DNA of 60,591 bases from an uncultured bacterium (GTDB lineage: Bacteria > Verrucomicrobiota > Lentisphaeria > Victivallales > UBA1829): the NCBI GenBank assembly GCA_949290385.1, contig CASERY010000118.1, positions 1-60,591 of the forward strand, read 5' to 3'. The position numbers and the translations under genes were made by a program. This document shows positions 1 to 60,591 of the stretch, piece after piece (position 1 is the stretch's first letter; every line of letters begins with the position of its first letter). The notes under the pieces were generated by a model. The model had not been told where the DNA came from. It saw nothing but the letters and a program-made list of their open reading frames with translations, and searched no databases.

Positions 1-1
1 C

Positions 2-154
2 AATTCCAAGATACTCTCTTATTGCCTTATTGGGGGACACCTAGCTGCATCTAGATTATATGTTGGCGATGTGTTATGTTTTGCCGTGAATCTGGACGGA
101 TATGAGGATGGCAGGAGATGTAAAACGAGAGTATTGGTAAGGGCAACTTTCTGA
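2..154 (+). CDS. Partial hypothetical protein, C-terminal end at left edge
   Basis: A reading frame is open from the left edge for 50 codons and ends in TGA. Its residues (for example GDVLCFAVNLDGYEDG) look like ordinary protein, while the other two plus-strand frames stop early. It is probably the tail of a gene that starts outside the window. No family is recognised and no start is visible. A strong plus-strand terminator lies about 200 bases downstream and could serve it. The frame could still be chance, so confidence is low. Confidence 0.35.
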   Translation, partial: NSKILSYCLIGGHLAASRLYVGDVLCFAVNLDGYEDGRRCKTRVLVRATF

Positions 155-349
155 GCATTAAGGCAGCAACTTGACGATTCAGAATTATAGAAAATTGAAG
201 GAACGACCTCGTGTTATAGTTTTTAAATTTCAGCCCAGATTTTGGGCTTGCTCTCCATTTTTAATTCATATATCTATATTTATAGTATTGATTATAAATA
301 TATTATACAAATAGATGGGTTTCTTGATTTATAAAATGAGGTCAGTATG

Positions 350-393
350 AGATTTTGGATCGTTTTTCAGAGACAATCCAAAATCTCTTTTTT
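350..393 (+). terminator. Rho-independent terminator, plus strand
   Basis: A perfect 11-bp stem (AGATTTTGGAT with ATCCAAAATCT) encloses a 15-base loop and is followed by a T-rich run. The direction suits the partial gene at the left edge. Confidence 0.65.
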
Positions 394-412
394 ATTATTA
401 TGACGAGAGACA

Positions 413-453
413 ATAAAAAATCCCGGATAACAAAGTATATCATTATCCGGGAT
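413..453 (-). terminator. Rho-independent terminator for the GH10 pair
   Basis: A perfect 11-bp stem (ATCCCGGATAA with TTATCCGGGAT) is flanked on its low-coordinate side by an A-run, which becomes a U-run in minus-strand RNA. It lies about 110 bases past the TAA that ends the first GH10 frame once TAG at 708 is read through, as expected for the end of that operon. Confidence 0.75.
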
Positions 454-560
454 AATTACCTAGGAAAGTACTGTTTTTTAAAAAAACAGATTGCTTAAAA
501 TAAGACTCAGCTTGTTTTAAAAGATCTTTCCCGGTGTCTTCAGACAGTCATCAAAGAACA

Positions 561-1907
561 TTATTGTTCGTCCTGACAGACAAGTTTAATGTCTGCTTCA
601 TTTTTCCGGCCTCTGACAAGTTTTTCCGTAGTATGGAAGGTTTTTCCGTCTTTTGTTCGGATCTGGACATCATAAGTTCCGAAGAAACCACGAAGATAAT
701 TTTTTGTCTATGAATCATAGACCGAATCCTGACGGGTGCACCATTCGTTCCAAATCAGGTTCCGGAGTGTTTCATAGGCCGGTTTCGGTGTCAGATCGCG
801 ATTTAAGAGGCCGCCTTTTGAAAAGTTTTCATTTCCAAGGGCAGTATCATCTACCAGATTCCACCAGATAATGCCGTTGGTCGAGGCATGGCCAAACCAG
901 ATGCGGTACATGGCTTCTGTGACTTTACGCTGAAATTCCTGACATTCAGGGCCCAGATCTTCACGCCCGGTAATCGTGACTTCCGAAATGGTGAGAGGGA
1001 GTCCTACTTTTGAATAGATATCCAGAACGTCATTGATATATTCCGGATTAAAAAAGTATTCTCCCCACCACGGAAGCATGTCATTGACATCCGGACACCC
1101 AATATGATGGCACTGTACACCGATGCAGTCGATGCGGCGTCCTGAGTAAAGCAGCCAGTTTTCCAGCATGTTGTTCATGGAATAATAGCCGTGATGGTCG
1201 CGCCAGAGAGAGCCGTCATTGTAATTGAAACGCGTGGACTTGGGGAAATATTTTTCCGCAATGTCAAAGGCAAAGTGTCCGAAGTCTTCCGGAATAAACT
1301 GAGAAGGTGTGTTGAATGTGATTTCATTCGTTACATCCCAGTTGAAAATACGGTCCCCGTAACGTTCTGCTATTTCACGGACATGCCGTTCATAGATTCG
1401 TTTCAGGTTTTCTGTTGTATCCCGCCGGAGCCAATCCGGGTTGTGATGATCGTAAAGAAGCAGATGCCCTTTAGGTGTAATACCGTTTTCCTCGCAGAAG
1501 TCAAGAAGAAGGTCGGGCGGGGGACGGCGGTAGATTTTTTTGCTGTTCCGGTCATAGCGGGGATGGCCTTTTTCCGGTTCAAGATCTCCCCAGTAGAAGG
1601 GAATGACCATCAGGTTGAACAGCTCTTTGAAATACTTTTTGTATGTATCGTTTTCCCAGGCTTCTGAAAATTCATCAAACATAAAGCCGTTGCAGCCAAA
1701 TTCATATTCATGGCCGATTTGCCGGAAGGAAATATCGGCCTGGCCTTCATACGGGGATCCGTCTGCGTTGACAAGTCTGTAGCGCAGCATACCTTTTCGG
1801 TAAAGCTCCGGACCGTGCTCAATGCGGGCAGCGGATTCCGGGTCAGGATGGTTGATGTATTTCAGAAGTTTCGCAATGTATTCTTTTTGCTGAACTGTGC
1901 TGGACAT
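561..1907 (-). CDS. GH10 family endo-beta-1,4-xylanase-like enzyme with in-frame UAG
   Basis: This is a glycoside hydrolase family 10 protein, expected to cleave beta-1,4-xylan or a related glycan by the retaining mechanism. The acid/base Glu is in WDVTNE (residue 195) and the nucleophile Glu in TISEV (residue 309). The ATG at 1907 follows a GGAGG Shine-Dalgarno. Translated conventionally the gene would stop at TAG 708, codon 400. The same frame stays open for 48 more codons to TAA 561, and that tail (RGFFGTYDVQ) matches the C-terminal tail of the adjacent paralogue (RGFRGSYRLQ). TAG therefore almost certainly encodes an amino acid. In that alignment it lies opposite Glu of the paralogue. The full length is 448 residues. 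No signal peptide is evident. It is 11 bases downstream of the second GH10 gene, so the two form one transcript. Confidence 0.85.
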
Positions 1908-1918
1908 TGGTTCCTCCG

Positions 1919-3382
1919 TTATTTTAATTCCATACAGGATTCATGCAGTTTTCCATCGGGCCCCTCCCACTGGAGACGATAAGAACCGCGGAAGCCGCGG
2001 AATTCAATGCGTCCTTCCTTGTCTGCCTTGACCGTGGTTTTTGTCTTCCATTCCTTATGAATAAGGTCATTCAGGGCAAAGTAGGACAGTTTCGGTTCCA
2101 TATCGCGAGTGAAGAGACCGGATACAGAAGGTTCTCCCGGTGCACCACAGTCATCCACTACATTCCACCAGGTAATTCCCATCATTTTGGGAATACTGAA
2201 CCAGAGACGGTAGAGATTGCGTGCAATGACAGCCTGTATAATCTGACCGCGCTGGTCACCACCGGGGGAGGTGATTGTGATTTCAGACAGATGAATAGGC
2301 AGATTCGCTTTTGAGATACAATCCATAATGCTCCAGACATGTTCCGGAGACTGTACCGTGGATTTTCCATCGGCGATATCCAGGCATGCCTGCGGATTGA
2401 ACAAATGCATCTGAGCACCCATGATATCGATTTTGCATCCACGTTCGAGCAGACTTTGAATCAGAGCAGGATAGGAATCTGCCATATGATAGTCATTGAT
2501 GTTAAGCTTTACGTTTTCCGGGAAGGCTTCCTGTGCAACTTTGAATGATTTATATGGATAATCTCCCGGCATGAATCCGTAGGAACTTTTGCAGAAACGA
2601 GAATTTGGAATAATACAGCCGGACTCAAAGTCCTGTGCACTTTCATTGACAACATCCCAGCTGTGAATGCGTCCTTTATAACGTTCTGCAATGCGACGGA
2701 TACGCAGTTCCAGTTGTTTGTTCAATTCATCCACATATTCCGGGATCATTGCAGCGATTTCATCAGCGCTTTTTGTCATGATATTGGTTCCACAGCGGAT
2801 ATCGGTCAGCATTTGAACCAGATATTCCTTCGGGAGTTTTGCAAGGAGCCAGCGCGGATACTGCCATGTGTGATTTCCCCATGTGAGGGTGTGGCCGTGC
2901 AGACGGATACCACGACTTTCACAGAAGTCTACAACGGGATCTGTGGCGGGACGACGCCAGTGACCCTGTTTTTTGGGTTCTGGGCATTGATTCCAGAATT
3001 CTGCACTGTCGCGATATTCCCCCTCGAAACGGCATTTCCCTTCTTCCGGTTCCAGAGGATTCCAGTAGAAGGCAATCGTGGCAGAATTAAAGAGTGTGCC
3101 GTAAAGTTCCTTGTATTTCCGGTTGCGTTCATCGGTCCCGAGCTGATTGAAATTGAAAATATGGGCGCCGAAGATAAAACTGTGAGAAGTCTGTTCTACA
3201 GAGACTTCCGTTCCTTCCGGGACTCCGGGCAGGAGAATGGAGGCGTCTGCCTTTCTGTTTTTCTCAATGTCTCTGCTGATTTTTGCCTGGACATCTGCAT
3301 TCCAGAGATTGCGATATCCTTCAGACATTTGAAGAAGCTGTTCTTCTTCTGTCATGGGAGACTGTTGAAGAGAAGTATTCAT
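1919..3382 (-). CDS. GH10 family endo-beta-1,4-xylanase-like enzyme
   Basis: This is a second GH10 protein of 487 residues and a diverged paralogue of its downstream neighbour. The acid/base Glu is in SWDVVNE (residue 247) and the nucleophile Glu in HLSEITI (residue 367). It ends in TAA with the tail RGFRGSYRLQ, which serves as the reference for the readthrough tail of the first gene. The start is placed at the ATG at 3382 because AAAGGAG lies just upstream; an earlier in-frame TTG lacks such a site. No signal peptide is seen, so it may act inside the cell on imported oligosaccharides. The tandem arrangement suggests gene duplication. Confidence 0.88.
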   Translation of the reverse strand: MNTSLQQSPMTEEEQLLQMSEGYRNLWNADVQAKISRDIEKNRKADASILLPGVPEGTEVSVEQTSHSFIFGAHIFNFNQLGTDERNRKYKELYGTLFNSATIAFYWNPLEPEEGKCRFEGEYRDSAEFWNQCPEPKKQGHWRRPATDPVVDFCESRGIRLHGHTLTWGNHTWQYPRWLLAKLPKEYLVQMLTDIRCGTNIMTKSADEIAAMIPEYVDELNKQLELRIRRIAERYKGRIHSWDVVNESAQDFESGCIIPNSRFCKSSYGFMPGDYPYKSFKVAQEAFPENVKLNINDYHMADSYPALIQSLLERGCKIDIMGAQMHLFNPQACLDIADGKSTVQSPEHVWSIMDCISKANLPIHLSEITITSPGGDQRGQIIQAVIARNLYRLWFSIPKMMGITWWNVVDDCGAPGEPSVSGLFTRDMEPKLSYFALNDLIHKEWKTKTTVKADKEGRIEFRGFRGSYRLQWEGPDGKLHESCMELK

Positions 3383-3430
3383 CTGTACTCCTTTTAGATA
3401 GGTGATTGAATTGAAACAAAAATTCACAAA

Positions 3431-3448
3431 TTATTCATATTTGAATAA
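3431..3448. promoter_or_regulatory. Palindrome upstream of the GH10 pair, candidate operator
   Basis: A perfect inverted repeat, TTATTCA-TATT-TGAATAA, lies about 50 bases upstream of the GH10 start codon. Its position and symmetry suit a dimeric regulator. The regulator is unknown and AT-rich DNA makes chance palindromes likely. Confidence 0.35.
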
Positions 3449-3817
3449 TCATTGTTATTATTTGAACTTTAACCAATAACCATATCCTTCATTTTATAAA
3501 TAACAACCTTCTTTCATTTTTTTTCATGATTTTTTTTGAGCTTTCTGCAAAAACATCGGAAATGAAACTGAAGCATGGGCTTGGTATTGGTATTGTGTCG
3601 AAATATGGACCGGCGAAGATGAAAAGAGGAAGTTGAACAAGGGAAGTAAAGATTAAGTAGTAAAGTTGTTGATTTATCTTGAGACTGGTTGCTGGTCGTA
3701 TTTTTGGATCGAATGCTTATTTCATACACTTGTTTCGTGATTCTTCAGCGAGAATTGTTTTTGCCACGTGAATATTATCCTTTGGAATAGTCATGAGAAA
3801 AAAATTTCAGAAAACAT

Positions 3818-3845
3818 TTGCATTTTTCAAAAGGAGAAGTATATT
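3818..3845 (+). promoter_or_regulatory. Sigma-70-type promoter of the tRNA gene
   Basis: TTGCAT and TATATT are separated by 16 bases, and the second element ends 13 bases before the 5' end of the tRNA. The match is good although the first hexamer is not perfect. Confidence 0.5.
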
Positions 3846-3858
3846 TGCTCCTATTGAG

Positions 3859-3938
3859 TCGGAATGTAGCGCAGCCTGGTTTAGCGCGTTTGACTGGGGG
3901 TCAAAAGGTCGTGAGTTCAAATCTCATCATTCCGACCA
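3859..3938 (+). tRNA. tRNA-Pro (GGG) with encoded CCA
   Basis: A cloverleaf can be drawn. The acceptor arms are TCGGAAT and ATTCCGA, the D arm carries AGCGCAGCCTGGT as in bacterial tRNA-Pro, the anticodon stem is TTTGA/TCAAA with the seven-base loop CTGGGGG, and the T loop is TTCAAAT. The anticodon read from the loop is GGG, which decodes CCC and CCU as proline. CCA is encoded at 3936-3938. A terminator follows within 20 bases. It is the only tRNA I find in the window. Confidence 0.9.
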
Positions 3939-3955
3939 TTTTTTTTCGATTTTCC

Positions 3956-3990
3956 GCCGATCGGTTTACCGGTCGGCTTTTTCGTTTTTG
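3956..3990 (+). terminator. Rho-independent terminator of tRNA-Pro
   Basis: A nine-pair stem (GCCGATCGG with CCGGTCGGC, one wobble) has a TTTA loop and is followed by a T-rich run. Confidence 0.8.
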
Positions 3991-4583
3991 AGGCTGATTT
4001 GGTCCATTTGCAGTGCCGGAGGGAATCTCCTGTTTCCGCATTTCCCACTATGTTTCCGATGATCTCTCGATAATTTCTCCGAGGCATAATAGATGTCCCG
4101 GATACCCATGATTCATGCTGCATGAATGATCTCCCGATAATTTCTCCGAGGCATAGATGTCGCAGGTTTTTTGATTGGAAAAGCAAAAGCCGGAGAAACA
4201 CACAGAAAAATCCGACCTCTTGATTTTTGGTATTGAAAAACAAGAGTCTCTGCTTGCTGAAAATATATTATAATATATTCATTATAAATATATTGTTAAA
4301 AATATAAAGCGTAGAGCTTGGAAGTTTTAGTTGCAACAAATCTACCATTTTCGAAGTAAAACTCTGGAGAATTTAGCCATTTTTTCGATTTTTTTTCCTA
4401 AATTCCCGGGAAATGGTCATTTTTTCTGTCTGACAAACTGCTGGTCTTTTGCCGTTTATCTTTGAGTCCTTGCAGTCGGCTAATTGCTGGATATAGTAAA
4501 CCAAAGACTTTTATACCATCTTTTAATAAAAGTTGTCCATTGCATACGGCGTAGCCGGCAGTTTTTTGCATTTAAGCAATATA
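3991..4583. other. Intergenic stretch with repeat pair A
   Basis: Apart from repeat pair A, no gene is seen. Positions 4261-4320 are very AT-rich. Confidence 0.5.
4059..4161. repeat. Paired direct repeat A, period 67
   Basis: The sequence starting ATGATCTC and running through CGATAATTTCTCCGAGGCAT occurs at 4059 and again at 4126. There is one substitution, plus a three-base difference before a shared GATGTC. The DNA between the copies contains a small palindrome (ATTCATG-CTG-CATGAAT at 4111). See the finding on five such pairs. Confidence 0.85.
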
Positions 4584-4624
4584 AAAAAACCTTGGACCCA
4601 TAGAAACGGATCCAAGGTTTTTAC
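4584..4624 (-). terminator. Terminator of the zinc-ribbon gene
   Basis: AAACCTTGGACCC and GGATCCAAGGTTT form an imperfect stem flanked by an A-run on one side and T-run on the other. It lies 16 bases past the end of the minus-strand zinc-ribbon gene and could work in both directions. Confidence 0.75.
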
Positions 4625-4639
4625 ATTCATGAGACGATA

Positions 4640-5314
4640 TTATTCGCAGGGAGTTCCGCACTCAGCACAGAATTTTTTACCTGCAGGGATTTCAGAACCA
4701 CAATTTTTGCATTTTTTGGGGCCTCCAATTTGCGCACCGCACTCTGAACAGAATTTTTTACCAATTGCAACCGGATTTCCGCATTTCGGACAGACAACCT
4801 GAAGTTTTCCGCCACACTCTGAACAGAATTTTTTCCCTTTTTCGTTAACCGTTCCGCAAGCGGGACAGATGACTGCGTCAGAGGGAATGTTGGCGGAAGT
4901 GTTGTTTTTAGGAAGATCTTCGCCTCTAGAAAAAATATGTTGGTCGATACGTTCAAAAATTTCTTGCGGCAATTTCTTTTGTGTCCAAGCACCATAGGCC
5001 GCAGTCAATGCAAGCGGAGCAAAAGCGATGACGCCAACAGCTCCAGCACCGAGCTTATCCGACCATTTCCCATGACCGATTTCAACATTTACCGTATCGT
5101 CCCCAAACATTTTAATCTGTACCTGGAGAGCGTTAGCGGCTCCGATTAATTTCTTCCACTCTTTTGCATCCTTAGCCTGAATGATTACTGCATCAGGAGT
5201 GTCCATTTTCTGGGTTGTAAGTCCCTTTGAATTCTTTAAAAAGTCCTCCACAACAATACCGATTGTCTCCAGTGACACTCCCTCACATAACCGAAACATT
5301 TTGCTGTCTGCCAT
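4640..5314 (-). CDS. Membrane-associated protein with three C-terminal zinc ribbons
   Basis: The protein has 224 residues. The N-terminal half is uncharacterised and followed by a short hydrophobic segment (GVIAFAPLALTAAYGAW). The C-terminal third holds three near-identical zinc ribbons of the form CPxCG...KKFCxECG, eight CxxC-type knuckles in all being visible or partly visible. Such ribbons usually bind zinc and act in protein or nucleic acid contacts. The start is the ATG at 5314, eight bases after AAGGA; a TTG two codons earlier is less likely. It stops in TAA and is followed by its own terminator, so it appears to be a single-gene unit. The function is unknown. Confidence 0.8.
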   Translation of the reverse strand: MADSKMFRLCEGVSLETIGIVVEDFLKNSKGLTTQKMDTPDAVIIQAKDAKEWKKLIGAANALQVQIKMFGDDTVNVEIGHGKWSDKLGAGAVGVIAFAPLALTAAYGAWTQKKLPQEIFERIDQHIFSRGEDLPKNNTSANIPSDAVICPACGTVNEKGKKFCSECGGKLQVVCPKCGNPVAIGKKFCSECGAQIGGPKKCKNCGSEIPAGKKFCAECGTPCE

Positions 5315-6020
5315 TTCCAATTTCCTTTCATTTTATTATTAATAATTTTCTCCATACGATACGTGTATGCCGGAGATAATATCCCCGGAATCGATCAAGC
5401 ACACCACTAGTGCTTTGAAAATCTCAAGCATGGCAACAATAACCCTGACGAAAAGTGACTGGATTGATTGCGCTTTGCTTTTCCCGCTGCAGTCCCCATT
5501 AAATCATTTTATTTTTGAAATTCCTCCTGATTCAGATACTAAAAAGGTATACTCTGTCACAACTCAGAAGGCGCACCAATACCCGAAAAGACCATGCAAA
5601 CAAAGTACGCCAATATACATGACGCACTTCCTTTTTCTGTACTTTCGTATTTCTCTGAGCTCGATCCGCTTGAAGACTGGAATATTACGATTTTAGAGAA
5701 TTGTCAGTTCTTTCGTTTTCATCATTTCCTTATTTTTTGTGAAAAATATAGCATAACTAAATTGCAGCTCTGTTTATATGGGGGGACAGTACAAGCGATA
5801 AGATGTAAATTCGAGAATTATCTCATGACAGAAACCCATTGGTTGACTATGAAGAAGGCGTTGTCCTAGTGGATCTAATGTCACGGTGGACATTACATTG
5901 TAACTTGATTCGTTTCAGAGAATATCTTACACTGGAACCGTTATGTTATATTTCACCGATTCTTGTTGCACTCCACGAATTCGCTGAGTGTGGTAAAGGT
6001 TGACTGACGCTGTGTCCTCC

Positions 6021-6114
6021 TCGTTTTTTTGTGGTAAATTAACAACCCAAATCCTTGATAGAGACTGCGCTGGATCTTCCCTTCCTATCGTTTTTTTTGT
6101 GGTAAATTAACAAC
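6021..6114. repeat. Paired direct repeat B, period 67
   Basis: The sequence TCG, a T-run, then GTGGTAAATTAACAAC occurs at 6021 and 6088. The T-run differs by one base. The bases just before each copy (GACTG-CGCTG) are also partly alike, which suggests an old tandem duplication. Confidence 0.8.
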
Positions 6115-6415
6115 AGGTGTAATTCCGGACTTTTTTATTTCATTTCTGAGATTTTCTCAAAATACACTTATTTCTGTCAAATATCACCGAAGGATCGATA
6201 ATTTGCCGGACAATACTCTGGAAAAGACTGTCCTTTGAAAATCAATCCAATGTTTCTATCCAAGAGAATAAAAGAGAGACTTTTATGTAAAAGAGGGATG
6301 CTGCAGTCTGCTGTTTTTTTTAAAATTCAAATTTTTTTCTATTCATCGCTTGAAATATGAAAGAAAGCAATATACCATTTGATTGAACGTTCTATTTCTT
6401 CTGCTTCAATTTTGA

Positions 6416-6619
6416 TTCAGAACTGAGAATAGCTTATTGATACTGATTGAATTGCTCATTGTCATTGCAATGACTATCACTTTCCTGGGGGGATGCAGAA
6501 CCGCATGTTTTGAGTTTGTCCGGAGATACAGTTCAAAAGATTCAAAGCATTTCCTTCCCCAAGTATTCCAATGCGGATTTTGTGCAGTTTTTGTGTTTTC
6601 CAGGAATATTCCTTCATGA
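6416..6619 (+). pseudogene. Relic of a type II secretion pseudopilin-like gene
   Basis: The frame contains LILIELLIVIAMTI, which resembles the conserved N-terminus of prepilin-type proteins (FTLIELLxVIAI). Such genes are abundant in Lentisphaerota. There is no ATG or ribosome site at the expected place, the cleavage-site residues before LIEL are lost, and the frame ends after 67 codons. It is best seen as a decayed fragment; a chance hydrophobic stretch cannot be ruled out. Confidence 0.3.
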
Positions 6620-6910
6620 ATCGCGGGGAATTCAAGATAATCATCGGGGTACTTTGATGCAGACGTTGTACGCATGAAAAGCTTTTAAACTGTCAGAAGG
6701 AAAGTGTTTTTTTAAGCATTTTATTTTTCTGCCCTTGGATTGAGCCTGCAGTTTCAGAAGGAATTTCAGTGCTGCAATCTGAAGGTATTATCCGGGATTG
6801 TCAGTCATATGGATACGGTACAGAAGAAGGAAAATAAACTTTATTTCCTGTTCTTTATATATCATGTACAAGCGGATTTCAATCAAAAATAATGTAGAAA
6901 GGTTAAAACG

Positions 6911-9298
6911 ATGAAACGGTTCCTTACACTTGGCGTACTGGTTTGCAGTCTGGTGCTGGTCTCCGCTGTGATTGCCGCCGACAAGGGGGCTGCTCCCTTG
7001 GAAGAAAAACCAGTTCTTTTTGCTTCAGAACGCGGGACAAATTACAAGATTGTGGTTTCAAGCAGGACGAGTCTGCCTGAATATACAGGAGCACTTGAAC
7101 TTCAGAAAGCAATTCGGGATATGGAGAAAGATATTTCCCGTAAAAGCGGGGAAATCATATCTGTAGACCAGGTCCCTGCTGCACCCGTAAAGAGCATTGT
7201 AATCGGGACGCTGGATTCTCCGCTGATTCAGCCGCTTGCGGATCAATTGAAGCTCAGGAAATCTAAGGATGACGAAATTGCAATTTATTGCATTGACGGG
7301 AATATCTATCTTGCTGGAAACAGTCCTCGTGCGGCACTTTACGCTGTCTATGCGTTTATGAGAAAATATATGGGAGTAAAATGGTTGTGGCCGGGGGAAG
7401 ACGGGACTTTTTATACATCGGACATTGGTAGTGTTCCGAATGATTTGGCTTTCAATTACAAGCCGTCATTCCGATTCCGCATGATGAGCCTGCAGGAAAA
7501 AAACAGTGATGAAAGCCGTTTTTTCAATGTGCGCAACTTCGTCCATGATGAGGATTTTCGTTTCGGCGGAGACCGCTACACCGGTGGTGAAGCGATTTCC
7601 CCTCGCCGGAGCGATTTCAAGGATCATCCCGAGTGGTTTGCAGTAAGACCTGTTACAAAGGAGTGGTTTGAAAAACATCCGGAACTCTGTGCTGATCCGG
7701 TTGTCGAAGGTGATCAAGTCATGGTCCGTTATCTTCCGCCGCCGACAGGATGGAGCTGGGTTATCAATGGGTGCTGGTCCAACGAAGGATTTACCAATGC
7801 CTGTGTGGAACGTATGAAAGAATATATTCGCCTGAAGCAGGCAACCCACGTTTCCATGCACCCGGCAGACAGCATGGGCCGTTGTCTCTGTGACAAGTGC
7901 AAGGCTATGATTGATCCGGATGAATCCACCCGCTGGTACGACTATCATGCAAGACTGGTTCGGGAACTGAAAAAAGAATTTCCCGATTTGCGCTACTCTG
8001 TACTTGCCTATCAGGAATATTATACGGTTCCGAAGCACCCGGTGGAAGAAGTGGAGTTCGTAGAGTATTGTAATTACCGTCGCTGTTTTATTCATAAAAT
8101 CGGCAATCCGAACTGTGGAAGCAACAGAAGTGATTTCCAGACACTCGATGACTGGATTCACCATCAGGTCGGGAAAAAAGTTCCTGTCGGTCTCTGGGAT
8201 TACACCTATGACATGTTCAGTCCCATGCTTTCTGTCCCGGTTTATGCCTATTTCGCTGATCTCATTAAGTATTGTGCCGAAAATGACCTCGTGAAAATTT
8301 ATTTCGAGAATGGAAACGGTGCTCGGAAAAGCCGTCCCTCCACCTGGATTGCTGCCCAGATGATGTGGGATGCCAGTGCAGACCCGGAAAAACTGCTGGA
8401 CGAATACTGCAGAACAGCATACGGTCCCGGAGCAAAGTCCATGGCTGCTTATCACCGGGCCTGTGCACAAGCGTGGGAGGCCATGCCTGCTCATATCAGC
8501 CAATGCTTTAACAATCCAGCTGGAACTTCGAAGACTTATCTCAGTCAGGAACTGATTGCATTGGCGGAAAAATCCTTTGATGAAGCAGAGGCAGCCATCG
8601 AGGCGGTCAAGATTGACCGAAAGGATAAAGTTCTTGAAGAACGTGCAAAGCGTCTTCAGGCAAAACAGCTTACCGCGGTTGCATTTGAAAGGGAGATGTT
8701 CCGGGAATGGGTGACTTTGTATGAAAAAATGATGAAGGATTCCGTTATGCTGACGGTTTTCAAGGGAAGCAGCGATAATGACTTTGAAGCTTTCGGAACT
8801 GCTGTTCCGGATTTTCAGACTCGCGATAAAAAGCATACAGACAGCGTCAAAAGCAAAATTTACTGGACAGATGATGCTCTCCTGATCCAGGTTTCTTATG
8901 AAGATCCCAGATATGTTCCTTCCGAGTTCAAGCGGAACAAGGATGGAAACGGCACATTTTCCAATAGAAGCACAGAAATTTTCATTCAGCCGGAAGGCTG
9001 TCCGACATATTACCATTTTGCGGTCGGCGAACAAGGCGATTATTATGAAGGGGAAGCAATGAGTGGTGCCTGGGATGGTGAATGGTCATTCGACCGCAAA
9101 GCAGATCCAGGAAAATATGTTGTGACATTCAAGTTGCCGTTCAGCACATTGGGAAAAGTGCCTGGCAATGGTGAAATATGGAAGATGCTTATCATCTTTG
9201 ATGAACCGGGGCTGGGACCGGTCGGTGTCCCCTACGCTGCACATCATGATATTGGTGCAGGGGCGGATCTGATATTTAATGAAGGCAAACGGCCGTAA
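6911..9298 (+). CDS. Exported DUF4838 glycosidase-like protein with CBM9-like domain
   Basis: The protein has 795 residues and begins with a clear signal peptide (MKRFLTLG, hydrophobic core, cleavage after VIAA). Residues 40-180 resemble the alpha-glucuronidase-like N-terminal domain that accompanies DUF4838. The central part carries conserved DUF4838-like motifs such as HPADSMGRCLCDKCKAM. The last 180 residues look like a CBM9-type carbohydrate-binding domain (KIYWTDDALLIQV, STEIFIQPEG). It probably acts on polysaccharide in the periplasm or at the cell surface; the reaction is not known. AAAGG precedes the ATG and it stops in TAA. It is the first gene of the plus-strand locus that includes a LacI regulator. 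Confidence 0.82.
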   Translation: MKRFLTLGVLVCSLVLVSAVIAADKGAAPLEEKPVLFASERGTNYKIVVSSRTSLPEYTGALELQKAIRDMEKDISRKSGEIISVDQVPAAPVKSIVIGTLDSPLIQPLADQLKLRKSKDDEIAIYCIDGNIYLAGNSPRAALYAVYAFMRKYMGVKWLWPGEDGTFYTSDIGSVPNDLAFNYKPSFRFRMMSLQEKNSDESRFFNVRNFVHDEDFRFGGDRYTGGEAISPRRSDFKDHPEWFAVRPVTKEWFEKHPELCADPVVEGDQVMVRYLPPPTGWSWVINGCWSNEGFTNACVERMKEYIRLKQATHVSMHPADSMGRCLCDKCKAMIDPDESTRWYDYHARLVRELKKEFPDLRYSVLAYQEYYTVPKHPVEEVEFVEYCNYRRCFIHKIGNPNCGSNRSDFQTLDDWIHHQVGKKVPVGLWDYTYDMFSPMLSVPVYAYFADLIKYCAENDLVKIYFENGNGARKSRPSTWIAAQMMWDASADPEKLLDEYCRTAYGPGAKSMAAYHRACAQAWEAMPAHISQCFNNPAGTSKTYLSQELIALAEKSFDEAEAAIEAVKIDRKDKVLEERAKRLQAKQLTAVAFEREMFREWVTLYEKMMKDSVMLTVFKGSSDNDFEAFGTAVPDFQTRDKKHTDSVKSKIYWTDDALLIQVSYEDPRYVPSEFKRNKDGNGTFSNRSTEIFIQPEGCPTYYHFAVGEQGDYYEGEAMSGAWDGEWSFDRKADPGKYVVTFKLPFSTLGKVPGNGEIWKMLIIFDEPGLGPVGVPYAAHHDIGAGADLIFNEGKRP

Positions 9299-9325
9299 GT
9301 AAAAATGTGGTTCATATGGTCTAAG

Positions 9326-9422
9326 AGGGCGTGTTAATGTCCTGTACGGAGATCCAGCAGGCAGATTTCGTGTCCGAATTTTCCAGAAGGGTTATAGGGC
9401 GTGTTAATGTCCTGTGCGGAGA
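9326..9422. repeat. Paired direct repeat C, period 70
   Basis: AGGGCGTGTTAATGTCCTGT followed by one variable base and CGGAGA occurs at 9326 and 9396. The pair lies between the DUF4838 gene and the LacI gene. It is not palindromic, so it does not look like a normal LacI operator. Confidence 0.85.
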
Positions 9423-9661
9423 CATTGCCAACTGTTTGATGAAAATGTGATAAAAGATTTGTCAAGATGAAATCCAGTCTTAAGAGCTGTTTTCCTAATG
9501 AAGAATGTTTGTCACAATCATTTGCTTTATCCATGATTGAGTGGAACTGGCGAGAGACGGGAAAGCCCTGTAATTTTATAAGTCCGCAAAATTCCTGAAA
9601 CAGCACTGCTGTGATCAGAGAACAGAAAGGTAAAAAGCTGAAAAGGCAGAAGCAATATAGA

Positions 9662-10666
9662 ATGACAACCTTAAAAGAAATAGCAAAACGTGCCAATGTT
9701 TCATTTCAGGCAGTTTCTGCCGCGTTGAATAACTCTGGAACCAGCCGGATTTCCCCGGAGCGCAGGGAACAGATTCTGAAAATTGCAGCGGAAATGAATT
9801 ACCGTCCCAACCGTATGGCAAGCGGCCTGCGCAGACGAAGCAGCAGTCTTATCGGCATTGTTCTCTCATCCTGCGACATGTATGACATTGAAATCATCAG
9901 CGCCATCCATGCCCGGCTTCAGAATACGCACTACAGTGCCATTTTGACAATCAGCGGAACTTCTCCGGAACGAAACAGCACAGATAAACTTCTGGAACAG
10001 CAGACCGATGGCATTATTTTTCTGCGTCCGGAAAAGAATATCAACACCGGCGGAATTCCCTACATCTGCCGGGACAATACGATTGAAAAAAATCCGGAAC
10101 ACGACCTGGTATGTGTGGATTTCGCTTCGGCCGCAGCCTGTGCACTGCGGTATCTGGCTGATCTGGGCCATCGTAAAGTGGGCTATATCGGTCCGACGCA
10201 TGATGCACGGTATAGAACCTTTATCAGAAATCTCGAAGCTTGCTGCCTGAGTACAAAAGATTGCTGGATGTATCATGACTGGGGCTTTCACGAGACTGGA
10301 CGCCAGGGGGCTGCACAAATCGCAGAGAGTCGGGATTTGCCAACGGCTGTTGTTTGTTTCAACGATACGGTTGCCCTTGGTGCCATGGCGGAGTTTCAGG
10401 CGCGTTCCATCCGCGTTCCGGAAGATATTTCCGTGATCGGATTTGATGATATGCCGTTCAGCAGATATCTTCATCCTGCACTGACCACGTTCAATACGTT
10501 CATCCGGAAGACCGGAGAACTGTTGACAGACCAGCTGATTCACAGAATTGCCGATCCGGCACAGCCACCGCATGTGGATATAATTACTCCCTCGCTTGTG
10601 GAACGGGGCTCCTGTGCTTCTCCGGGAGCAGGCAGGGATTTTTCAGCAAGGAGAAAAAAGCAATGA
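9662..10666 (+). CDS. LacI family transcriptional regulator
   Basis: The 334-residue protein starts with the LacI helix-turn-helix (MTTLKEIAKRANVSFQAVSA) followed by the hinge helix and a periplasmic-binding-like sensor domain. Conserved family motifs include GYIGPTHDARY and DDMPFSRYLHPALTT. It is expected to bind an operator and release it on binding a sugar or sugar acid. The start is the ATG at 9662, which puts the helix-turn-helix at the usual position; the frame is open farther upstream but without homology. The TGA stop overlaps the ATG of the GH16 gene by four bases, so the genes are translationally coupled and the regulator probably controls this operon. Confidence 0.9.
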   Translation: MTTLKEIAKRANVSFQAVSAALNNSGTSRISPERREQILKIAAEMNYRPNRMASGLRRRSSSLIGIVLSSCDMYDIEIISAIHARLQNTHYSAILTISGTSPERNSTDKLLEQQTDGIIFLRPEKNINTGGIPYICRDNTIEKNPEHDLVCVDFASAAACALRYLADLGHRKVGYIGPTHDARYRTFIRNLEACCLSTKDCWMYHDWGFHETGRQGAAQIAESRDLPTAVVCFNDTVALGAMAEFQARSIRVPEDISVIGFDDMPFSRYLHPALTTFNTFIRKTGELLTDQLIHRIADPAQPPHVDIITPSLVERGSCASPGAGRDFSARRKKQ

Positions 10667-11505
10667 AACTGTATCATGTACCTGGCCATGAAGAGAGTCT
10701 TCTGCCCGAAGGAAAAAAGTGGAAACTTGTCTGGAACGATGAATTCGATGGAATAAAACTGGATGAATCCAAATGGAATTTCCGCCGTAACTTCTGGGGG
10801 AAGCCCTGTCCCTGGTTCACCGATCAGGGAGTACATCTTGACAATGACAGCTGTCTGCATATTGAGCTTGTGCGAAGTCCGGATGGATCTTATTCGGCGG
10901 CACAGCTTCAGACAGGAGGTCTCATTTACGACAATCCTCCGGAGAGAAATCATGACGGCCTTCCGGAAGGCGGTATCTGGCCGTTCGGACGCAATCAGCC
11001 GATGAAATTTCTACATCGTTTCGGTTACTACGAATGCCGTTGCAAACTCAATCGGGAATTCGGCTGGTGGACAGCATTCTGGCTTCAGTCTCCTTCGATT
11101 GGAGCACATCCCGATCCGCGCCGTGCGGGTGTGGAAATTGATATCATGGAATCGCAGGAATATGCAAAGGACAAAACAATCCGTTGCGGTATCATTTATG
11201 GAGGATATGGGCATGATGCGGTTTATCCCGGTCATTCCCATCCTGTTGTAGAGGACACCCCGGATGGATTTCATCGATTCGGGGTGGACTGGAGCCTTGA
11301 CGGATTTCATTTTTACGTGGATGGAAAGAAGGTCAAGGAAGTATTGTCTCCTGTTTCTGAAACGGAACAATTCATTCTTCTCACGGCGGAACCGATGGGT
11401 TATCGTGCAGAGCCTTCAAGGCCCGTTCCGGAACTGAACGAAATCCGGATGCCTGACACCTTCGTTGTTGACTATGTACGTGTATTCGACGAGGAGAAAG
11501 ACTGA
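10663..11505 (+). CDS. GH16 family glycosidase, apparently cytoplasmic
   Basis: This is a 280-residue glycoside hydrolase family 16 protein. The catalytic signature VEIDIMES (around residues 161-168) contains the two Glu and the Asp of the family. The family cleaves beta-1,3/1,4-glucans and galactans, including agar and carrageenan types. No signal peptide is present, which is unusual for a family that is mostly secreted. It overlaps the LacI gene by four bases and is followed two bases later by an enolase-superfamily dehydratase. The neighbouring galactonate-type genes hint at a galactan substrate, but this is inference. Confidence 0.82.
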   Translation: MKLYHVPGHEESLLPEGKKWKLVWNDEFDGIKLDESKWNFRRNFWGKPCPWFTDQGVHLDNDSCLHIELVRSPDGSYSAAQLQTGGLIYDNPPERNHDGLPEGGIWPFGRNQPMKFLHRFGYYECRCKLNREFGWWTAFWLQSPSIGAHPDPRRAGVEIDIMESQEYAKDKTIRCGIIYGGYGHDAVYPGHSHPVVEDTPDGFHRFGVDWSLDGFHFYVDGKKVKEVLSPVSETEQFILLTAEPMGYRAEPSRPVPELNEIRMPDTFVVDYVRVFDEEKD

Positions 11506-11507
11506 TT

Positions 11508-12671
11508 ATGAAAATTACAAAAATTGAACCGATACTAGTCGGTGCTCCTACTCCGGGAACGGGCCTGCTTTCGAACCGCAATTATATTTTCATTAAAGTT
11601 CACACAGACGAAGGAATCACCGGACTTGGAGAGGCTACGCTGGAAAGTCATGACCATGCCGTTCTCGGAACACTCAAGGATCTCGAATGTCTTATTCTTG
11701 GAGAGGATCCGCTGCGCATTGAATTCTTGACACAGAAAATGGTCAGACAGCTTTTCTGGAAGGGCGGGGTCATCAAAGGTTCTGCCATTGCCGGCGTGGA
11801 ACTAGCTCTGTGGGATATTCTTGGAAAGTCCGTGGGACAGCCTGTGTACAAACTGCTGGGCGGTGCATGTCGCAGTAAAATACGTGTCTACGTCAATGGC
11901 TGGAGCGGTGGTTCTCTGGATCCTGCTGTTGTTCGAGAAAAAGCTCAGATGGCTATGGCGGCGGGATATGATGCCTTTAAATTCAGTCTTGCACTCCCTG
12001 TCTGGAATGTCAATGATCCGGTCAATCTCCGGAAAATAGAAAAAGTTTCAGAGACAATTCGTGAAACAGTCGGACCGGATGCTTTGCTTATGTATGATGG
12101 ACACGGACGTTACGATGCGGATCTTGCCATTCGCATTGGACATATTTTGGAACCGTTTGATTTCACCTTTTTTGAGGAACCCTGTCAGCCGGAGGATGAG
12201 GAGGGACTTTCAAAAGTGGCGTCTCGTATTCATATCCCTGTAGCAACAGGAGAACGGCTTTCATTTCTGCCGGAATTCAAGCGCCTTCTGACGCGCGGCT
12301 GTGCAAGCATTGTCCAGCCGGATCTCGGACACTGCTGCGGATTCAGTACGGCTCTGAAAGTTTCGCATTTGGCAGAGGCTTTCAATGCTTTTATTGCACC
12401 GCATGGTCCCATGAGTCCTGTCATTACTGCAATTTCTCTTCATTTGGATTCGATTATTCCAAACTTTCTTATCCAGGAGCGTCTGTTTCTCAACGACTGG
12501 CGCAATGAGGTCATTACGGAACCGATTAAAGTTGAAGACGGTTATGTTACGCTCAGCGGCAAGCCGGGCTGGGGAATAGAACTCAATGACGATGTCTGCA
12601 GGGCACATCCGGCGGAAAAGCCTTACACGCCGCAAATGTATCGTCCGGATGGCGCAGTCTGTGATTGGTGA
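11508..12671 (+). CDS. Enolase-superfamily sugar-acid dehydratase, D-galactonate dehydratase-like
   Basis: The 387-residue protein has the mandelate racemase/muconate lactonizing fold. Metal ligands are visible at Asp197 (MYDGHG), Glu223/224 (FFEEP) and Glu249 (ATGER), with the paired catalytic His199 and His299 (APHGP) typical of D-galactonate dehydratase. It would convert galactonate or a similar aldonate to a 2-keto-3-deoxy acid. That product is the kind of substrate handled by the aldolase encoded 0.9 kb downstream. Anhydrogalactonate cycloisomerases also belong to this superfamily and cannot be excluded. It stops in TGA. Confidence 0.8.
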   Translation: MKITKIEPILVGAPTPGTGLLSNRNYIFIKVHTDEGITGLGEATLESHDHAVLGTLKDLECLILGEDPLRIEFLTQKMVRQLFWKGGVIKGSAIAGVELALWDILGKSVGQPVYKLLGGACRSKIRVYVNGWSGGSLDPAVVREKAQMAMAAGYDAFKFSLALPVWNVNDPVNLRKIEKVSETIRETVGPDALLMYDGHGRYDADLAIRIGHILEPFDFTFFEEPCQPEDEEGLSKVASRIHIPVATGERLSFLPEFKRLLTRGCASIVQPDLGHCCGFSTALKVSHLAEAFNAFIAPHGPMSPVITAISLHLDSIIPNFLIQERLFLNDWRNEVITEPIKVEDGYVTLSGKPGWGIELNDDVCRAHPAEKPYTPQMYRPDGAVCDW

Positions 12672-12688
12672 CTGAAAGGCAGGTGAAC

Positions 12689-13417
12689 ATGAATGAATTT
12701 ACAGGAAGGACCGCATTGGTTACCGGTGGTTCACGTGGACTTGGAGAAGCGTTCTGCCGTCTGCTTGCGGCAGAGGGCTGTCGTGTTATTGTGAACTATG
12801 CTCATGGCAAGGAGGCGGCGGAAGCCGTGGCAAAGGAGATTGGCGGAATCGCAGTTCCGTGCGATATTTCCGACGAACACAGTGTTCAAAAGATGTTTCA
12901 GGAAATTGGACCGGTTGCCATTCTGATCAACAACGCACGGGTCGATCCGTACAAGCGAGACTCGGAAATGTCCGACGGTGAGTGGTGAGGCTACGTTATG
13001 GGTGTCAACCTTAAAGGAGCCTATCTCTGTGGAAAATTCGCATTGGAAGATATGAAGAAGGCTCGCTGGGGACGCATGCTGCATATTTCGTCGCTGTGGG
13101 CGTATCAGCCGGCAAATGAGAGAATGCTTTCGTATGCTTCTGCAAAATCAGCCATGCATGCATTGAGCCGCGGATTTGCAAATCTGGGAGCACCTTACGG
13201 CATTACCTCGAATGTTCTTGCTCCCGGTTTGATTATGACAAAGTTGGTCAGTTCGCGTCTTACGCCGGAAATGCTCAAGAAGGAAGAGGCGGGGATTCCG
13301 CTTGGACGTGGAGCATCTCCGGAGGAAATTGCGAAGTCAGGACTGGATTTGCTGCATGCAAACTTCATTACAGGTGAAATTGTCAATATTAACGGTGGTG
13401 CATTCATGCGTCCGTGA
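12689..13417 (+). pseudogene. SDR family oxidoreductase interrupted by in-frame TGA
   Basis: This is a short-chain dehydrogenase of 242 codons. It has the NAD(P)-binding VTGGSRGLGEAF motif at the N-terminus, the catalytic Ser in ISSLW and the SYASAK active-site Tyr and Lys. An in-frame TGA at 12986-12988 splits it between GEW and GYVMGVNLKG. TGA ends about 20 other genes here, so this is either a true nonsense mutation or a sequence error. The NNAG motif of the family reads NNAR. The frame is otherwise clean. In its setting it would oxidise or reduce a sugar or sugar acid of the locus. The start is the ATG at 12689, after AAGGCAGG. Confidence 0.7.
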
Positions 13418-13569
13418 GGCTGAAGTTTTTGCTGTGAAGGAGAAGATGAAAACAGATTGCATTTTTCATGGCAAGATCCGAATTGTTCCATGAATAGGAA
13501 AATAGGAAAGAAATTTTTCACGTTCTCTTATGCCCGGATCGTGTTAAATATTGGACAGGAGATGATAGA

Positions 13570-14178
13570 ATGAGATTTGAAGAATATTTAAAAGAGTACC
13601 CTGTAATTGCGATTCTGCGGGGAATTGTGCCGGATGAAGTGGCAGAGGTTTGCGACGTACTGTATGAAAATGGTGTTCGTCTTCTGGAAATCCCGCTCAA
13701 TTCAAAGGATGCCGTAAAAAGCATTGAAATCGCGTCAAAGCATACAGAAGGGCGTCAGCTCGTCGGAGCCGGGACTGTGCTTACACCACAGGAGGTACGT
13801 ATCGTTGCAGCCGCAGGCGGACGATTCATTATTTCTCCCAACACGGATCCGGCAGTGATTCGGGAAACCGTTGCCTTGAATATGATTTCCATCCCGGGTT
13901 TTCTGACTCCGACAGAGGCCTTTACGGCTGTTGCGGCCGGGGCGGATTATCTGAAGCTGTTTCCGGCCGGAAACTTTGGAGTGGAATATATCAAGGCGAT
14001 TAAAGCTGTCATTCAAAAACCGATTCTGGCTGTCGGAGGTGTGGATGCCTTGAATATTTCCGAATTCATGGAAGTCTGTGCCGGTGCGGGTGTCGGAGGA
14101 GCCATCTACAAACCTGGAACATCCATTGCGGATATTGCCCGGAACACGGCGGCGATCTGTTCCGCCGTGAAACAATAA
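13570..14178 (+). CDS. KDPG/KDPGal-type aldolase
   Basis: The 202-residue protein is a class I 2-keto-3-deoxy-6-phosphogluconate or -galactonate aldolase. Family residues are visible: Arg17 in ILRGI, Glu40 in RLLEIPL, the GAGTV turn and the Schiff-base Lys129 in YLKLFPAG. It cleaves the 2-keto-3-deoxy-6-phospho acid to pyruvate and glyceraldehyde 3-phosphate. With the upstream dehydratase it forms two steps of a galactonate or gluconate-type route; the kinase needed between them is not in this locus. AGGAG precedes the ATG. It stops in TAA. Confidence 0.88.
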   Translation: MRFEEYLKEYPVIAILRGIVPDEVAEVCDVLYENGVRLLEIPLNSKDAVKSIEIASKHTEGRQLVGAGTVLTPQEVRIVAAAGGRFIISPNTDPAVIRETVALNMISIPGFLTPTEAFTAVAAGADYLKLFPAGNFGVEYIKAIKAVIQKPILAVGGVDALNISEFMEVCAGAGVGGAIYKPGTSIADIARNTAAICSAVKQ

Positions 14179-14202
14179 TTTTTTTAACAGGGAAAAGTCC
14201 TT

Positions 14203-15837
14203 ATGAAACTGAACGTCAAATTCCTCAGTTCACTGGAAAAAGTCTTCTGCGAACCGGAACTCAATGCAAAACCACTGGAAAATCTCACCGCTCTACGCGG
14301 AGAGACGCTTTCATTTCAGATTGCGCTGAATTCAGAACGCTGCAGTGCACCCGTCTGGGATGTTGCTGAAACCGGACTTCCGCCGGTACAGATTCGGGAA
14401 GCGGCTGTAGTGCCGTGCCTGATGCCGGCTGTCCGGGAAGATCCGTATACCCTTCGAACAACTGCGGGATTGTATCCGGATCCGCTGGTCCCGCTGCCCG
14501 GACGGATTCGTTTGACACCTGGAAATTGGCATTCGCTCTGGATTACTGTCCGTATTCCTGTTGATTATACTCCGGGCAAATATGAATTCCGTGTCCGTTT
14601 TAAAAACGATACAGAGCTCTACTGGGGGGAGTATGATGATGACTGCGAATATAGGCTGCCAGTCGAAATTCTTTCACCTGTTCTCCCGGAACAGACTCTA
14701 AGCAATCTCAACTGGTTTTATGCGGACTGCATTTCTGAATATTACAAAGTTCCCTGCTGGAGTGAACATCATTGGGGACTTATGGAAAAGTATTTCCGCA
14801 ATATGACGGAACACGGGATCACCCATCTGTTCACGCCGCTCTGGAGTGTTCCGCTGGACACGGCAATTGGTGGAGAACGGCCAACCGCACAGTTGCTGAT
14901 CATTTCCTGCCGGGATGGGAAATACTCTTTTGATTTTTCTCTTCTGAAGCGCTGGATTGACACCGCCCGGCGTGCCGGATTTTCCCGTCTGGAAATGTCG
15001 CACGTATTTACTCAGTGGGGGGCATCAGCCACTCCGAAGATCATTGTCAACGGAGAAAAACGCTTCGGCTGGCATGTCAAGGCGGACTCCGCGGAATACC
15101 GTGAGTTCCTGGAACAGCTTTTTCCACCGCTGCTTGATTTCCTCAGAGGAGAAGGTCTGGAAGGAAAATGTCTGTTCCATGTTTCCGATGAACCATCCGA
15201 TGCTCAGTTGGAGAGCTATGCTTATGCCTCAAATCTGTTGAAACGTCTGCTTCATGGAAAATACACGGTTGTCGATGCCCTTTCCCATGTTGACTTTTTC
15301 CGGAACGGGCTTATTGCCACTCCGATTCCTGTTACAAATGCTCTGGATGAGTTTATGAAGGAAAATATCCGGGAACGCTGGGTGTATTACTGCGGAAACT
15401 GGGAAGACGGCGTACCCAACCGTCAGTTCGGCATGCCGTCTGCACGCAACCGGATTATGGGAATTCTCCTTTTCGTCTATAACCTTGACGGATTCCTTAA
15501 CTGGGGGTATAATTTCTGGTTCCGAAGTTTCTCCAGAGGTCTGCTGGATCCGTGGAAGGAAACGGAGGCGGGCAGAACATTCCGGGGCGGCGGTTCTTTC
15601 AATGTTTATCCAGGAGAAAATGGACCTGTCGATTCAATCCATTATGAAGTGTTTCACGAGGCACTGCAGGATCTGCGGGCGCTCCGTGCACTGGAGTAGA
15701 AAATCGGACGTCAGGAAGTTATGTGCATTTTGATGGATGGCCTGACAGAACCTCTTACTATGCGTACATATCCGCGTTCTGCCGACTGGATTCTGAAAAT
15801 ACGGGAGAAAATCAACCGCCGTTTGGCATGTGCATGA
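14203..15837 (+). CDS. DUF4091 glycosidase-like protein with in-frame UAG
   Basis: The protein has 544 residues if TAG at 15697 (codon 499) is read as an amino acid. DUF4091 proteins are related to GH123-type glycosidases; the region with HVSDEPSD around residue 330 is a likely catalytic Asp/Glu site. TAG lies in the conserved C-terminal segment: LRALE before it and KIGRQEV, then YPRSADWIL after it, which together read as the usual DUF4091 ending. The frame then stops at TGA 15835. A conventional stop at TAG would remove 45 conserved residues. No signal peptide is seen. It is the last gene of the locus, 24 bases after the aldolase. Confidence 0.8.
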
Positions 15838-16929
15838 TATTTTCCTGGAATACAGGAGGTTCATCTGCAGAAAGGAAAAAGGATTTAATCTTTTTGCGAT
15901 GTCGTAGGGTGGCTTATTCAAAGAAATAAACTTTTGAGGAAAAAATCTGCTAGTTCCATTTCTTTTGAAGATTACTGCCGTTCTGGAACAGTTGAATTTT
16001 ATTTTGAATCTGTGATAATTTTACAATGAATGGCATTGGGAAATCGATGTTTTCCATGCCATTCTTTTTTTTATTTGGAAGATTTGAAAATCTGTGATTT
16101 TATATCCACAGAAAGGCTTTGGGAATATCAGATAGAACTTTATTTCTGGAGGACGGTTTTTGTTTTGCTGAGTTCCGGGCATTCGTATTTGGAATGGATT
16201 ACTTCCTTCAGAATTTTCTTCATAGTTGGCTGATACAGTTCCAGGCATTCGTATTTGGAATGGATTCCCCGTTTTTTGTTCGTTCATCTGAGGGGATGTA
16301 AAAAATCTTTATATAAAAAGAGAGTTTTTGTATTTCGTTCAAGAAAGCAGATATTTTTGAATGACTTATCCAAAAATAATTTTTCTTCTGTTTGGGTTTT
16401 AGATGTTTATCGATGATCTTGATTCTTCTGATCCCATTTTCCACCGATGCGAAAATATTTTAATATTTTTAATGAATGATTTGGATGAATAGAGAACAGC
16501 CTGGTGAATATGAAATTCTGGCATATCAGAATCCTCCATACTGAATCCTCCATACTGAATCCTGAATTTTAATTAAATCCTTATTTATTTCAGCATTGGG
16601 AAGAGAAAATGGATTGACGCATAAAAATTCCAAAAATGCCAGATTCTGGAATAAAAGCAATAGAGCAATAATGAATATATTGAAAAAATAAAGGGAAGTA
16701 ATTTTATTATGAGGTGAATAAAATTTTTACGAATTTAAATTGAAAAATACTTGATAAAGTATTAAGATAGAATATCAGAGGTTAAAAAGGAAGGGGGGAT
16801 ATTTTTTATTCGGCTGATTTTATTCTTGAACGTATGATTTATTCCAGTTATTCTGTCCTGTGACAACTGCAGGGATGTTTTTTCTACCTTATTATTCAAT
16901 AAAAAGACAAAAGAAAAGGAGGATGAAAA
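15838..16929. other. AT-rich intergenic region with repeat pair D
   Basis: No supported gene is seen in about 1.1 kb. Besides repeat pair D there is a small tandem repeat near 16530-16560 (AATCCTCCATACTG, twice and part of a third). A GGAGG ribosome site at the right end belongs to the ankyrin gene. Confidence 0.5.
16172..16266. repeat. Paired direct repeat D, period 66
   Basis: GTTCC, one variable base, then GGCATTCGTATTTGGAATGG and ATT occur at 16172 and 16238. The core ATTCGTATTTGGAAT is partly self-complementary. Confidence 0.85.
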
Positions 16930-19177
16930 ATGTATTATTTCATACTATGTCTGCTTGTCATATCTGTTTAGCTGCCTACCAACACAAACACCGAGTATAA
17001 GGAAATTGAGGAGGATTTAATTGTACACGACGATTCTTTCTTTGATTTTATAGCCTGCGATTCCTTTTTTGATTTTCAGGAGATACACAGTGAAAAAGAC
17101 AAAATTGAACGGATGCGTGAATATCTGAACGCAGATCTCAAGTCTCTTTATCCGGATACGGATGAAACCGTATGGAAACCTCTGGTGGATCAGCTTGTGA
17201 ATGACTTCAATGAACAGCCTCTTCCGCTTGATGCTTCTGCATTTCCTGAATCAGCACAGGATCTTGTAAAGGCATGGAACGAATACTGCGGAGTGGTATA
17301 TTACAAATCATCTCCAGCTCTGGAAAAATGGTATTCAACCAAAAAAGGTGCACTGTTTTTGAAGATGCGTTTTGCCACATTGCGTTATGTCAGTCCTAAT
17401 GCCGATGCAGGACCTGAAGTAAATGCGCGGAATAAAACATTGCTTGATCTCGCAAAAGCATATAAAGATGATCCTGTCGTTTCGAGAATAATTTATCTTT
17501 TCGCAAATGAAACGAACGAATCTACCTTTCCCTTTCTTGAGAAGCATGCGGAGAACTTGGATCCATGGCTCAAGGAAATGATACTTGGACGTAATTTTCT
17601 TGCTGCCGCATGGGACGAACGGGGTGGCGGTTATGCCGGTAGCGTGACTGAGGAAGGGTGGATTGGCTTTAAGGAGAATCTGATACAGGCGAAGAAACAT
17701 TTTGAAGCGGCACATCAAATACAAAGCAGTTTTTCAGAAGCTGCCAGCCAGATGGTTGAACTTTCCGTTATTTGCAGTGAGGTCCCGGATAATGAGTACT
17801 GGCTGAAAACAGCACTTGAGCGGGAAATTGACTCAAATACTGCAATCTATAACTATGCTTGGTACCATCTTCCCCGGTGGTGTGGTTCAACGAATGGACT
17901 TCTTAATTTTGCAGAGGCTTTGATCCGGAATCACAAACCTGGTACAAAAATGGCTTTGCGCGGACTGCGCGTGATAGATGTAGCACTTGCCTATGGCTGT
18001 GGCGGATATCAGAACGCCATGACAATACTCAAAGATCGTCCGGAAATGTACGATTCTTTGAAAAAAGCCTTTGAGCAGATGCGCAAAGATAAGATAACAG
18101 ATTCTTCCTTCAGTGATTTATATATGCTTGAGGCATAGGTTGCATTGCTGTTCGGTCGTTATGACGATGTTGCATCCGCTCTGCAGAATGCTGATGAAGA
18201 ACTCTACTACCATATTTATGATATACGCGGATATAGCTCCAGAGATTTTATTTTCTCATGGATCAATGTTCCGGCATTTGCTCATGCATTTACCGGGAAG
18301 CATGAGGAAGATTTCAAGAAAGTAATTTCTCTATGGAAAAAGTCCCCGGAAGAAAGTGATGCCATTTTGGATTCGCTCATTAACAGAAGAGACAACAAAC
18401 CAGGAGAAACTGGCCGCTATTTCTCTCTGGGTCAGACCGAAAATGCCTGTTGATGCTCAGTTCGTTTATGAAGTCGGAGGAGATCTTCTGACCCGGTCTA
18501 TGGTTGCTGGAAATGCCTATTGTTTCAGAACCATGAGCATGTATCTTCCTGTTATTAAAAAATTCATTGAATACAGTAAGAAAGCCGGTATTGCTGACAA
18601 AGGTGCTTTAGCACCTTATCAGACACCTTTGCAATATGCTCTGCTAAATGAAACGGAAACAGGACGTGAAACTGCTAAACTTCTGCTGGCGGCTGGTGCT
18701 GATCCTGAATATAAGGAAGCAGCGCTTGGACGTACCCCATTATGGTATGCAATCCGCAGTGGAGAGCCTGAAAATCTTCAACTGATCCTTAATGAAAATG
18801 TGGAACTCAATCTTCTGGATAATCTCGGCTATACGGCACTTGCATACGCAGTTGCAGACAATACAGAAAAACAGCATGAACTGGTGAAAATGCTCATTGA
18901 AGCCGGAGCAGATCCGAACTTAACAGCTCCGGATACGAATCCGCCATTGATCTTTGCTGCGGATCAGCATGATATTCCCCTTGTTGAATATATGATTGAA
19001 CATGGAGCAGATCCGAATATAAAAGATATGCATGGATTGACAATGATGGATTATGGCCTGATTCATAAGTATCAGCCCCTTATAGATTTTTGCCGTGAAC
19101 ACGGGATTGCGGCGGCAAAAACAGAAGATCCTGGCAGTGTAACAACAGATGTATCAGGCACTGCAGATGAAAAATGA
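16930..19177 (+). CDS. Exported ankyrin-repeat protein with two in-frame UAG codons and a frameshift
   Basis: The ATG at 16930 follows AAAAGGAGG and opens a signal peptide (MYYFILCLLVISV). TAG 16969 (codon 14) lies at the end of the hydrophobic core, and TAG 18136 (codon 403) lies between LEA and VALLFGRYDDV. The frame is otherwise continuous to about 18395. There it must shift by one base, probably one extra A in the AACAAACC stretch, to continue as QEKLAAISLW. The last 220 residues form about five ankyrin repeats (GADPEYKE, GRTPLWYA, GADPNL, GADPNIKD), a protein-contact fold. It ends at TGA. Target and role are unknown. The UAG codons fit the window-wide pattern; the frameshift is real damage, a sequence error, or programmed. 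Confidence 0.65.
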
Positions 19178-19244
19178 GTTTATTTCCCTGAAATAGATAG
19201 AATGATGGGAATGCCGATGGAATCATGAGGTAAATAAAAAAAGT

Positions 19245-19340
19245 GGTGAAATGAAGGATGCTGTTTTCTTTGGAATGAAATCAATGCAATTTTTCCAAGA
19301 GAACCAAAATGAAGTCCTTCATTTCACCATAGATTGCTTT
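19245..19340. terminator. Large inverted repeat after the ankyrin gene
   Basis: GGTGAAATGAAGGA at 19245 and TCCTTCATTTCACC at 19315 form a perfect 14-bp stem. The intervening DNA contains a second shorter stem (TCTTTGGA with TCCAAGA). A T-run follows, so it may act as a terminator, though the loop is unusually large. Confidence 0.45.
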
Positions 19341-20251
19341 TTTCTGTTTTATTTGTTACATCCTTTTTATTGATCGAAATCAGTCTCTTCGGTCCAAGAT
19401 AAAATATCCAGATAACTTATTAGCAAAAAATTGCAGAATATTGATCTTGCAGAATATAATATTCAGTTAATGCTATCTTTCCGGATATTTTCCAGTAGAT
19501 TGTAGAAAATATTTTACAGATCTTTTCCCTTCTGGGAAAAGATGATCCAAAAAGGTTTGGAAAAGGAAGAGCGCGAGAAGGAAATAACCTTTCCTCAAAA
19601 GGTTTTTCTTTCTCGCATCAACATTTCTTTTTTTCTCGCAAATAGAAATAATCAATCTATTCTTTCTCCCCCAAAAATTTCTCCATTGAGTCAGCAACCT
19701 TCTTAAAAAGCATGCGTTATCTTTTCCCTCCTGGGAAAAGATGATTCAAAAAGGTTTGGAAAAGGAAGAGCGCGAGAAGGAAATAACCTTTCCTCAAAAG
19801 GTTTTTCTTTCTCGCATTAATATTTCTTTTTTTCCCTTAAAAAATTCTCTTTTCTCGCATATGATCATAACGCATTTGTTAAAATTTTTTCTTCCCTGCG
19901 TGGATGAAGTTTTTTCAGCCACCTTGCATTTGGAGTTTTCTTTTGTGAACGAAATAAAATCTTTATGAGAGAAGGGGCTGATTTTTTGAATGATGTTTTT
20001 ATAAGAAGAATTGTATATTCCGGAGAAGAACTTATATTCCTTTTTAGAGATGCTGCATCCTGACTATTTCTTCATTGGAATGACCCGCTGAAAAGCTGGA
20101 TGATGGAAAGATGAGGGAAGGTGGTTGGGGAAAATATGAATCTTATATATTGAGAAAGAGTCTGCCGTATTTTTATACCATTTCTTTTCATGGGATGCAA
20201 AGGCGGCAAGATCATTTTCAGAAAAATGCAAAAATCAATAAGGAAGGAAGA
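19341..20251. other. Intergenic region with direct repeat G
   Basis: No supported gene is seen. The region holds the two copies of repeat G and AT-rich sequence. Short frames across the repeats have low-complexity sequence and no ribosome site. Confidence 0.5.
19520..19833. repeat. Direct repeat G, about 110 bases in two copies
   Basis: A block of about 110 bases beginning ATCTTTTCCC at 19520 recurs at 19719 with few differences. Each copy starts with a perfect 10-bp hairpin (ATCTTTTCCC with GGGAAAAGAT) and contains a second inverted repeat around AACCTTTCCTCAAAAGGTT. It could be a small non-autonomous element or a duplicated structured RNA. I see no transposase. Confidence 0.75.
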
Positions 20252-20692
20252 ATGACTATGAAACTTTTTCTCTACATCATTTCTCTGATTTGTATTGCTT
20301 TTTCAGAGATTCAAGCATCTGAAAATGCGTCGGAGTCTGCGGTTGTACCGAAATACCAGTTGAGCACCCATATTTTGGATACAAATCTGGGGTGTCCGGC
20401 ATCTGATGTGCCGATTGTTCTCTTTCGTCTGGCGGAGGATGGAGAAACCTGGAACAAAGTCGATGAGGGCATTACGGACAGCAATGGCAGAATTGCTTCC
20501 TTTTTATCTGCATAGCGGGAAAATGATGGTATTTATAAACTGAAGTTTGAGACGAAAGATTATTTCAGGAAACAGAATCTGGATTCTATTTATCCATTTA
20601 TTGAGGTTATTTTTGAAATCAAAGGCACAAGTCATTACCATATTCCTATTACGATGTCGGCAAATGGATATGGGACTTATCGGGGAAACTGA
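20252..20692 (+). CDS. hiuH: 5-hydroxyisourate hydrolase (transthyretin-like), exported, with in-frame UAG
   Basis: The protein has 146 residues if TAG 20513 (codon 88) is sense. HIU hydrolase converts 5-hydroxyisourate to OHCU in urate breakdown. The N-terminal part has a signal peptide (MTMKLFLYII...SEIQA) and the family motif LSTHILDTNLGCPASDV with its active-site His. After TAG come DYFRKQNLDSIYPFIEV, HYHIPI and the C-terminal YRGN, which corresponds to the family's YRGS catalytic ending. A stop at TAG would remove the active-site tail. In a mental alignment with the E. coli enzyme the TAG falls in a surface loop opposite Gln. It stops in TGA. No other urate genes are nearby. Confidence 0.85.
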
Positions 20693-20973
20693 GCCGGAGG
20701 ATTCCGAAGATTCGGAACAGGACGATCTGACATGATTTTCCCCTTAATGGATGGCCACTGGCTGGGGCGGTAGCTTTAGCTGGATCGATTTTTTCTGAGA
20801 AAAAGAATGGAGCAATGCTGCCCTGAGATGAAAAAACATTGTGTTGGATTTTCAGGTCGGCAGAGATAAGATCTTGAATATTCAAAAAAGAGCAGTATTT
20901 CTGAAAGGGCAGCAGATGCTTCCCATATGGAGTCCCGTGTTATGCGATTCCAAGAAGCACAGAGGATGGAAAA

Positions 20974-21825
20974 ATGAATGAAATCAGCAGAAATGAACTT
21001 GAACAGTATCGAAAACAATATAAAACATCCTATTCCATAGGAGACTTGACTCCAACAGTCTGCGAACTCCTTGGAATTCCTGAGCCGGATGTCTGCGGCG
21101 GGACACCGATCCCCATGGTGGTGGATCATGCTGCAAAACTTTTTGGAGGGGATGGAAAAATGCAAAAGGTGCTTATTTTCTGCCCTGATGCTGTGGGTGA
21201 AACGCATCGCATCAAATACCCGGATCTGCTGGAACGTGTTCAGGAACTTGCCGGAATCCGTTGTCTATCTTCCTGTGTTATGCCCAGTGTGACTCCCGTT
21301 TGTTTTGCAACCATCTTTTCCGGTGCTTCTCCGGAAGTCCACGGAATCCACCAGTGGGAGCAGCCGATACTAAAGATTGAAACACTTTTTGATGTTGCGG
21401 CGAAGGCTGGGAAAAAAGTGGCGATCATTGCGGAAAACGGCTGCAGCATGGATAAAATTTTCCGCCAGCGAGATATCGCTTATTTTTCTTTGAGAAGTGA
21501 CGACGAGGCGCGGAAGATTACTCAGATGCTGCTTGAAAATGATGACTATGATATTTTAGTTTCCTACGCCACGAATCATGATCATTCCGCTCATGTTTTC
21601 GGAACAGATTCCCCTGAGACAATACAGGAATTGACCAAGTGTGTGGAAAGTTTTGAAGTTTTTACCCGGCTGACAGATACTGTATGGAAAAACTTTAATC
21701 ATGCTGTTATTTGGGCTCCTGACCATGGGAACCATCCGATTGATTCGGAACACGGGGCTCACGGCGATAATATTCCGGAAGATATGCTGGTGAATCATTT
21801 TTACCGGATTCGTTCTGCATCCTGA
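20974..21825 (+). CDS. Alkaline-phosphatase-superfamily phosphodiesterase
   Basis: The 283-residue protein resembles type I phosphodiesterase/nucleotide pyrophosphatase enzymes. Candidate metal ligands and nucleophile can be placed: Asp in FCPDAVGE, Thr in SVTPVCF, Asp and His in NHDHSAHVFG, Asp-His in APDHGNH and His in GAHGDN. It probably hydrolyses a phosphate or phosphonate diester. No signal peptide is evident, so it appears cytoplasmic. AGAGGA precedes the ATG and the gene stops in TGA. It is not linked to the hydrolase upstream by spacing (about 280 bases). Confidence 0.75.
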   Translation: MNEISRNELEQYRKQYKTSYSIGDLTPTVCELLGIPEPDVCGGTPIPMVVDHAAKLFGGDGKMQKVLIFCPDAVGETHRIKYPDLLERVQELAGIRCLSSCVMPSVTPVCFATIFSGASPEVHGIHQWEQPILKIETLFDVAAKAGKKVAIIAENGCSMDKIFRQRDIAYFSLRSDDEARKITQMLLENDDYDILVSYATNHDHSAHVFGTDSPETIQELTKCVESFEVFTRLTDTVWKNFNHAVIWAPDHGNHPIDSEHGAHGDNIPEDMLVNHFYRIRSAS

Positions 21826-22303
21826 AAGGATGATGAAGTTTATCTGTCTCCGAGAAGGGCTGATGCAACACTTGGAGTCCATCTTCCCAGGCAGGAGAAA
21901 GATTCATACATTCAGTCTGATGCTGGACCACAGGAAAATTCGGCTGTCTTCCTTGTAAGGTGAAAACTTCCATGAAATTTTCATCATACAAGGAGATTAC
22001 AGAAAAATTGTCAAATGAATTTCTCCTTCATTTTTCCTGTTCATTCGATGTGTTTTCTTGTCTGTGTTCTGGATGGTGGCAGTATTGGGGGGATAGTCTT
22101 CCCTCGGATATACATGCAGCTACTGAGTGTGGCATGTATAACGATAATGCAGAATTTCAAATCTTCTGCTGCCGGTTTGTACATGGCCATAACAAATTCA
22201 CTACAAAAATGATAAACTGATATCCGGCCGAATCAGAGAAGCTCACAGATGAAACGAGCTCCTTCCCTTTATGGCTGGATTTTTATTCTCCATCAAATCA
22301 TTT
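21826..22303. other. Intergenic stretch between convergent genes
   Basis: I see no supported gene and no strong terminator here. A plus-strand open frame at 21960-22220 has no family and unusual composition. Confidence 0.45.
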
Positions 22304-23356
22304 TCAGTAAAGCTCAGAGATCGGAATCACAGTCATAACGGCGGAGGTTTTCTCCGAGGTATAGACGATATACAAGCTGCTGCCGTCAACCCAGGCAGAG
22401 GGATAGCTCCATTCCGGACGGGCGTTGAGTTTATTGTTTACTCCATCCTGCAGAAGCCGGGCATGAGAAAGAAGTTTTTCCCCTTTTTCTGAGAAAGCAA
22501 TCATCAGACGAGTCCGTCGCCCGTTTTCGACAGGATTTCCAATGACGTAGCGCCTGCCGTCCGGCAGTATACCGGCGGCTGCTTTTACCGGTGCCAGTGG
22601 GAGATTATGGTAGAAGGGGCCTTCCCAGGTTTCCCCGAAGTCCATACTTTGAAACAGAAGCGGTTGCCCGTGATCGTTCCGGACAATCGCGGTAATGACG
22701 GAATCTTCCACGAATAATCCGGGTTCCGGATAGAGGAAAGTGGATCCGTCGGGAAGTATGCGGTCATGAATTTTTACGACACGCCAGTCCGCAGAAAGTT
22801 CTTGTGAATCGCAGATGGCAACCGCAGGACATTCCGGGAAACTGCCTTTTTCAGCGGTCCATCTGCCGCCGATAATCCATTTGCCGTTTTTCATGCGGAA
22901 AGCCTGCGTGTTTGGCAGAAAGGGTTCATCCGCAATTCGGACGGACTGAAAGGAACAGGATGAGGTATCCCATTGAAAAATTTCAAAGTCTTCCATCCGG
23001 TCAGGTCCTGTCATGCGTGAAACAATCAGGAAGAGCCGGTTGCCATCAGATGCAAATGCCGGTGGGACATAGAGATATTTCCCGGAGGAACTGCTGGCAA
23101 AGGTCATGATTTCAGACCATGTCCTGCCGCCGTCTTCGGAACAGCGCCCGCGGATGACAGATTTTCCGAGCATTTCTCCTTCCGGACAATTGTACCATGC
23201 AACAAACAGTGTTCCTCGGAAAGAAATGATTGCACAGTCATGCAGAAAATGATATTCACTGTCCGGACGGCAAAGCACCATCTCCTGAAAAGAGGATTCA
23301 GGTTGAAGTTCAAAATTTACGGATGAATCCCACAACTCAATTTTTCTTTTATTCAT
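22304..23356 (-). CDS. Sialidase-like (BNR/Asp-box) protein
   Basis: The protein has 350 residues. It shows two Asp-box motifs of the beta-propeller sialidase fold, SEDGGRTW near residue 75 and SMDFGETW near residue 220, and an RGTLFVAWYN segment. The fold is shared by exo-alpha-sialidases and other glycosidases, so the substrate is open. No signal peptide is seen. The start is set at the ATG at 23356, after CAGGA; the frame is open about 14 codons farther with TTG. It stops in TGA. Confidence 0.78.
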   Translation of the reverse strand: MNKRKIELWDSSVNFELQPESSFQEMVLCRPDSEYHFLHDCAIISFRGTLFVAWYNCPEGEMLGKSVIRGRCSEDGGRTWSEIMTFASSSSGKYLYVPPAFASDGNRLFLIVSRMTGPDRMEDFEIFQWDTSSCSFQSVRIADEPFLPNTQAFRMKNGKWIIGGRWTAEKGSFPECPAVAICDSQELSADWRVVKIHDRILPDGSTFLYPEPGLFVEDSVITAIVRNDHGQPLLFQSMDFGETWEGPFYHNLPLAPVKAAAGILPDGRRYVIGNPVENGRRTRLMIAFSEKGEKLLSHARLLQDGVNNKLNARPEWSYPSAWVDGSSLYIVYTSEKTSAVMTVIPISELY

Positions 23357-23523
23357 CACAAGATTTCCTGTACTGTTTTGTGTCGTGCGAACCTGCAAAG
23401 TGCAGTGTTTCTTTTTTACTTTAGCCTAGTTCGTCAGACGGATTTAGCATGCAGAAATTTTCCCCTCAGATTAGAGAAAGAAGAAGGTTCCCTCTGATTT
23501 CCTGGAGCTCTTTTATCTATATT

Positions 23524-24564
23524 TTATTTCCAGAATGCATCGATTCTTTTTCTGGCGTTGTCCTCCAGATTGCGGTAAAAGAAATACAAATCATTCATGT
23601 GGTAAATACCTTTGCCCAGTAATTCGGGAGCATCAAACTTTCCATCAAATTTCGGTTCAACTACGAGGGCACCTGTTTCAGGATTCAGCACGGCTCCTGT
23701 AAAGTGCGGGATTTCGTTTACAGATCCGTCTTCATAGCGAAACAGAACAGCTCCCAGGTTGAGTTCCGCATCCGCAGGCTGGGCATCTGTACGCCAGTTT
23801 AATGGATTGATTCCGTAATTACCCGGAGCTGTAAAGAATGAGTCTTCAGCATTTGGCGCCTCCGTATTGTACCCGATAATGACACCTGTATCCTGTTCGC
23901 CCCGGGCAAAATGCAGGTGGCTGTACTGTTCCTCATCCTTTTTCGGCAGGGGTGTTCCAATCAGGTAGGCGGCGACCATCCGGCGGCTGTACGAGGCGTC
24001 GGCGAAATCCCGTTTCAGCATTTCATACAGGGCCATGGCACCCTGACTGTGTCCGAGAAGAATGAAAGGCCGTCCGCCGTTCTCATGCTCCAGATAATAA
24101 CGAAATGCGTTTCTCAAATCCTCAATACCGGGCTCCATGCCGGCAGGCTGAGATTCTCCTTTATACAGGGCTTCCCGGATCCGCCGGAATTCAAGCTGAC
24201 GGCAATAGGGCGCATAGACATTGCAGAAATCTGCCATGATTCCTGTTTGCTGCCGGGCAATATTTTCTGTTTTTTGCCGGAGTCCGGGATCATCCCAGGG
24301 CATCAGGGGCTGTCCCGGATCTGAAAAGACGGTTGGATAAACATAGAAAACATCAACAGTTTTTCGGGGTGTTTCCGGCTCCGGAAAAAGGACCCAGTTT
24401 TCTGCAGAGCTGTAGTCCAGCGGCTCATTGAGTGCTTTTGAAAAAACGGCATCATCTGCGGGTACATTTGCGCATGAATCCGGCTGGATTGCCGTACTGC
24501 AGCATGCCGAAGGAAGCAGAATACTGCCTGCCATGAACAAGAATAGGAAAAGAAATTTTTTCAT
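23524..24564 (-). CDS. DUF3089 alpha/beta-hydrolase lipoprotein
   Basis: The protein has 346 residues. A lipoprotein-like signal peptide (MKKFLFLFLFMAGSILLPSACC) places it in the envelope. The family block DVFYVYPTVF at residues 71-80 and the nucleophile elbow GHSQGAM (Ser173) identify a DUF3089 serine hydrolase, probably an esterase. CAGGAG precedes the ATG and it stops in TAA. It is 167 bases upstream of the sialidase-like gene on the same strand, so the two may be co-transcribed or separate. Confidence 0.85.
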   Translation of the reverse strand: MKKFLFLFLFMAGSILLPSACCSTAIQPDSCANVPADDAVFSKALNEPLDYSSAENWVLFPEPETPRKTVDVFYVYPTVFSDPGQPLMPWDDPGLRQKTENIARQQTGIMADFCNVYAPYCRQLEFRRIREALYKGESQPAGMEPGIEDLRNAFRYYLEHENGGRPFILLGHSQGAMALYEMLKRDFADASYSRRMVAAYLIGTPLPKKDEEQYSHLHFARGEQDTGVIIGYNTEAPNAEDSFFTAPGNYGINPLNWRTDAQPADAELNLGAVLFRYEDGSVNEIPHFTGAVLNPETGALVVEPKFDGKFDAPELLGKGIYHMNDLYFFYRNLEDNARKRIDAFWK

Positions 24565-25056
24565 TGGGACTTATCTCCTGTTTTTTTTGAAACATACTAT
24601 ACTTCATCCGGAGCTGTTTTTTATAACCGTCTTGAAAAAAATGGATATTTTTAACAGGATAGAAAGGAATAGACTGTAAAAAACAGCAGGCTTTGTGCGG
24701 AATGGAGAAAAAGTTTTCAATCTATTATTGTTTTCTGTCTGGATATCTTTTACCCTAGACACTGAACGTATGAAGATACGATGCGGCATTGAGACAGAGA
24801 AGACGCGAAGACTAAATGATGATGGATTTTCTCTTTTGAAGGGAATATGATTTCAGACAATCCTCTGTAAACAGGGGCCGCCAATCCATGAACGAATGTT
24901 TTTTCTTAAAAATATTTGTACTGAGGACGCCAGCATATATATTTCTTTCAAATTCGGACACTCAGAGAAAGTGAAAGATTTTTTCATAACTTCATTCTCT
25001 TTTCCTGCAAACGTCCGGAAAACACAGCAAAAAAAAACTAAAATGAGGATAAATCC
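24565..25056. other. Intergenic stretch between divergent genes
   Basis: No gene is supported. It must hold divergent promoters for the DUF3089 gene and the gene at 25057. An A-rich tract lies near 25028. Confidence 0.45.
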
Positions 25057-25887
25057 ATGCCGTCTCCACAGGCCCATACACTGGAAGAACACCGTGATTA
25101 TTTGTATAAGATAGTCAGACTGAAACTCTTTTTTCTCCATAAATGGCTGTCCGAACATCCGGAAGAAAAGTTTACAGATGCAATCCGGAACCGAGTGGAT
25201 ATTTACCGGAAAACAGATGCAAATCCAGGTCCTATGACTCCGTCCGTCTGCTATTTTGATGCCCCTGCATGGAAAACGATGGAGGATGAAGCAGAGGCAC
25301 TTTACCGGCGTTATCAGAACGATAGCGATAGAGCTGTTTTTGAGGATAAGGCTTTTGAAGTCTTCCGGCCTTCCATTGATGCACGCTGTGAACGGGATTA
25401 TCTGGATGTATCCAGTCTTGCTGCTTATCAATGCGGCAGCCTGCGTTATGACACGGCTCTGCAGCAGGATGGAAAAACAGTAGGGTTTCACATATCCAAT
25501 GCTGTTGCTCCCCATTCGATCTTTTCAAACCCGTATTATCTTCCGGCATGTTTTGAGTGCCTGATGAGAGAGACCGAAATAAAGATGGGGGCAGAGCGAA
25601 TTTCCTCATGGACATGGCTGAATTCATACCCTCGCTGGCTTGCATTTTTTCCGAAGGAATGGCAGGATAATCTCAGCGAGGAAAAACGGAATGTTTAGTG
25701 GCATTATGCTTTCTGGGGTCAGTTTATTTCCGCCCGTCATACGTTCAATGAAAAGTATGGGGAATATCTGCGGCGTACCGGATGTCTGCCTTTTTACCCG
25801 CGCAGTTCAAGCTGTTCGATGAAGGAAATGAGAAAATTCCTGAAGTCGTTTACCGAAAAACTGGATGCTGAACAGAATCTGCAGTAA
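25057..25887 (+). CDS. Uncharacterised protein with in-frame UAG
   Basis: The protein has 276 residues when TAG 25696 (codon 214) is read as sense. I do not recognise the family. It is soluble, rich in Trp and Tyr near the C-terminus, with conserved-looking blocks SSWTWLNSYPRWLAFFP before TAG and WHYAFWGQFISARHTFNEKYG just after it. The character of the protein is the same on both sides and the frame closes at TAA 25885, so a single protein is likely. GAGGAT precedes the ATG. It stands alone between genes on the opposite strand. Confidence 0.65.
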
Positions 25888-26078
25888 GCTGTTTTTTTTG
25901 ATTGGCCTTCCTTTAAAATTTATCCCTTTTTGGAATCAGACGCTTCTGCTGAATTTTAGACAAATATTTTCTGAATGATTTATTCAAATATAAAATTCCG
26001 GGCTTCTATTCCTGACCGGAATTCCAGCATGGTTTTTACCAATGTGTTTAAAATCCTCTGAAAGGGAAAAATCATGAA

Positions 26079-26110
26079 CTGGATTTCTGATTTTATCCTC
26101 AGAAATCCAG
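26079..26110 (-). terminator. Hairpin after the GH20 gene
   Basis: CTGGATTTCTGA and TCAGAAATCCAG form a perfect 12-bp stem with an eight-base loop, 40 bases past the end of the minus-strand GH20 gene. The U-run in minus-strand RNA starts about seven bases after the stem, so termination is plausible but not classic. Confidence 0.5.
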
Positions 26111-26149
26111 AAGTCTTCTATTGTCTTCCAGCGAGAGACCTATCTCGGT

Positions 26150-27454
26150 TTACAAGAGGAAAATGCTTCGTTTTTCTGCGATAAATTCCTCTTTTCCAAT
26201 GAGTCCATTCCGTGTAAAAAAGTCCGCCAGTTCTTCCATCAGAATGTCCAGTTCCTCCTGAATTTTTTCCTTTTGTATGCAGAAATGCTCATGATAGACA
26301 GATGGATTTTTCCCAACAAAGGGAATAGACGCATCCGTTGCACATTGACTGAATCGACAGCTGCAGTATCTGGCAAAAAGGAGTTCGTATCTCAGACCAA
26401 GTTGCAGATAAGTAACACATTCCTTTTCCTCAGTGCTGGTACAGGGCCAGGTATCCAGTTCACGGATCATGTCCTGTATTTCCGGAGGATTGTTTCTTCT
26501 CAGGCAGTCTCCGAATTTCTGATACTTATCATGCCATGGATGCTTTCTCCAGCAGTCCGGGTTTCCCGCAGCGATGAATACAGGGACGGACATGGGCCAC
26601 GGAGGATATAAACACCCCTTGTTTCCGGGACGTCCCCAGAAGGTATGAATGACATTTCCTTCAAACTGGTTCCAACCTGCCACATTGATCAGACGGTCCT
26701 GCGGATAGTTAAGCAGCATTCGGGGATGTTCATGCCAGAAAGATTTGATGCTGGAGGCGCCCCAGACTTCAAATCCTGATTTCTGTAAAGATTCCATTCC
26801 GTGAAAAGGACCGCTTCCACAATACTGCCAATTGACAAGAATTGTTTCCGGAGGAAGGCTTGTGTCAAGCTGGATCTTTTGTTCCTGGAGAATCATGTCC
26901 GCCCAGATCAGCGGACGAAATCCCATTGCAAGAGCTTTTTTGCAGAACAGGGCGGTGTTTTCCATGTAAATGCCAAAGCGTCCGACTTGCTGAAGTTTTT
27001 TCCTGCAGTTCGGACATTCTCCAATGGTGTCCACTTCATCTGCACCCAGGTGAATGTATCTGGAATGGGGAAATATTTCCCGGAGTTCACACATCCACAT
27101 TGCGAGTTTTTTGCGTGCTTCCTGACTGGAGGGACAAAGTGTGAGCTTTCCATTTTCCCGCAATCCGGCATATGCCTTTTCTCCAAGAATCCATTCCAAG
27201 TGTCCCTGAATCTGCATCAGAGGAATTGTTTCAAAGCCGAGTTTTTCTGCGTCTGCCACCATTGCTGCCGCCTCCTGTGGAGAATAGACCGGCATACCGG
27301 CCAGAGGCCAGGTTTTCCATCGTACGCGACAGTCAAATTCAAATACAATTCCGGAAAATCCGCATCCTTTGAGAAAAAGGAGCCATTCATGGACTTTGTC
27401 AAAACAGGGGGCGATTCCCTTAAAATCCAAATGAACAAAACGCTGGTTCTGCAT
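26150..27454 (-). CDS. GH20 family beta-N-acetylhexosaminidase-like protein
   Basis: The 434-residue protein has the GH20 catalytic barrel. The signature HLGADEVD places the Asp-Glu catalytic pair at residues 139-140. Conserved parts include PLMQIQGHLEW and LIWADMIL. The family removes terminal N-acetylhexosamine by substrate-assisted catalysis. No signal peptide and no separate N-terminal GH20b domain are present, so it is shorter than classical secreted enzymes and probably acts on imported oligosaccharides. AAAGGA precedes the ATG and the stop is TAA. Confidence 0.82.
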   Translation of the reverse strand: MQNQRFVHLDFKGIAPCFDKVHEWLLFLKGCGFSGIVFEFDCRVRWKTWPLAGMPVYSPQEAAAMVADAEKLGFETIPLMQIQGHLEWILGEKAYAGLRENGKLTLCPSSQEARKKLAMWMCELREIFPHSRYIHLGADEVDTIGECPNCRKKLQQVGRFGIYMENTALFCKKALAMGFRPLIWADMILQEQKIQLDTSLPPETILVNWQYCGSGPFHGMESLQKSGFEVWGASSIKSFWHEHPRMLLNYPQDRLINVAGWNQFEGNVIHTFWGRPGNKGCLYPPWPMSVPVFIAAGNPDCWRKHPWHDKYQKFGDCLRRNNPPEIQDMIRELDTWPCTSTEEKECVTYLQLGLRYELLFARYCSCRFSQCATDASIPFVGKNPSVYHEHFCIQKEKIQEELDILMEELADFFTRNGLIGKEEFIAEKRSIFLL

Positions 27455-27514
27455 GATTCATTCCTTTATTTTGTAAATGTAGCGGCATAAGAAGAACAGC
27501 CGTCTGATTATTGA

Positions 27515-27814
27515 TTGCATAGGTCTGGGAGCAGGGAAAGTCTGTTTGATAAGCGGGTGTCTTTTGCACTTTATGATGAACCTTATGATTATTTACAGGA
27601 TACCAGATTTTTGCATTCTGAAAAACGTGTCCTTATCAAATTTTATTTCCCAGAGGCAGTCAGCAAGTATTCTGGAAATGACAGGGGATCATCTTTTCCA
27701 GTCAATGGAATTTTGTAGATTCAAAAGACTGCATGCCCCAGTGATAAAGTTTTATCGTTTCTTTATCAATAGCTGCTTGAAACTATATGGGTGGAATTGA
27801 GAGTTTGCAAGAAA
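27515..27814 (+). pseudogene. Possible gene fragment crossing two UAG codons
   Basis: The frame starts at a TTG without a clear ribosome site and reads VSFALYDEPYDYLQDTRF, then continues through TAG at 27716 and a second TAG near 27770 to a TGA. If UAG is sense it gives about 99 residues. I do not recognise it and it may be chance; it is listed only because the two internal triplets are both TAG. Confidence 0.2.
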
Positions 27815-27972
27815 TGAATAAACTTTATGACGAGAATAAATCCTTTGAGTTCGTTTTGTATTCAAATTGCAGAAAAAAGATCTGTTCCATTCTAATAAGG
27901 GCTTGTTTCCCTTGGTCGTGATGAAAATAAAGCATCCGTAAAAATTAAGAAATGACTGCAAGAAATGTATGA

Positions 27973-27996
27973 AATCTATAAAATCTATAAAATTTT
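27973..27996. repeat. Short tandem repeat AATCTATAA
   Basis: The unit AATCTATAA occurs about two and a half times in a row, a small AT-rich tandem repeat in a region without a gene. Confidence 0.6.
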
Positions 27997-28144
27997 CTAA
28001 ATGATACAAAAAGAAGAGTTCCTCAGGGGTTTTATGACTGTGGAAAAAATATCAGGATCCGGAGAGTTGTCCTGTTTTATGCTGTTTTTTTACGGGAAAT
28101 CATGAGAAAAATGAATTTTTTTATTGGAACTGGTATTTTATATA

Positions 28145-28173
28145 TTGACAAAAAGATGTATATTTCATATTCT
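28145..28173 (+). promoter_or_regulatory. Strong sigma-70 promoter without a downstream gene
   Basis: TTGACA and TATTCT are separated by exactly 17 bases, a near-consensus promoter. No gene follows in the next 350 bases; a terminator lies 140 bases downstream. Confidence 0.65.
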
Positions 28174-28179
28174 TATTAA

Positions 28180-28354
28180 TAAGGAGCTTTGATAGGCTAC
28201 TATAAAATCATTTACAAAAAATGCCAATTGAAAACAAATTGTCTTTTAAAAGGACTTCTCTTGAATACCTGAAATATTTTTAAGATTTTTATGATATAGA
28301 AATGAGGAGGGGAGGCGCCGGGGATTGATACAAAATCCCCAGCGCTTTCTTTTT
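28180..28354 (+). ncRNA. Candidate small RNA of about 175 nt
   Basis: The interval runs from the expected start point of the near-consensus promoter to the end of a GC-rich terminator. Inside it there is only a short frame of about 26 codons starting at TTG, too close to the AAGGAG that precedes it. The layout is that of a stand-alone small RNA. It matches no RNA family I can recall: no 4.5S loop, no cloverleaf, and no long 6S-type duplex. Confidence 0.42.
28315..28354 (+). terminator. Rho-independent terminator of the candidate small RNA
   Basis: GCGC-C-GGGGATT pairs with AATCCCC-A-GCGC around a loop of seven bases and is followed by TTTCTTTTT. Confidence 0.8.
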
Positions 28355-28738
28355 GGGATTGGGGGAGGAGGAAAGCGGAAAAGCTGAATGTCTGAAGCTG
28401 TTTTTTCCTCTCTCTGAAGGGATTATGGAGTGTGGTATGGCTTTGAGATGAAGGAAGTTGTCAACTGTCTGTGAATCAATCGTATTTTTTTCTTCCATGC
28501 TGTGAAGGAACCAGATTCAGCAAGACGTCTGTACAAAACTTTGCTGAAATGGAAGATGGTTTATATCGGCTTTCCGCTGGATCTGCTGAAAGAAAATCAA
28601 TGTTTCCGGGGACTGGGAAGAAAATCCCCCGGAAATAAAATCTTTTTGCAGAAAAGATTAGAAATCTTCTATTGATCTGTATACAGAATTCAATCCGGTT
28701 TCAAGGACTCTCAGACGCTGATGAAAAGATGGAAAGAG

Positions 28739-28835
28739 GTCCTCAGTAAATCTGGGATTGATCCATATTATTGAAACAGGGTACCTGCAATGACCAGCTC
28801 TTGTTGTCCTCAGTAAATCTGGGATTGATCCATAT
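28739..28835. repeat. Paired direct repeat E, period 67
   Basis: An identical 30-base sequence beginning GTCCTCAGTAAATCTGGGAT occurs at 28739 and 28806. It lies just past the 3' end of the Nif3 gene. Confidence 0.9.
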
Positions 28836-28847
28836 GCGGGAAGTCCG

Positions 28848-29621
28848 TCAAAGACCTGTTGGGAAATCAATAAATTCCGTTTCCAGGTTAAAATGCTCCC
28901 GTAAGGTATTCATCACGGCAATAACGCCAGGTGTTTCCGAACGGTAATGGCCCAGGGTCAGGATATGAATGCCCGTTTCGAGAGAAGGATGGTATACTTC
29001 ATGAGGGGCCTCCCCTGTAATCAGACATTCAATTTCGGAAGAACCCATTTGATCAAAAAGTTCAGGCCACGCACCTCCGCCTGAGATAATGCCGATGTTG
29101 GAAACTTTTGCATCGGGATCCCCAAGAATGCTGAAATTTCCTTCGGAAGGAAGTTCCTTATCCAGCGTCTAGGCAATTTTTTTAATGCTTTCCGGTTTTT
29201 CAAGATTCCCTTGAAATCCAATATGATAGCCATGGTAAAGACCAAACGGCTTCAGGTTTTCCAGCGAAATCATATTGGCAAGAAGGGCATTGTGGCCGAT
29301 CATGTCGTTTGCATCCAGAGGCAGATGAGCTGCATAGAGAGACATGCCGTTTGCAGCAAGGACTGTCAGACGTCTTGCCAGAGTTCCTGTGATGCGTTGA
29401 ATCCCGTTTCCCCAGCTGATGCCGTGATGGACAAAAATGAAATCGGCATCCAGATCTGCCGCTGACTGGAAAACTGCTTCACAGGCATCTACGGCAAAGA
29501 CTGCCTTGCGCACTTCATTAACCCCTTGGAATTGAAGCCCGTTATTGGATGGATCCCGGGGATATTGATTTAAATCGAGAATGTCATCGAGAAAGGTGCA
29601 GATTTCTTTTAGGGATGCCAT
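28848..29621 (-). CDS. Nif3-like dinuclear metal-centre protein with in-frame UAG
   Basis: The protein has 257 residues, a normal size for the family without the extra domain, when TAG 29169 (codon 151) is read as sense. The N-terminal half shows the metal-binding FVHHGISWG and the DANDMIGHNALLA segment. The C-terminal half after TAG has GIISGGGAW, ECLITGEAPHEVYH and GHYRSETPG, the conserved second metal site. Both halves are needed for the bimetal centre, so a stop at TAG would be inactivating. The gene starts at an ATG after GGAGG, 18 bases beyond the metalloprotease gene, and ends in TGA. Confidence 0.85.
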
Positions 29622-29639
29622 GAAAATTTTCCTCCTGCT

Positions 29640-30638
29640 TTAGAGTGACGGGTAAACGGGCAAATTGTGTGATTGCTGTTGACTGTTTTGTGCCTGTGAA
29701 TGTGCCGGCATGGAAAACATTTCTTCCGGCAGAAATCTCAGAGCGATAATGTTCCAGCGAAGTTCCTCCTGAATTTTTCTCTGAATCCATTGCCGGAGTT
29801 TTTCCTTTTTCAGGGATGCGATGCGGCGAATTTCATCCATGCTGCACCGAAACAGAATGGCTTCAGGCTGCCGGACGGATATTTCTTTCAAGTTTTTTTC
29901 TGCACGGAAATAGCGGTTTCTGGCAAGCTGATTGCGTATCAGCAGAAAAGCCGGATAGATCAGTACCAGAATGAAAAAAGGCCAGAGCGGCAGCTGAAGA
30001 AATTGAAAAGAAATAAGAAATTCCATGATGAGAAGCAGTATAACCGGCTATAGAAATAGAAGGGCATCAAGTTCGGTTCTGAAACAGTTTCCCATGTATC
30101 TGCGGAGAGCACTCTTGGCTGTGGCATAAGCAAAATGCTCTTCCAGTTCACAGTCCTGGAACACACTTCTGGCTGCGTGGCAGAGTTCATGTGCCAGAAG
30201 TTCATCCCGGTCGTACAGGAACCAGTGCCGCTTGTTTTTAAAACCTTTCCGAATAAAAAAGAGTTGCAGACCTTTGTCGTCAGTAACAGTGCATCCGCCC
30301 CAGAGCATGCCGAGTCCTTTGGTAAGGAAAAATCCTGGAACCCAATTGATTGTGAATCCATACAGTTTTTCAGTCACAAGAGCTGCTTCCTGAATAATTT
30401 CAGGAGTGATTGGTGTCCCGCGTCCGACTGGGAAACCTGCAGCCTCAGACAAATTTTTCCCATTCTGAATTTTTTGAAGAAGGTGCCGGTATCCAGCCGC
30501 TTCATTAAGAAGACGTTTTTTGTATTCATCCAGATTTTCCCCGGGGGCGAAAAAGAGTCCTTGCCTGTCCATATTGCAGAGCAGATCGGTCCGGCTTGTC
30601 TGTAGGGATTCAATTTCTTTGGCAGATGGAAAACTCAT
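29640..30638 (-). CDS. Zinc metalloprotease-like membrane protein with in-frame UAG
   Basis: The protein has 332 residues when TAG 30048 (codon 197) is sense. Residues 150-154 are HELCH, a zincin HExxH motif, with a possible third ligand Glu in EEHFAY. TAG follows LDALLFL and precedes PVILLLIMEFL. Next come two hydrophobic segments (LPLWPFFILVLIYPAFLLI) and a basic helical C-terminus. The join makes an inner-membrane protein with its protease domain ahead of the membrane anchor. Conventionally read, the second part would be a separate small gene lacking a ribosome site. It forms an operon with Nif3 (18-base gap). The substrate is unknown. Confidence 0.72.
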
Positions 30639-30922
30639 GGATACTCCTTGGTTGAATAAAGATTGTCTGTTTTTCTCTGTTTTTCAAGGGGAATTTGTGG
30701 CAAAAATGCCGAAATGGACGTATATTCACAAAGATTACGGAATGAAACGGGTCTGTTTTTTTGCAATTTAAGAAAAATGAAGATCCGACAGTCCGTGAAA
30801 ACTTGAAAATAACAACCGCCTGAATTGAGACGATTCCGTTTGCTGCTGTTCCGGCTTTTTCAGGCGAAAAACACCTTTATCCCATAGCTTAACTTAATAT
30901 CCTTACTGATACAGGAGATTTC

Positions 30923-32458
30923 ATGAAGCCAAAAAATTTTGATCTCAGTAATCCGAACTGGAAGCAGGAACTTCCCGTGCCGGTGTATGATGAACATCCG
31001 GAATACATTGATTTTTACTGGGTAGCCTGGAAACTTGCGCATGACCACATCATGCCGATTGAGGGGATGCCCCAGACTCCGTATATGGATGAAGGATTTG
31101 TCAATACGGATATCTGGATCTGGGATACTTGTTTCATGCTGTTTTTCTGCAAATATGCGCCGAATATCTTTCCAGGGGTGGAATCGCTGAACAATTTCTA
31201 TCAGCCTCTGTATGACGGAGTTCCTCTGCCGATGGTTATCTGCAATGCCCCGGAAGACTGGATTGGATTCAAGCATGGAGAACTGACTCAGCTGTATATT
31301 CACATTTCGGACAATCCTCCGTTGTTTGCCTGGGCGGAATATTCGTACGCTCTGATGACCGGAGACCGGGAACATTTAAAAGATCTTCTGCTGAAAAAAC
31401 AGTATCTTCAGAAACATTTTGCTTTTCTTGAAAATCTGAAGGAACCGGGTTTTAAAGGAAAATATATTCGCAATGTCAGCTGCCTTGTTAAGCAGGAGAA
31501 CGGCTATTTCTGGGAAGGCGGACGGAGCGGCATGGACAATACTCCCCGCGGAAGAACAGGTGTTCATGCGGAAGCAGAACGCCCTAACAATCCCAGAATG
31601 CTCTGGGTGGATGCCATTGCTCAACAGGGACTTGTCGCTTTGTGTATTGCAAAGATAGCCAGACTCATTGGGCAGAAGGAAATGGCCGAAGAATGGATGG
31701 AAACCTATGCCAGAATCCGGGATAAGGTCAACCGCTATTACTGGGACGACAAGGACGGAATGTATTATGATGTGAATGTGGATACCATGGATTTCATGAA
31801 ATGTCTTACTCCTGCATCGTTCTGGCCTGTCCTGGCGGAAATGGCTTCCCCGGAACAAGTTTCCAGAATGTGCGACAAGCTTAGAGATCCTGAAAAACTG
31901 GGAGGGGCAGTTCCTTGGGTTACGTTGTCCAGGGACGATCCGGATTTCAATGGAGAAACCGGAAATTACTGGCGTGGATCTGTTTGGCTTCCAACAGCAT
32001 ATATGGGAATTAAGGGGCTTGAGAATTACGGAGAGTTCAAGCTGGCGCATGATACTGCCTGCAGGATTCTGGCACATATGGTGAAAACATATCAGGAATA
32101 TGAACCGCATACAGTCTGGGAGTGCTACAACCCGAATAAGCCGCTTCCTGCACAGCATCTGAAGAATCGTGTGAGACCGGATTTCTGTGGATGGTCGGCA
32201 CTGGGCCCTCTGGCTCTGTTCCTGGAAAATGTCATCGGCATTTATAAAGCGGATGCATTTGATAACCGTGTTTTCTGGGTTTTACCGGAAAAAATTCAGG
32301 GAAAAATTGGAATTCGAAACTACAGTTTCGGTGATACGGTGACAGATTTGATTGTGGAAAATGGAAAACTTTTTACGGTGTCAAATCTTCCCTATACGCT
32401 TGAAATTAAAGGAAAATCTATTTCTGTTCCGGCGGGGAAACAGGAGATAGATCTGTAA
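30923..32458 (+). CDS. Trehalase/GH63-like glycosidase (MGH1-type)
   Basis: The 511-residue protein is an (alpha/alpha)6-barrel glycosidase of the trehalase/GH63 group. Typical blocks are WIWDTCFMLFFCKYA, FYQPLYDG, ARIRDKVNRYYWDD and YWRGSVWLPTAYMG. Such enzymes invert an alpha-glucosidic bond, for example in mannosyl- or glucosylglycerate, but the substrate cannot be fixed here. No signal peptide is present. ACAGGAG precedes the ATG. It ends in TAA and stands alone, 68 bases before MurC. Confidence 0.8.
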   Translation: MKPKNFDLSNPNWKQELPVPVYDEHPEYIDFYWVAWKLAHDHIMPIEGMPQTPYMDEGFVNTDIWIWDTCFMLFFCKYAPNIFPGVESLNNFYQPLYDGVPLPMVICNAPEDWIGFKHGELTQLYIHISDNPPLFAWAEYSYALMTGDREHLKDLLLKKQYLQKHFAFLENLKEPGFKGKYIRNVSCLVKQENGYFWEGGRSGMDNTPRGRTGVHAEAERPNNPRMLWVDAIAQQGLVALCIAKIARLIGQKEMAEEWMETYARIRDKVNRYYWDDKDGMYYDVNVDTMDFMKCLTPASFWPVLAEMASPEQVSRMCDKLRDPEKLGGAVPWVTLSRDDPDFNGETGNYWRGSVWLPTAYMGIKGLENYGEFKLAHDTACRILAHMVKTYQEYEPHTVWECYNPNKPLPAQHLKNRVRPDFCGWSALGPLALFLENVIGIYKADAFDNRVFWVLPEKIQGKIGIRNYSFGDTVTDLIVENGKLFTVSNLPYTLEIKGKSISVPAGKQEIDL

Positions 32459-32526
32459 AGACAGTCCTGATGTGACGCTGTTGTATAGCAGAGTGGCTTC
32501 TGGTTTCAACAAGAGAGTCTGTTTTT

Positions 32527-33951
32527 ATGGAATATCCTTTCAATCTCAATGATTACCGAGGAGATGCCGGGTTTGTGCATTTTATCGGATGCGGAGGAGT
32601 GGGTACCGGACCTTTGATGCGGATTTTTCATCACTGCGGATTTCGTGTCAGCGGTTCGGATCTGGAGGAGAACCTTCAGACACGTCTTCTGCGTTCCGAG
32701 GGAATGCGTGTGGAAATTGGCCACTGTGCTTCAAATCTTCCGCCGGAGGATGGATCCGCACTGCTGGTGATTTATTCCTCTGCCGCAGGCGAGAATAATC
32801 CGGAACTGGTGGAGGGGCGGCGACGTGGAGCTTTGTGTCTCCGCCGAGGCGAGGCGCTGGGAGTTATGTCGCATATTTTCCGCCGGGTGATTTCCGTAAG
32901 CGGATCCCATGGAAAAACCTCTGTCAGTGCCATGATAGCCTATTGTCTGAAAGAAGCCTCCTGGAATCCAGGTTTTCTGATTGGAGGCATGGTGACGGAC
33001 TGGCCGCTGAATGGAGAGTGCGGCTCCGGAGATTTATTCGTGACGGAAGTCGATGAGAGTGACGGAACCCATGCCTGCACAGATTCATTTCTGGCGGTAG
33101 TGCCCAATGTAGAGGACGACCATGCCTGGAGTGTGGGAGGCACGGAAAAGCTGTACGAAAATTTCAGGCGTTATGCCTTTAAAGCACAGCATCTGATTTA
33201 TGTGGGAGGGGAAATCCCGGACCGTATTTTTGCGGATCATCCTTCAGCTGTTCGTTTAGATCCGGATCCGGAGAACAATATTTTTTCCCGTCTCTTTCCT
33301 CAGAAAATGAATTTCCGCTGGGGGGGCTTTCAGAAACGCAATGCGGTAACAGCTTTGGCGGCCCTGAAAGCCGTCGGCATGGAGGAAGATGAGGCCGTTC
33401 GTGTTTTAAGCAGATTCCCGGGCGTGGAACGGAGAATGTCTGTTCGTTATGAGTCCAAGTTTGTCCGCGTGATCGAGGATTATGCGCATCATCCGACGGA
33501 ATTGAAAGCAAGTCTGGAGGCTCTTCATCAGACCAATCCGGGACGTCGTCTTCTTGCAGTATTCCAGCCGCACCGCTATGCACGTCTGGATCGGTATTTC
33601 GATGAATTTGCAGAGATTCTGCAACGTGCCGACCGGGTCTTTATAACCCCTGTTTTTGCCGCTTGGACACAAAGTGGTCCCAGAGATGGTCGCAGTCTTG
33701 CGGAAGCTGTCGGCCAGAAGGCCGTTTACCTGGATCAGGAAAACTGGGCCGACAGATCTCGTGAAATCGCTATGGAAATTATTCCAGGAGATACAATTGC
33801 TGTGATAGGCGCCGGGGATTTAAAAGATTTGATTCCATTTTTATGCCGGGATATTATGGAAAAAGAAAAATCTTTTGATAGTTGTTTCACTCATAAAAAT
33901 GGATCTCAGATCGTTTTAGAAAATATAGCGAAGCATCACAGAAAATTATAA
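32527..33951 (+). CDS. murC: UDP-N-acetylmuramate--L-alanine ligase
   Basis: MurC adds L-alanine to UDP-MurNAc in the cytoplasmic part of peptidoglycan synthesis. The 474-residue protein shows the N-terminal FIGCGGVGTGPL nucleotide site, the ATP P-loop GSHGKTS at residues 126-132, EDYAHHPTE and FQPHRYAR. The C-terminal 25 residues extend beyond the family core. The related ligase Mpl shares these motifs, but length and the HHPTE context fit MurC. It is not surrounded by other cell-wall genes, unlike the usual dcw cluster. It stops in TAA. Confidence 0.85.
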   Translation: MEYPFNLNDYRGDAGFVHFIGCGGVGTGPLMRIFHHCGFRVSGSDLEENLQTRLLRSEGMRVEIGHCASNLPPEDGSALLVIYSSAAGENNPELVEGRRRGALCLRRGEALGVMSHIFRRVISVSGSHGKTSVSAMIAYCLKEASWNPGFLIGGMVTDWPLNGECGSGDLFVTEVDESDGTHACTDSFLAVVPNVEDDHAWSVGGTEKLYENFRRYAFKAQHLIYVGGEIPDRIFADHPSAVRLDPDPENNIFSRLFPQKMNFRWGGFQKRNAVTALAALKAVGMEEDEAVRVLSRFPGVERRMSVRYESKFVRVIEDYAHHPTELKASLEALHQTNPGRRLLAVFQPHRYARLDRYFDEFAEILQRADRVFITPVFAAWTQSGPRDGRSLAEAVGQKAVYLDQENWADRSREIAMEIIPGDTIAVIGAGDLKDLIPFLCRDIMEKEKSFDSCFTHKNGSQIVLENIAKHHRKL

Positions 33952-34385
33952 AAACAGCAAAGCAGTCAAGATACGAACGCCGGGATTCTGGGAAAGTCCG
34001 AATAACGGAGTTTAGCATATCGAATCATGATGCAAGCATAAGATAAGAAGCGATATACTGCAGACTGTATTCGGGTACAGATTCCGGATCGGTTGTCTGA
34101 AAAAGAAAACTCCTGGCAGGGTGAAAATCTTTTTTCGAAGAGTTTTTCCTTTTTGAAAGTCTGAAAACAATGAGAGGGGGATTAAAAATACGTTTCCCGG
34201 AAGAAAAAAGAGGCTTGAATTTTTCTGGATACAGGTTACTTTTTTGGGGGCGAAACAAAAAAACACTGTCCGATATTTGAACATGGTTTTCGATAGAGAC
34301 CGGAATATCGGAAAGAGTGTTTCGTTTTTTCAGCGTGAAGCTGAATTTGCAGTTAAAGTTCAAGAAAAACAGAAAGGATTGAGTC
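33952..34385. other. Intergenic stretch before the monooxygenase-fold gene
   Basis: No supported gene or strong hairpin is seen in about 430 bases. Confidence 0.45.
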
Positions 34386-34676
34386 ATGGTTAAAGTTACT
34401 GCCGTATTTGAAGTCAAAAAAGAGTATCTTGACAAGATTGAAGCGATTCTTATTCCTCTTATTGAAGGATCCCGGAAAGATGCCGGAAACATTTCTTACG
34501 ACTGCTACATGGTGGAAGGCCAGCCCGGAAAATTCATGTTTCAGGAATGCTGGGAAAACCAGGCACTGCTGGATTCTCATATGAAACAGCCGCATTTTAC
34601 CGCTTTTGGAAAAGCTACAGAAGGAATGCTGACCAAGCCTATGGATATCTTTGTGCTGGGTAAAAGCGTTCATTGA
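34386..34676 (+). CDS. ABM-domain protein (YgiN-like quinol monooxygenase fold)
   Basis: The 96-residue protein is a single antibiotic-biosynthesis-monooxygenase domain, a dimeric ferredoxin-like barrel. It shows VTAVFEVKKEYLDKIEAIL at the start, the SYDCYMVEGQPGKFMFQECW strand pair and HMKQPHF. Members oxidise quinols or handle small aromatics; the actual substrate is unknown. AAAGGATT precedes the ATG and it ends in TGA. Confidence 0.85.
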   Translation: MVKVTAVFEVKKEYLDKIEAILIPLIEGSRKDAGNISYDCYMVEGQPGKFMFQECWENQALLDSHMKQPHFTAFGKATEGMLTKPMDIFVLGKSVH

Positions 34677-34922
34677 TTGATGTTTTGCAGACGGCATGTC
34701 TGCACGAACCGGCGGGATTTTTCAAAGGGTGCTTTTCCGATTTTTGTCTGGAAAAAAGAAGGCATTTCGCGGGAAATCCCGTTGATTTTTTCCGTAGGAA
34801 GATGTACAGTAAAGATTTGGCCGGATACTGCGATGAAAAGACATTGTCAGTGAGCATTCGTAACTGAAGCATGCCCGCAGACGCAAAGTTAAAATGGATC
34901 CGTATTAGAAACAGGAGAGAAA

Positions 34923-36200
34923 ATGCAGAAAAATTATACCAGTCTTTCACGCGAGCAGCTTCTTGCTTGCAAAGGTGCTCTGGAAGAAGAATACCAGGGA
35001 TATGTGAAGAAGAATCTGAAGCTGGATATGTCCAGGGGAAAACCTGCCGGGACTCAGCTGGATCTGACCAACGGCATTCTTTTCACTCTCTCCAATTACA
35101 TTACGGAAGACGGCATAGACGCGCGCAACTATGGCGGCCTTGACGGAATTCCGGAAGCCAAGCGTCTTTTTTCAGAGCTGCTGAATATTCCGAAAGAAAG
35201 AATTATTATCGGAGGCAATTCCAGCTTGAACTTGATGTACGATGCTATTGTGCGTTTTGAGCTCTTTGGAACTGGTGGACATACTCCGTGGTGCAAGCTG
35301 GATCATGTGAAATTCCTCTGCCCGAGTCCCGGCTATGACCGGCATTTTGCCATCTGCGAGGATATGGGAATTGAAATGATCACCATCCCGATGAAAGAGG
35401 ATGGCCCGGATATGGATATGGTGGAAAAACTTGCAGCGGAAGATGCTTCTGTCAAAGGCATCTGGTGCGTGCCGCTGTATTCGAATCCGCAAGGCATCTG
35501 CTACAGCGATGAAGTGGTGGACCGTCTGGCTTCCATGAAAACGGCTGCGCCGGATTTCAGAATTATGTGGGACAATGCTTATGGCGTCCATCACATTTAT
35601 GAACAAAAATCGGTGAAGGATATTTTCAAGGCCTGTGATGCAGCCGGAAATCCGGATCGTCCGTTTTACTTTTTCTCAACATCCAAGATTACGTTCCCTG
35701 GCGCGGGCGTGGCGCTTGTGGCTTCCAGTCCTGCCAATGTGGCTGAAATCAAGAAGCATATGGGCGTGCAGACCATTGGCCATGACAAACTTAACCAGCT
35801 TCGGACGGTGAACTATCTGAAGAATGCAGAAGGTGTTCGTGAGCACATGGCCAAGCTTGCGGCTGAACTGCGTCCGAAATTTGATGTGGTGCTTCAGACG
35901 CTGGAGAGAGAGCTGGGAGGTACAGGTCTTGCTTCCTGGACCAATCCCAAAGGGGGTTATTTTGTAGCGATTGACACGCTGAATGGCTGTGCCAAGGCTA
36001 CTGTTGCATTGGCAAAAAATGCAGGAGTAACTCTGACCGGAGCGGGTGCTACATTCCCTTATAAGAAAGATCCTCAGGACCGGAATATACGGATTGCTCC
36101 GACGTATCCAACTTATGAAGAGCTGAAAACTGCCATTGAGTTGTTCTGTGTCTGTGTGAAGCTCGCAGGTGTGAACAAGCTCCTGGAGGAAAAGGCCTGA
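34923..36200 (+). CDS. aspT: Aspartate aminotransferase, AspT (type Ic) subgroup
   Basis: The 425-residue PLP enzyme closely resembles the actinobacterial AspT subgroup. Shared blocks include NLKLDMSRGKP, RNYGGLDGI, CPSPGYDRHF, MNEDGPDMD-like MKEDGPDMDMV, VWDNAYG-like MWDNAYGVHH and the PLP lysine in STSKITFPGAG. It interconverts aspartate and 2-oxoglutarate with oxaloacetate and glutamate. Its length matches the subgroup. ACAGGAGAG precedes the ATG. It ends in TGA and is followed by a strong terminator. Confidence 0.88.
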   Translation: MQKNYTSLSREQLLACKGALEEEYQGYVKKNLKLDMSRGKPAGTQLDLTNGILFTLSNYITEDGIDARNYGGLDGIPEAKRLFSELLNIPKERIIIGGNSSLNLMYDAIVRFELFGTGGHTPWCKLDHVKFLCPSPGYDRHFAICEDMGIEMITIPMKEDGPDMDMVEKLAAEDASVKGIWCVPLYSNPQGICYSDEVVDRLASMKTAAPDFRIMWDNAYGVHHIYEQKSVKDIFKACDAAGNPDRPFYFFSTSKITFPGAGVALVASSPANVAEIKKHMGVQTIGHDKLNQLRTVNYLKNAEGVREHMAKLAAELRPKFDVVLQTLERELGGTGLASWTNPKGGYFVAIDTLNGCAKATVALAKNAGVTLTGAGATFPYKKDPQDRNIRIAPTYPTYEELKTAIELFCVCVKLAGVNKLLEEKA

Positions 36201-36307
36201 TAAGCTCTATTTGAAAAAACAGCTCATCAGTCGTTCTCTGAGATAGAGAGAAGGACTGACTATCGGCTCAGAGTCTTTTCTCTTCAGATTTAAAAAATCT
36301 GCTTTTG

Positions 36308-36357
36308 ACTGGTTTTCTTTCCTCGTGAAAGCGGGGTGAAGGAAACCAGTTTTTTTT
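36308..36357 (+). terminator. Terminator of the aminotransferase gene
   Basis: ACTGGTTTTC pairs with GGAAACCAGT and is followed by eight T residues. Confidence 0.8.
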
Positions 36358-36371
36358 CATCCCATGTCCGT

Positions 36372-36412
36372 AAAAAAACACACGTCTTTCTATACAGAAT
36401 GAAGACGTGTGT
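36372..36412 (-). terminator. Terminator of the glycosidase-like gene
   Basis: ACACACGTCTT and AAGACGTGTGT form a perfect 11-bp stem. An A-run at 36372-36378 gives a U-run in minus-strand RNA, suiting the gene that ends at 36469. Confidence 0.78.
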
Positions 36413-36468
36413 TTGAATTTCAGAAGATCTGAATAATGAGTTTTGTAGAGAAAAAATATTGCTCTATT

Positions 36469-38424
36469 TCAGATCTTGAACTCTACTGTAGCAAGTTCCA
36501 GCGGAGGAACGGTAACGGTTCCTGTAATGACTTTCCCATGAATCCGGACAGTCCAGTCACCGGTTTGTTCCAGATTGGTCAGATTGGCCAGAAGTCCCAG
36601 TGCTTTGCTGCCTTTCCAGTAGAGGGACATGCCGACTTCCCGGCTGCCTGTCCAGGTAATGCCTTCTCCAGGTGCGGAATGGCGGGTATAATGTGTCAGG
36701 GAGTTCAGCAACTTTTTATGGCTGTCATAAAAATCCAGAACGGCAGAATCATCTGAACAAAGTGTTGCATGGTGCAACAGTGCCGCCAGCGCCAGAGCGC
36801 GGAGCGTTTCCCCGGAAGCATTGGGGATCATGACACAGATGGAACGTGGTGCAATATTCAGAAAATGCACATGAGGCGTAAACATTTCCGGGAAGATTTC
36901 CGAATATTCGCTTTCCTCTGTAAGGACCATATTGGCCATGTTTTCCTAGGCGAAATTGGGAACATTGGTCAGATGAAGATAGAGTTTTCCTGCATCCCCG
37001 GCTTTTTTCCTGCTCCATTCCAGCAGATCCAGCAGTTTATCATTGTCCCAGTGCCGTTTGCCGCCGTTATGGGCGGGATTGATGCATTCGAGACCCATGC
37101 ACCAGTCGTAGTACAGGCCCTTGAACGCATGATGGTTGAGGGCCTTTTCAATGGTGGATCTGCGTGTTTTGTACCAGTCGCTTTCGAGGCACATCTGCAT
37201 GCCGAAGAGGCTTGTTCCAAAGAAGTTTTCCATGAGTTTCTCATGGGGAATAACCTGCCTTGCAAACCGTTCTGCATCTTTCTTGAACCCGGCAGTGTCA
37301 GGATGGTATTCCTTGACAGAAAAATAGGGAACCACTGCAATGTCCGCCTTTTCTGCGGCCTGAAGGGCCTGGTCCATCTTTTTCATTTCCTCTGCGGGGT
37401 AGGGCGGATAATCGGTATCTCGCCAAAAGATTCCGTTGCCGTATAAATCGCCGTCGTTATGAAGACGGAGCATTCCCACATGCTTATGTTTGAGTTCCTT
37501 CAGCCAAGCGTAATCCGGCCATCGGGTTTCAAATCCGGGACGCAGAAATGTTGATGCGATTTCCAGCGGAACGATATTCTTCCGGACGTAAGGCAGAGCA
37601 AGTCGATAGGTGAACTTGTGACTTCCTTTGGGGATAATATTGCCTGCACGGGGTGAATCAAGGGGAGAAAAGACAACTTCATATGCGTTGATTTTCACGG
37701 CTTCGCAGACGGATCCCTGCTGAAGACCCGGAACCTCTGTTCCAAGACCGTCCCAGGCTCCAAGATCGTCCCCCATAGACATTTCGATTCCTTCCACACC
37801 TGTCTGGATGAGCATTACAGACAGAGGTAGGAATCGGGAACGATAGGCAGGAAGGTCACTTCTGGATTTCCCGTGTTTCAGTTCAACCCACTGGCAGGGA
37901 TTCTGCAGTTCCACGGCCCAGCTGGATTCGGCACAGGGACGGACTGCAAGCTGATTCATATCATTGCGGATATCCAGTGTACCGATTCGTACGTGGCCGA
38001 TGTCCAGATCCTGTGCGAACTGCAGTTCCACGCAGTGTTCAGCAGCACCGGATGCACGGTACAGGACAGAATGCAGAACTTTGACATCTTGGAGTATTTC
38101 TCCCTTTTCATCTGCCAGACCGGAGGAGAAGTCCAGTCGGACAGTATCGTTTTTCCGGGAGATTTTAATTTCTCCATCGGTATGTGCATAAATCGTTTCG
38201 TAATAGTGGTATTGCCTCCATCCCCCGCGCACCCAGGGACAGACTGCCGTGGACTGGGGGCGGACCAGCAGATTTTTCCCGCTTCCGTTTTTTACAGAGG
38301 CTGCGCAGAGTTCACCGCCGTGCGCAGAATCGTGGATCCACTGAACAAAATCATTTTCTACAATGACTTGTCCACCCTTCCGGGATACCTGCAGGGCAGG
38401 TGTTTCACTGATGAATTCTGTCAT
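36469..38424 (-). CDS. Large glycosidase-like protein with in-frame UAG
   Basis: The protein has 651 residues when TAG 36946 (codon 493) is sense. I do not recognise a named family. An N-terminal beta-sandwich region is followed by a likely barrel with LRLHNDGDLYG, AVVPYFSVKEYHP and LYYDWCMGLEC, which resembles alpha-galactosidase-like or DUF6259-like glycosidases with a possible catalytic Asp in YYDW. TAG lies between LTNVPNFA and ENMANMVLTEES. The part after it continues with barrel-end and C-terminal beta-domain sequence (GITWTGSREVGMSLYW) up to TGA. AAGGAAAC precedes the ATG. No signal peptide is seen. Confidence 0.7.
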
Positions 38425-38988
38425 GTATGTTTCCTTTAAGACTTCTTTTTTCTCCTGGATTTACACAGAAGAAAGTTTTTTGCAATTTTTCCATTTTAAT
38501 GAAATCGCTTTCCCAATCCGGGCGGGAAAACGAGCAGATGTTACGGTTTTAGTACTATGATATTTTCCTGATGAATTTCAAATAGTTCGTTTTGAGAAAA
38601 GCTGAATTTCCTTTTTGGGGGAAATTCAATAAAATCTATATAAATGAATATGAACTTGCAGAAAAACATGAGACAGTCCTGATCCTTTCATCTGAAAGGA
38701 TTTTGCTGCAATGTTTGCTGCTCATTAAAAAACAGATTTTGCAAGTGCTTTATTCCGGACGGCCTACCCCTTTGTTATAGAATAGAGAAGAAGCAACACC
38801 CTGAAAAGTTTGGTTTGCTGTCTTGTTTTTTGCCGGACTATCTGTCTGTTCTGTCCTTCTGTCCCGTTATCCATCAACTCATGGTATGAAAAAGGACGAA
38901 ATAGGGCTATCCTGTTCCTATGTCTTTTTCTCCGGATGGAGTCCGGAAAAACAAACAGAGAAACTGGATAAAAATTTTCCCGGGATAC

Positions 38989-39018
38989 GAAAAGTCCCTT
39001 TCCGGAAGGGAAAGGGAC
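38989..39018 (-). terminator. Terminator of the threonine synthase gene
   Basis: GTCCCTTTCC and GGAAAGGGAC form a perfect 10-bp stem with a five-base loop, followed on the minus strand by TTTTCG. Confidence 0.65.
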
Positions 39019-39061
39019 ACAGACTTCAAGATTTCGGAAAAAGAAAAATTCTTCTCCTGAT

Positions 39062-39150
39062 CCGGAATTCAATGCATTCGTTTGCACAAACAACATTTCC
39101 CATCGTGAATACAAAGGAAAAAGTCAAAAGCTGAACCCGGAATTCAATGC
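39062..39150. repeat. Short direct repeat CCGGAATTCAATGC, spacing 75
   Basis: A 14-base sequence occurs twice in the intergenic DNA just past the end of thrC. It resembles a shorter version of the other paired repeats in spacing only. Confidence 0.5.
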
Positions 39151-39166
39151 TTCTCCAAAAATGGCT

Positions 39167-40459
39167 TCAGCGGTGAAGAACAGCCTTGACAGCTTCCAGA
39201 GTCGGTTTGATCTGGATTGGCTTGTTGGCAAAGGTTCCTTTAATTCCGTAATGTTCCATCAGAGTATCCTGATGATAGCCAATGACTGCATCGGGATCTT
39301 TCAGAATATTGCCGGTGAGAATACCTACAACTTTTTCCGATTTTCCGATAATGCCTTTTTCCGCAAGCTTTTTAGCTCCTGCAAGGCTGCAGCAGGAGGC
39401 AGGTTCCGCACCGATTCCAGCAGCATCAAGCTTGGCTTTGGCATCCATGATTTCCTGTTCCGTAACCTCTTCAACGGTGCCTCCGCTCCACTCGACAGCC
39501 CGCAGAGATTTTTCCCAGGATACCGGATTGCCAATCTTGATGGCAGTGGCAATGGTTTCCGGATTCTTGACTGCTTTAAATGGCGTATGCTGTGTCCACA
39601 TGGTATACAATGGGTTGGCTCCGGCAGCCTGAATAACGGCAATTTTCGGAATCTTGTTGATGATTCCAAGTTCATAAAGTTCCATCATGCCTTTTCCCAG
39701 GGCACTGCTGTTGCCAAGATTTCCGCCCGGAATGACAAACCAGTCAGGTACTTCCCAGTCCATCTGCTGGAGTGTTTCAATGCCGATGGCTTTCTGGCCT
39801 TCAATACGGAAGGGATTGATGGAATTCAGAAGATAGATCCCAAGTTCTTTGCAGACATCCTGAACCAGACTCATTGCATCATCGAAATTGCCTTCAATCT
39901 GGAGTGTGATGCCATTGTAAGCCAGAGCCTGGGCAAGTTTTCCGTAGGCAATTTTCCCTTCCGGAATGAATATGACAGCCTTCATTCCTGCTACAGCCGC
40001 ATAGGAGGCCATACTGGCGCTTGTGTTCCCGGTTGAAGCACAGGCCACATATTTGGCATTGAAAAGATTGGCTGCTGTTGTGCCGCAGGTCATACCACGG
40101 TCCTTGAAACTTCCGGTGGGATTTTCCCCTTCGTGCTTGAAGTACAGGTTGCTGAGGCCGGCCCAGGTACCGGCAGACATGGCCGGATAAAGTCTGGTAT
40201 TGCCTTCCTGACGCGTAACAACCATGGAATCAGGGACATCCAGAATAAGTTCACGGTATCTCCAGACTCCGGAGGCTTCAACGCCGCGTTTCAAGCCCCA
40301 GCGGCTGTCCCAGAGAGCTTTGAGCTCCTGACCGTCGACATGAGACAGATCTCTTTTTACGTCGAGAATACCGCCGCAGTCGCAATTGTAACGCAGTTCA
40401 CCGATGTCATAAGTTTTGTGGCATCTTACGCATTCCAGATAGGATTCAATTTTTTTCAT
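39167..40459 (-). CDS. thrC: Threonine synthase
   Basis: ThrC converts O-phosphohomoserine to threonine. The 430-residue protein begins with a zinc-ribbon-like segment (CVRCHKTYD...CDCGG) seen in one threonine synthase subgroup. The PLP lysine lies in NPTGSFKDRG, the phosphate loop in STGNTSASMA and the Gly-rich loop in PGGNLGNSS. It ends in TGA. The gene lies alone, 126 bases downstream of LptF on the same strand. Confidence 0.92.
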   Translation of the reverse strand: MKKIESYLECVRCHKTYDIGELRYNCDCGGILDVKRDLSHVDGQELKALWDSRWGLKRGVEASGVWRYRELILDVPDSMVVTRQEGNTRLYPAMSAGTWAGLSNLYFKHEGENPTGSFKDRGMTCGTTAANLFNAKYVACASTGNTSASMASYAAVAGMKAVIFIPEGKIAYGKLAQALAYNGITLQIEGNFDDAMSLVQDVCKELGIYLLNSINPFRIEGQKAIGIETLQQMDWEVPDWFVIPGGNLGNSSALGKGMMELYELGIINKIPKIAVIQAAGANPLYTMWTQHTPFKAVKNPETIATAIKIGNPVSWEKSLRAVEWSGGTVEEVTEQEIMDAKAKLDAAGIGAEPASCCSLAGAKKLAEKGIIGKSEKVVGILTGNILKDPDAVIGYHQDTLMEHYGIKGTFANKPIQIKPTLEAVKAVLHR

Positions 40460-40584
40460 TTTGTCATCCGTTGAAGCTGTTGTAACTAGGTTAAAAGGGT
40501 TGAGATAAAAATTCGTTTCATAGCAAAATTCTTGAATTCAGAATACCGTCCGGCCGGACCGGACTGCTGTTGCATGCACATTCC

Positions 40585-41685
40585 TTACATCTTGGCAATT
40601 TTTCGAAGATACAATGCACCGAAAAGCTGGTACAGCAATGGCGGAATCCACACAACATACTGCGGATAAAGTTCCGGCCGCTGACTCAAGGCATCAGAAA
40701 TTAAAACTCCGCCGAAATAGATCCCAGCCAGAAGCACGCTCAGAAAAAGCCCGACAGAAGTTTCTCTGCGGGATGTGCGGATGGCCATGGGCATTCCAAG
40801 AAGCATAAATGCAATTGGAGCCAGAGCCAGGGCTACACGCTGATTCATTTCTGTTTCCAGGGGAGTGGTGTCAATCCCTCTGCGCTTCTGAATGATGGAA
40901 CGGGCAAAAATTTCTTTGGCGGTCAGATATTTGTCTCTTCTGGAAACCACCTGGGCATTGAAACTTTTTCCATATTCAAAGGTGGATCGAAACTCATTGG
41001 AGGAGACATTGACATTCTGGTCCTTGCTGCCGGCCTGATTTTCACTGCTTGTGATGATGGCATCGTAAAGGGTAATCGTCATAAGCTGCGACTCCTGATC
41101 TGTTGACACTTTTCCGCGGGAGGCCGTGATATCCTGTTCAATATTGCCCCGGTTGTCGAATTTGTAGATCTGAATGTCATACAGATTTCCGTCCTCATCC
41201 TTGGAATCAAATAGGATGCTGAGCTGTTCAAGTTCCACAGGAACTCCCGGCGTAAACAGAGCCATCGGATGATGCACGGCCACCTCTTTAAGCATAGATC
41301 TGGCCTTGCCCATGGCTCTGGGTCCGACTTCCATCTGCAGATACATGCAGATACAGGAAAAAAGAAAAGTCGTTACAATAATAGGCTACACAATCTGCAG
41401 AATGGATACGCCGCATGCTCGCATGGCGGTAATTTCGTTGTCTGCCGACATTCTGCCAAAAACCAGCATAATTGCTACCAGCGAAGCCCAGGGGACTGTA
41501 AAAGAAAACGCCTGAGGCAGTGTATAAAGAAGAAATTCCAGCACGGCAGAAACAGGAATTCCTTTGGATAAATGTTCAAATACTTTCATAAGCTGTGCGC
41601 CAGTCATACCGAAGGTCAGAATGGCGATTGCCATAACAAAAGTAATTAAAAAGCTTTTTGTAACATAAAAATTTAATGTTTTCAT
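40585..41685 (-). CDS. lptF: LPS export permease LptF/LptG family with in-frame UAG
   Basis: The protein has 366 residues when TAG 41386 (codon 100) is sense, a normal length for the LptF/LptG family. These permeases move lipopolysaccharide from the inner membrane to the periplasmic bridge together with LptB. The first 99 codons hold the first membrane helices and the family segment FGRMSADNEITAMRACGVSILQIV. TAG follows, then PIIVTTFLFSCICMYLQ, the periplasmic jellyroll and the last three helices ending near LGMPMAIRTSRRETSVG. The position after the helix is variable in the family (often Arg, Leu or Ala). LptF is normally essential, so a true stop here is hard to reconcile with viability. It ends in TAA. 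Confidence 0.85.
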
Positions 41686-42105
41686 AAGGCTGATGAGATC
41701 AACAGTTGCTGTTCATGTATGAGAAAATATGTATTCTGCCCTCCGGCAACCAGGAAGCATTTGAAATTCTGTGGAAACTGGAACAGAATTTCTGGTTTTA
41801 TTTTTCCTTGCGCGCTGCACAGTTCTGCCATACAGGATCAGTTTCATATCTTTATACAATAGCATAAAAATGACGGAATGAAAAGTGTGAATCGGATATT
41901 TTGCCTTAGAAATCAGAAAAATCTGCCAATAATGAGAGATTCATTTTAGAATCTGAAGAAGATCCGAGAAGGAAAACGCTGAGATCTGAAAAAATAAAAG
42001 ATTGCAGAACTCGTTTGAAAAACGAAGAATAAGTGCTATTTTAAGTACATTCAATCCCGTTTGCAGGGAATATTACTATGGAGCTAAATGCCAAGGAGTG
42101 AAACG
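41686..42105. other. Intergenic stretch between divergent lptF and serC
   Basis: No gene is supported. It should contain divergent promoters; no clear consensus was picked out. Confidence 0.4.
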
Positions 42106-43182
42106 ATGAAAGTTTACAATTTTAATGCGGGTCCGGCAATGCTTCCGGCTGCCGTCATGGAACGAGCACAAAAAGAATTCTGCAATTACGCAGACAGCGG
42201 TTGCGGAATTATGGAGCATTCCCACAGACACAAAATCTTTGAAGCCGTTCTGAACCGGGCCAATGAGAACATTCGTGAAATCATGAATGTTCCTGAGAAT
42301 TATGACATCGTTTACATTCAGGGCGGAGCCAGTATGCAGTTTGCCATGGTCCCGATGAACCTTGCACTGCCCGGAAAACCCATGGAATTCGCGGATACCG
42401 GAACATGGTCCAGCAAGGCTATTAAAGAGGCAAAACTGTTTGGTGAAGTCAAAGTAATTGCATCTTCCAAGGAAGACAAATACACCTATATTCCGGATCC
42501 TGCATCCATGCACCCGTCAGATGATGCGTCTTTCTTCCATATTACATCCAACAACACCATTTTCGGAACGCAGTACCAGAGTTTCCCGGAGTGCAAATGC
42601 CCGATGGTTGCCGATATGTCCAGCGATATTATGTCCCGTCCTGTGGACGTCTCCAAGTTCGGACTTATTTATGCCGGTGCTCAGAAGAACCTCGGACCTG
42701 CCGGACTGGCTGTGGTAATTATTCGCAAAGACCTGGCGGAACGCAATCCTGCAAACGTGCCGACCATCCTTCGTTATTCCACATACACACAGAACAATTC
42801 TCTGTATAACACTCCTCCGACCTTTGGCATTTATATGGTTTCCTTGGTGACAGACTGGGTAAAGGATCAGGGAGGTCTTACTGTGATTGAAGCGAATAAC
42901 AGCAAGAAAGCGGAAATGCTGTATGCAGCCATTGATGCTTCTGAAGGATTCTATCGCAATCCTGTAAAAGCTGACAGCCGTTCTAAGATGAATGTAATCT
43001 GGAGACTTCCCACAGAAGAGCTGGAAGCGGAATTTGTCAAAGAATCCGTTGCTGCTGGAATGCTGGGTCTGAAAGGACATCGTTCCGTGGGCGGCATTCG
43101 TGCAAGCATTTATAATGCTGTGACCCTTGAAGGCGTTGAAAAACTGGTTGATTTCATGGAGAAATTCCGGAAAAACCATTAA
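42106..43182 (+). CDS. serC: Phosphoserine aminotransferase
   Basis: SerC makes phosphoserine from 3-phosphohydroxypyruvate and glutamate. The 358-residue protein opens with VYNFNAGPAMLP, has the HRHK phosphate-binding segment, the PLP lysine in YAGAQKNLGPAG and the ending GLKGHRSVGGIRASIYNA. AAGGAG lies seven bases before the ATG at 42106; an in-frame ATG six codons earlier overlaps that site and is rejected. It stops in TAA. Confidence 0.95.
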   Translation: MKVYNFNAGPAMLPAAVMERAQKEFCNYADSGCGIMEHSHRHKIFEAVLNRANENIREIMNVPENYDIVYIQGGASMQFAMVPMNLALPGKPMEFADTGTWSSKAIKEAKLFGEVKVIASSKEDKYTYIPDPASMHPSDDASFFHITSNNTIFGTQYQSFPECKCPMVADMSSDIMSRPVDVSKFGLIYAGAQKNLGPAGLAVVIIRKDLAERNPANVPTILRYSTYTQNNSLYNTPPTFGIYMVSLVTDWVKDQGGLTVIEANNSKKAEMLYAAIDASEGFYRNPVKADSRSKMNVIWRLPTEELEAEFVKESVAAGMLGLKGHRSVGGIRASIYNAVTLEGVEKLVDFMEKFRKNH

Positions 43183-43568
43183 TTTGGCTTTTTTCATACA
43201 AGGAAAATCCTGCTGGCATTCACATCCTGTGAGGAGGGTATCGTACGAAAAGATTTCCGGCTGAACATTTTTCCCTGAAGAAGGTGAGAAAAGCTTTTGT
43301 TCTGCCGGATTTTTCAGAAGCAGGTCTTTTCCCTGAAACAGACCCAGGTTATTCAGAACAGGGAAGACGGATGATTTCCGGTATTGGTTTTCTGCCTGTT
43401 CATTATAGAATCTAGTGAAATTCCGCAAAACTCCAGACGCGTGCTATAAAAAAATACACAGAATGGATTTTGCGGATTTTCGGCGTCATAACTGCAGAAT
43501 AGATTTCCCGGCTGCAGCAGGAAGGCGGCTGAGACGGGTTTCTGCCAAGTAGAGAAGGAGTGCGTGGT
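43183..43568. other. Intergenic stretch before the CorA gene
   Basis: No supported gene or clear terminator is seen in about 385 bases. Confidence 0.4.
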
Positions 43569-44498
43569 ATGCTGCACGAATACTCAGTTATCGACGGACG
43601 TATTACCCGAGGCACCGGCGGATCGCCGGCTGTTGATATTTATGTCCTTCCGAATGAAGAAGAACGTTTTCATCTGATCCATGACCTGGAGATTGATGAA
43701 CATACCCTGGCGTCTTCCATAGACCCGGATGAAACCCCTCGAATAGAATTTGAGGATACGTATACTGCCATTATCTTGAAATATCCGAAAAATTACTCTG
43801 CGGATGACAATTTTCTTTTCCGTGTAAAATCCATGGGTATTTTCATGTTTTCCGACCGAGTGGTTATTGTGGTGGATGACAATGTGCAGCTGTTTATGGG
43901 AAAAATTGCCTCCAATGTCTATACCCCGCAGGATGTGATTTTAAAAGCTCTTCTGCAGACAATCCGTCATTTTGAAAGCCATCTGCGCGTGATTAATATG
44001 TGCAGTGATGAAATTGAAACAGAAATCAATGAATCCAAGGACAATAAGAGCCTCCTGAACATGTTTACTCTGGAGAAGGGCCTGGTGTATTATGTAAATG
44101 CGCTCAGCGGGAACCGTCGGGTCATCGACCGTGTCCGCACCAGTTCCAGAAAACTGGGACTGACAGAGGAAAATATTGAACTCCTGGATGACCTTCAAAT
44201 TGAAAACCATCAGTTTCTGGACCAGGCACAGGTTTACCTGCAAGTGCTCAGCGGACTGATGGAAGCCCGCGCTTCGATTATCAACAACAATTTAAATGTG
44301 ATGATGAAAAATATGAGCGCGATGGCTATAGCTGTTGCTGTGCCTACATTTGTCACAGGGGTTTTCGGCATGTCTGAACTGACTCTTATTGTTGGAGGTG
44401 AGACTTACTGGTACGTTGTTTACCCTGTTTTCCTGATCTGCATGTAGATTCTCGGTTTCCTGACATTCTGGATTATTATGAAAAAAGAACGTCATTAA
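43569..44498 (+). CDS. CorA-like magnesium transporter with in-frame UAG
   Basis: The protein has 309 residues when TAG 44445 (codon 293) is sense. It has the CorA layout: a long acidic and helical N-terminal part, TM1 ending in VTGVFGMSEL and TM2 starting in WYVVYPVFLICM. The family's GMN signature reads GMS here, so ion selectivity may be altered. TAG falls in the middle of TM2; the frame continues ILGFLTFWIIMKKERH, which completes the helix and the basic cytoplasmic tail before TAA. Ending at TAG would leave half a membrane helix. The ATG at 43569 follows AGAAGGAG. Confidence 0.82.
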
Positions 44499-44673
44499 GC
44501 AGATTCCGGAAAGGTATTCACAGAAAGGTGGATCCGGCTTCTGAAAAGACTTGGAATTCCTGATGATTCTGGCAGGTCTCAGTTCCGGTGCTTTGAAAGA
44601 TCCGGGGAGAGCCCAGGTCCCGAGAAAGATAAAAGACTGCCGAAAAATAAAATCTGTTTATAAAGGAGAAATT

Positions 44674-44922
44674 ATGCCTGTTTACGAATATCGCTGTAAA
44701 AAATGTGGTTATGAGTTTGAAGCACTTGTGAAAACATCATCGGATCCGGTTACCTGCAGCAAGTGTCATTCTGCGGATGCGGAACGAAAAATATCCAGGG
44801 TTGCAGCTCCGGTTATTCATTCTTCGGGAGGGGCTTCCTGTGGATGTGAACATGCTTCTGTTTGCCCCGGAGCGTCTGCGGGCGCCTGTGGATGCGGGTG
44901 TGGAGGCCGCCATGGGCATTAA
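44674..44922 (+). CDS. FmdB-family zinc-ribbon protein
   Basis: The 82-residue protein starts with PVYEYRCKKCGYEFE and CSKC, the FmdB/CxxC zinc ribbon. The C-terminal tail is rich in Cys, Gly and His (CGCEH, GACGCGCGG), which may bind extra metal. Such proteins are common small regulators or accessory factors of unknown role. AAAGGAG precedes the ATG and it stops in TAA. Confidence 0.85.
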   Translation: MPVYEYRCKKCGYEFEALVKTSSDPVTCSKCHSADAERKISRVAAPVIHSSGGASCGCEHASVCPGASAGACGCGCGGRHGH

Positions 44923-45182
44923 GGTCGATGAAGAAAGTCTGGGCAGACAAAAGTGAGAGAAGAACAGCAGGAAAGATCAAATGAAACAGGAAAGCCTGCC
45001 GTGTTTTGCATTTGAGTTGAATTTGAAAAATTCTCTTTTTTGAGACCAGAGAAAGGATTCGCGTTTTCTTTTTCTCCTGCAGTTAAGGGTAGATCTGTTT
45101 CTGAAGGAAAAGCAGGAGATTTCCGGGGGCCTTATCCTATGAAAATTTTATGTTATCGTGATACTTGCAACGGAAGAATGTT

Positions 45183-46025
45183 ATGCAGAAAAAAGACCTG
45201 ATTCGAGAAATGACGCGCCTGGGAATTGCGCCCAGTAAGAAAATGGGGCAGAACTTTCTCATTGATGACAATTTCCTGGACTGGATTATTCGGGAAGCCG
45301 CCGTAACCCCGGATGACCGCATCGTTGAGGTCGGGCCGGGTTTCGGAGCCCTTACAGAGCGTATTCTCCAATGCGGAGCAGCCTTGACAGCGATTGAATT
45401 TGATCGCAAGCTGGCAGCTTGGCTGCGGGAAAAACTGGTTCCCCGCGGGTTGAATCTGATAGAAGGGGATGCATGCAGAATTGATTTTGCAGGAATTTAC
45501 GGTGCCGGGGTGGATTTTCGGGTTATTTCAAATCTTCCCTATTCTGCAGGCACGGTCATTGTGGCCAACTTGCTGAATTTAGAGCTTCCTCCTTCAGATT
45601 TGGTGATAATGCTTCAGAAAGAGGTGGCATACCGTTTTGCAGCAAAACCAGGCAGCGATGACTATGGCGCTTTGACGGTGCAGATTCAGGCCACTTATGA
45701 GACAGAGATCCTGCGGACAATTCCGCCTGAACTTTTTTATCCGAGACCGGAAATTGATTCCTGTGTTATACGTCTGAAAAGACGTGGGGACATGCAGAGT
45801 CAGAAACATCGTCGGATTTTGTCCCGTCTGGTTCGGACCGCCTTTGCGCACCGCAGAAAGAAAATGCTCAAGCAGATTGCCGCTGTTTTTGGGATGGAGA
45901 CAATTGCTCCTGCAATGACGGTCTGTGGCATTGATCCGGATATCCGTGCTGAGCGAGTATCGGTGGAGCAGTTCCGGAAAATGGCAGAGCTGATAGATTC
46001 TTCAAACATAGAAGCTATTCCCTGA
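45183..46025 (+). CDS. rsmA: 16S rRNA (adenine1518/1519-N6)-dimethyltransferase
   Basis: RsmA (KsgA) dimethylates two adjacent adenines near the 3' end of 16S rRNA late in 30S assembly. The 280-residue protein shows GQNFLIDD at the N-terminus, the SAM motif VEVGPGFGALTE, the acidic AIEFDRKL and the catalytic NLPYS. The start is the ATG at 45183; the frame is open six codons farther from a TTG. It ends in TGA. Confidence 0.92.
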   Translation: MQKKDLIREMTRLGIAPSKKMGQNFLIDDNFLDWIIREAAVTPDDRIVEVGPGFGALTERILQCGAALTAIEFDRKLAAWLREKLVPRGLNLIEGDACRIDFAGIYGAGVDFRVISNLPYSAGTVIVANLLNLELPPSDLVIMLQKEVAYRFAAKPGSDDYGALTVQIQATYETEILRTIPPELFYPRPEIDSCVIRLKRRGDMQSQKHRRILSRLVRTAFAHRRKKMLKQIAAVFGMETIAPAMTVCGIDPDIRAERVSVEQFRKMAELIDSSNIEAIP

Positions 46026-46756
46026 CGCGAAGATGCGCAGGAGCAGTGTTTTCAGAGAAAACGATCCTGCATGAATGAAAATATGGCACCGAATGAATCT
46101 ACATTATTTCTGCCTGTTCTGCAGAGAATAGCAGGAAAAATCTTTGTATGGGCAAAAGCCTGTACAATGAAATCGAAATGCAGGAAAATAGAAAAGAAAG
46201 GGGGCCGGCTTAAAGAAAATTTTTTTAGAAAATGTCTTGTTATAACTGCCCGGAATGGAATTCCAGGAAAAGAACAGACAAGAATTTCTTAAAGGATCAG
46301 ATGGATTCTTTTCAAATGCGGAGAAAGAGGTCTTACAGGTTGTTTTTCATTTATTTAAATAAATACAAATTTAAAAATAAATTTTCATTTATAGAATTTG
46401 TCAATGAATCGATGTAAATATTCCAGGTAAAAAAATTGAATAGAGACTTCCCTTTCATGCAGCATTAAATTGCTGTATCCGGCGTTTATGATATCTTGTA
46501 TTTTTTTATGTTTCCCGGTGATTTCATACAGGATTTCTGCCGAAAATACTCTTTTTTTTAAAAAAAAAGGAAAAAATAGCTTTTTTTAGTGAGTTTCAGG
46601 GTTGCATTTAGAGAAAGTCACATTATCCTAATCCCAATATGTATCTGAAGAAGGCATATATTCAGTAAAATAGAATTCTGGAATTCCGCCGGAACAGAAT
46701 TCTTAGAACTTTTCCGGGAAATAACCTAATAACACAAAACAACAGAGGAAAAATTA
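46026..46756. other. AT-rich intergenic region
   Basis: About 730 bases hold no supported gene. Positions 46540-46590 form an A/T homopolymer-rich inverted stretch. Short frames at 46071-46417 have no family or ribosome site. Confidence 0.45.
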
Positions 46757-48610
46757 ATGGGAATAAAGTTTTCGCTAATGTTGCTTTTTGCCGCATTATG
46801 TGGCATTCAGTGTGTACAAGCGGCCAATGTTCCGCCACGTCAAACGTATCCGCTGGATCCGGAAGCTGTCGAATCCAATGCTGCAAGAGTTGCGCAGGAT
46901 TTGGCAGGTGTGGATGCTGAATGGAAAAATGCACCGGTGCTTTACTACACAGTAGAGCCGATGAGTGATATCAAACGGCTTCCGGATCTTTATCCGGAAG
47001 ATGGAAAACTTGCAGCTCCGTTGGACATTGTTGCTGCAAAAGGCGAATTCGAGCCTGCTTCCTTTGTCGTTTACCCGAAAAAGAATGTGGATCAGTTTGA
47101 ACTGGAAATAACTGAGCTTAAAAACAAGGAAGGGGATGTTATTCCAGTATCTCAGCTTGATCTGAAACTTGTAAAGATCTGGTACCAGTGCGGATCCGGA
47201 TGGTTTGGTTTTATGGCAGACCCTCTGGGACGCACCCTGACCCCTGAGCTCCTGCTCAACGATGAAAAACTGATCCTGGCAGATCCTTCCACTCAGGACA
47301 ATTACGCACGGTATTCCAATGCGGACGGTTCTACCAACTATGAATGGATCAGTGCAGATTTCATGGTGACCAACTACCAGTTTACCAATATGGTGCGTAT
47401 TGCCATGATGCATGATGCAGATACGCTTCAGCCTGTGGTTTTGAATCGTGATGAATTTAAACAGTTCATGCTTACAGTCCATGTGCCGGATGATACCCGG
47501 TCTGGCGTATATACCGGATCGATTACGATGAAAGCCGATGGTGAAAAGGTTGGAATGATTCCGGTCAGTGTCTGTGTTCTGCCATTCACTCTGCCGAAGC
47601 CGGCCACGAATTATGATATTTCAAAGCCGTTTATGATTGCTCTGTATGGAACCGGCGATGTTCAGGATCATCCGAACATTATCAAAAATCTTGTGAACCA
47701 TAATGCCACCTATCTTTTCGGATTCCCGAAACTCAATCCGAAAGATGAGGAACAGTTTGCCAAAGAAGTTGAACTGGCGAAAGAGTTGGGAGTATCTCTT
47801 CGTCCGCTGTTTGCCAACGGACCTGGAGTACATCAGACTGTTTATGGTAAAGAGCCGAATGCAGAAGCTCTGGGAAAATTGAATCTGCTGGAGGAACAGC
47901 TGGAGGCTACAGCAGCTCTCTGTGAAAAATATCTCGGTCATACAGATTTCTACTGTTACGGCGTGGATGAAGGAGGTTATGATACGATCAAGGCTGAGCG
48001 TCCGGCATGGCGTGCCGCACACGCAGCAGGTGCAAAAGTCATGGTTTCTACAAGAGATCACGAACGTATGCTCTATTCTCTGGATTTCATGATTATGCCG
48101 GGTATGCCTTCTAAAGAGCGCGCAGAGAAAAACCGGAAGTTCCATGAAGCGCATCCAAACGGACTGGTGGGATGGTATGCAAATCCGCATTCCGGTCCTG
48201 AGAATCCGGATTATTTCCGTCGGATTAATGGCCTTATGGCTTATAAAGCAGACTATGATGTTAATTCGAATTACGCATGGTACCGCAATGACTGGAATGA
48301 TTTTGCCATCGCATATGAGTCCAACTATCGTGGATTGATCATGGTGTATGCAATTTCTGATCGTGTCCTTGATACTCTTGCGTGGGAAGGTGTCCGTGAA
48401 GGCCTTGACGATGTCCGTTATGCAACCAAGCTTAGACAGCTTGCCCAGGAAGCTGAAGAATCCGGGAATGTGGATGCTCTGCTGATCGGACGCAAGGCCC
48501 TGGCCTACCTGGCCTACTGGGATTCCCGTGAAAATCCGGATACTTTCCGGATGGAATGTGCCAATTATATTATGCAGCTTGAAAAAGAACTGCACAAGGA
48601 GCAGAACTAA
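46757..48610 (+). CDS. Exported GH123/DUF4091-like glycosidase
   Basis: The 617-residue protein carries a signal peptide (MGIKFSLMLLFAALCGIQCVQA). The middle and C-terminal parts resemble GH123/DUF4091 proteins: GEFEPASFVVYP, the PDDTRSGVYTGSI sandwich strand, YCYGVDEGGYD as a possible catalytic acidic site and AWEGVREGLDDVRYATKLRQ at the end. It may remove N-acetylgalactosamine or a related sugar in the periplasm. Its TAA overlaps the ATG of the next gene (TAATG), so the two are coupled. AGAGGAAAA precedes the ATG. Confidence 0.8.
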   Translation: MGIKFSLMLLFAALCGIQCVQAANVPPRQTYPLDPEAVESNAARVAQDLAGVDAEWKNAPVLYYTVEPMSDIKRLPDLYPEDGKLAAPLDIVAAKGEFEPASFVVYPKKNVDQFELEITELKNKEGDVIPVSQLDLKLVKIWYQCGSGWFGFMADPLGRTLTPELLLNDEKLILADPSTQDNYARYSNADGSTNYEWISADFMVTNYQFTNMVRIAMMHDADTLQPVVLNRDEFKQFMLTVHVPDDTRSGVYTGSITMKADGEKVGMIPVSVCVLPFTLPKPATNYDISKPFMIALYGTGDVQDHPNIIKNLVNHNATYLFGFPKLNPKDEEQFAKEVELAKELGVSLRPLFANGPGVHQTVYGKEPNAEALGKLNLLEEQLEATAALCEKYLGHTDFYCYGVDEGGYDTIKAERPAWRAAHAAGAKVMVSTRDHERMLYSLDFMIMPGMPSKERAEKNRKFHEAHPNGLVGWYANPHSGPENPDYFRRINGLMAYKADYDVNSNYAWYRNDWNDFAIAYESNYRGLIMVYAISDRVLDTLAWEGVREGLDDVRYATKLRQLAQEAEESGNVDALLIGRKALAYLAYWDSRENPDTFRMECANYIMQLEKELHKEQN

Positions 48611-51141
48611 TGAAATACGCACTTACCTATACTTTAATTTGTGCAGCCGCAGTTTTTACAGGCCCTGCAATGTCTTCTTCTTTCCTGCAGGCTGGAGAAA
48701 CGGTTTCAGCTGAATCTGCAAAGCCAACCATGGATGCAGAGGCGTTCACTGCTGCACTTGACGAAATAGATGCCAAGGCGGCAAAAGATATGCCGGGAGC
48801 TCTTGAAGGTTGGAAAAATATGCTTCAAACAGCACCGTTGAGTTCCAGTCAGGTTGCTTCTGTATGTGCCAAAATGGTAGATGGCACTTTAAAAACCGGC
48901 GACTCCGCCGTTATTGCGGATGTGGTTGAGACGGTAAAAGAAACGAATAATCCTGCGGCACTTGCTAATCTGGCTGTCAAGCTGGCGTCCGTGAAAAATG
49001 ATCCGTATGGAAAAGACGTTTTTGAGGTAGCTAGCGTTTTGTCTTTCATGCCATCTTCCACTGAAAAAAATGCGGCATTAAAGACTCTGGTTGAAGGTCT
49101 TTGCTCTGTCAATGAAAAGTATTTTGATTTGGCGGCTGAGAGCTTTTCAGCCATTGAACAGGATTTGACGCCGGTGCAGAGTGCAGAATGCCTGGCATCT
49201 CTTGCGATCAGCGGCTGGAAAACATGCAAGAATGCTTTTGCCAGCGAGGAAATGTTTGAACGACTGGTCGAAGTAACGGAAGATCAGAAACAGGGAACTG
49301 AAAAGCAGGAATACCGCAAATGCGGAGATCAGATTATTCGTGTTCTGAAGGTATATTTGACTTTGAACAAAGATCTGATGCAGAATTGTCTGGATATGGC
49401 GGAAGCTGTTCTCCCGGAAGATCAGCTGACGCTGTTCAAATTCGGCTCCCTGGGAGGCGCAGCCTTGCAGGCAAATGATATCCGGACGTACAACGCAATC
49501 CAGGAACAAGTTCTTGCAATGCCTTATGGGAAACTTCGTGCAGATGTAGTCACGATGCTTATCCGCAGTGCAGATAATGCCAAGGCTTCCAAACTTTTGC
49601 AGGCGGAACTGGATAATCCGGACATTACACCGGACGAGAAATTCCAGCGACTCGGAGATCTTCGGAGACGTTGTGGCGCAGTGGAATGGTACCAGCGCGG
49701 GTTCTGTGATCAGGATGCCTATGAAAACTGGCGCAGGCTTACAGATGAAATGATTGCTCTCAATGATTCTGTTCAGGGGGAAAAACCTGCCCGTTTTGAC
49801 TTCTTCAGACAGAATGCATGGACTGCATTCGGATATGGCGACTTCGCATTTGCCGAGCAGCAGATCGAGAAAGCTCTTGAGCTGAACCGTTCTGAAAGCA
49901 TGGATCGTGCAGCCATGATTTATCTCTGGAAAAAAGACGCTTCAAAGGTTTCCTCTCTGATTGCAGAGGAGCTGAAAACATGCGAAAAGGCGGAGGACCG
50001 TCTGTTCTGGCGTGCCGTGGACTTTTTCAATGCCGGCGGAAAAGCGGCGGAATTTGATGCGGCATTTGCAGAAGATAAACTGGATTCCAAGGCAAAACTG
50101 CTTGCACTTCGCCGGGTTTCTGAACTGTTTTACCGTGCAAAGCGCTATGATGTGTGCCACGATATTTATCAGGATATTCTGAACAATCGTTTTATTTCTC
50201 TTAAACCGAAGAGCTATGAAGTGAAGTATGTTCCGAATGCTCCCAAAACGGCAGACAGTTTTTCCAGAACGGCCATGTATAATGACTGGGACGCCATGGA
50301 AACAAGATTTGTGCCTTATGGAGATACCCTGAATATCAGCTCAGATATTGATGTAAAACGCTTGCTCAAAGATGCCGAACAGCCTCAGATAGATCCTGCA
50401 TGGAAGACTGGTATTTATGTGGCCTATGATATGGAAGGCGTTCATATTTATGTGCGCTGCAATGATCCGGAAATAGAGGATGTGATCCTGGGCGAACGTT
50501 CCGGTGGATCCATTGAATGCATATTCCGTCCGAATGACGAAGCCCCATTCAATATGTGGTTCTTCTCCAATCTCCCGACAGCGAAGGATGATTATAATGT
50601 GGAATATGCATCCCCAACACCGCGTTACCGTCTGACCGGTGACATGTTTGAACGGGATGCCTGCACAACTCCGGATGGGATTGTAATGCATACCTTTATT
50701 CCGTGGATTGCCTTTTATGACAGTCTTCCGGAGGATGGAAAAGTCTGGTATCTGGGTCTTCAGCGTTGGTGTCCCGGAGGCGGCCAGACCATTTCCGGCC
50801 AGGTTCATGAACTTGCCCGTATGCTGAACCTGAAATTCAATATTTCCCCTGAACAGGAGAAGGAAATCAAACGCAATCTCTGCATAGAAGCATTCAACCG
50901 GTTTAAAAACAGCAAAACACTTCCGATCTGGAAAGGGGATGTAGAGCTTGGTGACCCGGCCTTCTATGAAAGTGAACTTGCTCCGCTTGTCAAAGAACTG
51001 AATGAGGCTGGAGAGAAACTTTCTGATGCTGACGCAGATATCGATGCGCTGTTTAAGGAATATATGCCGCAGTGGGCAGAATTTGAATATACGGTGGCAG
51101 AGAAACGCCGTGATTACCTGAAGAAGAAATTCTTTGAGTAA
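48610..51141 (+). CDS. Exported TPR-like protein with C-terminal CBM9-like domain
   Basis: The 843-residue protein has a signal peptide (MKYALTYTLICAAAVFTGPAM). Residues 50-540 are helical repeats of TPR or Sel1-like type (for example FAFAEQQIEKALELNRSE). Residues 570-760 form a beta-rich domain resembling CBM9-like carbohydrate-binding domains (TGIYVAYDMEGVHIYVRC, GSIECIFRPND). It is coupled to the GH123-like gene, so it may hold substrate or organise the partner at the cell surface. The function is inferred. It ends in TAA followed by a strong terminator. Confidence 0.75.
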   Translation: MKYALTYTLICAAAVFTGPAMSSSFLQAGETVSAESAKPTMDAEAFTAALDEIDAKAAKDMPGALEGWKNMLQTAPLSSSQVASVCAKMVDGTLKTGDSAVIADVVETVKETNNPAALANLAVKLASVKNDPYGKDVFEVASVLSFMPSSTEKNAALKTLVEGLCSVNEKYFDLAAESFSAIEQDLTPVQSAECLASLAISGWKTCKNAFASEEMFERLVEVTEDQKQGTEKQEYRKCGDQIIRVLKVYLTLNKDLMQNCLDMAEAVLPEDQLTLFKFGSLGGAALQANDIRTYNAIQEQVLAMPYGKLRADVVTMLIRSADNAKASKLLQAELDNPDITPDEKFQRLGDLRRRCGAVEWYQRGFCDQDAYENWRRLTDEMIALNDSVQGEKPARFDFFRQNAWTAFGYGDFAFAEQQIEKALELNRSESMDRAAMIYLWKKDASKVSSLIAEELKTCEKAEDRLFWRAVDFFNAGGKAAEFDAAFAEDKLDSKAKLLALRRVSELFYRAKRYDVCHDIYQDILNNRFISLKPKSYEVKYVPNAPKTADSFSRTAMYNDWDAMETRFVPYGDTLNISSDIDVKRLLKDAEQPQIDPAWKTGIYVAYDMEGVHIYVRCNDPEIEDVILGERSGGSIECIFRPNDEAPFNMWFFSNLPTAKDDYNVEYASPTPRYRLTGDMFERDACTTPDGIVMHTFIPWIAFYDSLPEDGKVWYLGLQRWCPGGGQTISGQVHELARMLNLKFNISPEQEKEIKRNLCIEAFNRFKNSKTLPIWKGDVELGDPAFYESELAPLVKELNEAGEKLSDADADIDALFKEYMPQWAEFEYTVAEKRRDYLKKKFFE

Positions 51142-51171
51142 TTCTGCAGTTTTTGCGAGAAAGCAATAGAG

Positions 51172-51216
51172 ATCCGGTTCCCTGCCTGAGAAAAGACAGG
51201 GAACCGGATTTTTTTT
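51172..51216 (+). terminator. Strong terminator of the GH123-like operon
   Basis: ATCCGGTTCCCTG pairs perfectly with CAGGGAACCGGAT over 13 bases and is followed by a T-run. Confidence 0.92.
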
Positions 51217-51280
51217 CTGAAGATGTACCGCCTCTTCAGAAAAAAGCTGTTGCCTGTCAGCATTCGAGGCAGCAGACATA

Positions 51281-51647
51281 GTGAATTGTAATCCAAAAAT
51301 TTTTTCAGAAACTGTTATCTGCCGATATCTGGTTCCAAGGGCGCTTCAAAGGATGGGTGTATCGCCGGAATGGAAAATATCCATTGATGAAGAATGGGAG
51401 AATGGCCATACAGGGAGAATCCGCTTGAGCATTTCTTTCTTTAGGATTGCAATAAAGCAGTCGTTCGTATGCCTCTATGCAATACGGACAGGCTAAGCAG
51501 TGTTTTAGGAAACTATTTCGACTGTTTTTTCGCTTTTCGGAAATTTTTCATCTGAACCCGTCCCTGAGAGAAATACAGATTGTGGATACAATTCAAACAG
51601 TATTCTATTTTGCACTGACCTACGGAAATCGCGTTCTGAAGCAGTAA
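51281..51647 (+). pseudogene. Frameshifted remnant of an unknown small gene
   Basis: The first frame reads VPRALQRMGVSPEWKISIDE and continues to about 51455. The +1 frame then reads YGQAKQCFRKLFRLFF and IQTVFYFALTYGNRVLKQ to TAA 51645. Both parts read as protein and are adjacent in frames one base apart. I do not recognise a family. It may be a pseudogene or carry a sequence error. Confidence 0.35.
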
Positions 51648-51726
51648 CGCTATTGGAAAAAGATTTCAGGCGGGCGGGGGGGGAAGAACAACAGATATAT
51701 ATTGCCGGTGTTTCCGGAAAAAAGAA

Positions 51727-52911
51727 TCAGCGGACACGTTCAAAGGCGCCGTCTTTGCGTTTGTGAATACGACTGAGAAGCTCCAGTGCAATGACAGCAG
51801 ACATGATCTCGGATGCGGAAAGTCCTGTGGCATTGCTGATGGCATCAATGGATTTCGGTCCGCTTTTCAGGGCATTGAGAATACGCAGGTCTGTATCAGA
51901 AAGCTGGAGAAGATCGGCTTCCTGCTGCTGATCTTCCGGACTTGCGAATGGGGAATCGTCTGACGTGCTTTGATTATCTGAATTTGTTTCCTCCTTTTCT
52001 TCACGACAGACAGTTGCGGCAGAAAAGCCGGGAAGAAATTCAAATGCTTCCAAAATATGCTCAAAACGTTCGACCAGGGTAGCTCCTTTACGGATGAGTT
52101 CATTGCATCCGTTGGCATTTTCATGATCTGCCTGTCCGGGGACAGCAAAAACATGGCGGTTCTGCTCCAGAGCGCAGGCTGCTGTAATTAAAGAACCACT
52201 GTTAAGCCCTGCTTCAATGACCACGGTTCCCATGGTTAGTCCGGAGATAATCCGGTTCCTTTGTGGAAAAGAATATCTCGTAGGAATAAAATGCATGGGA
52301 TATTCACTGATAACAGCACCTCCGGTCTGGAGTATTTCTCGTGCCAGCTTCAGATTTTCCTGGGGATGAAAATGCGCTATGCCTCCGCCCAGAACAGCAA
52401 TGGTTGCTCCTCCTGCGTCAACTGTTGCCTGGTGCACAACAGTATCAACGCCTACTGCAATGCCGCTGACAGTTGTCCACTTGCAGTAAGCGGCAGATTC
52501 CGCCAGATGTCTGGCCATCTTGGCTCCGTACTGGGAAATATTCCGAGTCCCGACCATGGCGATGGAACGTTCTGCCAGATTCCGGGGCAGGGTGCCACGT
52601 ACGTAAAGACAAAGCGGCGGATTGTTGATTTCTCGCAGAAGTTCAGGATATGTATCATCCTCCAAGGTGATTACAGATACTCCGGCACGTTCTGCAAGTC
52701 TTAACTCCTGCTCGAGGTCAAAGGTTTTCTGTCCGTTGACAATTTTAGCCGCCAGTGCAGAAGAGATTCCGGGAACTTGCACAAGATCTTTTTCAGAAGC
52801 CTCAAAAACTGCCCGAAGACTTCCAAAATTTTGAAGAAGAGCGTAAAAGCGCACACCGCTCAGATTTCCAGCGGCCATATTTAAAAGAATGTACGCTTCA
52901 TGTTCAGTCAT
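51727..52911 (-). CDS. dprA: DNA-processing protein DprA
   Basis: DprA loads RecA on incoming single-stranded DNA during natural transformation. The 394-residue protein has an N-terminal HhH/SAM-like part (VPGISSALAAKIV), the Rossmann core with MVGTRNISQYG and SGIAVGVDTVVHQ, VAVLGGG-like IAVLGGGIAHFHP, and a C-terminal winged helix (SIDAISNATGLSASEIM) as in many DprA proteins. It ends in TGA. Other competence genes are not seen here. Confidence 0.9.
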   Translation of the reverse strand: MTEHEAYILLNMAAGNLSGVRFYALLQNFGSLRAVFEASEKDLVQVPGISSALAAKIVNGQKTFDLEQELRLAERAGVSVITLEDDTYPELLREINNPPLCLYVRGTLPRNLAERSIAMVGTRNISQYGAKMARHLAESAAYCKWTTVSGIAVGVDTVVHQATVDAGGATIAVLGGGIAHFHPQENLKLAREILQTGGAVISEYPMHFIPTRYSFPQRNRIISGLTMGTVVIEAGLNSGSLITAACALEQNRHVFAVPGQADHENANGCNELIRKGATLVERFEHILEAFEFLPGFSAATVCREEKEETNSDNQSTSDDSPFASPEDQQQEADLLQLSDTDLRILNALKSGPKSIDAISNATGLSASEIMSAVIALELLSRIHKRKDGAFERVR

Positions 52912-52983
52912 TCAGTTTGCCTGAAAACTGCTGCAGGAAGGGGTAAGGACAAAAGTTTATTTCCTGCAGCAATCCCCCCGTAT

Positions 52984-53853
52984 TTAATTTTTGGTTACTT
53001 CTTTTTGCTCTTGGATCTGCGAAGAAGCATCTCCGGCAATTCTACAGCCCCAGGATGTCAAACGGCTTTCAATAAATTCAATTATTTTCTGCTGTTCCTC
53101 CTTGCCGTTTCCATGCACAAGAATGGGCTCTCCGAATTCAAACCATACAGGCTTGTTTTTATCGACAGGCCCCAGATCTTTGATCCATTTCCCGTTTTCC
53201 AGAAAATCGGTCCTGAGTGCAAAAGGAATAATTGGCACATTGGCATGTTTTGCGAGTTTGACCCCAATGGTATTGAAGTGGGTCCTGTCAAAAACCGCTG
53301 TGCGGTGGGACTGGGGGAAAATAACAACAGATCTACCGCGCCGGATTTGCTCCGTTCCTTCTTCAAGCACAACCTTGAAATCCTCTCTTGGGTTGGCCCT
53401 TCCCACTGCAATGCATCCAAGTTTACGCATGATATTGCCGAAAAACGGCACATGCAGAAGCGATTCCTTGATGACAAAGCAAAAATCTTTATGCGGACGC
53501 ATAAACGCATGCATTAAAGCCGTTTCAAGTAGACTCATGTGATTTCCAATGAAAACAACAGGGCCTTCTGCTTTGTCCAGATTCAGTAACCCTCGCAGAT
53601 GAATTTTTCCGCCGCAGCTTTCAATAATGGAAAAATTCTTTTTTGAATTGGATATTTGAACCGATGGCGGAAAAGCTGTATGCTTAGCCTGCCAGCCGGC
53701 TCTGGCAAAGACATAGAAATTGCGCAGATAAAAAGAAAACCTTATGCCAAAAAGGTTGAAAAAGCTGCCTTGTGTTTTTTCAGGAGTGTCGTAACGGTCT
53801 CCTGGAAATGGATTGAACGTTTCCTGATCCTGGCGGGGAGAACTGCTGTTCAT
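52984..53853 (-). CDS. 1-acylglycerol-3-phosphate acyltransferase-like protein
   Basis: The 289-residue protein has the PlsC fold. The catalytic block reads GNHMSLLET, an H-x4-E variant of the usual H-x4-D, and the substrate block reads FPQSHRT where FPEGTRS is typical. It would transfer an acyl chain in membrane lipid synthesis, but the altered motifs make the substrate uncertain; it may be a lyso-ornithine or other O-acyltransferase. It ends in TAA and lies between dprA and hisA on the same strand. Confidence 0.75.
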   Translation of the reverse strand: MNSSSPRQDQETFNPFPGDRYDTPEKTQGSFFNLFGIRFSFYLRNFYVFARAGWQAKHTAFPPSVQISNSKKNFSIIESCGGKIHLRGLLNLDKAEGPVVFIGNHMSLLETALMHAFMRPHKDFCFVIKESLLHVPFFGNIMRKLGCIAVGRANPREDFKVVLEEGTEQIRRGRSVVIFPQSHRTAVFDRTHFNTIGVKLAKHANVPIIPFALRTDFLENGKWIKDLGPVDKNKPVWFEFGEPILVHGNGKEEQQKIIEFIESRLTSWGCRIAGDASSQIQEQKEVTKN

Positions 53854-53883
53854 TGAAATAAAAATCCTTCTGCAAAAACAAAA

Positions 53884-54615
53884 TCAAAGCCGTGCTGCCT
53901 GCTCAAGTTCCTGATAGGTGGTTCGTCCGTCATAAAGCGCTTTACCGACAATGACTCCTTCAAGATTGGGCAGATTCAGTCCTTTCAAACGGTTTATATC
54001 AATGGGTCCTGAAATTCCACCGGAAGAAATGATGTTGCAGTCCGGTACCAGCGAACAAAGTTTTTCAACGTTGGGCAGATTCGGGCCGTTCAGGGCCCCG
54101 TCTGTTGCAATATCCGTATAGATAATGCGGTTGACACCGCGCAAATACAAATCCTGTGCCAATGTAAAAACATCCACACCGCTGTCTTCAATCCAGCCTC
54201 GGACGGCCACTTTACCGTTTTTAGCGTCGATGCCGACCAGAACTTTTTCCGATCCGAATGCTTTTATAAATTGTTCAGCTACGGCTGGATCTTCACAGGC
54301 TACTGTTCCCAGGATCACTCTGGAGACACCCAGGTCAAATGCAAGTTTTGCATCATCCAGGGTCCGGATTCCTCCACCGAGCTCGCAGGGAATTTTGACT
54401 CCTGCACAGATTTTTTCTACAGCGTTGCGATTTGTGATGCGGCCGGCTTTTGCACCGTCCAAGTCTACCAGGTGAATGATTTCACATCCGGCATCCTGCC
54501 ATTTTTGAGCTTGTTCCACCGGATTGTCGCTGTAGACGGTTTCCTGGGAATAATCTCCCTGAAAAAGACGGACACACCGTCCTCCGAGCAGATCGATGGC
54601 TGGAATAACTTTCAT
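53884..54615 (-). CDS. hisA: ProFAR isomerase HisA
   Basis: HisA catalyses the isomerisation of ProFAR to PRFAR in histidine synthesis. The 243-residue protein shows the catalytic Asp in IPAIDLLGG, the phosphate site GGGIRT and the second Asp in IYTDIATDGAL, plus ISSGGIS. It overlaps hisH by four bases (ATGA), so the two are translated together. Its TGA precedes the acyltransferase gene. Confidence 0.95.
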   Translation of the reverse strand: MKVIPAIDLLGGRCVRLFQGDYSQETVYSDNPVEQAQKWQDAGCEIIHLVDLDGAKAGRITNRNAVEKICAGVKIPCELGGGIRTLDDAKLAFDLGVSRVILGTVACEDPAVAEQFIKAFGSEKVLVGIDAKNGKVAVRGWIEDSGVDVFTLAQDLYLRGVNRIIYTDIATDGALNGPNLPNVEKLCSLVPDCNIISSGGISGPIDINRLKGLNLPNLEGVIVGKALYDGRTTYQELEQAARL

Positions 54616-55250
54616 GGGCGAATATCTCCTTGCCGCTGAATAGTCGTTTCTATGAATTTATGAAGAATATGCAGACCGTTGTTCTGACTCTTTTCTGGAT
54701 GAAACTGAGTCGCGATAAGGTTCCCTCTGGACAGAGCCGCCGCGAAATCGAGAATGTAATCTGAGACCGCTGCAACCACCGAAGGATCTTCCGGCGATGC
54801 ATAATAAGAATGAACGAAGTAAAAATAAGGATCTTCCGGCAGTCCGCTCAGAAACTTATTCCCGGGGGTGATCCTGACGGAATTCCAGCCCATATGCGGA
54901 ACTTTTTCGATCCCGGCAGGAAACCTTTTGACGGATCCTTTAAAGATCCCAATTCCTGGAACGCCCGGAGCCTCTTCGCTGGATTCAAGAAGCATCTGCA
55001 TTCCAAGGCAAATGCCGAGGAATGGCTTGTCTTCGGCAATCCATTTGCGGATACAGGGAATCCATCCGCTTTCGTTCAGGTGGACCATGGCTTCTCCGAA
55101 ATTCCCAACACCGGGAAGAACCAGCCCTGAGGCATCGGAGGCTTCGGCAGGTGATGTGACGATCTTTACCTGAGCACCCGAGGCTTCCAGCGCTTTGGAG
55201 ACGCTGAGCAGATTGCCCATTTTGTAATCAATGACGGCGATAAAACTCAT
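54612..55250 (-). CDS. hisH: Imidazole glycerol phosphate synthase glutaminase subunit HisH
   Basis: HisH supplies ammonia from glutamine to HisF. The 212-residue class I amidotransferase has DYKMGNLLSVSKAL, the nucleophile Cys in LGICLGMQML and the His/Glu pair in TQFHPEKSQ. The start is the ATG at 55250; a TTG two codons earlier is less likely. HisF is not in this window. Confidence 0.95.
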   Translation of the reverse strand: MSFIAVIDYKMGNLLSVSKALEASGAQVKIVTSPAEASDASGLVLPGVGNFGEAMVHLNESGWIPCIRKWIAEDKPFLGICLGMQMLLESSEEAPGVPGIGIFKGSVKRFPAGIEKVPHMGWNSVRITPGNKFLSGLPEDPYFYFVHSYYASPEDPSVVAAVSDYILDFAAALSRGNLIATQFHPEKSQNNGLHILHKFIETTIQRQGDIRP

Positions 55251-55444
55251 CTTCAAAAAGTCCCGTATAAATAACAGTTTCTGTTTCAGAACATGTCTGA
55301 TCCATTTTTCCTGTAATAAAAACAGTGTACGTAATATAGCATTGTTTCGGACTGTTTGAAACTATTTTTTTCGAAAGATTTGAAATATCTGGAATAAAAT
55401 TTATATTGCTGATGCATATTGAATTTGATGAAATGAGGATTAAA

Positions 55445-56026
55445 ATGCGGAAATTATTTTACTCACTGCTTTGCTGTCTGACTGCGGGCAGTCTTCTGAC
55501 TGTATCTGCTGCTCATGCCGCACCTGCACAGAAGTCCGGCGGGAATGCTTCAGAAGAAAAGACTGCCGAAAAACTGCCGGATGCTGTTGAAAATCCAGTT
55601 TTTACTCCATCTCTTCGTTCGGATGTCTCCCCCGACAGTTATGAAGACGAACAGCGTGCGGAGGATTTGATGGATCAGCGTAGAAATCTGATCCTGAAAA
55701 TGCATCAGACCAGAAAGTATATTATCAGCAACGATGCGGAAGCTCGTGCTGAATATGAAAAAATGATGGAGGCCGCGGAAAGACTCACGGTCATCGTGGA
55801 AAATAAGAAGGCCATGCGTGCTTTGAACAAGCAGTTGAAGGATTTGGATGACGAACTTGCAAGACTGCCGATGAAGCAGAATGTTTCGGAAAATCCAGAA
55901 ACTGCGGTAGATTCAAATGGCAGATCAGAAACGGAAGTTTCTTCCTCTTCAGCAAGGGAGAAAGAAGACACAGATTTGCGCCGTACTGCCCGGAATTCCA
56001 ATTCATCCGTGCGCAGTTCCCGGTGA
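55445..56026 (+). CDS. Exported coiled-coil protein of unknown function
   Basis: The 193-residue protein has a signal peptide ([25 protein letters not shown]). The mature part is charged and helical, with a likely coiled coil from [16 protein letters not shown] to about residue 140, and a Ser/Arg-rich disordered tail. It is likely periplasmic. AGGA precedes the ATG at 55445, although in-frame start codons occur a few codons upstream. The gene ends in TGA, 64 bases before folD. Confidence 0.6.
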
Positions 56027-56090
56027 TTGTGGAGCCTGGATGGATTTAGGTTACAAGAACAAAAACAGAGAAACAGAGAAATTACAGAGT

Positions 56091-56999
56091 ATGTCCGCAC
56101 AGATTATCGATGGAAAGACAATTGCAGAAGAAGTGAACAGGGAAACTGCAGAGGAAGTCGCAGAACTGAAAGAAAAAAAAGGCATTGTGCCGGGTCTTGC
56201 CGTAATCCTGGTTGGAGAAGATCCCGCCTCCCAGGTTTATGTCAGACGAAAAGTTAAAATGTGTGAACAGCTGGGCATTTATTCGAAAAAAGTTGTTCTG
56301 CCAACGGAAACTTCTCAGAATGAACTTCTGCAGGTGATTGACGAATTGAATCATGATCCGTCCATTCACGGCATTCTTGTACAGAGTCCGCCTCCGCCGC
56401 AGATCGACGAAGCGGCTGTTGTGGAAGCGGTTGATCCCCGCAAGGATGTGGATTGTTTCCATCCTGAAAATGTAGGGCGCATGCTTCTCGGAGAACGTAC
56501 AGGATTCCTTCCATGTACACCATGGGGGGTAACAGTCCTGTTGGAAAAGTGCGGAATCAGCACCCGTGGAAAACATGCCGTTGTTCTGGGACGGTCCAAT
56601 ATCGTTGGAAAACCCATGGCTGCACTGCTGCTCGGAAAGGGCGCCTCGGGAGATGCAACGGTTACAGTGTGTCATTCCAGAACGGAGAATTTAGCTGAAA
56701 TAACCCGGAGTGCGGATATTGTTATTGCGGCTATCGGGAAACCGGAATTCCTGAAAGGATCCATGATCCGGGATGATGCTGTAGTGATTGATGTAGGAAT
56801 TAACCGGGTGGAAGATGCTTCTCGGCCCAAGGGATATCGTCTGGCGGGAGATGTAGAGTATGAGACTGCAGCAGAAAAGGCTTCCTGGATCACACCGGTT
56901 CCGGGTGGCGTAGGTCCCATGACCATTGCCATGCTGATGAAAAATACGGTTCGAGCTTGTAAAATGGCGATGAATGAGAAAGAGTGTAGAGAAAACTGA
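56091..56999 (+). CDS. folD: Bifunctional methylenetetrahydrofolate dehydrogenase/cyclohydrolase
   Basis: FolD interconverts methylene-, methenyl- and formyl-tetrahydrofolate. The 302-residue protein shows the family pattern: [16 protein letters not shown] with the catalytic Tyr/Lys region, [12 protein letters not shown] where QLPLP is more usual, and the NADP site [14 protein letters not shown], ending with [12 protein letters not shown]. The start at 56091 gives the normal length; the frame is open much farther upstream over the previous gene. It ends in TGA. Confidence 0.92.
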
Positions 57000-57246
57000 A
57001 AAAATTTTTGTATTTTACCCGTATTGGATACATTGCAAGGAAGATTTGTACAAACCTTCCTTTTTTATTTTTGTTCCGGGTGGAAAAAAACTTGAAAAAA
57101 TACTGGAATGAAGTTTATAATATGAATGAGGGATATAAACAGGGTGTATTGTATTTGCCGGATCTGCATTTATTAAGACGATGATCCTTGGAGAATAATG
57201 TCTGCCTGCAGACTTGAAGATGGCGGACGAGGAGGAAGAGACAGAA

Positions 57247-58968
57247 ATGTATTTAGTGCTTGCGTTGCTTTTCACCATGCTGTTTGTGATGACGCTGCTT
57301 TCCATGGACATGAGTTATTCCACCATGGAAGAGGCATCTTTGTGGCTGGTTGGGTTCGGCCTTCTGCTAGCGATCGGAATTGTGAGCGTGAAATGGTATC
57401 TGTTTATTAAAAGACGGAGACTTTTTAAATCCATGGCAATGAACATCCTGATGGCCAAGTTGTTCCCGGAGAAGGTCCGGAAGGAAAATGAGAAGGAGAA
57501 TGTTTCTCAAAGAATTCATTCTTATGAAATGCGCCGCTTGAACTCCGTTCAGGAAGTGCTCAGACTCCTTCAAACTGAAAAGCAATGTGTAAAACTCTGG
57601 CGTTCCTTTGCGCAGGCTCATGAAGGCTTTGAAGTGATTGAGGATAAAACAGGACTTCATGGCATTCGGGGTTATCTTGACCATGTGCAGTTTCAGATTC
57701 TCAGAACGAAGCGCGGAGCTGTTACCTATCTTTATCTTTTTCAGAATCCTCTGAATCTTCATCTGGTGATCGGCCGAAACTATACTGGTGAAATTCCGGA
57801 TGACGGAGTCTACTTGGATCCGAAAGTTTATTTTCAGGAAGACCGCAGTGTCCTGATAGCCGTAAAAAGCAAAGCGGATTTTGAGCATTATCTGAAAAGT
57901 GAAATCCGCATTACATTGCAGTGGATTCTGGACCATTATGAAACGGTGGCTGTAACTGATTTCATGCTGAAAATTGAAGATGACAAATCTTTGAACAATG
58001 CGCCATCCATGGATATTCTCCGCCAGGGGTGTCTGGTGGCTTCTATCGTGGGAAAGAACGAGCCGGATGTGCTTCCGGATATTTCCCCTGATTCCCGGAT
58101 TGGAGAACGTCCTGAGCCTGCCAAGGGAACCAGCGTTTTTAAATAGACTGGCGAAGACTATCATTCTCCCTGGGGGGCTGGGAGACGAACTTCTGAAAAG
58201 AGAATAATTTCTATTTTTAAAAATCCCTTTTCCAAGGGAAAAAGGTCTGATGCTTCTCCGTCTGATCTTGATGAGGCATCGGCAAAAAATTTGGCAGCTC
58301 CATCCTTTGCAGGGGTGAAATCTGCAGATCCTCTTTCAGAGGCAAAAGAAGCCATTCATTTCACCGCTTCGGATACCAATCATGCAATACAGGATACGTC
58401 ACAGGATCCGGACCCGAAAGATGTTCCTTCTGAGGCCGAGGCTGCAAAGAAACTGGGAGAATCCGCTTCTGATTCAGAACAGACTGTTCCTTCATGGGAG
58501 GATGGCACGGATTTAAAGAATCTGCTTGAAAGTCCCGGTTTTATCAAGGATTCCGGAACTGTTTTAGCGGCAAAACTCTTTTCCAATCATCCCGGGAAAG
58601 AACCTCTTCAGAAAATTCAAGGGAGCAAGGTGCATTGGAAAGGAATTCTGAAGAACAGTTATATGTATCTTTCAGACTTTTATTTCAGATCGGGAAGCGG
58701 AAGCAAGGCTTTCTTTGAAATTGCCCAGGTGGAATCTGGACCTTTCGGAACAAAATGTCCATGTTTTGCCGTGGTTTCTTTCCCGAAAGAATGCAGTGAA
58801 TATCTTCAGAAGAATATCGGCAGGATTTTTGAATTCGCCGGAACTATTGTAAAAGTTAAAACATTTTCTCGTGAGATTTATCTTCAGGATGGTGCATTTA
58901 TCCTGTGCAGGGATGGAGACACCAGTTTCATCTCCGAGATAGAAGTGCCGGACAAGGAAAACAGATAA
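57247..58968 (+). CDS. Membrane protein with two domains joined at an in-frame UAG
   Basis: The protein has 573 residues if TAG 58144 (codon 300) is sense. Two N-terminal membrane helices (MYLVLALLFTMLFVMTLL and LVGFGLLLAIGIVSV) are followed by a cytoplasmic domain of about 230 residues without a known family. TAG lies after GTSVFK in a likely flexible linker; the frame continues through an acidic Ser/Asp-rich linker to a C-terminal beta-rich domain (RIFEFAGTIVKVKTFSREIYLQ) that may be OB-like. The second part has no ATG or ribosome site near its beginning, which supports one protein. AGGAGG precedes the ATG at 57247. It ends in TAA. Confidence 0.62.
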
Positions 58969-59384
58969 GATTTTCTGCAAAATATCCTGTACCATCTGTT
59001 TTTATAACAATCTATAACAGAAATGAAGCGCGATTATCTGGACGCTGCCTGTCTATTTTGTAAAAAGAACTGGATTGCGATTGCCCGCAGACAGAACTTG
59101 TGAATTTCACTTTTTTCAGGAGATGCTGCGGGGGGATAGGTGCGTGTCCATGTCTAAGAAAAGATGCAGATCCAAGTTTTTCCACCTTTTTTCAGGAATA
59201 CTGTGGAGAAATGCAGAAATGAAGCAAGGAAAGTGTATTGCTTTGCTTGTTTCATCAAAATGCGTATTCAATAACCATTCAGTCTTCTGTCGCGGTGTTA
59301 TATATGATCCTTCAGGAATGACATTGTGCCTGCGGGGCAGAAATGAAAAAATGGAAAGGGAGTTTCTAAAGGATTTTTCGCTCA
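58969..59384. other. Intergenic stretch between convergent genes
   Basis: No firm gene is seen. A plus-strand frame (59151-59419) would overlap the end of lrgB by about 35 bases and has no family. Confidence 0.4.
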
Positions 59385-60077
59385 TTAGAAGAACATGGCA
59401 AAAAGGGATGCTCCAATGACTGTCATCAAACCCGCAACTACAATGGCAAGACTGCTCATGGCGCCTTCCACTTCACCCATTTCAAAAGCCTTGGCTGTTC
59501 CGATGGCATGAGCCGCTGTTCCGATGGCAAGGCCTTTGGCAATGGGGTTTTTGATATGGAACCAGCGGCAGAGTTTTTCTGCAAAAATATTTCCCAGAAT
59601 GCCGGTGATAATGATGGAGGCAATAGAAATGGTGACATATCCGCCCAGTTCAGAAGAAAGATCAATGCCAATGGCTGTGGTGATGGATTTCGGCAGAAGG
59701 GTCACATACTGCTCATGCGTGAAGTGGAATAGCAGAGCCAAAGCAAGCACACTGCCCATGCTGGAGATGACTCCGGCAAGAACCGCAAGGAGAATTGCTG
59801 TAAGATTCTTTTTAAGGAGTTCAATATTTTCATAAAGCGGAATGGCCAGACAGACTGTTGCAGGAGTGAGAAGGTAGGAGAGATATTTTGCACTCTGGTA
59901 GTAGTCCGGGTAATCCATTTTAAAGATCAGCAGGCAACCTATAATCAGACAGACAGCAATTAAGAGGGGATTGAACAATCCCAGTTTCAATTTTTTCTGC
60001 AGGTATTGCCCCAGCTGATAACACAGTATGCTTACAGCAAGCCCGAAAAAAGCGGAGTGAAGAAAAAAATCTTTCAT
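59385..60077 (-). CDS. lrgB: LrgB/CidB family membrane protein
   Basis: The 230-residue protein has about six membrane segments and the LrgB blocks MLPKSITTAIGIDLSSELGG-like LPKSITTAIGI and GLAIGTAAHAIGTAKA. LrgAB/CidAB proteins control murein hydrolase export or transport small organic acids such as pyruvate. It lies 20 bases after lrgA and ends in TAA. Confidence 0.9.
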   Translation of the reverse strand: MKDFFLHSAFFGLAVSILCYQLGQYLQKKLKLGLFNPLLIAVCLIIGCLLIFKMDYPDYYQSAKYLSYLLTPATVCLAIPLYENIELLKKNLTAILLAVLAGVISSMGSVLALALLFHFTHEQYVTLLPKSITTAIGIDLSSELGGYVTISIASIIITGILGNIFAEKLCRWFHIKNPIAKGLAIGTAAHAIGTAKAFEMGEVEGAMSSLAIVVAGLMTVIGASLFAMFF

Positions 60078-60097
60078 GATTCTTATTTCTAAGTTTT

Positions 60098-60487
60098 TTA
60101 TTTTATTCTGGATGCTGCGTATTTTTTGCGTCTGCGTCCGAGTTTTTCATAACGGATAATCTGCTGGGCGACCTGGCCGGTGACCCCGACAACAAGAAAT
60201 GTTGTGAGTACAATCGTAATGAGAAGCGGCACAATGAAATCCTTGAGGTCTTTCATGGATGCAATCAGCCCCACGGCCGGAGGAATGAACATAAGAGGCA
60301 TAATTTCAATAAGAAATCTGGATGTTTCCCGGACAGATTCCAGAGGAATAATATGAAAATGCAGTGCCAGAAGCATAAGAACCAGTCCGTAGACACAAGC
60401 TGGAACTGGTATCGGGGCCAAATAATGCAGTGCTTCCGCACAAACTGTGACAACAAAAATAATACTGATTTGCTGAAGATATTTCAT
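60098..60487 (-). CDS. lrgA: LrgA/CidA family holin-like protein
   Basis: The 129-residue protein has four membrane segments and the family pattern PIPVPACVYGLVLMLLAL with LMFIPPAVGL. It is the usual partner of LrgB in an operon. The C-terminus is basic (RRRKKYAASRIK). It ends in TAA. Confidence 0.88.
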   Translation of the reverse strand: MKYLQQISIIFVVTVCAEALHYLAPIPVPACVYGLVLMLLALHFHIIPLESVRETSRFLIEIMPLMFIPPAVGLIASMKDLKDFIVPLLITIVLTTFLVVGVTGQVAQQIIRYEKLGRRRKKYAASRIK

Positions 60488-60591
60488 GGCCTGTTCAAAC
60501 TGTGATCCTTCTATTATCCTTTATCAAGGCAGTTCAGTTTACAGGGAGCATTACAATACATGAGTTTTCAGGAAATACAACTTCTTTTTTT

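Follow-up and report, generated by a model that had tools for sequence, protein, structure and literature searches.

An RF1 gene missing from its usual place, TAG codons inside conserved genes and the likely reading of UAG as alanine in an uncultured bacterium

A stretch of 60,591 nucleotides of DNA (hereafter the window) from an uncultured bacterium, likely of the Lentisphaeria, raises the question of whether UAG is still a stop codon in this organism and, if not, which amino acid it encodes. The window was scanned for open reading frames (ORFs) with TAG as a sense codon, which yielded 47 ORFs with next to no overlap and a length of 100 amino acids or more, 24 ending in TAA and 23 in TGA, with 19 internal TAGs spread over 17 ORFs. 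Control scans with TGA or TAA as sense codon gave 136 and 87 internal stops, respectively, in 38 ORFs each. All 12 TAGs that had originally been assigned to 11 genes were in frame in this ORF set; the remaining seven lie in ORFs that are shorter or N-terminally extended and may not be genes. The earlier statement that no gene of the window ends in TAG holds for this set, but is weak evidence on its own, since the nearest relative already rarely uses TAG as a stop.

Ten of the 11 TAG-bearing genes were taken into a Pfam scan, and in three of them the domain match spans the TAG. The lptF/lptG-like permease gene (40585..41685, minus strand) carries its TAG at 41386-41388 (residue 100) within an LptF_LptG domain covering residues 7-361, and the codon is likely read as Ala. 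Among the 120 homologs listed for this protein, 119 reach the site and show Ala (60) or Ser (59), the nearest one (P0051, 72%) having Ser; the window's own fragment, present in the databases as a 242-aa piece, stops short of the site. The NIF3/DUF34 gene (28848..29621, minus strand; TAG 29169-29171, residue 151; domain 3-252) and the hydroxyisourate hydrolase-like gene of the transthyretin family (20111..20692, plus strand; TAG 20513-20515, residue 135; Transthyretin domain 84-192) were likewise read through as sense. A search of 40 other genomes found NIF3 homologs in 33, all free of internal stops, and the 27 homologs at the TAG site have mostly K (9) and E (7). In the other seven scanned genes, either the match does not include the TAG or no match exceeded the cut-off. 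These are the GH10-like gene (561..1907, minus strand; TAG 708-710, residue 400, beyond the domain match), the GH123-like gene (14203..15837, plus strand; TAG 15697-15699, residue 499, just past the match), the DUF6259-like gene (36469..38424, minus strand; TAG 36946, beyond the match), a 507-codon ORF with a DUF4034 match below the cut-off (16930..18453, plus strand; TAGs 16969 and 18136) and three ORFs without Pfam match, of 276 codons (25057..25887, plus strand; TAG 25696), 332 codons (29640..30638, minus strand; TAG 30048) and 584 codons (57214..58968, plus strand; TAG 58144). The eleventh, a 312-codon ORF (43560..44498, plus strand; TAG 44445), was covered by the ORF scan only.

Beyond the window, a sample of 633 kb was analysed from the assembly, a draft metagenome-assembled genome (MAG) of 2.7 Mb that is 78% complete and 2% contaminated. 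Conserved genes, defined as showing 50% identity or more to a relative, were scanned three times in parallel, with a different stop codon allowed through each time. The scans revealed 25 TAGs in 17 of 88 genes, compared to three TGAs in 2 of 91 and one TAA in 1 of 90, and these four TGA/TAA cases fall within the first 35 aligned residues and, judged by eye, ahead of the start Met. With a filter on local identity, 19 TAGs on ten contigs were left, one of them doubtful, and no TGA or TAA. At 40% identity and without the local filter, the counts were 38 TAGs in 27 of 129 genes, 24 TGAs in 15 of 131 and four TAAs in 4 of 131, the TGA and TAA cases lying, by eye, in leaders or antisense-type frames. 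Mean identity to the relative was 0.548 before and 0.516 after the TAG (36 sites, Wilcoxon p 0.18), a single ACR_tran match of 1009 bits reads through six TAGs, and the TAG-containing genes include such essential-type genes as those for SecY, MreB, alanyl-tRNA synthetase, RF2 and RuvA. The first stop after 95 conserved C-termini was TGA in 48 cases, TAA in 43 and TAG in four; two of these four are followed by a TGA 2-3 codons on, and the other two lie 34-36 codons beyond the aligned end, so that termination can do without UAG. TAG is rare, making up about 0.08% of aligned codons. In the nearest relative (G008), 45 of the 1137 closed ORFs terminate at TAG, as does 1 of the 95 conserved genes.

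Full-length RF1 was found in 33 of 36 genomes of the family, 32 of them over the cut-off. The original prediction had proposed looking for a missing RF1 beside a present RF2, and a PF00472 search of the 78% complete assembly gave only two proteins, RF2 and an RF-H-like one of 193 aa. The RF2 gene (L045, 4416-5510) itself holds a TAG, and its product aligns to solved RF2 chains through that codon. The RF1 gene, prfA, is preceded by rpmE at 9 of 10 loci of the order and 4 of 5 loci of the family, and followed by an orthologous ABC transporter gene at 2 of 5 family loci (G018 and G008). In the genome studied here, rpmE (L040, 944-1144) adjoins this ABC gene (match from 1550) at a distance of about 400 bp without prfA in between, and the best RF1 similarity in the gap had an E value of 0.54. 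The assembly thus lacks the matching release factor, also at its usual position. In principle, an RF1 gene might lie in the part of the genome that was not assembled. An alternative synteny comparison at glnN, where the contig breaks off 67 bp beyond the gene without an RF1 start, was superseded by the rpmE-ABC locus. Together with the genome sample, the missing RF1 supports the claim that UAG is a sense codon throughout the genome, rather than a product of decay or site-specific recoding.

A tRNA with anticodon CUA was not among the 46 tRNA hits in the 78% complete assembly (47 at E values up to 10), and a loose ARAGORN search returned noise only. Of 30 anticodons present in the relative's sample, five are likewise not represented in the assembly. 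Three Ser tRNAs of that sample are lacking here, so that a CUA tRNA of the Ser type might have been missed as well. The original prediction had named a normal RF1, no CUA tRNA and many TAG ends as evidence that would speak against it; no such tRNA turned up in this incomplete assembly, but RF1 is missing, and gene ends in TAG are lacking or backed up.

The original prediction had left the amino acid undecided and suggested a codon-identity inference. This was run in a Codetta-like, pairwise manner with one relative as reference; equally small samples of sense codons were decoded rightly in 1218 of 1220 cases. Gln was the best amino acid, exceeding Ala by 4.4 log units at 28 sites and by 6.0 at 19 sites. 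The background was 1.4 units better than Gln at 28 sites and 2.4 worse at 19; the order at 28 sites was background, Gln, then Ser, Ala and Lys. A variant with free identity did not discriminate. The pairwise result was taken to reflect the placement of TAG at variable positions, and homolog profiles with entropy-matched controls were therefore used, comprising 16 TAG sites in seven proteins, six of the sites in one RND transporter. Variability at the TAG sites exceeds the average (mean entropy 1.32 vs 0.82).

In the profiles, the log-likelihood was highest for Ala (-29.9), followed by Ser (-41.2), Glu (-50.5), Thr (-52.2) and Gln (-56.0). Entropy-matched control sets scored as low as TAG in 6.1% of cases for Ala, 0.5% for Ser and 0 of 1000 each for Thr, Gln, Glu, Lys, Asn, Gly and Pro. 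Ala occurs in homologs at all 16 TAG sites, where 8.7 are expected, a count reached by 0 of 2000 random sets. The Ala score was reached by 0 of 2000 sets each of random sites, of codons one step from TAG and of Gln/Tyr/Lys mixes, and Ala's lead over the runner-up was matched in 0.65% of random sense draws and 0.75% of hydrophilic-plus-small sets. Small residues dominate at RND 692 (A31 T6), RND 748 (A25 S11 G1) and SPFH 217 (S18 A4 P4 C2 T1), and at these sites and that of LptF no homolog of the sets has Gln. In the 14-site set, the lead of Ala over Ser shrank to 1.4 units once the RND transporter was omitted. Of two ABC sisters, P0278 (84%) begins 6 residues and P0284 (81%) 7 residues past one TAG position, and at a second one the former has Ala and the latter Ser; the starts just past a TAG position hint that the code may be shared with relatives. 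Alanine thus fits the homolog profiles best, which narrows the choice and makes Ala the likely residue at UAG.

At the nine strict pairwise sites that the profile set does not include, the residues were Q3, A2, K1, R1, S1 and N1, one doubtful W being omitted; Gln stands opposite TAG in the RuvA, RecJ, alanyl-tRNA synthetase and a permease of G008. PDB alignments for RecJ, MreB, RF2, SecY and RuvA were read by eye and kept out of the likelihood. At the RuvA site, the three displayed chains that reach it have Ala. The other displayed chains have R and A in RecJ, R, R, K and K in SecY plus G in an engineered chain, Q, Q and R in MreB, and D and D in RF2, so that the five added sites are mostly polar as a group; the TAG site of RecN was outside the coverage of its alignment. 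Because of these polar sites, we slightly lowered our confidence in the joint reading, namely that the RF1 gene is missing from its usual place, that TAG lies inside conserved genes and that UAG is read as alanine, and we still regard it as quite probable.

In this reading, UAG would be decoded by a tRNA-Ala with anticodon CUA, predicted here and presumably hidden by the incomplete assembly. In the order of events that we propose, TAG would have become very rare as a stop in the family, after which prfA would have been deleted, a loss that should be tolerable because RF2 suffices to terminate the genes left, which end in TAA or TGA. The free codon would then have been captured by a variant of tRNA-Ala. 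Such a capture would be easy because the anticodon plays no part in tRNA recognition by alanyl-tRNA synthetase, and the rarity of TAG would suit a young one.

Seryl-tRNA synthetase also ignores the anticodon, and insertion of serine by a tRNA-Ser(CUA) could account for part of the data: TCG and TAG differ by one mutation, Ser is almost as frequent as Ala at the LptF site and present in its nearest homolog, one ABC sister has Ser, as do 18 of 29 homologs at one SPFH site, and the gaps among the Ser tRNAs leave room for such a molecule. However, Ser lies 11.3 log units below Ala at the 16 sites, so bad a fit was seen in only 0.5% of Ser control sets, and Ala beat Ser by such a margin in 0 of 1000 of these sets; we therefore consider serine unlikely. 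The variability of the TAG sites, some small-residue and others polar, and the lack of a CUA tRNA among the hits would also be consistent with loss of RF1 without any dedicated tRNA. In that case, near-cognate tRNAs would decode UAG ambiguously, or it would stand for a mixture of residues, for example Ala plus Gln, and would be tolerated where the site is insensitive. There is precedent in recoded E. coli without RF1, where Gln, Tyr, Asp and Val are inserted at UAG according to the available part of PMC6207430. A two-residue Ala plus Gln model scored -25.1 compared to -25.8 for Ala alone in the scoring run of the 14-site set, and 9% of Ala plus Gln sets reached the Ala score. None of 2000 Gln/Tyr/Lys sets and none of 2000 random mixtures did so, and the TAGs lie within essential-type genes (see above), which makes ambiguous reading rather improbable.

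Glutamine, the meaning of UAG in phage code 15 and many eukaryotes, is one mutation away (CAG to TAG) and was the top amino acid in the comparison with one relative, where it stands opposite TAG in four proteins. In the profiles, it falls 26 log units below Ala, 0 of 1000 Gln control sets were so low, and it is absent at the small-residue sites (RND 692, RND 748, LptF and SPFH 217), so that we rate it as very unlikely. Pyrrolysine uses UAG, and the rarity of TAG would agree with this or another noncanonical residue, an option that had been raised originally. The PylS C-terminal model gave 20.2 bits on the assembly against a cut-off of 178, a sub-cut-off signal also seen in 12 of 14 control genomes, and the sites are in ordinary housekeeping genes; this option is hardly credible. 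Equally hard to credit is that the TAGs stem from pseudogene decay, sequencing error or contamination and that RF1 is just missing from the bin. The draft state of the MAG would allow for this, but decay or error should yield TGA and TAA in the coding part too, the counts being 19, 0 and 0, identity persists past the TAGs on ten contigs, and the neighbours of prfA are joined without it.

UAG as an alanine codon can be compared to several known systems. UAG is a sense codon in phage code 15 as well, but here it is chromosomal and Gln misfits the profiles; pyrrolysine users also read it as an amino acid, whereas here PylS is absent and the sites are generic. In the mitochondria of Hydrodictyaceae/Neochloris, UAG encodes Ala, a tRNA-Ala(CUA) was found and a changed mtRF1a is still present, according to the available part of PMC6821328. 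As there, the stop UAG becomes alanine and was scarce in relatives beforehand (here G008); unlike there, a bacterial chromosome is concerned, termination falls to RF2 in the absence of RF1 and the CUA tRNA is only predicted. The bacterial stop changes known at the time of PMC8629427 were, in the part of that paper available to us, all of UGA (UGA=Trp and UGA=Gly), and PrfB is described as absent from Ca. Organicella in the accessible text of PMC8204192. These codes and the present one have in common that a stop is captured as sense and that the matching release factor can go, the difference being that UGA and RF2 are concerned there and UAG and RF1 here. Recoded E. coli, as far as PMC6207430 was available, is likewise RF1-free with UAG freed, but was engineered and has UAG unassigned, unlike the natural lineage studied here, which appears to have filled the codon. 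In the literature searched, a UAG=Ala code was found only for green-algal mitochondria and not for any bacterium. We further consider it reasonably probable that a whole Lentisphaeria genus has deleted RF1 and uses UAG as an alanine codon, which would make it the first bacterial case of a general UAG reassignment and also of a stop codon captured by alanine, young enough for the prfA deletion scar to be readable.

As a consequence, database proteins of this lineage that are cut at TAG, such as the LptF piece mentioned above, would be mis-annotated. The order of events, from rare stop to RF1 loss to tRNA capture, is testable in sister genomes. If our reading is true, RF1 is dispensable in a natural bacterium, as RF2 is in some bacteria with UGA codes, a genome of ordinary size can pass through the loss of RF1 once UAG is rare, and the lineage would represent a natural counterpart to the engineered RF1-free E. 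coli.

Read with TAG as a sense codon, the window holds 47 ORFs with a length of 100 aa or more, 24 ending in TAA and 23 in TGA, and these contain 19 internal TAGs, among them all 12 that the original prediction had taken to be in frame. In three of ten window proteins scanned (LptF, NIF3 and the product of a transthyretin-family gene), the TAG lies inside a Pfam domain. The prediction had also drawn on the lack of TAG gene ends. The window indeed ends its genes with TAA and TGA only, but this is weak evidence when taken alone, since the nearest relative compared, G008, also seldom uses TAG ends (45 of 1137 closed ORFs and 1 of 95 conserved genes). The one gene said to be broken by another stop, TGA at 12986 (region 12665-13417 of the window), is followed by another ORF and may represent either decay or two genes.

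Beyond the window, which is contig C118 of the assembly G000, 633 kb of this assembly were compared with 1.56 Mb of G008 in three parallel scans, each of which read one stop (TAG, TGA or TAA) through. G000 is a MAG of 2.68 Mb in 168 contigs (completeness 78%, contamination 2%) and the sole genome of its genus in the comparison, in which the family comprises 36 genomes including G000. At an identity of at least 50%, we found 25 TAGs in 17 of 88 genes (31,268 codons), 3 TGAs in 2 of 91 genes and 1 TAA in 1 of 90 genes; all four TGA and TAA cases fell within the first 35 aligned residues and, by eye, upstream of the start Met. With a local-identity filter added, 19 TAGs on ten contigs were left versus no TGA and no TAA, although one of the 19 (locus L138) is doubtful, as its ORF may be spurious. 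At 40% identity without this filter, the counts were 38 TAG, 24 TGA and 4 TAA, and the TGA and TAA cases appeared by eye to be antisense-type frames or leaders. Mean identity to the relative was similar on both sides of the TAG (0.548 before and 0.516 after, 36 sites). The genes concerned include an RNase II-type gene and those for SecY, RuvA, MreB, RecJ, RecN, alanyl-tRNA synthetase, RF2 and an RND transporter whose six TAGs all fall within one ACR_tran match. Extrapolated to the whole assembly, several hundred TAG codons would be expected. This sample supports the claim that UAG is a sense codon genome-wide and not a product of decay, and we regard UAG as nearly certain to be sense in G000.

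Gene ends were assessed in 95 genes whose alignment reached to 10 residues or fewer from the homologous C-terminus. The first stop was TGA in 48, TAA in 43 and TAG in four, and in none of these conserved genes was TAG the sole stop near the homologous end. Two of the four (L103 on contig C19 and L100 on C16) have the TAG at the homologous end and a TGA 2-3 codons further on, and look as if a former TAG stop now had a second stop as backup; in the other two, the TAG lies 34-36 codons past the aligned end.

The original prediction had asked for a test of whether RF1 is missing or changed while RF2 is present. RF1 was not found in the 78%-complete G000, and RF2 was detected above the cut-off (TIGR00020, 394 bits for a 220-aa C-terminal part). 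The RF2 gene (L045, 4416-5510) carries a TAG at codon 42, through which the alignment to solved RF2 chains continues; among the RF2 matches listed for family genomes, such an internal TAG occurs in G000 only. The gene stays in a single frame over its whole length, starting at its Met, and no UGA frameshift site lies within it. G000 also encodes an RF-H-like protein of 193 aa with a GGQ motif (contig C30, L046, 5577-6155), and for most family genomes the matches listed include a similarly short protein. Full-length RF1 is found in 33 of the 36 family genomes (32 above the cut-off and, as the 33rd, G001 with 415.8 bits), and RF1 exceeds the cut-off in 56 of 61 family and order genomes, G000 counted. 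Besides G000, full-length RF1 is lacking in G034, which has a piece (69% complete), and in G016 (72% complete), a member of the same genus as G008. For G016 this is probably a matter of incompleteness, but it may also represent a second, separate loss of RF1.

Of the 10 order loci (L047-L056), 9 have the RF1 gene prfA next after rpmE, recognised by a Ribosomal_L31 match, as do 4 of 5 family loci (L281-L284). The exception in the family is G008, where rpmE lies elsewhere (L204) and prfA comes after a gene for type III glutamine synthetase, the end of which it overlaps (L198, 9259-14329); the locus is thus rearranged in the nearest relative, too. The same kind of ABC transporter gene follows prfA in 2 of 5 family loci (G018 and G008). 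On contig C43 of G000 (L040), the end of rpmE at 1144 is followed, from about 1550, by an ortholog of this ABC gene with 54% identity. The roughly 400 bp in between contain neither RF1, for which about 1,080 bp would be required, nor a recognisable relic (best E 0.54), and no RF1 start is present in the 67 bp left between the glutamine synthetase ortholog and its contig end. As judged from sequence, the junction has the appearance expected of prfA loss from its native place. A copy could in principle reside elsewhere, in the missing fifth of the genome, but RF1 from such a copy would terminate at the in-frame TAGs. Loss of RF1 in G000 is very probable.

Anticodons were assigned by ARAGORN for 45 of 46 tRNA matches in G000, and the remaining one, clipped at a contig start, is a tRNA-Glu by eye. 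None of the 46 matches in this 78%-complete assembly has the anticodon CUA; an extra, weaker match falls in the tmRNA gene. Since five of 30 anticodons of the G008 sample are missing from G000 (Ser GCT, CGA and GGA; Arg CCG; Ala CGC), a single-copy tRNA would be missed with a chance of roughly one in six. A tRNA-Gly(TCC)-tRNA-Tyr(GTA) pair occurs on two contigs, C5 and C158. Alanyl- and seryl-tRNA synthetases ignore the anticodon, and Ala or Ser would thus be the easiest captures of UAG; the predicted reader is a tRNA-Ala(CUA).

Pairwise inference against one relative gave no clear choice of residue, with a lean to Gln, and homolog profiles were therefore built that cover 16 TAG sites from seven proteins: six in the RND transporter, two in an ABC transporter, three and two in a pair of SPFH proteins, and one each in alanyl-tRNA synthetase, LptF and NIF3. 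The log-likelihoods were -29.9 for Ala, -41.2 for Ser, -50.5 for Glu, -52.2 for Thr, -56.0 for Gln and -57.4 for Lys. Entropy-matched sense-codon control sets scored as low as TAG in 6.1% of cases for Ala, in 0.5% for Ser and never for Thr, Gln, Glu, Lys, Asn, Gly and Pro (1000 sets each). Ala occurs among the homologs at all 16 sites (expected 8.7), which no random set matched (0 of 2000), and its score was reached by 0 of 2000 sets each of random sites, one-step-from-TAG codons and Gln/Tyr/Lys mixtures. A lead over the runner-up as large as that of Ala arose in 0.65% of random sets and in 0.75% of sets made up of hydrophilic-plus-small residues. Nevertheless, 9% of Ala+Gln sets attained the Ala score, and with the RND gene left out (14-site set), Ala was ahead of Ser by just 1.4 units. 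Nine strict pairwise sites outside the profile set, each aligned to one relative, gave three Q, two A and one each of K, R, S and N. In the PDB alignments displayed, which were inspected by eye, the residues opposite TAG were A, A, A in RuvA, R, A in RecJ, Q, Q, R in MreB, D, D in RF2, and R, R, K, K plus one engineered G in SecY. The amino acid, which the original prediction left undecided, is thus likely to be alanine in G000 on the strength of the profiles, whereas the polar residues at sites beyond them leave some probability to Ser, Gln or a mixture of residues. Because the polar sites were added, our confidence in UAG as sense, RF1 loss and alanine jointly, steps that are not independent, was lowered slightly, and we consider this combination fairly likely.

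In the sources cited, the known bacterial stop changes are UGA to Trp or Gly, to which five arginine-codon changes were added (PMC8629427), UAG encodes Ala in Hydrodictyaceae mitochondria and is scarce among their relatives (PMC6821328), and UAG in RF1-free E. coli is read as Gln, Tyr, Asp and Val (PMC6207430), a pattern that differs from that of G000. Searches of open-access PubMed Central brought up no bacterial UAG reassignment, Lentisphaeria and Victivallales included, as far as titles and abstract beginnings show. The case of G000 belongs to stop-codon reassignment, itself already known.

The trait may reach beyond this genome. The nearest ABC transporter homologs among 120 matches listed, P0278 (84%, on a 13-kb contig) and P0284 (81%), have their start Met 6 and 7 residues past the first TAG position, and at the second position carry Ala and Ser, respectively. 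The nearest LptF homolog, P0051 (72%), begins at an internal Met, 12 residues ahead of the TAG position, at which it has Ser. Contig edges may explain these late starts; the protein sequences, through which these species are known here, suggest that sister species carry in-frame stops as well.
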